Positions 1 through 26,564 of a stretch of DNA of 26,564 nucleotides are shown piece after piece (position 1 is the stretch's first letter; the number at the start of each line of letters is the position of its first letter). A model generated the notes under the pieces. It did not search any database and was not told the DNA's origin. It saw only the letters and a program-made list of their open reading frames with translations. The DNA comes from Dehalococcoidia bacterium (GTDB lineage: Bacteria; Chloroflexota; Dehalococcoidia; GIF9; UBA5620), in the NCBI GenBank assembly GCA_016783225.1, contig JADHWZ010000004.1, positions 1 through 26,564 on the forward strand. Direction: 5' to 3'. The position numbers and the translations under genes were made by a program.

Positions 1-385
1 ACTGGATGGATTCAGGACGTCCCAAATCCATAAGAGCATCCATAGCCGCCCGAATGCTACGCCCGGTGTAGAAAACGTCGTCAACCAGAACTACTTGCTT
101 ACCGGTGATATCCGTAGGGACGTCGGTGCGCTGAATCACAGGTTTCAGGTCTAAGGACGACAGGTCGTCACGATATAGACCGATATCCAGTGAGCCGACT
201 GGCATTGCGATTCCCTCGAGGCTTTGGATAGCGACAGCTAATCGCCTTGCTAGCGGCACTCCGCGGGTTCGCATCCCCACGAGGACAACATGCGCAGCGC
301 CCTTATTCCTTTCCACAATCTCGTGGGCAACGCGGACTAGGACTCGCTCTATGTCCTCCGCGGACATGAGGGTTCTTTCAGGCAT
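1..385 (-). CDS. pyrR: PyrR bifunctional pyrimidine regulator / uracil phosphoribosyltransferase, 3' end cut off
   Basis: PyrR binds pyr mRNA when UMP is plentiful and promotes termination; many members also convert uracil and PRPP to UMP. About 128 codons are present and the C-terminus lies outside the window (the family is usually about 180 aa). The start [20 protein letters not shown] is followed by the [16 protein letters not shown] segment and by the type I phosphoribosyltransferase PRPP loop [15 protein letters not shown], in which the DD pair and TGR are the binding residues. The ATG at 383-385 is preceded by GGAGG. The leader holds a matching PyrR-binding loop and terminator, which independently supports the call. 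Other pyr genes probably follow to the left of the window. Confidence 0.95.
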
Positions 386-418
386 AAGAAAAACCTCCTG
401 CCTCAGACTGGCAAGAGG
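386..418 (-). terminator. pyr attenuator terminator hairpin overlapping the pyrR ribosome binding site
   Basis: On the minus strand CCTCTTGCC (410-418) pairs with GGCAGGAGG (394-402) over nine base pairs, one of them G-U, around a 7-nt loop. A T-rich run TTTTTCTT follows and leads directly into the pyrR ATG. The 3' arm contains the GGAGG of pyrR, so the hairpin could both stop transcription and hide the ribosome binding site. Confidence 0.85.
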
Positions 419-480
419 TTCTTAACAACCAACCCCACGTTCCGGATTGTGAAAGGCTACAATCCTTTATCATGATTTCC

Positions 481-502
481 CTTGCCAGCCTCACCGGACT
501 GG
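481..502 (-). promoter_or_regulatory. PyrR-binding loop (anti-antiterminator) with antiterminator arm
   Basis: The minus strand at 487-500 reads AGTCCGGTGAGGCT, an exact match to the published PyrR-binding consensus ARUCCNGNGAGGYU. It sits in a CCAG...CTGG stem (485-502). The adjoining CTGGCAAG (481-488) is complementary to CTTGCCAG in the 5' arm of the terminator. The leader can therefore fold either as PyrR loop plus terminator or as an antiterminator. A second possible long-range pairing is CCCC near 519-522 with GGGG near 433-436. Confidence 0.9.
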
Positions 503-525
503 CTTAAAGGTTCAACCTGGGGTTT

Positions 526-554
526 AGTATATCATCTAGTTGAAAACAACGCAA
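526..554 (-). promoter_or_regulatory. Probable pyr promoter
   Basis: TTGCGT (549-554) and TATACT (526-531) lie 17 bp apart on the minus strand. This would start transcription near 518, just ahead of the PyrR loop, which is where a pyr attenuator leader should begin. The -35 match is weak and the -10 good. Confidence 0.55.
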
Positions 555-644
555 CACTGCGCACTGCTTGGGAGAAAAGCGTGGAGCAATTCCGGTGACA
601 GCGTCGAATAGATGGCAAGTCCGGGTCGGGCAAGGCTCAGGGGT

Positions 645-1451
645 TCAAGAAAAACCCAGCCAGTTGAGCAAGCCACTCCCCCAGAACAGCGTTGCCATAG
701 CGGCCAAAGAGAGGAATGGACCAAAAGGTATGGCCTCTTTCCGGCCTTTCAGCCTGAGCAGCAGCAGAACTATGGCCACCAGTCCCCCGCTGAGTATCGC
801 CAAATAGAGGGCTATAAGCACCAACGGAAAGCCGGTAACAAGGCCTATCAACCCCGCCAGTTTGACATCTCCCAACCCCATACCCACCCCACGGCCCAGA
901 GCTGCATAAATGAGCGCCACCATAAACAGAAGCCCAGAAAAAATGGCCCCGCCAACGAGCGAATTAACAATCCACGGCCCAAAGCTTAAGCCAATGCCGC
1001 CGGTAGGCTCAAATCCAAATATGGAACCCGTGCCAGCCACAATCAGAGCCACCACTATACCTGGATAGACTATCTTGTTGGGCAGAATCCTGTGTTCCAA
1101 ATCAGTGACCACAAGGGCAACGAACAGGCAGCAATAGAAGGCAACCATCGCCAGTTCCCAACCCAGCCCGTAATGCCAGTATAGAAAGGCAAACAGGATC
1201 CCCATACCCAACTCCACCCAAAACAGGCGCATAGGGATGTTCGCATCACAATAACGGCAGCGTCCCTTGAGCCACAGGTAGCTGAACAACGGAACCATAT
1301 CCCTGGCTGAAAGCCTACGTTGACACCCAGGGCAATGTGATGGTGGTGACACAATGGATTTGCCCGCCGGCAAACGGTCAGCGACCACGTTGAGGAAGCT
1401 ACCTACGGCTACGCCGAGCAAGAAGAATAGAGTTAACCAAGCAATGATCAT
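645..1451 (-). CDS. pilD: Prepilin peptidase (type IV leader peptidase / N-methyltransferase)
   Basis: This integral membrane aspartic protease removes the leader from type IV prepilins and methylates the new N-terminal Phe. The 268-aa protein has the usual length and two-domain layout. The N-terminal domain carries a cytoplasmic zinc-site pair, C40-x2-C43 and C65-x2-C68. The A24 peptidase domain follows with about seven hydrophobic segments. The catalytic aspartates are D117 in VVTDLEHRILPN and D195 in GMGLGDVKLAG. Substrates are encoded nearby: the pilin at 6607 and the minor prepilins at 14647-15979. The gene lies 88 bp downstream of the hybrid kinase on the same strand and may be read from that operon. 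A TATAAT at 1460-1465 (minus) could add a promoter, but no good -35 accompanies it. No strong Shine-Dalgarno sequence precedes the ATG. Confidence 0.95.
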   Translation of the reverse strand: MIIAWLTLFFLLGVAVGSFLNVVADRLPAGKSIVSPPSHCPGCQRRLSARDMVPLFSYLWLKGRCRYCDANIPMRLFWVELGMGILFAFLYWHYGLGWELAMVAFYCCLFVALVVTDLEHRILPNKIVYPGIVVALIVAGTGSIFGFEPTGGIGLSFGPWIVNSLVGGAIFSGLLFMVALIYAALGRGVGMGLGDVKLAGLIGLVTGFPLVLIALYLAILSGGLVAIVLLLLRLKGRKEAIPFGPFLSLAAMATLFWGSGLLNWLGFS

Positions 1452-1539
1452 CGCTGCTCATTATAGGGGATCGGTCATACGGCTTCCACTCTCCCACCGA
1501 CAGGCGGGACTGCCACCATCGCACCTTCAAACAGCGCCA

Positions 1540-3432
1540 CTAACTCACGCCAGCGACAACCTTGCGTAGTACTCTGCTCAGTTCCGCTATTTCGTAGGGC
1601 TTGCTAATAGCCTCACTGAAACCCCATTGCTTGAAATCGGCCATTAGTGGATGAACCGAATAACCACTTGAGACTATCGCCTTAACGGCAGGGCTCATCT
1701 CCTTTAGCTTCCCCATCGCTTCCTTGCCCCCCATACCACCCACAACCGTCAGGTCCAACATAACCGCGTCAAACGGCTCTCCCGAGTCGATGGCCTTCTT
1801 ATACACCTCAACAGCCTCCGCACCATCCCTGGCGTATCCCACCTCGTACCCGATATGACTCAACATCTCCCCGGTGGCATCCCGTATCTCCTCATCATCG
1901 TCCATAACCAATACCTTCCCCTTGCCGACAACAGGCTTCTCTTCCGCAGCCTTCCTCTTGGAGGGCTTCCTCGCAGAGGCAGGGAGATAGACATAGAAGG
2001 TAGCTCCAACCCCCAATTCCGACTCTACTGTCAGCAGTCCATCATGGCTCTTGACTATGGAATAGGAGGTGGCAAGCCCGAGACCGCTTCCTTTTTGCTT
2101 GGTCGTGAAGTAAGGGTCAAATATCTTCGGGAGATACTGGTCAGGTATGCCGATTCCCTGGTCTTCGACAGTTATCTTTACGTATTTACCCTCCTGCAAC
2201 GGCAAGGCATCTTCCTCACAGACAACCGTATTCTCGGCACATACCTTAATTATCCCGCCGTCAGGCATAGCGTCACCGGCATTAATAATCAGGTTACTGA
2301 TGACCTGACTTATCTGTCCCTTGTCGACCTCGATCCCCCAGAGGTCATCCGGGACGGAGAACTCGCATCGGACATTGGAACCTCTCAGGGCGAAGCTGCC
2401 TGAATCTCGTATCAATTCGGAGATAGACGCTGTCTTCTTCACAGGTGCCCCGCCTCTGGAGAAAGTGAGCAATTGCTGAGTCAGGTCCTGCGCCCTCAGC
2501 GCCGCCTTTTCCGCTACTGCCACCTTTTGGAAGGCTTTGTCTTCAGGCTGTGCATACACCTTCGCCAGAGATAAGTTACTCAAGACAACCTGCAGAATGT
2601 TGTTGAAATCATGGGCAATGCCACCGGCGAGAAGGCCAATAGATTCGAGCTTTTGAGCTTTCACAAGCTCCTTCTCTAGTTTCTTGCGTTCGGTGATGTC
2701 TACAAACGAAGCCATCATGCAGACAGGCTTACCACTCTCATCCGTGACCATGCTGACTGAAAGCTGGACATCGAACATTGTGCCATCTTTTCTTCTAGCT
2801 GCCAGTTCGCCTATCTGGTTTCCTGTCTGCCGCAGTGTCCCTATTACCTCCGAGGCACTATCTTCTGACTGCCAGAAGTCCACAATGGGTCTTCCCAGAA
2901 CCTCTTTGTCGCTATATCCCCACAGCCTGAGAAATGAAGGATTGACATAGGTCACATTGCCTTCAAGGTCAATGAGAGCGATGGCACTGATAGATGATGC
3001 TATGGCGCTGTCCTTTATCCTCAGCGCTTCCTCCGCTTGTCTGCGCTCTCGACGTACCTCGGTCTCGCGCAGTTCCCGCTCAACAGCAGGAAGCAACCGC
3101 GCTAGGTTGCCCTTGGCAATGAAATCATGCGCACCAGCATGCAGCGCCTCTACCGCCATCTCTTCGCCGACTGCACCTGACACGATAATAAATGGTAAGT
3201 CAAGCTCCCTTTCTTTCAACATGGTCAACGCAGCCGCGACACTGAACTGTGGCATAGAATAATCAACAAGCACAGCGCCCCATGTCTGCTTATCCAGAGC
3301 AGCACTCATCCCTCCAGGCGTGTCGACCCTCTCATAGGTTAGCTCATAGCCACCGCGCTGCAACTCACGTACCAGCAACAGGGCGTCATCTTCCGAATCC
3401 TCGATGATCAATACCCGCAGTGACTCGCTCAT
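1540..3432 (-). CDS. Hybrid sensor histidine kinase, REC-PAS-HisKA-HATPase-REC
   Basis: A soluble 630-aa kinase with no membrane segment. In order: an N-terminal receiver (about 5-120, phospho-acceptor D57 in AVLVDYSMPQF), a short coiled linker, a PAS domain (about 140-248), and a DHp domain whose H-box GGIAHDFNNIL gives H274. The ATPase domain follows with N-box NLIINAGDAMPDGG, G1 VEDQGIGIP and G2 GSGLGLA. A C-terminal receiver (about 505-625) has D560 in VMLDLTVVGG. The N-terminal receiver suggests that another kinase feeds it, most simply the upstream PAS kinase or the receiver protein of the same operon. The ATG directly abuts the TAG of the receiver gene (no gap) and has GAGGG upstream, so translational coupling is likely. 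The output is unknown because no DNA-binding or cyclase domain is present. Confidence 0.93.
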   Translation of the reverse strand: MSESLRVLIIEDSEDDALLLVRELQRGGYELTYERVDTPGGMSAALDKQTWGAVLVDYSMPQFSVAAALTMLKERELDLPFIIVSGAVGEEMAVEALHAGAHDFIAKGNLARLLPAVERELRETEVRRERRQAEEALRIKDSAIASSISAIALIDLEGNVTYVNPSFLRLWGYSDKEVLGRPIVDFWQSEDSASEVIGTLRQTGNQIGELAARRKDGTMFDVQLSVSMVTDESGKPVCMMASFVDITERKKLEKELVKAQKLESIGLLAGGIAHDFNNILQVVLSNLSLAKVYAQPEDKAFQKVAVAEKAALRAQDLTQQLLTFSRGGAPVKKTASISELIRDSGSFALRGSNVRCEFSVPDDLWGIEVDKGQISQVISNLIINAGDAMPDGGIIKVCAENTVVCEEDALPLQEGKYVKITVEDQGIGIPDQYLPKIFDPYFTTKQKGSGLGLATSYSIVKSHDGLLTVESELGVGATFYVYLPASARKPSKRKAAEEKPVVGKGKVLVMDDDEEIRDATGEMLSHIGYEVGYARDGAEAVEVYKKAIDSGEPFDAVMLDLTVVGGMGGKEAMGKLKEMSPAVKAIVSSGYSVHPLMADFKQWGFSEAISKPYEIAELSRVLRKVVAGVS

Positions 3433-3882
3433 CTAGACCCTCACAGCGCCTGGCACAGTTTCATTCAAGACTAGCCAATACAGACCCAGTTGCCGTATGG
3501 CCTCGCTGAACTGAGCGAAGTCCACTGGCTTGCGAATGTAGCTGTTGGCACCCAGCTCGTAGCCCTTCACGACATCTTGCTCCTCCTTCGACGACGTGAG
3601 AATCACTACGGGGAGGACTCTTGTCCGTGGGTCATCGCGCAGGCGTCGCAATACTTCCATACCGTCCAGTTTGGGCAGCTTCAAATCCAGCAGGACAATC
3701 TGCGGCATCACGCTCGTATCACGCCCAGCATACTCACCAGTGCCAAACAGATAGTCCAGTGCCTCCACGCCATCGCCCGCCACTACCACCTCATTCATGA
3801 CATTGCTTTTCTTGAATGCGCGCAGGGTCAATGCTACGTCGTCCGGATTGTCTTCCACCAGCAGGATGACTTTCTCGTTCAT
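3433..3882 (-). CDS. Single-domain response regulator, Rcp1/CheY-like
   Basis: A 149-aa stand-alone receiver. It has the acidic pair in LLVEDNPDD (D11), phospho-acceptor D66 in IVLLDLKLPKLDG, the conserved Thr/Ser in VILTSS, and K118 in YIRKPVDF. The insertion after beta-2 (DYLFGTGEYAGRD) and the overall length fit the Rcp1 class, receivers commonly paired with phytochrome-type kinases like the one upstream. I chose the ATG at 3880-3882 because AGGAGGGG lies 4-11 bases ahead. A TTG at 3898-3900 would add six residues and overlap the kinase stop, but has no comparable site. The protein has no output domain, so it probably shuttles phosphate between the two kinases or acts by protein binding. 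Confidence 0.92.
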   Translation of the reverse strand: MNEKVILLVEDNPDDVALTLRAFKKSNVMNEVVVAGDGVEALDYLFGTGEYAGRDTSVMPQIVLLDLKLPKLDGMEVLRRLRDDPRTRVLPVVILTSSKEEQDVVKGYELGANSYIRKPVDFAQFSEAIRQLGLYWLVLNETVPGAVRV

Positions 3883-3896
3883 ATTGCCCCTCCTTT

Positions 3897-5444
3897 TCAA
3901 GTTGATTCCAACTGAAGCGTGAAACTAAACGTTGCGCCTTGATCCACCCTCCCTTCAGCCCAGACACGGCCGCCATGGCGATGGATTATACGTTGCACCG
4001 TAGCCAGGCCAATGCCAGTACCCTCAAACTCTTCTGGGGAATGCAAGCGTTGAAAAGCACCAAATAGTTTGTCGACATAGGTCATGTCGAAGCCAACGCC
4101 GTTGTCACGCACGAAACAGGTGGGTTTTCCATCTCCTTCGGTATAGCCGAACTCTATCCTGGCGCACTCACGCGTTCTAGTGAATTTCCACGCATTGCTC
4201 AGCAGGTTCTCCAGTACCGCGTGGAGCAGCCGGGCATCTCCATTCGCGATCGCTCCCTCTGCAATGACAAACTCCACTTGCCGCTCCGGTTCCCTTTCTC
4301 TCAGCTCAGCTGCGACTGACCGCGCCAATGCACTCAGATCAACCGTGTCACGGTGCATGTCGCTGCGCGTTATGCGTGACAAACCCAGCATGTCGTCAAT
4401 AAGCTGGCCCATATGCTGGGCGGCCCGACGAACACGCTGGAGGTAATCTCTGCCCAGGTCGTCCACGCCGTCGGCATAATCCTCCAGCAGCGCCTGACTG
4501 AAGCCGTCGATAGTCCGCAATGGCGCCCGCAGGTCATGCGAGACGGAATAGGAAAAGGCTTCCAGCTCCTTGTTGGCGGTTTCAAGTTGTGCTGTGCGCT
4601 CAATGACCCGCTGCTCAAGCTCCTCGTTCAACTGGCGAATCTCCGCCTCCGCTTGCTTCTGCTCCGTTATGTCTCTAAGCGAGATCAAACCCGCCAATTT
4701 GCCGCCGAAGTCGGTCCTCAGACCAACTGCACTCACCCATTTCTCTTTACCATCCTTGGCCATCACATGAAAGTCGTTGATTTGCCGAAGGTCACTTTGG
4801 AACATATCCTCTGCGATAATCTTGGCGACGCGGTCTTTTTCCTCCGGATACACGAAATCGAGCAGGTCCGCCTTGAGCGCCTCGTCTATTGAATCGAAAC
4901 CAAACATGTCCACGATGGCTTGATTCACCAGGATGGCTCCAAGTGTCTCAGCGTCGATGACAATCATGCCGTCGAGCTTGGTCTCGAACAGCGTCCTGTA
5001 CCTGGCTTCCGATTGCCGCAGCGTCTCCTCGGCTCGCTTCCGTTCCGTCATGTCCACGAGGCTTCCAGCTACCGCTCGCCCACCCTTATATTCGATGGAG
5101 GCAACCTTTTCCAAGACCCACATAAGGTCACCGTTCTTGCTTATGAACCTGTACTCGTAGGGACGAATGGATTCCTCCTTGAGATGCTCTATTGCCTTCT
5201 CTCTGACCATCTCCCTGTCTTCGGGATAAACAAGCTCCAGGCAATCCTTCCCTACAAGCTCTTGCTCTGTGTAGCCTGTTAGCTCCTGAAACACCGGGTT
5301 AACGTATTGGAACTTCCCTTTGCCGGCAATGTATATCCCTATCCCGGCGCTCCGCATCAGGGCTTGCGACAGCTCCTGAAGCGCTGGCAACATATCCTGC
5401 CTTTGTTTGCGTGGTTTCTCTACCAAGGTTGATTTGGCTACCAT
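3897..5444 (-). CDS. PAS-PAS sensor histidine kinase
   Basis: A soluble 515-aa kinase. Two PAS domains with PAC-type ends occupy about 25-138 and 145-262 (DMTERKRAEE and RDITEQKQAE close them), followed by a coiled coil (about 263-295). The DHp domain has H-box SYSVSHDLRAPLRTIDGF (H303). The ATPase domain has N-box LENLLSNAWKFT, G1 VRDNGVGFD, the F-box region FGAFQRLHSPEEFEGTG and G2 GIGLA. The H-box and LFGAFQRLH stretch are those of phytochrome-like kinases, although no GAF or PHY domain is present. This is the first gene of a three-gene operon and ends 14 bases before the receiver start. The ligand or cue sensed by the PAS domains cannot be read from sequence. Confidence 0.93.
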   Translation of the reverse strand: MVAKSTLVEKPRKQRQDMLPALQELSQALMRSAGIGIYIAGKGKFQYVNPVFQELTGYTEQELVGKDCLELVYPEDREMVREKAIEHLKEESIRPYEYRFISKNGDLMWVLEKVASIEYKGGRAVAGSLVDMTERKRAEETLRQSEARYRTLFETKLDGMIVIDAETLGAILVNQAIVDMFGFDSIDEALKADLLDFVYPEEKDRVAKIIAEDMFQSDLRQINDFHVMAKDGKEKWVSAVGLRTDFGGKLAGLISLRDITEQKQAEAEIRQLNEELEQRVIERTAQLETANKELEAFSYSVSHDLRAPLRTIDGFSQALLEDYADGVDDLGRDYLQRVRRAAQHMGQLIDDMLGLSRITRSDMHRDTVDLSALARSVAAELREREPERQVEFVIAEGAIANGDARLLHAVLENLLSNAWKFTRTRECARIEFGYTEGDGKPTCFVRDNGVGFDMTYVDKLFGAFQRLHSPEEFEGTGIGLATVQRIIHRHGGRVWAEGRVDQGATFSFTLQLEST

Positions 5445-5476
5445 AGGCCTTCAACGAACCTCCATAGATTCTTGGC

Positions 5477-5491
5477 CCCCCAATTTGGGGG
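5477..5491. promoter_or_regulatory. 15-bp perfect palindrome downstream of the kinase promoter, possible operator
   Basis: CCCCCAA-T-TTGGGGG (plus strand) is symmetric apart from its centre base. It lies about 10-24 bp downstream of the proposed -10 of the kinase operon, where a repressor would block initiation or elongation. It is not followed by a T-run, so it is not an obvious terminator. No candidate regulator gene is adjacent. Confidence 0.4.
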
Positions 5492-5500
5492 TACATCCTT

Positions 5501-5529
5501 AGTATCGTACTCCTCGGGGCTATAGTAAA
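5501..5529 (-). promoter_or_regulatory. Probable promoter of the histidine kinase operon
   Basis: TTTACT (5524-5529) and GATACT (5501-5506) are 17 bp apart on the minus strand, each matching four of six consensus bases. The position, about 55 bp upstream of the kinase ATG, and the palindrome just beyond it make this the best candidate. Confidence 0.5.
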
Positions 5530-5618
5530 TAGTCCATAGGTAATGTTATGCATAGCAAAAAAGTCCTGCTTGCGGAGCCAGGAGACCTATTTGCCTCCAA
5601 CGACGCATCAAGCCTCAC

Positions 5619-5695
5619 CAGTCACTCGCCTACGGGTGACGGCCACGCAATCGACGCACCTGAGGGTCACCTGTGGGCAGGTGACTCCCACGTGA
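5619..5695. repeat. Paired hairpin repeat (A' plus inverted A)
   Basis: The A' hairpin AGTCACTCGCCTACGGGTGAC is followed by a spacer GGCCACGCAATCGACGCACC, then the A hairpin in reverse (5663-5695, stem TCACCTG/CAGGTGA). The same two-hairpin unit recurs at 20828-20906. A and A' have related stems in opposite orientation, so the unit is an inverted pair. Confidence 0.85.
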
Positions 5696-5843
5696 CCTAA
5701 ACCCAAAGTCAAAAGTCAAAAATGAAAATGACAAGTAAAAGTGCAAAGATCACTTTTGCATTTTGGCTTTCGCATTTTACATTCTCTTCCGTGCCAGCCA
5801 CCCGCCTACGGGTGGCGGCCGCGCAACCGACGCGCCTGAAAAT
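5663..5843. repeat. Composite element: hairpin, AT-rich core, hairpin (copy 1)
   Basis: An A hairpin and the tail CACGTGACCTAAACC are followed by an AT-rich core (about 5700-5785) containing AAAATGACAAGTAA and CATTTTACATT. An A'-type hairpin (5796-5820) and GCAACCGACGCGCCTGAA close it. The whole arrangement occurs in inverse orientation at 7765-7954 with a diverged core. The hairpin-bounded structure resembles a small non-autonomous element. Confidence 0.75.
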
Positions 5844-5877
5844 GACCGCCAAACACCGTTTCGTGTCAGCCACACTC

Positions 5878-5900
5878 GTAGCGCGAGGCTTTAACCTCGC
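5878..5900 (+). repeat. GTAG-foot hairpin, family D
   Basis: GTAG (5878-5881) is followed by stem GCGAGG (5883-5888) and CCTCGC (5895-5900). Related copies lie at 7073, 7980, 9689, 13089 and 15204. Confidence 0.7.
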
Positions 5901-5953
5901 CTGGGTTAGGGGCTGGGGGCTTGATGTTGGAGACTGACCCCACCAGGCTAGGG

Positions 5954-6005
5954 GTAGCCTGGAGCTTCCGCTCCAGGCATGATTGGAGCCGATGCTCCAA
6001 TCTAC
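5954..6005. repeat. 52-bp double hairpin, family B (REP/inverse-REP pair), copy 1
   Basis: It begins GTAG and ends CTAC. Two perfect hairpins lie inside: GCCTGGAGC/GCTCCAGGC and GATTGGAGC/GCTCCAATC, each with a 9-bp stem and 4-nt loop, separated by AT. Each arm therefore has GTAG at its own 5' foot, as in an E. coli BIME. Confidence 0.85.
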
Positions 6006-6041
6006 CCGGGCTAGAGTACGACAATCTATTTTCGGAATTGG

Positions 6042-6297
6042 CCCGGCCTGGCTTATTGGTGTCAGGTCTGGGGACCTGACACCCACATGGGACAAGTACC
6101 AAGCACTAAATCCGAAACCCTAAATCCCAAACAATATATAAATCCAAATTACCAAATGTTCCTGTTTTGAGTTTTGGACTTGGGTGATTTGAGTTTGTTT
6201 AGAGCTTAGAGATTAGGATTTGGAATTTGGCATGCGGTGTGAGGGTGAGAGGATGTTTCCCCCTCCCTCTGACTCCCTCCCGCCAGGGAATTATGAA
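6042..6297. repeat. Composite module C+E (copy 1)
   Basis: GGCCTGGCTTATTGGT is followed by the family C hairpin GTCAGGTCTGGGGACCTGAC (6061-6080). An AT-rich stretch of TAAATCC/GATTTGG-type words (about 6100-6235) comes next, then a pyrimidine-rich end (CCCTCCCTCTGACTCCCTCC). About 165 bp are nearly identical to 20661-20822, with only a few differences by eye. The full module recurs inverted at 25287-25521. Confidence 0.85.
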
Positions 6298-6304
6298 ACA
6301 ACGG

Positions 6305-6356
6305 GTAGCCTGGAGCTTCCGCTCCAGGCATGATTGGAGCGGATGCTCCAATCTAC
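6305..6356. repeat. 52-bp double hairpin, family B, copy 2
   Basis: Same 52-bp GTAG...CTAC unit as 5954-6005, with a changed second loop (GGAT for CGAT) and intact stems. Confidence 0.85.
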
Positions 6357-6606
6357 CCGGGCTCAGGCAACTCAAGGCAGTCCCCGCCAGGCAGAAGCAA
6401 AGGGGTCAGACAAGCAGGGCAAGTCGGCCTTGGGCAAATGAATATCACCAAAAAGTACGTGCCCAGCCTAGTACTTTCTTACCATACGAAACGTTACCAA
6501 TGGCCTATTTACTTAGGCTGTCAACGGTAGCATACCACACTTGTATCACAGAGATAGCTCCGCCGCGGCACATTATAAGAAACTAAATGAAAGGGGGTAA
6601 CCAAGA

Positions 6607-6927
6607 GTGAGAAAACTGCGCAAGTTCTTCAGAACTGGCGAGAAGGGCTTCACCCTGGTAGAGCTGCTGGTCGTAGTTGCCATCCTCGGCACGCTGGCGG
6701 GCGTAGTCGCCCTCAACGTCACCAACTTCCTCGGTCAGGGCGAAACCGAAGCCGCATGCACCGAAGTTGACATTGTCCAGGCAGCCGTTGTGGCCTACAT
6801 GGCAGCCAATGACGCTGCGGTTCCCACCGTGGCTGCACTCGTCACCGCAAACTACCTCATGTCGACGCCGGATAACGCCATGGTTATCAGCGCCGCCGGT
6901 GCGGTGACCTCAGCCGCCTGCCCGTAA
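6607..6927 (+). CDS. Type IV pilin-like protein, probable major pilin subunit
   Basis: A 106-aa prepilin. A basic leader MRKLRKFFRTGEKG ends at the cleavage site G14/F15. The mature N-terminus FTLVELLVVVAILGTLAG has the conserved Glu at position 5 and is the hydrophobic assembly helix. The mature protein of about 92 aa is small and Ala/Val-rich, with two cysteines (C51, C105) that could form a C-terminal disulfide loop. The start is a GTG at 6607 with AAAGGGGG ten bases upstream. The gene stands alone between the kinase operon and hicBA and is followed by a strong hairpin, so it is probably a separate, highly expressed unit. PilD (645-1451) would process it. It could instead be a GspG-type pseudopilin; isolation and size favour a major pilin. 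Confidence 0.85.
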   Translation: MRKLRKFFRTGEKGFTLVELLVVVAILGTLAGVVALNVTNFLGQGETEAACTEVDIVQAAVVAYMAANDAAVPTVAALVTANYLMSTPDNAMVISAAGAVTSAACP

Positions 6928-6948
6928 GGGACTAGAGCGCAAGCACAT

Positions 6949-7040
6949 CTCCGGGATTGCCCGGAGCAGTCAGGCCACTGATAACAGGCTAGCAAGGCCT
7001 GCGGCGAGAGCCAACCCGGCTGCGCCGCGGGCCTTTCATG
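6949..7040 (+). terminator. Hairpins after the pilin gene, probable terminator
   Basis: A 7-bp hairpin CTCCGGG/CCCGGAG (6949-6966) is followed by a 13-bp stem AAGGCCTGCGGCG (6994-7006) with CGCCGCGGGCCTT (7023-7035), one G-U pair, then TCATGTTTC. The T-run is poor, so termination may be partial or the hairpins may protect the pilin mRNA. Confidence 0.55.
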
Positions 7041-7191
7041 TTTCATCCCAACCCCCGACGAAGCCAACCCTCGTAGCGCGAGACTTTAGCCTTGCCCACG
7101 CCTGCCCCGGATGCCACGTAAGGAATCCTGCTGCAAGTCTGCACCATCACCCAACCACTGCCAGGCCATCGAAGAAGAACCCGACAGGACT

Positions 7192-7220
7192 TTGACAGCA
7201 GCCACCAATCATACTAGAAT
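7192..7220 (+). promoter_or_regulatory. Promoter of hicBA
   Basis: TTGACA (7192-7197) and TAGAAT (7215-7220) are exactly 17 bp apart, a near-consensus housekeeping promoter. It starts transcripts about 25 bp ahead of the antitoxin ATG, which shows that the longer upstream frame is not the protein start. Confidence 0.8.
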
Positions 7221-7251
7221 TAAGGCAAACGAAGAAGCAGGGGAAGAGAAC

Positions 7252-7494
7252 ATGCTAACGGAATACCTACGAGCAGCTATGAAAAGAGCCAAATACGAAA
7301 TGCTGCCTGACAACAACACGTATTACGGTAGCATACCACAATTTGACGGCGTCTACGCCAACAGCGATAATCTGGAAAACTGCCGGAATGAGCTAGAGGA
7401 CGTCCTGGAGGAGTGGCTCCTATTTAGAATATCCCGCCGATTATCACTGCCAATTGTCGATGGGATCGACCTCAGAATAAGGGAATTCGTTTAG
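7252..7494 (+). CDS. hicB: HicB-family antitoxin
   Basis: An 80-aa protein with the partial RNase H fold of HicB: YYGSIPQFDGVYANSDNLENCRNELEDVLEEWL matches the family core (G-x-IP-x-F-GV...A...L-x-E...EWL). HicB binds and blocks HicA and often represses its own promoter. The ATG at 7252 has GGGGAAGAG upstream and lies just after the promoter at 7192-7220; the same frame is open back to 7111, but that part would be untranscribed. No separate C-terminal DNA-binding domain is visible, so autoregulation may be weak or depend on the complex. The stop codon overlaps the hicA start by one base (TAGTG). The order antitoxin-toxin is the less common hicBA arrangement. Confidence 0.85.
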   Translation: MLTEYLRAAMKRAKYEMLPDNNTYYGSIPQFDGVYANSDNLENCRNELEDVLEEWLLFRISRRLSLPIVDGIDLRIREFV

Positions 7495-7715
7495 TGCCTC
7501 AGTTGGGACCCATAAAACGTGAGGATCTGATTAGATATCTCAGGGTTTTGGGGTTTGAGGGTCCCTTCTCCGGCAGGAAACACCAATTCATGGCCAAAGG
7601 TGAGATTACCTTGCGCCTCCCTAATCCTCATCAAACAGATATCGGACTTGAACTGCTGTCTAGAATACTCAAGCAAGCCAGGGTCCATAGAGCCACCTGG
7701 CAAAGCTTGGAGTAA
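7494..7715 (+). CDS. hicA: HicA-family mRNA interferase toxin
   Basis: A 73-aa double-stranded RNA-binding-fold toxin that cleaves mRNA when free of HicB. KREDLIRYLRVLGFEGPFSGRKHQFMAKG gives the first helix and the beta-hairpin with the catalytic histidine H30 in the G-x-K-H position. ITLRLPNPH and GLELLSRILKQARV correspond to the remaining strand and final helix. The GTG start at 7494 overlaps the hicB stop, so the two are translationally coupled. The catalytic His and full length suggest an active toxin rather than a remnant. After the stop, repeat DNA begins within about 50 bp. Confidence 0.88.
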   Translation: MPQLGPIKREDLIRYLRVLGFEGPFSGRKHQFMAKGEITLRLPNPHQTDIGLELLSRILKQARVHRATWQSLE

Positions 7716-7764
7716 CAGGCACGAAGCCTTCGATCTCCTGACCCAAAGCCAGGAAAAGGCACGT

Positions 7765-7954
7765 TCAGGCGCGTCGATTGCGTGGCCCTTACCCGTAGGT
7801 GGGTGACTGGCGCAGGCAATGCAAAATGTAAAAGCTAAAATGGAAAAGGGCACCAAGGGACCACGGCAAACCCAAAAGAAGACCTTTACATTGTTACTTG
7901 TCATTTTGGTTTTTGGTTTAGGTCACGTAGGAGTCACCTGCCCACAGGTGACCC
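7765..7954. repeat. Composite element: hairpin, AT-rich core, hairpin (copy 2, inverted)
   Basis: This is the reverse complement of the arrangement at 5663-5843: TTCAGGCGCGTCGATTGCG, a degenerate A' hairpin, an AT-rich core with TTACTTGTCATTTT, then GGTTTAGGTCACGTAGGAG and the A hairpin. The ends are better conserved than the core. Confidence 0.75.
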
Positions 7955-7979
7955 TATGTCCCGGTTTGAACAGCCCCTA

Positions 7980-8002
7980 GCGAGGCTGAAGCCTCGCACT
8001 AC
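7980..8002 (-). repeat. GTAG-foot hairpin, family D
   Basis: Stem GCGAGGC (7980-7986) with GCCTCGC (7991-7997) and CTAC at 7999-8002. On the minus strand this reads GTAG followed by the hairpin. The trailing ACATGTT is shared with the copies at 9689 and 13089. Confidence 0.75.
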
Positions 8003-8034
8003 ATGTTTTGCTCCACTCAGGGCTCCGACTATTC

Positions 8035-8066
8035 CACGTAGGAGTCACCTGCCCACAGGTGACCCT
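8035..8066 (+). repeat. GTAG/GGAG-foot hairpin, family A
   Basis: CACGTAGGAG followed by stem TCACCTG/CAGGTGA with loop CCCA. GTAG is at 8038-8041 and GGAG at 8041-8044. Same element as the copies near 7927, 8938, 9144, 9438, 13353 and 13400. Confidence 0.85.
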
Positions 8067-8122
8067 GTGGCCCCGACTATGCTGGCATGGAAAAGAGCCG
8101 CTCCACCAGTACCAAATTCCTA

Positions 8123-8151
8123 TTTACGTCGCCCGCGCTTAGGCATATAAT
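8123..8151 (+). promoter_or_regulatory. Promoter of the transglutaminase-like gene
   Basis: TTTACG (8123-8128) and TATAAT (8146-8151), a perfect -10, are spaced 17 bp apart and sit 49 bp ahead of the ATG at 8200. Confidence 0.65.
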
Positions 8152-8199
8152 CGAGGTAACACAAGGCACTGCCATTAGCGCAAAGAGCAGGTTATACAG

Positions 8200-8880
8200 A
8201 TGAAAGAACCAACCCGGGTTTCAATGTTGCCGGTCTTTCTGCTGCTCCTTATTGGTGGCCTGGCGGCGTTATGGGCGCTGGCCTCTTACTCGCCGGGCAC
8301 TGACAGCTCAGGGGTATCACTTCTGGGTTTGCTGAACGTCGCGCCACAGGCAGAACACGTCACGCAGCACACAAATGAACAACCCACGTGCGCCTTCGAT
8401 GATGAAAAGGGCTGGGTAGGACACTGTAGAGCGCTGAACGGAGGCGGAGCGGTCCGCCTCGTCAACAACCCCGATGCCAAGAACTTCAGCTTTGCCGAGC
8501 TGAAGTCATTCATCCTTGAAGACAACACCAATCAGCTAAGGTACCTGGCCGGAATGAGGAAGTGTACGGACTTCGCCGAGGCGCTGCACAACAACGCGGA
8601 AGTGGCCGGCATCAGGGCCGCCTATGTAGCTGTTTCGTTCAAAGGTGGGGGAACCGGACACGCTCTCAACGCCTTCCAGACCACGGACGAGGGGCTTCTA
8701 TATGTCGACTGCACGGGACCACTGGGAGAAGACGTTGCCAACAGTGACCGGTTTGACCGGATAGCCCATATCGAGGAAGGCAAGACATACAAGAGCCTGG
8801 AGATAACATATTACCCCAAGGTGGCCTGCGGCGCTTTCTGGCACCAGAGCGTTGTGGAGAAGGTGGAGATATACTGGTGA
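8200..8880 (+). CDS. Exported, membrane-anchored transglutaminase-like (papain-fold) protein
   Basis: A 226-aa protein. An N-terminal hydrophobic segment (about 9-29, PVFLLLLIGGLAALWALA) acts as signal anchor, and a low-complexity linker runs to about 60. The C-terminal domain has the Cys-His-Asp order of the transglutaminase-like fold: C122 in RKCTDFAEALHNNAEVAG, H154 in GTGHALNAF and D170 in LLYVDCTG. Family members act as cysteine proteases, amidases or cross-linkers, and the substrate cannot be predicted here. Two further cysteine pairs (C64/C76, C171/C210) may form disulfides outside the cell. It has its own promoter and no operon partner, and stands in repeat DNA between hicBA and the end of the pilus operon. 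The ribosome binding site is weak (AGCAGG). Confidence is good for fold and location, low for function. Confidence 0.7.
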   Translation: MKEPTRVSMLPVFLLLLIGGLAALWALASYSPGTDSSGVSLLGLLNVAPQAEHVTQHTNEQPTCAFDDEKGWVGHCRALNGGGAVRLVNNPDAKNFSFAELKSFILEDNTNQLRYLAGMRKCTDFAEALHNNAEVAGIRAAYVAVSFKGGGTGHALNAFQTTDEGLLYVDCTGPLGEDVANSDRFDRIAHIEEGKTYKSLEITYYPKVACGAFWHQSVVEKVEIYW

Positions 8881-8931
8881 CAAACCGGGCCACAAATCGG
8901 AAACACGAGCGCTTATTCCGAGAATAGATTT

Positions 8932-9137
8932 CCACCTAGGAGTCACCTGCCCACAGGTGACCCTGCCCGGGGGTACAAACCGGCTAGATTGGAGCATCAG
9001 CTCCAATCATGCCCAGAGGCGGTGCTCCAGGCTACAGCCCGTAGCATTGTTATCTTGGGACGTTAGAATCTAGGCGGTTATTGGTGAGGTCAGGTCTGGG
9101 GCCTGACACTCACCAAAGCCTGTTTAGCAACTGTCTT
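8932..9137. repeat. 205-bp hairpin block, direct repeat copy 1
   Basis: Contains a family A hairpin, a family B double hairpin (8984-9035), GGGACGTTAGAATCTAGGCGG and a family C hairpin (9089-9107), then CACTCACCAAAGCC. Matches 9433-9636 with scattered substitutions. In this B copy one stem has two adjacent changes that both give G-U pairs, so the fold is kept. Confidence 0.85.
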
Positions 9138-9138
9138 T

Positions 9139-9242
9139 CCACGTAGGAGTCACCTGCCCACAGGTGACCCTGCCCGGGGATACAAACCGGGTAGATTGGA
9201 GCATCGGCTCCAATCATGCCTGGAGCGGATGCTCCAGGCTAC
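9139..9242. repeat. Family A hairpin plus family B 52-bp double hairpin
   Basis: CACGTAGGAG and hairpin A, then GCCCGGGGATACAAACCGG, then the 52-bp GTAG...CTAC unit at 9191-9242 with both stems intact. It repeats only the first half of the neighbouring 205-bp blocks. Confidence 0.85.
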
Positions 9243-9317
9243 CCCTAGTTTCATAATTCGCTGGTGGGCATGTCCCCATGTCCGTTTGTCTAGAAAACCG
9301 CCCACCTGTGCCAAGAG

Positions 9318-9431
9318 GTGCGAAAACCCAGCGCCACCGTCACCATCCTTCAGATCTGACTTAACCTGCAGCCCACGAGGTCCACCTACCCAACTGACTT
9401 TCCCTGCACTCCGCCGGCGAGCTTCTCCACT
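9318..9431 (-). pseudogene. Duplicated 3' end of pilT
   Basis: These 114 bp match 9791-9904 at a constant offset of 473 bp with only a few differences. The matching part covers the last 15 codons and stop of pilT (minus strand, ending GKSVG-stop here against GKSVA-stop in the gene) plus 68 bp of 3' flank. It has no start and is not a gene. It marks a past tandem duplication. Confidence 0.85.
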
Positions 9432-9432
9432 C

Positions 9433-9636
9433 ACCTAGGAGTCACCTGCCCACAGGTGACCCTGCCCGGGGTACAAACCGGGTAGATTGGAGCATCGGCT
9501 CCAATCATGCCTGGAGCGGATGTTCCAGGCTACAGCCCGTAACATTGTTATCTCGGGACGTTAGAATCTAGGCGGCTATTGGTTAGGTCAGGTCTGGGGC
9601 CTGACACTCACCAAAGCCCGGTTAGCAACTGTCTTA
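9433..9636. repeat. 205-bp hairpin block, direct repeat copy 2
   Basis: Direct repeat of 8932-9137: hairpin A, a family B 52-bp unit at 9482-9533 (one stem base changed, GTTCC for GCTCC), GGACGTTAGAATCTAGGCGG and hairpin C at 9587-9605. Confidence 0.85.
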
Positions 9637-9688
9637 CAAGGATTTAGATATCAGGGTTTTTGATTTGCCGCGCTACCCCTCTGGCCCC

Positions 9689-9712
9689 GACGAGGCTAAA
9701 GCCTCGCACTAC
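9689..9712 (-). repeat. GTAG-foot hairpin, family D
   Basis: CGAGGC/GCCTCG stem (9691-9706) with CTAC at 9709-9712 and then ATGTTCTGCTCC. The minus strand reads GTAG at the hairpin foot. Confidence 0.75.
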
Positions 9713-9858
9713 ATGTTCTGCTCCGCTCCCGCTTCGCTCCACTCAGAGGTTCGGCTCATCGCAATGCCACCCGCCTGCTTCTACCAACAAGTGAGAAAAC
9801 CCAGCGCCACCGTCACCCTCCTTCAGGTCTGACTTAGCCTGCAGCCCACGAGGTCCAC

Positions 9859-10935
9859 CTACGCAACTGACTTTCCCTGCACTCCGCCGGCGAGCTTCTC
9901 CACTTCGTCAATCTCCTGGCAGTAGGCCAGCACGGCATCCCAGTCGATTATGCCCCTGCGGTAGAGGCTGACCAGCGCGTCGTCCAGTGTCTGCATCCCC
10001 AGTTGGCCATGGGTGCGGATGGTGTTGGACAGGAGATAGGTCTTACCATCGCGGATCAGGTTTCTTACCGCCGGATTGGCCAGCATGATTTCCACGGCAG
10101 CCACCCGGCCACCGGTCTTTTTCGGCACCAGCGCCTGGCACAGGACCCCCACCAGCAGCGAAGCCAGCCTCGCCTGGGCCATGGGGCGCTCATGCGGCGG
10201 GAAAAGGTCGACAATCCTCTCCACCGATTGGGCAGAGCTGGGAGCATGGCCGGTCGACAGGATGAGATGCCCCGTCTCAGCTATGGTCAGCACCGCAGAA
10301 GCGGTTTCCAGGTCCCTCATCTCGCCCACCAGGATAACGTCGGGGTCCTGGCGAAGCACGTGTCTCAGGGCGGTGGCAAAAGACAGGGTGTCAACCGCCA
10401 GCTGCCGCTGGGAGACAGCACATTTGATGTTCGGATGAATATACTCCACCGGGTCCTCAATAGTAACCAGGAAACGGCGCTCCGTCTCGTTCAGGTGTTG
10501 AATCATAGCGGCCAGCGTCGTGCTTTTGCCCGAGCCGGTAGGACCGGTAACTACAATCAGCCCCCTGGGCTTCATAATCAGGTCTTTGCATATCTGGGGC
10601 AAACCCAGGTCATCCACAGTCGGTATGACCGGCGACAGAAGGCGAAAAGCCAGGCTGATGGTCCCCTGTTGCTGGCTGGCGTTGCACCTCATGGGCCCGC
10701 CTCCTGGCACGGTGCTGGCGAAGTCCAGCTCCAGGTCACGGCTGAACATCTCCCGTTGCTGCGGCGTAGTCACCTGCAAAAAGGCCTGGCTTATGTCCTC
10801 AGCGGTCAGCTCCTGGGTATCTTCCATCGGACGCAGCGCGCCATCGATGCGCAGCAACGGCTGGCAGGAAGCCAGCAGGTGCAAGTCTGAGGCGCCTTTG
10901 CTCTTGGCCTGGCTAAGTAACTCGTGAATCTCCAT
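9859..10935 (-). CDS. pilT: PilT-family pilus retraction ATPase
   Basis: A 358-aa hexameric secretion ATPase that powers pilus disassembly at the cytoplasmic face. Walker A GPTGSGKSTT (131-140), Asp box TIEDPVEY (158-165), Walker B DPDVILVGEMRD (197-208), His box AETGHLILSTGH (219-230), and the PilT-specific C-terminal AVRNLIRDGKTY (289-300) are all present; the last separates it from PilB. The His-box end STGHAPSS differs from the usual TLHTN/TLHTSSA. I chose the ATG at 10933-10935 (MEIHELLSQAKSKGASDLHL, the typical PilT start, GAGG upstream); the frame is open 90 bases further but that stretch is unlike PilT and overlaps the previous gene. Last gene of the pilus operon, 41 bp after the PilMN gene. 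Its final codons are duplicated at 9318-9431. Confidence 0.93.
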   Translation of the reverse strand: MEIHELLSQAKSKGASDLHLLASCQPLLRIDGALRPMEDTQELTAEDISQAFLQVTTPQQREMFSRDLELDFASTVPGGGPMRCNASQQQGTISLAFRLLSPVIPTVDDLGLPQICKDLIMKPRGLIVVTGPTGSGKSTTLAAMIQHLNETERRFLVTIEDPVEYIHPNIKCAVSQRQLAVDTLSFATALRHVLRQDPDVILVGEMRDLETASAVLTIAETGHLILSTGHAPSSAQSVERIVDLFPPHERPMAQARLASLLVGVLCQALVPKKTGGRVAAVEIMLANPAVRNLIRDGKTYLLSNTIRTHGQLGMQTLDDALVSLYRRGIIDWDAVLAYCQEIDEVEKLAGGVQGKSVA

Positions 10936-10976
10936 CTCTCTATACCTCGTCTCCTGCTCGAACAGGTCGAAAAGCG

Positions 10977-12464
10977 CTACTCCGCCTCTCCCTCCTGCAC
11001 GTCTGTGGCCAGGCTGAAATTCCACTCATTATATTCCACTTCCCCCATACTTAGTAGTACCACATTGGCGAACCTGTCACTATCTCTCAAGCCACGTGCA
11101 TAACCCAAGACCGTCTCTTCGTCCGGAGCGGTCCCTTCTATTAACGTCCTGACAAGCATTGTCACTTCTGTACTTTCCGCCCCAACCTGCGTTATCTGCG
11201 TCTCCACCTCTATCTCTACATCCCGGCTATAGCTGACAGACAACAGGTCAACCGTGGCTGGCAGCAGGCTGGTCACCTTGCTCAGGTCGCCGTTCACCTT
11301 TGCTCGCTGCGCCTCACACTCCTGGAGCGGCTGCTCGAAGACATCACGGACAACCCTGAGTTCATCAACATCCGCCTGCAGTCCCTCAAGCTTGGCCTGG
11401 GTCCCCTGCCTGATTTCAATCTCCACGTGGGCCTTATCCACCTCAGCCTGGAGGCGCGAAGTCTCCCTGGCTTGACTATGCGTCAGCACAGCCAGCGGGA
11501 CAAGCACAGCAACGGCAGCCAGGACGAATATCCAGGAAACAACCTCCATAATGGGACGGCCCTTCGGCAGATAAGCTTCGGGCAGGACGTTCACGCTCAC
11601 CCGCAGCAGGCTGACGCCGACTTTGACCTCCTGGAGAGCTAACCCGACATTCACTGCATACTCACCAGCATCAAAGCCCTCGGGGTAGGACAACCACTCG
11701 GGTAGCGGCTTGGCACGATAGCCCAATGCCTCCGCCAGCAGCTCCCTCAATTCCCCACCGAGGAAAAGAGCTACATCCTGAGCGATGGGGCTTTCCCTGT
11801 GGCCTGAGTTGTAGAAGGTCACAGTCCTGTCCAGCTCCTCCTTTATTACCCCCACCTTATCCGACGCAGACATGTCTCCGGCAGGGAAAGTCAGGCTGCG
11901 CAGCAATTGGGTAATACCGTCCACGGTGACCACGATATCAAAGGCGGTTGGCTGGACATTGACTATTATGGCATCTTTTTCATCGGCAACCCGGGCCAAA
12001 GCCAGGGGTCTCACGTCCATGAATTGACACTCAAGCCCTGCCTGGCGCAGTGTCTCCAACATGGCATCGATGGTGTTGCGCGGCAACCCAACCAGGCACA
12101 TGACAGTCTCCACATCTGAGGTCGTTATTGCCTGCCATGATGTATGAAGCTCGGCCAGCGGTACCGGCGTGACCCGTTCCATCTCGTGCCTGGCTGCCTC
12201 CCCCAGCATTGCCTTCGGCAACTTGGGTAGGCTGGCTACACGATATATGGAATGGACACCGCTGACAGCAGCCGCCGCCCGGTTTTCCTCCACACCGTGC
12301 TCCGCCATAAGCTCCCTGATTCGCTGGCCAACCGTGGCTGTATCGGTAACAACACCGTCTTCCACAAGCCCGGGTTCCAGCGGCAGGCTAGCCGCCGTCT
12401 CCACGCTCCTCCCCTTGACCACCATCATCTTGATACAGGTATCTTCAATATCCAGAGTTACCAT
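10977..12464 (-). CDS. PilM-PilN fusion, type IV pilus assembly inner-membrane platform protein
   Basis: A 495-aa protein joining two pilus proteins that are usually separate. Residues 1-285 are an actin-like PilM domain (VTLDIEDTCIKMMVVKG at the start, then VNVQPTAFDIVVTVDG and the LFLGGELRELL nucleotide-fold segment). At 291-302 VNVLPEAYLPKG is the PilM-binding N-terminal motif of PilN. It is followed by a membrane helix (308-328), a coiled coil (about 330-395) and a C-terminal extracytoplasmic alpha/beta domain. PilM normally docks PilN's tail in the cytoplasm, so fusion fixes a 1:1 complex. The start ATG overlaps the pilO-like stop by one base (TAATG). The PilM signature GLDIGSSSIK is degenerate, so nucleotide binding is uncertain. 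Confidence 0.88.
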   Translation of the reverse strand: MVTLDIEDTCIKMMVVKGRSVETAASLPLEPGLVEDGVVTDTATVGQRIRELMAEHGVEENRAAAAVSGVHSIYRVASLPKLPKAMLGEAARHEMERVTPVPLAELHTSWQAITTSDVETVMCLVGLPRNTIDAMLETLRQAGLECQFMDVRPLALARVADEKDAIIVNVQPTAFDIVVTVDGITQLLRSLTFPAGDMSASDKVGVIKEELDRTVTFYNSGHRESPIAQDVALFLGGELRELLAEALGYRAKPLPEWLSYPEGFDAGEYAVNVGLALQEVKVGVSLLRVSVNVLPEAYLPKGRPIMEVVSWIFVLAAVAVLVPLAVLTHSQARETSRLQAEVDKAHVEIEIRQGTQAKLEGLQADVDELRVVRDVFEQPLQECEAQRAKVNGDLSKVTSLLPATVDLLSVSYSRDVEIEVETQITQVGAESTEVTMLVRTLIEGTAPDEETVLGYARGLRDSDRFANVVLLSMGEVEYNEWNFSLATDVQEGEAE

Positions 12465-13198
12465 TACGGCTCCTCACTGACTTCATAATGAAATACATCG
12501 ATTATGACCGTGCCTGTGTCCTCCTCCCCCTCCACAACAGCCACCAGCATATAGACTTCTCGCAACTGGCACGCGGGGAGCCTGTCGTCCAGAGCCAGGA
12601 TGAAGTTCTGGAACTTGGGCACCTGCCCCTTGAGGTCGATCACGAAGGTCGTTACCGGCCACGCAATTGCATCCTCCCCTTCCCCAATCGTCCACTGGTA
12701 TCTTGCCTGTTGCGTCACCGTTACATCTATGTCATTATCTTCAGCCAGCCCAAGCAGGGTGTCGATGATTTCAGGCGCCTGCGCTGGAGCAGGAAACTGC
12801 TCTCTGGCCACCTCCGTCTCAGCCTCGATCTGGCTTATCTCCGCCTCCAACTCCTCCTTTTGTGTCATTGGCGCCGCCAGTATTGTCTCGAGCAGCGAAA
12901 GCTCGCGCTCCAGCCCAGACTGTCTCGCTGGCTGCTGCAGATAAATCATCGATAGCATAACGAAGAGAATGAGGAAGATGCCCACCAGCAACGCGAACTG
13001 GCTCACCCTGCCCATCTTGGGCAGCCTATCGAGAAAACCCCTTTTCTGTTCCGGTTCCTCAGGTTGAATCACTTGTGTTGTCCGTTGCTCACCAGGCGGG
13101 GCGAAGCCCCGCACCACATGTTCTAGTGTAGCATCTTCGGTAGCCAAAACCAATATGGGGTGGCTTTCCCCAATCCGTGAGTCCAGCTTCGAAAGCAC
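12464..13198 (-). CDS. PilO-like pilus assembly protein
   Basis: A 244-aa bitopic protein. It has a cytoplasmic N-terminus (1-65), a membrane helix (about 66-87, FALLVGIFLILFVMLSMIYL), a coiled coil (about 95-135, SLLETILAAPMTQKEELEAE) and a C-terminal ferredoxin-like domain. The C-terminal part PKFQNFILALDDRLPACQLREVYM is typical of PilO, which pairs with PilN in the periplasm-equivalent space. It overlaps the PilMN start by one base. The frame starts at a GTG (13196-13198) with GAGG close ahead. Residues 25-37 (LEHVVRGFAPPGE) are encoded by a family D hairpin repeat that stays in frame. A start downstream of the repeat (GTG for V43 or ATG for M62) is possible but lacks a good ribosome binding site, so the exact N-terminus is unsure. 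Confidence 0.85.
   Translation of the reverse strand: MLSKLDSRIGESHPILVLATEDATLEHVVRGFAPPGEQRTTQVIQPEEPEQKRGFLDRLPKMGRVSQFALLVGIFLILFVMLSMIYLQQPARQSGLERELSLLETILAAPMTQKEELEAEISQIEAETEVAREQFPAPAQAPEIIDTLLGLAEDNDIDVTVTQQARYQWTIGEGEDAIAWPVTTFVIDLKGQVPKFQNFILALDDRLPACQLREVYMLVAVVEGEEDTGTVIIDVFHYEVSEEP
13089..13129. repeat. Family D hairpin inside the pilO-like reading frame
   Basis: The plus strand has GCGGGGC-GAA-GCCCCGC, then ACCACATGTTCT, matching the intergenic copies at 15204 (CGGGGC-TGAA-GCCCCG, CTACATGT) and 9691 (CTACATGTTCT). The foot tetranucleotide is GTGG instead of GTAG. It lies within codons about 24-38 of the pilO-like gene and keeps the frame open. Confidence 0.75.
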
Positions 13199-13238
13199 CG
13201 CCTCGTGGGTGACTGCATGTCACACGACATAGACACAC

Positions 13239-13285
13239 AGAGAGATTGCTTCGTCGCTCACGCTCCTCGCAAAGACAGCCGAGTG
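13239..13285. repeat. Family G repeat
   Basis: GAGATTGCTTCGTCGCTCACGCTCCTCGCAAAGACAGCC-type sequence. Same family as 25152-25239 and, inverted, 21210-21297. Such sequences recur in many bacterial genomes and give false ORFs in translation. Confidence 0.75.
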
Positions 13286-13352
13286 TCGTTGCGAGTCCTT
13301 CGCCGCTGTCATTCTGAAGGAGCACCGCAATGGACGGATTGTACCGGTCTGA

Positions 13353-13430
13353 GGGTCACCTGTGGGCAGGTGACTCCTACGTGGAATCAACGCGCCTGAG
13401 GGTCACCTGTGGGCAGGTGACTCCCACGTG
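13353..13430. repeat. Two tandem family A hairpins
   Basis: Copies at 13353-13384 (foot GTAG on the minus strand) and 13400-13430 (foot GTGG), both with GGAG directly at the stem, separated by AATCAACGCGCCTGA. Confidence 0.85.
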
Positions 13431-13482
13431 AATTGAATATTGAAAGGGGTTTTCACACAGTCTGACATATCCCTACCTGCTG

Positions 13483-14625
13483 CTAGGGTGGGTTTATGGT
13501 GTAGCTAAGCATTTCGACTTGGCCGCCACCAGTACTACCACCACCACTGGTCTCAGGGAAGTTTAGCCCTCCCTCGGGTTGAGCTGTCAGCGTGAGAACG
13601 CAGCCGTTCTTCAGCTCCACGTCGCTGATGCCGGCGACAACCCCATAGATGCTATCAGCGTTGTTTAGAGTCACCGAACCATCGATGGACATGAGAAACA
13701 GAAAACCGTCGGGGTCAGTATCGCCATTCGTCTTAAAATCAATCGACCCTTCGGCGATAATGCATCCCGAGCCAACAAAAGTGCACCCATTCTTAAACTC
13801 AATGTTCCCTTCAACGTACACAGCCTGCCCGTTGAGGTCTATCGTACAGCTATCTTTCACTGTCAGGTCACCCCCAACATAGACAGTCCCTTCGAGTCTT
13901 GCCCTTGTCGTGTCATCACCGCTAATGTTCCTGATGGTCAAGTTTCCGGGCGCACGCAGTGGCCCTATAGGATAAGGCTCATCCATGGTCCCAGAGGACA
14001 CGTCAATCTCGCACGGGTTGTCTTCCGGGGGCAAATCCTCCACCTGCTCCCAGTAAAACGGGGACATTTCCTCGGCCGTAGGCCAACTGTAACCACCACC
14101 ATCATAGTCATCCCACGAATCGTATGTACCTGCGCCAGTTGGTTCTTCAGGAGATACAACACCACCCGTAACCACACTGTCGTTCTTGAGTTCCACGGTA
14201 CCAGGGCTGCTAACGGCATTATCTAAGAGCCAAGCGAGGCTGCTGGTTAGCGAGACATATGATTCAATTGTGGTACCGCCTGCCGTGGACGTGATCTTGT
14301 AGCCATCCTCACCTTCGTTGCTTACGGTCACATCGACGGTAACGTCATTGATTGTTGACTGGGGCAGACTCAACGACTCTTGTTCGCCTTCAGCTGGCAG
14401 GACAAACTCCTCGTCATATTTCAAGGTCCACACGCCGTACTCCACGCCGGCATCGGCGGCATAAAGCTCCGAGGTGTTCTCCTCGGCTGCCATGTTGGCG
14501 TTGAGGCTGGTGCTCATCAGCACGAGAACAGGAGCAATGAACAGGCCCCCCATGAACATCAAGACCAGCGCCATGGGCAGGACGTGCCCTGAACTGCTCA
14601 CCAGCATTCTTTTCGTTAGCTTCAT
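13483..14625 (-). CDS. PilX-like pilus-associated protein with beta-helix-like repeats
   Basis: A 380-aa protein. A short N-terminus is followed by a membrane helix (about 14-40) and SLNANMAAEENTSELYAADAGVEYG, the helix ending typical of PilX N-terminal domains (the ADAG-E pattern), but it lacks a classical prepilin cleavage site. After a Ser/Thr/Gly-rich linker, residues about 140-345 carry short repeats: VELKNDSVVTGG, LTVKDSCTIDL, IEFKNGCTFVGSG, IDFKTNGD, VELKNGCVLT. These suggest stacked beta turns like bactofilin or polymer-forming domains. C-terminal GGGSTGGGQ linker. The ATG at 14623-14625 has a strong GGAGGTGA site, and the gene starts 21 bases after the preceding prepilin. Inferred role: minor pilin/priming or tip-exposed surface subunit. 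The function of the repeat domain is not known. Confidence 0.7.
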   Translation of the reverse strand: MKLTKRMLVSSSGHVLPMALVLMFMGGLFIAPVLVLMSTSLNANMAAEENTSELYAADAGVEYGVWTLKYDEEFVLPAEGEQESLSLPQSTINDVTVDVTVSNEGEDGYKITSTAGGTTIESYVSLTSSLAWLLDNAVSSPGTVELKNDSVVTGGVVSPEEPTGAGTYDSWDDYDGGGYSWPTAEEMSPFYWEQVEDLPPEDNPCEIDVSSGTMDEPYPIGPLRAPGNLTIRNISGDDTTRARLEGTVYVGGDLTVKDSCTIDLNGQAVYVEGNIEFKNGCTFVGSGCIIAEGSIDFKTNGDTDPDGFLFLMSIDGSVTLNNADSIYGVVAGISDVELKNGCVLTLTAQPEGGLNFPETSGGGSTGGGQVEMLSYTINPP

Positions 14626-14646
14626 TTTTCACCTCCCTCAGCCCGG

Positions 14647-15150
14647 CTACTCGGATTCATCAGGCATTCTCTTGGCTATCTCATAAACCCTTTCCACCTC
14701 GGCCTCACCACGAGAAGCCTTGATGGTGAGCTTGTACTTGGTGAATCTGTCAACACCGACTTCAGTGTCGTCCACAAAACTGGTATCCCCCTCCACGATA
14801 TATTGCGCAACCAAGGTCTGCTGCCCGCCGAGCTGGCGCTTCAGCGTTGTGCCATCGAACACGTAGGCAACTACGTAGTCATTCACGCCGTCGGTCTGGT
14901 CAACCGTCACCAGGGCTCCACCCCCACCAGGGGTGACGTCCACTGCCATCTGCACGTCACGGGAAATCCAGTAGCCCGCGTTCTGCACCTGCTGCAGGAT
15001 AACAGCCTGATCCTTAGTCCGGTCGCTGCCCCTAATTATGTAGGTTATGGCCGTCGACAATGCACCCCCGATGGCACCCAGTATGGCAACAGCCACCAGC
15101 AGCTCCACCAGGGTGAAGCCGTTCTGTTTTCCCTTCAAGTTCAGCTTCAT
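14647..15150 (-). CDS. Minor prepilin, PilW/GspJ-like
   Basis: A 167-aa protein with a short basic leader MKLNLKGKQNG, cleavage at G11/F12, and FTLVELLVAVAILGAIGGALS as the assembly helix (Glu at mature position 5). The C-terminal part (YWISRDVQMAVDV, DGTTLKRQLG, VERVYEIAKR) resembles PilW/GspJ minor pilins that prime the pilus or pseudopilus tip. The start ATG at 15148-15150 has AAAGG upstream. It follows the PilV-like gene across about 400 bp of repeat DNA and precedes the PilX-like gene by 21 bases. Confidence 0.85.
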   Translation of the reverse strand: MKLNLKGKQNGFTLVELLVAVAILGAIGGALSTAITYIIRGSDRTKDQAVILQQVQNAGYWISRDVQMAVDVTPGGGGALVTVDQTDGVNDYVVAYVFDGTTLKRQLGGQQTLVAQYIVEGDTSFVDDTEVGVDRFTKYKLTIKASRGEAEVERVYEIAKRMPDESE

Positions 15151-15544
15151 CGATTTACCTTTCAGTCAGCCACTCGCGCAGCGCGACGACCCGGGCCCAC
15201 CCCGACGGGGCTGAAGCCCCGCGCTACATGTCTCCCCCCTCCCTCTGGCTGCTTCCCGCTCGACAGGACACCGCGCCAGTTCCCCTTTCTCCCCTCTCCC
15301 TCGATGGGAGAGGGATAGGGTGAGGGTAACAAAGAACCAGAGATTAAACACCAAAGAGCAAAAATTTGGATTTTGCATTTGGAGCTTGGAATTTGTTTGT
15401 GATTTAGATATTAGAATTTAGGATTTCACAATCGCCCTTCAGCTCCAGACACATGACTCTCACCTAACAGGTAGGGGGCTCTCCCACGTCCCCCTCTCCC
15501 TTGACGGGTGAGGGTGAGAATGACATCCCTCGCACGACACGTCT
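15151..15544. other. Repeat-filled gap inside the pilus operon
   Basis: A family D hairpin (15204-15225, with GTAG at the minus-strand foot), pyrimidine-rich CCCCTCTCCCTCGATGGGAG palindromes, and an AT-rich family E segment (about 15355-15430) form a degraded copy of the module at 6042-6297. No gene and no clear promoter or terminator, so whether the operon is continuous across it is open. Confidence 0.7.
15204..15225 (-). repeat. GTAG-foot hairpin, family D
   Basis: CGGGGC-TGAA-GCCCCG stem (15204-15219), then CTAC at 15222-15225 and ATGT. It is the intergenic copy closest in sequence to the one inside pilO. Confidence 0.75.
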
Positions 15545-15979
15545 TCATCTGTCCATCTTGTAGTCCACGATGGTCCACAGCGTTTCTCCCCCTCGGGTAA
15601 CGCTGACCGTTATCTCCTGGATACCGTCATGCAGCGGGTCAGCACTCACTTCAACGTCATAACCCCGGCCAGCCAGGTCTGAAGGAATTGTAATCTGAGG
15701 ATACGACGTAGCTTCCGGGACATACAACTGTGCCTTGGTATCCTCCATTTGAGACTTAGCCAGGCTCTCGGCGGCCACCCTTTCCTGGCTGACCATAACC
15801 GTCTTAGACCCGACTGCCGCACCGTGGAGAAAAACGCTCCCTACCATGCCCAGGATAGCCAGGGCTACCACGGCTTCAACCAGCGTGAAACCCCACTCGC
15901 CACCCCACCACCAAGCGGGAGCCCTCCCTCCTGTTAAGCCTTTGCCTTTCTTCATTACTCTCACCAAATTCAGTTCCAC
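15545..15979 (-). CDS. Minor prepilin, PilV/GspI-like, with long leader
   Basis: A 144-aa protein. The assembly helix FTLVEAVVALAILGMVGSVFL follows G30, with Glu at mature position 5. The mature part (ESLAKSQMEDTKAQ, then YPQITIP and a beta-rich end VTVSVTRGGETLWTIVDYK type) fits GspI/PilV. The 30-residue leader, with GGRAPAWWWGGEWG just before the cleavage site, is unusually long and Trp-rich for this class. The GTG start (15977-15979) has GGAGG ten bases ahead. An ATG at codon 9 would shorten the leader to 22. It lies 38 bp after pilC. Confidence 0.82.
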   Translation of the reverse strand: MELNLVRVMKKGKGLTGGRAPAWWWGGEWGFTLVEAVVALAILGMVGSVFLHGAAVGSKTVMVSQERVAAESLAKSQMEDTKAQLYVPEATSYPQITIPSDLAGRGYDVEVSADPLHDGIQEITVSVTRGGETLWTIVDYKMDR

Positions 15980-16017
15980 TCTCCAACTACCTCCTGCCAG
16001 GGCCGCTGGAGCACCTC

Positions 16018-17226
16018 CTAGCCTCCTACGAGGCTAAGGCTGGAGTACAGGGGCAGGAATACCGAGACGGCAATAAAACCCACCCCCAGCCCCATGGCTA
16101 TAGTCATTGCCGGCTCAATCATGCTCAGCATGGTCTGCGTCCGGCTTTCAGCTTCAATTTCGTAGTTCTCGGCCGCTGTTAGCAGTGTCGCATCCAGGTT
16201 GCCTGTTTCCTCGCCGACCTTGGTCATCTCCACCATCAACGGCAGGAAGATCCGCCTTTTCCTCATCGGACCAGCCAGGCCTTCTCCCTTCAACATATCC
16301 TGCTCAACTCCCCTCAAAGCCCCGGCTACTACCTGGTTGCCGCTGGCCGAGGCAGTCAGACTCATGATTTCAGGCAGCGGCAAGCCAGCCCGAAATAGCA
16401 GCGCCATGCTCCGGCAGCAGCGCGACATCTCACTCAACCGAATCAGACGTCCGAGCAAAGGCATTTTCAGCAGCACCACATCCCGGTAGTAGCGCCCTGC
16501 TGGTGTCCTGATAAGTATGTAACCAATCAAGGCCAGGCCGACGATTCCCACGAACAAGTACAAGCCGTACTTGGGCAGAAAGTCAGTTACACCCAGCAGT
16601 ATCTTGGTGGGCAAAGGTATTTCACCGCCCAGGCGCTCAAACAAGACGGTTATGCGGGGCAGGACTACGGTAGCAAGAATAACAACAACCACAATCGCCA
16701 GACCGAAGACAACGGAGGGATAGGTCAACGCCTGCTTCAGCTTTCCCATGGCTGCCGCCTGGCGCTGAATATGGTCGGCCAGATTCCTGAGCACTTCCTC
16801 GAGCCCCCCCGTTTGCTCACCAACGGAGACCATCTTTTCGTAAAGCGTGGAGAACACGTGAGGATGCTTGGCCAGAGCCGCCGATAGAGAACTGCCACCA
16901 CGAATATCAGCCACTATCTCAATAAGCACTTTCTTCAGCTCCCTGTCACTCGTCTGGTTCCCCAGCAGTTCCAGGCTCTGGACAATGCCGACGCCCGATT
17001 CCAGGAGAAGCGCCAGTTGCCGGGAGAAGGTGATTAGCTCAGCCGGCTTGACTTTTCCTCGCAAGAGCCTGCTAAAATCAGGCAAGAAAGATGTAACCGG
17101 TCTGAGACTGAGCACCTGATAACCGACGTTGGCGAGCATGTCCGAGGCCGCCTGCTCATTAATAGCCGAGAGTTTTCCTTTGACCACCCGTCTTTCCCCG
17201 CTATATCCAACATAAGCGTACTGCAT
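16018..17226 (-). CDS. pilC: PilC/GspF inner-membrane platform protein
   Basis: A 402-aa polytopic protein with two T2SSF domains (about 65-190 and 270-395) and three main membrane segments (near 170-195, 218-240 and 373-397). N-terminal MQYAYVGYSGERRVVKGKLSA and the motifs FSRQLALLLESGVGIVQSLELL, VSVGEQTGGLEEVL, ALLFRAGLPLPEIMSL and TKVGEETGNLDATL are characteristic. It sits under the pilus base, takes torque from PilB or PilT and feeds pilin into the fibre. The ATG at 17224-17226 has GTGAGG upstream. It lies about 185 bp downstream of pilB with repeat remnants between, including GCGAAACCACGGG and GGGGCGAAAGCCCC. Confidence 0.95.
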   Translation of the reverse strand: MQYAYVGYSGERRVVKGKLSAINEQAASDMLANVGYQVLSLRPVTSFLPDFSRLLRGKVKPAELITFSRQLALLLESGVGIVQSLELLGNQTSDRELKKVLIEIVADIRGGSSLSAALAKHPHVFSTLYEKMVSVGEQTGGLEEVLRNLADHIQRQAAAMGKLKQALTYPSVVFGLAIVVVVILATVVLPRITVLFERLGGEIPLPTKILLGVTDFLPKYGLYLFVGIVGLALIGYILIRTPAGRYYRDVVLLKMPLLGRLIRLSEMSRCCRSMALLFRAGLPLPEIMSLTASASGNQVVAGALRGVEQDMLKGEGLAGPMRKRRIFLPLMVEMTKVGEETGNLDATLLTAAENYEIEAESRTQTMLSMIEPAMTIAMGLGVGFIAVSVFLPLYSSLSLVGG

Positions 17227-17410
17227 TGCAACCTCACTTTCTCACGTCAAACCAGCGAGAACAGACCATTTCGCCTTTCGTTGCGGCGAAACCACGGGTG
17301 CCACATGTTTCAAGTCGTGCCGGGCAATGCGGTGCCACCCTTTGGCGTCAGTCCGACCGGGGCGAAAGCCCCACATCACGCGATATACTCCCTCTACGCA
17401 GCTCATATCC

Positions 17411-18976
17411 TCAGCCCACCGAATACGCGTTGCGCAGCACCTCGTAAGGTGTCGTGATGCCAGCTCTGGCTTTAAGCATGCCGTCCTTGGCCAGCGGCAG
17501 AACGCCTTCCTCAATAGCCTGAGCCCGCATTTCAGCAGCCGAAGCCCCACCACCCAACAACCGCCTGATTTCATCGCTTATCGGCAGGATTTCAAAAATG
17601 CCGGTGCGGCCCAGGTAACCGGTATAAGAGCAAGCTTTGCAGCCAGCTCCGTAGGGAAACTCACTGCGCTCTTCACCTGTCTCCCGCCGATAGGCCATTT
17701 GCTCCACCAGGGGCACAGTGACATTGCGCGCACAATGAGGACACACACGCCGCACCATCCGCTGAGCCACGATGCCGATAACCGCCGAACATATCAGGAA
17801 AGGCTCAACGCCAAGGTCAATAAACCGAAACAAGACTCCTATTGTGTCATTGGCATGGACCGAAGACAGCACCAGATGCCCCGTCAGGGCTGACTGGATG
17901 GCTATCTGGGCCGTCTCACTATCCCTGACTTCACCGACCAGGATAATATCAGGGTCAAGGCGTACTATGGACCGCATCCCGGCGGCAAAGGTCAAACCAA
18001 CCCGGGGATTGACCGATATCTGGTTCATTCCCTCAAAACGGTATTCCACTGGGTCTTCAATGGTGATGATGTTACGCGATACCCTGTCCAGCGAGTTGAG
18101 CGCGGCGTAAAGGGTCGTAGTCTTGCCAGCACCGGTCGGGCCACTGATTAAGACCATGCCATAAGGCATCATGAGCATCTGCTCGAACTTCTCCTGCCTC
18201 TCAGGCAGGAAGCCTAGCTGAGACAGAGATAAGGTTGCCACGGTCTTATCCAGAAGGCGAAGCACTGCCATCTCACCATGGACGGTATTGATAGTAGCCA
18301 TCCGGATATCGATACTCCTTCCCTTGGTCTCAAACGAGAACTGGCCATCCTGGGGACGTCGATGGTCAGCAATGTTCATACCGGCCAGGATTTTCATCCG
18401 CGAGACAAGAGGGGCATGCACCCCCAAAGGCAGAGAAGTCACATCATACAGAATGCCGTCTATACGATAGCGCACACGAAGCTTATCCGTCTCAGGTTCA
18501 ACATGAATGTCAGAGGCTCGCGATTTCACAGCTTCTTCAACAACCAGATTCAGCGCCCGGGCTACTGGAGAATCGTCGGCTACATCAGCGGCACCCTTTT
18601 CCAAAGCCTCTGTTTCCACAGGGGTTGTCACCAGGCCAAACTGCCTGGAAATCTCACCGAAAGCCTTGTAATTGAAGTCAATGGCCTCCTGGATATCAAC
18701 CGCTGTTGCTGGCACCGGTTCCACCCTCTTCTTAGTCCGAGCGGCCAGCGCTTCAATAGCCAGGATATCGTCGGGGTACGCCATGGCCACCCGCACAGTG
18801 TGGTTCTCAACCGCCAGAGGGACGGCACTGTATTTCCTGGCCAGGTGCTCGGGGATTAGCTGCAATGCCTCCGGAGTCGGAGCCTGACACAGCACGTTGA
18901 GTCGACTGAGACCGGGCAACAATTCATCCGCAACAGTCGCTGTCTCTGTTGGCATATCTTTCAATTCCTTAGCCAT
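17411..18976 (-). CDS. pilB: PilB/GspE pilus assembly ATPase
   Basis: A 521-aa extension ATPase. An N-terminal MshEN-type domain (about 20-110), which in relatives can bind c-di-GMP, is followed by the ASDIHVEP segment (154-161). Walker A GPTGAGKTTT (279-288), Asp box TIEDPVEYRF, Walker B LDPDIILVGEVRD (340-352) and His box TGHLVLSSVHAND (365-377) follow. The zinc-binding tetracysteine C412-x2-C415...C446-x2-C449 is found in assembly ATPases and not in PilT. It drives pilin polymerisation at the PilC platform. The ATG at 18974-18976 lies 36 bases after the preceding gene and has no clear Shine-Dalgarno sequence, so coupled translation is possible. Confidence 0.95.
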   Translation of the reverse strand: MAKELKDMPTETATVADELLPGLSRLNVLCQAPTPEALQLIPEHLARKYSAVPLAVENHTVRVAMAYPDDILAIEALAARTKKRVEPVPATAVDIQEAIDFNYKAFGEISRQFGLVTTPVETEALEKGAADVADDSPVARALNLVVEEAVKSRASDIHVEPETDKLRVRYRIDGILYDVTSLPLGVHAPLVSRMKILAGMNIADHRRPQDGQFSFETKGRSIDIRMATINTVHGEMAVLRLLDKTVATLSLSQLGFLPERQEKFEQMLMMPYGMVLISGPTGAGKTTTLYAALNSLDRVSRNIITIEDPVEYRFEGMNQISVNPRVGLTFAAGMRSIVRLDPDIILVGEVRDSETAQIAIQSALTGHLVLSSVHANDTIGVLFRFIDLGVEPFLICSAVIGIVAQRMVRRVCPHCARNVTVPLVEQMAYRRETGEERSEFPYGAGCKACSYTGYLGRTGIFEILPISDEIRRLLGGGASAAEMRAQAIEEGVLPLAKDGMLKARAGITTPYEVLRNAYSVG

Positions 18977-19011
18977 ATTTCAACACCATTGGGCGAGGCT
19001 GTGGCTTTTCG

Positions 19012-20373
19012 TCACATCAACCTGGCCGGGTCGTCAACTTCGATAACCTTGATTCCCTGGTGCCTGGCAAACTGCGTCGCTTCCTGATTGAGCCCGGGCG
19101 AGACAAGCAGGACCTTATCATGCATCCCCGCATCATAGGCCTTGGTGTCAAATGAGGATACCGCCTCGAGGCCCACCGCTTCATCAGCCACGACAACACC
19201 AATGTCCACGGTATGAATGATGATTCCATCGTCGCTGCAAGCCAGGATATCCAGAATACGCTCAGCTCCGGACCTGCCCCGAACCTGGGCTTTTTCCTCA
19301 ACTGAATAGCCAAGGCTCCTCAGATACTCAAGGAGCTTGCCCCTGGTCTCAAATTTGAACGACTCCTTCTTCATCTCCCGTGGTGCTGAAGGAGTCGCCG
19401 AAGCCAGAAAAGCCTCCAGGTCGTCACCCTCAAAGACCTTGATTTGCTGTCGCTCAGCAAACTGCCTGGCTTCGCGGTTAAGCCTGGGCACCACAAGCAA
19501 CACCTTGTCGTGGATCCCCAGGTCATAAGCCTTATCATCAAAGGTGAAAACCTCCTCTAAGCCTATTTCCTGTCCCTGACTATCTACCACGATACCGATA
19601 CCAAGAGTATAGGTTATGAAACCGTCATCGCGGCGAGCCAGGATGTCCAGCACATGCTCGGTTCCTGACTTGTTCCTGCTACCCACCTTGCCTTTCTCAG
19701 TCACCTCGTAACCCTGGCCTCGCAGGAATTCTATAAATCGAGCTTTAGGCCCCAGCTCAAAGCCCAGCCAGGGCCTTTTCTCAGCGTCAACCCGGTAAGA
19801 ATAGAGGATAGTCTCTTTGGCTTCGCCTTCTGCGAAGAAGAGCATGCACTTGAGACATTGCCACTCAAGCGCGGCTTCGCTGGATAGCTCACCACAATTG
19901 TGGCATTTGTAGTTGACACCCAGACTCAGATAGTCGGTGCCCAGAAACCTGAGTTCCTTGTTGCATTTGGGACATACATATTTGCCGGCGGCCACATATT
20001 CATCTTCCAGACCAACGTTGCTACAAGAGAAATGCTCCAGAACACGTCCTTTAGCTATGTTTGCCGAGCCGCACTTGGGGCACCGCAGGCTAGGTCGCAG
20101 ATTCGGAGAACTGCAATAGGGGCAGAACAGGATCCTGTCGTAGAACTGTTTCTCGAGAGCGTCTTCACTGGCCAGAGACTCCAGTATGGTTATGGATTCC
20201 CCCGTCGTCACCCCCAGCAAGTTTTCTACCTGCGGAAACGTGAACCCAAGTTCAGTGCCGAGGTCGAGGGTCGGTTTGATTTCCTCAATGTTCCCAGCAA
20301 GTATCCCCTCCCCTAGCTTCACAACATTGGGGTTTTCTCTGACAGCGCCGATTGGGCCAACAGCTTCGACCAT
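19012..20373 (-). CDS. Zinc-ribbon protein with two tandem nuclease-fold-like domains, first gene of the pilus operon
   Basis: A 453-aa soluble protein. Residues about 80-185 hold a cysteine-rich module: C84/C87, C98/C101, C117, C134/C137, C157/C160, C173/C176. Its layout resembles the TackOD1 output domain known from archaeal and bacterial signalling proteins (recalled from memory, not searched). Two diverged copies of one domain follow (208-325 and 343-453). They share LDILA, DDGxI, FDxKAYDxGxHDKVLLVxPxLNxEAxQFAxxQxIKVxE. This resembles the PD-(D/E)XK/Mrr-like fold, yet the expected E/Q-x-K catalytic pair is not evident, so the domains may bind DNA or protein rather than cut. Start: ATG 20371-20373 with AGGAG six bases ahead; a TTG at 20431 lacks support. 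The role in pilus control is inferred from position only. Confidence 0.7.
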   Translation of the reverse strand: MVEAVGPIGAVRENPNVVKLGEGILAGNIEEIKPTLDLGTELGFTFPQVENLLGVTTGESITILESLASEDALEKQFYDRILFCPYCSSPNLRPSLRCPKCGSANIAKGRVLEHFSCSNVGLEDEYVAAGKYVCPKCNKELRFLGTDYLSLGVNYKCHNCGELSSEAALEWQCLKCMLFFAEGEAKETILYSYRVDAEKRPWLGFELGPKARFIEFLRGQGYEVTEKGKVGSRNKSGTEHVLDILARRDDGFITYTLGIGIVVDSQGQEIGLEEVFTFDDKAYDLGIHDKVLLVVPRLNREARQFAERQQIKVFEGDDLEAFLASATPSAPREMKKESFKFETRGKLLEYLRSLGYSVEEKAQVRGRSGAERILDILACSDDGIIIHTVDIGVVVADEAVGLEAVSSFDTKAYDAGMHDKVLLVSPGLNQEATQFARHQGIKVIEVDDPARLM

Positions 20374-20525
20374 TCCCATCTCCTGTTCTGTTCCAACTAA
20401 AAACAGCTTAAACCAAACCTGGCCAACTTGCAATGAACTTCTCGCCTCTCAAGTAGCCCTTTAGTCATACCATAAGCGGTAAATTAGTCCTATATCACCA
20501 CCCCTCCAGCCGACATTGGCCTCCT

Positions 20526-20661
20526 GTCATTCTGAGCCGAAGTTCTGAGCAAGCCGAAGAGGAAGCGAAGAATCTCACGCACAACTCAGGGTAAACTCCG
20601 CGAAGGGGTGAGGGTGGAACTTGAGCCTTCCCGTAGGAGTCACCCGCCTACGGGTGACCCG
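20526..20661. repeat. 136-bp direct repeat F, copy 1
   Basis: GTCATTCTGAGCCGAAG... through ...CCCGTAGGAG and an A-type hairpin. Matches 21066-21201 at a constant offset of 540 bp with four differences seen by eye. Confidence 0.9.
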
Positions 20662-20822
20662 GCCTGGCTTATTGGTGTCAGGTCTGGGGACCTGACACCC
20701 ACATGGGACAAGCATCAAGCACTAAATCCGAAACCCTAAATCCCAAACAATATCTAAATCCAAATTACCAAATGTTCCTGTTTTGAGTTTTGGACTTGGG
20801 TGATTTGAGTTTGTTTAGAGCT
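20661..20822. repeat. Composite module C+E (copy 2, truncated)
   Basis: Nearly identical to 6044-6208, including the hairpin GTCAGGTCTGGGGACCTGAC (20677-20696), but it stops at TTTAGAGCTT where a hairpin pair A'/A begins. The break suggests that the hairpin unit inserted into, or recombined with, the module. Confidence 0.88.
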
Positions 20823-20827
20823 TCCGT

Positions 20828-20906
20828 GCCAGTCACCCGCCTACGGGTGACGGCCACGCAATCGACCAACCTCAGGGTCACCTGTGGGCAGGTGACTCCC
20901 ACCTGG
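20828..20906. repeat. Paired hairpin repeat (A' plus inverted A), copy 2
   Basis: Same unit as 5619-5695: A' hairpin, spacer GGCCACGCAATCGACCAACC, A hairpin. GGAG is kept at the A stem on the minus strand. Confidence 0.85.
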
Positions 20907-20954
20907 AAACCAATGACCATCAGACCTGTCTGACGCACGTTCACCTTATTCTTC

Positions 20955-20980
20955 GGACATACCTGAAGGTATGTCCCTAC
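20955..20980 (-). repeat. GTAG-foot hairpin, family H
   Basis: GGACATACC-TGAA-GGTATGTCC, a perfect 9-bp stem, is followed by CTAC (20977-20980), so the minus strand reads GTAG then the hairpin. The copy at 25755-25780 is inverted and shares flanking TATTCTTCGGACA. Confidence 0.8.
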
Positions 20981-21065
20981 AGTCCCTGGCTCCTTCCGCC
21001 GCCGGTGTCTTCCGGCTCCCTTGACAGGAGAGACTCGGAGCCCTGCCCTGAGCCCTTCCCCCACC

Positions 21066-21201
21066 GTCATTCTGAGCCGAAGCTCTGAGCAAGCCGAAAA
21101 GGAAGCGAAGAATCTCACGCACAGCTCAGGGTAAACTCCGCGAAGTGGTGAGGGTGGAACTTGAGCCTTCCCGTAGGAGTCACCCGCCTACGGGTGACCC
21201 G
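21066..21201. repeat. 136-bp direct repeat F, copy 2
   Basis: Direct repeat of 20526-20661. The two copies enclose 404 bp containing module C+E and hairpins A and H, which could be lost or copied by recombination. Confidence 0.9.
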
Positions 21202-21209
21202 CACGGGAG

Positions 21210-21297
21210 CACTCGGCTGTCTTTGCGAGGAGCGTGAGCGACCAAGCAATCTCAGGGTGGGGACTCGGGTCCATCAGGTCAACTCCAGAGTCCACGG
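21210..21297. repeat. 88-bp inverted repeat G, left copy
   Basis: CACTCGGCTGTCTTTGCGAG to GAGTCCACGG. The reverse complement of 25152-25239 matches over 88 bases with about ten differences, without gaps. It lies just upstream of the promoter of the surface-protein locus. Confidence 0.88.
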
Positions 21298-21319
21298 CTT
21301 AAGGGGTAGTGTTTACCTC

Positions 21320-21348
21320 TTGACTATGTTACTTTAGAGGAATATATT
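21320..21348 (+). promoter_or_regulatory. Promoter of the zinc-ribbon/surface-protein genes
   Basis: TTGACT (21320-21325) and TATATT (21343-21348) are spaced 17 bp apart, each one or two bases from consensus, 31 bp ahead of the small zinc-ribbon gene. Confidence 0.75.
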
Positions 21349-21379
21349 TACAAGGTAAGTCAGGTTTGGAGGTGAGAAC

Positions 21380-21523
21380 ATGCAAAAAGTGCCTATCACT
21401 GTCATGGGCTACCGTTGCGAGCGGTGCAGCCACCAATGGATTCCGCGGGATATGCCACGTGAACCGCGGGTCTGTCCAAGGTGCAAATCGCCATACTGGG
21501 ATACTCCGAAGAAGAAGAAGTGA
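21380..21523 (+). CDS. 47-aa zinc ribbon protein
   Basis: The protein begins MQKVPITVMGYRCERC and ends in KKKK. Two CxxC knuckles (C13/C16 in YRCERCSHQW and C32/C35 in VCPRCKSPYW) predict a single rubredoxin-like zinc ribbon, with a basic C-terminus that could touch nucleic acid. The start is firm: GGAGGTG lies seven bases ahead of the ATG, and a good promoter precedes it. The stop is 37 bases before the surface-protein start, so the two are probably co-transcribed. No function can be assigned beyond a small metal-binding protein, possibly regulatory. Confidence 0.85.
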   Translation: MQKVPITVMGYRCERCSHQWIPRDMPREPRVCPRCKSPYWDTPKKKK

Positions 21524-21560
21524 AACTTCTTAGAGCTTGCTGACCAGAAGTACGAAGCTC

Positions 21561-24500
21561 ATGCGACGGCTTAGAACAAGGGCAAGGAGTGCCACCAGCC
21601 TCAGCATACTGCTGATGCTGGCGTTGCTGGTGTGCCTGCTGCCTGCGGGCAGCCTTGAACCGGCTTTAGCCGACCCGGCGAAGCTGGCATGGTCTATCGT
21701 TGATACTCCAGTCCCAGCCCAGGCCGACAAGAATATCATAGTCAGCCCGTCGGAAATCAATGTCATAGCCATCGGTTCCGACGACACGACCTTCTATGCT
21801 GTTGATATTCCCGGCGACGCGCCCGGTGGCACCTATCCGAACGGCAAAGTCTACAAGTCAACCGACGGCGGCAGTGCGTGGGCAGATGACCCCACTGCCG
21901 GGCTGCTCAGGGCGACTCCGGTCGCCGCCAACTTGCCCGCCTGGAACATAGCCATAGCCCCGGACAACCCCGATTTCGTTGTCGCTGTCACCGACGGCAC
22001 CGGTGCTCCAAACGGGCCGAAAGAGGTATTCGTCTCCGAAGACGGGGGTGCCAACTGGAACGATACCAACTTCCCGGCCCTGGCCGCGAACGAGTACATT
22101 AGCTGCATTGACATTTCCCCAATATATAATAGCGCTGGTGAACGCGACATTGCCGTCGGCTCCCGAGATGGAGCGGGCGGTGGCACCCTGTGGGTGTTGA
22201 AGAAAACTAGCTTTCCTAGCTGGAATCGGCAGGATGGCGCAGGTACACCACCATCCACCGGCTGGCCCGGGGGCGATGTGGTAGCATTGAAATTCTCGCC
22301 CAATTACGCTACCGATGGCCTGTTAAGCGATCCTACAGTAGTGGTCATCTCAGCCACCCCTGCCAGCGGAACCGAGCTCAATCTGGGCCAGCGCGACACA
22401 GGGAACAACACCACGACGTGGAATAGTGTGACGAATTACCCGGTGACAATTCTTGACACGAACTACCCAGGCTCCTCACCTACTGCAGCTCAAATCATAA
22501 CTGCTGATTTGGAGTTGCCCCCAGACTTCGCGAGAGCCGACGCCAATCTACGGCGGTACTACCTCAGCACCGATGCAACCGCTGCCGGCGTTCAATCCGG
22601 CGTCTGCCGCATCGATGACGCCATAGTCCATTTGATAAGAAACGCAACCGCGGGCAGGATTTCCAGCATCGCCTACCCAGGCACCGAGGACTATGGCACG
22701 AGGCTTCTGGCAGGCGAAGTCACCCCCTCTGCCACGTCTCCAGGCACAGTCCCCATCTGGCGCACTTCAAACCCGGCCGACCAAGTTCCCACGTGGGAGA
22801 AATCGGATCCGGATTACAAGTCGCCGACCGGCGGCGCTAACTCAGGCTATGCCAACGCCCAGCTGGCCTGGAGCGTGGCCGGTGACAGGGCCTACTGCAG
22901 CACCAGCTCAGCCGACCTCCGGTTGGGAGGTACGTCTATGGCCATACCTGGGACCTGGCCGCTGGCGCTAACAACCGGGGTCGCCCTCGATGAGTCCGCT
23001 TTCTCCGTCAGCCCCTACGCCAGCTCCTATGAACGCCTCCTGGACGGCGCTGACAAGACCAAGGATAGCGACATCGGGAATATCTGGAACCAACTCAGCC
23101 TCATAGACACGCGAATCAGCTTTCTCTCCGATGTTGCTGCCCTGGAAGTCCCCGAAGACTCTGATGACTACAACGTATTATACCTCGCTTCCATCAATCT
23201 CCCTGGTGCGAATATATTCGATAGCGTCTGGCGCAGCACCAGCGATCCGCTGGGGGAAACGTGGGAGCGGGTACTATGCACTGCTACCGCCAACGACGAC
23301 ATCATCCTCCGCGTCAACCCGAGGAAGTCTGGAGATGCCAGAAGTAACGTTGTTACCTTCGCTGACCGCCTCACCAATGACGCCCGTTACTCTGATGATG
23401 AAGGCCAACAATGGCACCTTTTGACGGCTGGCCTCGGTGCGGCGGTGACTGATTTGACCCTGGCCATCGACGACGTTGTGTATATCCTGGACGACACCCT
23501 GGTGTGCAGGGGTGAGAAGAGCCTCACCACATGGGCGTGGCCCTCCAGGTTCCGGATAGATACCGGGCTTGACGCGGGACATACCATAGCCACCCCGCTG
23601 CAGAACCCGAAAAGCGAATACGTCGACCAAGATGCAGATTGGGTAATAGTCGGTGAAGCAGGCCCGCGCGCCAGAGTAGCCTATGCCGATTTCTCCAAGC
23701 TGGACCCGAAGTACACGCCCTCCCGCCCCGAGTTCGAGCCACCTCCAGGGGAGCGAGTCGCGGTGCCTGTGCCCGGCAACGTGCACGTCATCGCCGATGA
23801 CAGATTCGAGGAGAACGAAACGATCTATGCTGCCAGCGATAATCCTGGCGGCGAGATCTACCGCTGGGCTATCGATGTAAGCATCGACTGGGATGACCTG
23901 GACCCGCCCAACAGCGAATTCTACGGCCTCGCCCAGCTAAGTGATGTCCTGTACGGCGCCTGGAATACCGCCGTAGCAGCCGGTACCCGGCCCGGTGTCG
24001 ACCGCACCCTATACCCTAGAGAGACGGTGCCGCCCCCGCCGGAGTGGGATGACCTGACTACCGGCCTACCAGCTCCCGGCGCTGCCAACTTCCCTGTAGC
24101 TTTCACCCGCGAGCCGAGTTCGCTCAAGACCTCAAACAACGCCTACAACACATTGTGGGCAATCGACGACCGCAACTATAACTGGGCGAACGGAGTAGGT
24201 TGCCTCTGGGGATACACTGACATCGTAGCCAAGATTGGTCCGTGGACAACGTCGCCGCCCAGCGACGACTTGATACCCGTTGACCCGGTCACCGGCCGCG
24301 CCAAGGAGATAGACTTCAGGTGGCGGCAGCTCAGCTACGTCCAGGCATATGAGCTGCAGCTAGCCAAAGATGGTGACTTCAACATAAGGATACTGGTCAG
24401 TGACAACATTACCCCGGTCGACCCTCTGGCACCGGCATGCTGGTTCCCAGCCGGTGGCTTAGTACCGACGCCCGCGTCCGAGATAGCCGCCTGGGGCAAC

Positions 24501-25037
24501 CTTGAATGCGGTCATACCTACTACTGGAGAGTCAGGGCCAGGCGCGCCACCACCGGCGACATTATCCGCAGCCCGTGGTCAGCTACCATGTACTTCACGG
24601 TCAAGACCGGCTTACCCGTACGAAGCGAGCACCTTGGCCCCGTTCTGCTGAAGCCCGACCACGGCGCCAGGGATGTCTCGCTGTCTCCTGCTTTCTCATG
24701 GTCCCCCATCCCCGGAACGGAACAGTATGAGTTCATCCTGGCCGAGGACCCCGCTCTCACACGGGTAGTTGCCACCGTCACTGTACTGGCAACTGCCTAT
24801 GAATATGATGGCGAACTCGACAGGAACACCGCCTATTTCTGGCGCGTAACAGCGCTTGCTCCTGTAGCCAGCGAGCCTAGTCCGGTGTTCACCTTTACGG
24901 TGAAAGCCAAAAGGGCGCCCGATACCCCTCACGTACCCCTACCCCCGGTATCCCCATTCTGGACATGGCTAGCAATCGCCATATATGTGGCCCTGGTTGC
25001 CGCCATAATTGCCTGGATTAGAATCAGGGCTGCCTAG
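21561..25037 (+). CDS. Large secreted, membrane-anchored surface protein with Asp-box repeats and Fn3-like domains
   Basis: A 1158-aa protein. The signal peptide is MRRLRTRARSATS plus a hydrophobic core, ending near LEPALA/DP. Asp-box (BNR) repeats SxDxGxxW are visible: YKSTDGGSAW (about residue 97), VSEDGGANW (about 158) and YSDDEGQQWHLL (about 613). They imply a sialidase/Vps10-type beta-propeller over about 40-700. Two Fn3-like or Ig-like modules follow (about 880-1005 and 1020-1115, with YYWRVRA and AYFWRVTA near their ends). A Pro-rich linker and a C-terminal membrane helix (about 1132-1152) with a short basic tail (RIRAA) complete it. No sialidase catalytic set is evident, so it is more likely a structural or binding protein. 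Start: ATG 21561 gives a standard signal peptide; a TTG at 21537 would add eight residues. Flanked by inverted repeats at 21210 and 25152. Confidence 0.8.
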   Translation: MRRLRTRARSATSLSILLMLALLVCLLPAGSLEPALADPAKLAWSIVDTPVPAQADKNIIVSPSEINVIAIGSDDTTFYAVDIPGDAPGGTYPNGKVYKSTDGGSAWADDPTAGLLRATPVAANLPAWNIAIAPDNPDFVVAVTDGTGAPNGPKEVFVSEDGGANWNDTNFPALAANEYISCIDISPIYNSAGERDIAVGSRDGAGGGTLWVLKKTSFPSWNRQDGAGTPPSTGWPGGDVVALKFSPNYATDGLLSDPTVVVISATPASGTELNLGQRDTGNNTTTWNSVTNYPVTILDTNYPGSSPTAAQIITADLELPPDFARADANLRRYYLSTDATAAGVQSGVCRIDDAIVHLIRNATAGRISSIAYPGTEDYGTRLLAGEVTPSATSPGTVPIWRTSNPADQVPTWEKSDPDYKSPTGGANSGYANAQLAWSVAGDRAYCSTSSADLRLGGTSMAIPGTWPLALTTGVALDESAFSVSPYASSYERLLDGADKTKDSDIGNIWNQLSLIDTRISFLSDVAALEVPEDSDDYNVLYLASINLPGANIFDSVWRSTSDPLGETWERVLCTATANDDIILRVNPRKSGDARSNVVTFADRLTNDARYSDDEGQQWHLLTAGLGAAVTDLTLAIDDVVYILDDTLVCRGEKSLTTWAWPSRFRIDTGLDAGHTIATPLQNPKSEYVDQDADWVIVGEAGPRARVAYADFSKLDPKYTPSRPEFEPPPGERVAVPVPGNVHVIADDRFEENETIYAASDNPGGEIYRWAIDVSIDWDDLDPPNSEFYGLAQLSDVLYGAWNTAVAAGTRPGVDRTLYPRETVPPPPEWDDLTTGLPAPGAANFPVAFTREPSSLKTSNNAYNTLWAIDDRNYNWANGVGCLWGYTDIVAKIGPWTTSPPSDDLIPVDPVTGRAKEIDFRWRQLSYVQAYELQLAKDGDFNIRILVSDNITPVDPLAPACWFPAGGLVPTPASEIAAWGNLECGHTYYWRVRARRATTGDIIRSPWSATMYFTVKTGLPVRSEHLGPVLLKPDHGARDVSLSPAFSWSPIPGTEQYEFILAEDPALTRVVATVTVLATAYEYDGELDRNTAYFWRVTALAPVASEPSPVFTFTVKAKRAPDTPHVPLPPVSPFWTWLAIAIYVALVAAIIAWIRIRAA

Positions 25038-25151
25038 CAGACCTCGGGACCATCCGCCAACCATCCAAGCCCCATCTCCATCGCACCCAGAGATCCCCTC
25101 GCTGACGTCAAGCATGCCCTCCTCGCAGAAGCGAAGGCCAGTAACCCCAAT

Positions 25152-25239
25152 CCGTGGACTCTCCAGTTGACCTAACAGACCCCAGCACCCACCCTGAGAT
25201 TGCTTCGTCGCTGACGCTCCTCGCAAAGACAGCCGAGTG
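25152..25239. repeat. 88-bp inverted repeat G, right copy
   Basis: Reverse complement of 21210-21297 (about 78 of 88 bases match by eye). Together the copies bracket the promoter, the zinc-ribbon gene and the surface-protein gene. Confidence 0.88.
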
Positions 25240-25286
25240 TGATTGCGATGAGCAGAAGCCTTGAGTGCAGCGAAGGGGAAATGAAG

Positions 25287-25521
25287 TGTTCTCCTCCCTC
25301 CCCTGGCGGGAGGGAGTCAGAGGGAGGGGGAGACTTCTTATCACCCTCACCCCGCATGCCAAATTCCAAATCCTAATCTCTAAGCTCTAAACAAACTCAA
25401 ATGACCAGAACCCAAAATCCAAACCGCAAGCATTTGGTGATTTGGATTTAGATATTGTCTAGGATTTAGGATTTCGTGCTTGGGATTTCCCCCGTGTGGG
25501 TGTCAGGTCCCCAGACCTGAC
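25287..25521. repeat. Composite module C+E (copy 3, inverted)
   Basis: Reverse complement of the 6042-6297 module: CCTCCCTCCCCTGGCGGGAG palindrome, AT-rich TAATCTCTAAGCTCTAAAC tract, then TGGGTGTCAGGTCCCCAGAC and the closing arm of hairpin C (25502-25521). It is the only other copy with both ends present. Confidence 0.85.
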
Positions 25522-25754
25522 CCCATCCGGTAGAAGGCTTTCCACCGGGTTATCCCTCCCCTGGCTAGGCTGTTTAGTTTTGCTTTTAGCTTCATTTTCC
25601 GCCACCTTTGGAGGCCTTCACCCCCAACTTCTGGGCGGTTTCTCAGGGCTTTTAGCTTGGTTATCACCCTGAAACCCCCGAAAAGCCCCCTTCATTTCTA
25701 AACGGCCTCATCAAGGGAGAGGGAACACACCAGCAGCCAAAGCAACCACGGACT

Positions 25755-25780
25755 GTAGCGACATACCTTTAGGTGTGTCC
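25755..25780 (+). repeat. GTAG-foot hairpin, family H, inverted copy
   Basis: GTAG (25755-25758), then GACATACC-TTTA-GGTGTGTC (one G-U pair). Inverted relative to 20955-20980. Confidence 0.8.
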
Positions 25781-25834
25781 GAAGAATATGGCGAATGTGC
25801 ATCTTTCAGAAGCCAACGGCAGTGGCCCTCAAAC

Positions 25835-25863
25835 TTGACCGCAAAGGTAGGCTAGCGTATAGT
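25835..25863 (+). promoter_or_regulatory. Promoter of the QueG-like gene
   Basis: TTGACC (25835-25840) and TATAGT (25858-25863) with a 17-bp spacer. The transcript would have a leader of about 50 nt before the ATG at 25918. Confidence 0.65.
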
Positions 25864-25917
25864 CTGGCCAAGTGTTGAACACATGGACCAGCCGACATTA
25901 TTCCACAGGGTCACGCC

Positions 25918-26564
25918 ATGACGTATAGTGGTAGCCGATTGGATAGGCAGTCATTTGAGACAAACCCCGCCGCGTTCCTCGAGAATGCAATCAAGGAATA
26001 TGTCGCCAACAGCCCCGCCAACCATCTTCAAGCTTTCAATGGCGGCCCCATCTTCGATGAGCCCCTGGTTGGTTTTGCGGATGGGGATGACTCCATCTTT
26101 CAAGAGTACAAGTCAATCATAGGCGAGTTCCACCTTGCTCCCAGAGAGGCTCTGGAAAAGTATCTCAGGAACAGCAAGGCCGGAGAACAGAAACGGCTGC
26201 CCACGGTGAACGTCGTATCGTGGGTCCTGCCCGTTACCCACGAGACCCGGCTCAGCCTGCGCCGGGAATCCGTTGTTCCCTCTCTGAGGTGGAACCACAC
26301 GCGATGGCACGGCCAAGCCTTCATAGACGAGCTTTCACATTACCTGGTATCTCTGCTGGAGAGGCTCGGCTACCACGCTGTTGCCCCCGAGTTGGCCGAC
26401 TTCTATCGAATGCTGGCCTCGCCAGATGACCTGGCGTCCAACTGGTCACAGAGGCACATTGCCTACGCTGCCGGCCTCGGGACTTTCAGCCTCAGCGATG
26501 GCTTCATTACCCCCAGGGGGATTGCCCTCCGCTGCGGCAGTGTAGTGTGTGATGTACCGCTCCC
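25918..26564 (+). CDS. QueG-like (epoxyqueuosine reductase family) iron-sulfur protein, 3' end cut off
   Basis: About 215 codons are present and the frame runs off the window. FIDELSHYLVSLLERLGYHAVAPEL, then NWSQRHIAYAAGLGTFSLSD and GFITPRGIALRCGSVVCDVP match the central part of QueG-type proteins, where the H-AY-AGLG-F-L segment and G-x-x-R precede the 4Fe-4S ferredoxin cysteines (outside the window here). QueG uses cobalamin to reduce epoxyqueuosine in tRNA. However, this subfamily, with a long N-terminal part and CGSVVC, belongs to a wider group related to reductive dehalogenases, so the substrate is uncertain. The ATG at 25918 has AGGG ten bases ahead; an ATG at 25883 opens a short frame that ends at 25921. 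Confidence 0.75.
   Translation, partial: MTYSGSRLDRQSFETNPAAFLENAIKEYVANSPANHLQAFNGGPIFDEPLVGFADGDDSIFQEYKSIIGEFHLAPREALEKYLRNSKAGEQKRLPTVNVVSWVLPVTHETRLSLRRESVVPSLRWNHTRWHGQAFIDELSHYLVSLLERLGYHAVAPELADFYRMLASPDDLASNWSQRHIAYAAGLGTFSLSDGFITPRGIALRCGSVVCDVPL

Follow-up and report, generated by a model that had tools for sequence, protein, structure and literature searches.

Intergenic hairpins of an uncultured Dehalococcoidia bacterium form several REP families probably mobilised by separate RAYT lineages

Introduction

Short hairpins with different stems and recurring bases at their 5' foot lie between the genes of a 26,564-nt stretch of DNA from an uncultured Dehalococcoidia bacterium (henceforth termed the window). 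What are these hairpins, and were they moved by one transposase or by several? A first-pass annotation had read them as REP elements linked to RAYT-type Y1 transposases, leaving open whether several co-resident RAYTs or a single enzyme with loose stem specificity was involved. GTAG-tagged REPs, of which 24 families are described, have also been reported for Chloroflexi (PMC3733652), and the co-occurrence of several GTAG/GTGG REP families with their cognate RAYTs is already published (PMC3733652, PMC6006769). Here, we examine the hairpins of the window, their feet and their neighbourhoods in related genomes.

Results

Five families of intergenic hairpins

A family scan of the window returned 32 hairpin matches, of which 31 are intergenic when the ORFs that we judged real are taken as coding regions. 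The remaining match, a B-like hairpin with two mismatches within a pilM-like gene, was left out. The 31 intergenic hairpins fall into five stem families, A, B, C, D and H (Table 1). They fold as single-stranded DNA, with z-scores from -3.4 to -8.9 for seven stretches, although for the family H hairpin at 25755 three of 200 shuffles fold equally well. Copies also occur in related genomes, and by scan, folding and these copies the families are short repeated intergenic hairpins, as is characteristic of REPs. Five look-alikes outside the scan matches (5621, 5795, 9089, 9587 and 13096) all lack GTAG.

The four 52-bp units of family B at 5954, 6305, 9191 and 9482, already described as carrying GTAG, proved to be inverted pairs of the form GTAG-hairpin-hairpin-CTAC. 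GTAG lies on the outside in all four intact dimers of the window, the arrangement of a REPIN, and in 10 of 11 dimers of B and H in 979 kb of related genomes. In published REPINs, too, an inverted REP pair is the repeated unit (PMC3116915); family B consists of 52 bp with two unlike halves and, in contrast to that system, is present in the window as four intact copies.

Table 1. Hairpin elements of the window, with positions counted from its first nucleotide.
Element	Position	Strand	Basis
Family B REPIN, GTAGCC half + GTAGAT half inverted	5954..6005	+	folding, dimer scan
Family B REPIN	6305..6356	+	dimer scan
Family B REPIN, halves in reverse order	9191..9242	+	dimer scan
Family B REPIN	9482..9533	+	dimer scan
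Family B REPIN, decayed: CTAG foot, broken second hairpin	8984..9035	+	
Family A REP, GTGG foot	5664..5691	-	
Family A REP, GTAG foot	7927..7954	+	folding included
Family A REP, GTAG foot	8038..8065	+	
Family A REP, CTAG foot	8936..8963	+	
Family A REP, GTAG foot	9143..9170	+	
Family A REP, CTAG foot	9435..9462	+	
Family A REP, GTAG foot	13353..13380	-	
Family A REP, GTGG foot	13400..13427	-	
Family A REP, CCCGCC form, GTAG foot	20633..20660	+	
Family A REP, CCCGCC form, GTGC foot	20826..20853	+	
Family A REP, GTGG foot	20875..20902	-	
Family A REP, CCCGCC form, GTAG foot	21173..21200	+	
Family A-like hairpin without GT[AG]G foot	5621..5640	+	outside family-scan matches
Family A-like hairpin, GTGC foot	5791..5818	+	outside family-scan matches
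Family C REP, GTGG foot	6061..6086	-	folding included
Family C REP, GTGG foot	20677..20702	-	
Family C REP, GTGG foot	25496..25524	+	
Family C-like hairpins without GTAG	9089 and 9587		outside family-scan matches
Family D REP, GTAG foot	5878..5900	+	
Family D REP, GTAG foot; absent from the first-pass list	7073..7095	+	
Family D REP, GTAG foot	7980..8002	-	folding included
Family D REP, GTAG foot	9690..9712	-	
Family D REP, GTAG foot	15205..15227	-	
Family D-like hairpin, GTGG, decayed	13096..13117	-	outside family-scan matches
Family H REP, GTAG foot	20955..20980	-	folding included
Family H REP, GTAG foot	25755..25780	+	folding included

The foot tetranucleotide

With the hairpin strand set from the loop, independently of the foot, GTAG stands on the 5' side of 21 of the 31 intergenic family hairpins and at the mirror position of none. 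Among the scanned hairpins it is found in all D (5/5) and H (2/2) copies, on the hairpin's own strand as first annotated, and in 8 of 9 B hairpins, while all three scanned copies of C, a family that the first-pass annotation did not name, carry GTGG; a GT[AG]G tetramer at the 5' foot, on one strand only, is thus a property of B, C, D and H in the window. Family A (n=12) is more variable, with GTAG in six copies, GTGG in three, CTAG in two and GTGC in one, that is, GT[AG]G in 9 of 12.

The feet were also surveyed over the 979-kb sample, drawn from three related genomes, with shifted positions as control. GTAG is the most enriched foot tetramer (79 vs 18.5 in shifted controls; 45 vs 15.0 with each distinct core counted once). 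When the 7 nt on the 5' side of the core are considered, a stretch used because a fixed spacer undercounts the GTAG feet of D (9/33), it accompanies 31/33 D, 23/25 H, 6/17 B and 0/2 A hairpins, against 1, 1, 1 and 0 on the mirror side. An unanchored tally of 59 hairpins (87 minus 28 chosen by pattern) gave GTAG in 15/20 D, 22/24 H, 6/11 B and 0/4 A, and 1, 0, 1 and 0 on the mirror side. The GTAG foot ascribed to family B therefore holds in the window but for only 6 of 17 hairpins in the relatives' sample.

Family A had been credited with an invariant GGAG. Over the 979 kb, GGAG is not enriched at hairpin feet (20 vs 18.5 in shifted controls), and the GGAG of family A mostly comes from a foot overlapping the following bases (GTAG-GAG, or GTGG-GAG and CTAG-GAG) and is missing in GTGC-CA copies; the proposed GGAG foot consequently falls. 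Among 20 distinct family A copies read in relatives (20 loci among 24 places matched), GTAG, GT[AG]G and GGAG each occur in none. The family A foot drifts, and with GTGG in family C the idea of one foot rule for all families is not sustained, although the predicted enrichment at hairpin feet is borne out in relatives for GTAG.

An intergenic position, seen for 31 of the 32 matches, would also suit hairpins that terminate transcription of the flanking operons or serve them at the RNA level, GTAG then being incidental, and published REPs may act in RNA too (PMC3733652). However, terminator-like sites are no commoner than in shuffles in the two repeat-rich stretches scanned, which leave the areas at 13.3 and 15.2 kb outside (3 vs 4.7 and 3 vs 4.4), and none of the six sites is a family hairpin, two of them overlapping a hairpin edge only (9031-9045 and 20651-20666). 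The foot is moreover strand-specific, and copies flank Y1 genes (see below). We consider this explanation very improbable; a terminator role would be secondary and imply no different origin.

Y1 genes beside the hairpins in related genomes

As first annotated, no Y1 gene was seen in the window, where tblastn with 62 Y1 proteins gave a best match of E 0.008 (27% identity), which lies on the strand opposite to a pilin-like gene. Pfam models were applied to 10 of the window's ORFs. Y1 remnants were considered and rejected, the ten best tblastn matches listed all being weak (E 0.008 or worse).

In related genomes, all five families adjoin a Y1 gene, and hairpins of the same family flank it. H hairpins lie on both sides of the gene at loci L023, L039, L044 and L040; at L045, B hairpins lie upstream of the Y1 frame, within it and at its 3' end. 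L042, the sole A-RAYT locus, has A hairpins on both sides, and L025, the sole D-RAYT locus, has two D hairpins in one flank and five in the other. C hairpins stand on both sides of a full-length gene at L126 and on the one flank present at L041, whose Y1 gene is truncated by the contig end. Eight hairpin-flanked Y1 proteins and two others were scored against the NCBI model NF047646 (REP_Tyr_transpos; cutoff 80 bits). Seven of the eight passed (L023, L025, L042, L045, L126, L040 and L091), at least one for each family, and the L041 fragment reached 64 bits. An IS200 control (L037) scored 25 bits and goes to the IS200 model, and L024, a Y1 protein without such hairpins, scored 59 bits. The first reading of the hairpins as REPs with a RAYT link is thus upheld, with GTAG as the top foot tetramer and, for GTAG, with Y1 genes present in the relatives that carry the repeats.

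The association extends across the Y1 loci, counted among the matches listed (e.g., 30 loci for 59 places in one search). A GT[AG]G hairpin occurs in the flanks of 41 of 64 loci vs 36 of 600 random stretch pairs, and inward-facing hairpins on both flanks at 14 of 64 vs 0 of 600, the control pairs being drawn from three genomes rather than from every Y1 genome. The automatic scan found no such hairpin at 23 of the 64 loci; L025 and L042 are among them because of other foot spacing or letters. A separate flank listing also misses D at L025, and the links of D to L025 and of A to L042 come from readings of the loci themselves.

These counts bear on the possibility that the hairpins were dispersed through duplication of segments, or were MITEs mobilised by another transposase, and neighbour RAYT genes by chance. 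Parts of the window do belong to longer duplicated tracts (171 nt at 91%, 169 nt at 98% and 136 nt at 97%), but the same hairpins recur in other genomes, and the inward-facing pairs, frequent at Y1 loci and absent from the random pairs, make this origin scarcely credible.

Copies of family D are present in 8 of 30 family-level genomes, and D on both sides was seen at none of the 11 Y1 loci inspected in these 30 genomes; at L023, a D-like hairpin follows the H-flanked gene at a distance of 435 bases. Five of the eight D-carrying genomes (G018, G019, G034, G043 and G044) gave no PF01797 match, which gaps in the MAGs or lost RAYTs could both explain. H copy number differs between three genomes with and 27 without an H-RAYT (p 0.002), a comparison confounded by kinship and incomplete MAGs.

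Separate RAYT lineages

A RAYT tree was built from 63 of 70 Y1 loci; the seven left out were a 590-aa frame and six fragments or frames that lack the HUH motif. Group labels were assigned by us from the flank listings. The cognate Y1 genes fall into separate lineages, with A and C as sisters (support 100/95 for the H clade, 100/99 for the B clade, 96/81 for the C pair and 97/97 for A beside C). The match between hairpin label and clade is not one-to-one: the H label needs four changes and the B label three. The assembly G042, one MAG, holds one B-flanked and one H-flanked Y1 gene on two contigs.

Could a single RAYT with loose stem specificity have mobilised all families? GTAG is common to B, D and H, and the apex CTTYAG, with the loop TTYA, is common to D and H. 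Yet the families adjoin different RAYT lineages, A and C have other feet, and each of the two G042 genes, on contigs of one MAG, has its own kind of hairpin. The apex CTTYAG, furthermore, occurs on the D/H side of the tree alone, at 16 of 17 footed loci vs 0 of 24 on the other side, in counts that ignore kinship. A single permissive enzyme appears very unlikely. Of the two alternatives of the first-pass annotation, several co-resident RAYTs are the better fit, since the cognate genes belong to separate lineages and G042 has both a B-flanked and an H-flanked Y1 gene.

The same counts allow a tentative, and on balance doubtful, generalisation: in Dehalococcoidia, the hairpin apex rather than the foot may read out the RAYT lineage, with CTTYAG on the D/H side and other apices on the A/B/C side, where the foot drifts (GTAG, GTGG, GTGC, CTAG, CTAC). 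The tree sides compared have support 92/85 and 83/83 and were delimited with the hairpins already known.

Turnover between relatives

The nearest relative, at locus L001, has 68 to 77% DNA identity to the window over aligned genes. The spacers that border a 1166-aa gene contain B and D hairpins in L001, and A, C and H in the window. The REP content of two corresponding spacers differs between the two, which points to turnover.

Discussion

We conclude that the intergenic hairpins of the window are very probably (roughly 0.9) REPs of at least five families, family B in the form of REPINs, and that these non-autonomous mobile elements are, or once were, moved by REP-associated tyrosine transposases (RAYT, TnpA_REP, Y1 HUH), with a separate lineage for each family. 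Such a RAYT would most likely bind the hairpin folded as single-stranded DNA, with stem and loop giving identity and the foot tetranucleotide probably setting strand choice and cleavage. Single strands of a REP or REPIN would then be cut and joined elsewhere, most likely in mostly intergenic DNA. That these particular REPs are cut and moved in this way, and that the genome to which the window belongs has or once had their RAYTs, we infer.

The principle is established and the mechanism known, and the hairpins of the window are a fresh example of known mobile DNA. Like the GTAG-tagged REPs of PMC3733652, they are short hairpins with a 5' GTAG that is degenerate or GTGG in some families; several families share some genomes, head-to-head dimers and tandem clusters with flanking DNA occur, and RAYT genes are flanked by GTAG repeats. 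This likeness to the 24 families is one of the features described, and the foot of family A drifts more loosely than the variants in section 5 of that account. In TnpA_REP subclasses with GT[AG]G REPs, each TnpA_REP has its own REP family, with subclass-specific REP types (PMC6006769), as here. Subclass 2.4 combines double-foot REPs with a REP lying in frame within the transposase gene; the B-type gene at L045 has both, and its likeness to the subclass consists in these features rather than in matches to published models. Group 3 REPs, Marinomonas REP Mb among them (PMC8266576), have a GTAG foot and a short stem as well, and the loop TTTA of REP Mb resembles the TTYA of D and H, whereas the stems are unlike and the host is distant.

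If the apex reading were true, RAYTs could switch their guide tetranucleotide yet keep the stem, and a single RAYT lineage would be traceable through foot switches. The natural pairs at L023, L025, L042, L045 and L126 differ in loop, stem and foot, and could be used to test what a RAYT reads. Together, they extend cognate RAYT-REP pairs to five families of a lineage that has received little study and is mostly uncultured.

Hairpin feet in the window

A scan of the non-coding DNA of the window, in which hairpin strand was fixed by the loop and not by the foot, recovered 12 family A, 9 family B, 3 family C, 5 family D and 2 family H hairpins; one weak B-like match within a gene was left out of this count. 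The foot, i.e., the tetranucleotide 5' of the hairpin on its own strand, is GTAG in 8/9 B, 5/5 D and 2/2 H hairpins, as the first-pass annotation had proposed for these three families, and in 6/12 A hairpins, while the mirror position carries GTAG in 0/31. The single deviating B hairpin has CTAG, family C has GTGG (3/3), and the remaining A feet are GTGG (3), CTAG (2) and GTGC (1). The GGAG foot previously assigned to family A is mostly an overlap of GTAG with a following GAG. Seven representative window stretches folded well as single-stranded DNA.

The window contains a type IV pilus gene cluster. Pfam scanning of 10 window ORFs identified a prepilin peptidase, a T2SSE ATPase, a PilM-like protein, an N-methylation (pilin-like) protein and two histidine kinases. 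The GspE-like protein has its closest matches in Dehalococcoidia MAGs, the best being PowLak16_MAG20 (genome G001, locus L001; 78% amino-acid identity).

Table. Coordinates of hairpins, repeats and genes in the window and in related genomes
Feature	Location	Observation
Hairpin look-alikes beyond the scan	window 5621, 5795, 9089, 9587, 13096	GTAG missing
Partly duplicated blocks	window 8929-9635; starts 8933, 9140, 9432	A, B and C hairpins in the same order; middle block (9140) without C
169-nt repeat	window 6039-6207 and 20655-20823	98% identical; C hairpin near one end, AT-rich tail
136-nt repeat	window 20526-20661 and 21066-21201	97% identical; family A hairpin at end
Restriction-type gene	window 19012-20433	TackOD1 and Mrr-type restriction endonuclease domains in one protein (Pfam); absent from L001, since only ~500 bases there separate gspE from the 1166-aa gene alignment
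Proteins in or near pilus cluster	window 8200-8880, 13483-14625, 21537-25037	no Pfam match at E 0.001
Hybrid double-foot B hairpin (G020)	L080:1501	resembles REPIN central deletion; second foot decayed
Hybrid double-foot B hairpin (G001)	L082:1501	resembles REPIN central deletion
Double-foot B hairpin in RAYT gene	L045:1453-1482	in frame, between HUH motif and presumed catalytic tyrosine
Tandem H hairpins	G020 contig 15, 2603-2817 and nearby	63-base period

Foot conservation among relatives

The genome-wide foot tally suggested earlier was run on 978,816 bases of three related genomes (G020, G019 and G001), comprising 414 hairpins with stems of at least 8 and loops of 3 to 5, and upheld GTAG but not GGAG. 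GTAG was the most enriched foot tetramer (79 versus 18.5 in eight shifted controls; 45 versus 15.0 with each distinct core counted once), whereas GGAG showed no enrichment (20 versus 18.5) and GTGG occurred 16 times versus 21.4 in controls. By family, GTAG was found in 31/33 D, 23/25 H, 6/17 B and 0/2 A hairpins of this sample, with mirror-side counts of 1, 1, 1 and 0, respectively. A foot-independent search located family A at 24 places in 6/30 genomes, and the 20 distinct copies read carry CTAC (9), GTGC (4), CTAG (4), ATAC (1), GTAA (1) and TTAG (1). On these per-family counts from window and relatives, D and H have a strong foot; that of B is good in the window and mixed in relatives, C uses GTGG, and the A foot is loose.

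Of the 30 genomes of G001's family, 8 carry D by exact pattern match, 6 carry B, 14 carry H, 6 carry A and one carries C; backward-pattern controls gave one match in total. Five of the eight D-bearing genomes (G018, G019, G034, G043 and G044) lack any match to PF01797, the Y1 transposase family that includes REP-associated tyrosine transposases (RAYTs); hairpin copies without a RAYT are therefore common, through RAYT loss or incomplete MAGs. These five genomes in part also carry B, H and A hairpins.

Transposase genes beside the hairpin families

PF01797 matches were obtained in 5/17 genomes reached via the GspE scan and in 7/30 family genomes. The expectation that the hairpin families flank Y1 genes was borne out in relatives, with one or more Y1 loci per family, D and A each being linked through a single locus. 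H hairpins lie on both sides of the sole PF01797 gene of G001 and enclose two such genes in G020 and one in G042. Upstream of a second G042 gene (L045) lies a pair of B-type hairpins, and its reading frame contains another B hairpin; the third G042 match is a 63-aa fragment. A-type hairpins enclose the G032 gene, and the G010 gene has two D hairpins on one side and five on the other. Family C occurs on the flanks of L126 (G251) and beside L041 (G030), on the one flank present on the contig. The best G033 match is an IS200 protein by NCBI model, with which the G039 match clusters in the tree.

Full-length proteins tested for all five families scored above the curated 80-bit cutoff for REP-associated tyrosine transposases (NF047646), and the truncated L041 protein, at 64 bits, fell under it. 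Among solved structures, the H protein's sequence is nearest to several annotated as transposase (2xm3 and others, E 6e-6), members of the IS200/IS605 family; the TnpA_REP structure 4er8 matched at E 2e-4. For the B protein, sequence search returned no solved structure at E 0.001.

Class-wide searches with the D, B and A proteins matched 41, 18 and 9 of 294 genomes. Of the 64 Y1 loci examined, 41 have a GT[AG]G hairpin within ~300 bases, versus 36/600 random stretch pairs, and inward-facing hairpins occupy both flanks of 14/64 loci versus 0/600. In a tree of 63 proteins, five H genes from four genomes form one clade (100/95), the three B-labelled genes fall within a seven-member clade (100/99), the two C genes group together (96/81) with A as their sister (97/97), and D is close to H (87/91). 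Further H-labelled genes fall outside the H clade, so clade and hairpin family do not correspond one to one. The apex CTTYAG occurs at 16/17 footed loci on the D/H side of the tree (27 rows, 92/85) versus 0/24 elsewhere, a comparison that ignores kinship; one lead is that the apex may track the lineage of the RAYT, with a foot that can drift.

Paired hairpins, larger repeats and probable turnover

Family B forms inverted REP pairs (REPINs): all four window dimers are 52 bp long, with GTAG outside and two unlike halves, and GTAG is outside in 10/11 close B or H pairs of the 979-kb sample. Relatives additionally contain six single B hairpins footed at both ends, two of which combine the left end of one half with the right end of the other (Table). 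Central deletion in a REPIN, a route mentioned in section 13 of PMC6006769, would yield such hybrids.

Hairpins also lie within larger repeats (Table). The recurrent A-B-C order indicates that larger intergenic blocks with several REP families were duplicated as units, and the 169-nt repeat may be a separate mobile unit. Around the 1166-aa gene, window and L001 genes share 68 to 77% DNA identity, yet the spacers at its two ends hold A, C and H in the window and B and D in L001; on one side an additional window gene adjoins the spacer. Different spacer families despite aligned genes make quick turnover of hairpin families seem likely.

Relation to known systems

RAYTs are published to cleave single-stranded REPs: the E. 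coli enzyme is reported to cut the GTAG motif (PMC3733652), while another source locates cleavage at a CT dinucleotide next to the hairpin and gives GTAG a part in recognition and site choice (PMC8266576). By analogy, a RAYT would cleave single-stranded REPs of the window families. Published work also describes Chloroflexi GTAG repeats, with several families in some genomes, degenerate or GTGG feet, head-to-head dimers and repeat-specific RAYTs (PMC3733652); GT[AG]G feet and REPs specific to a subclass, along with double feet and REPs lying in frame within the transposase gene (PMC6006769); and the importance of loop positions to enzymes of group 3, including one with loop TTTA (PMC8266576). 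A table in PMC12306157 includes Dehalococcoides mccartyi among the genomes analysed. None of the best-ranked literature matches concerned these hairpin families in this lineage. Given the published GTAG REPs and their RAYTs, the window hairpins add a new, well-founded case to an already known REP/RAYT system.
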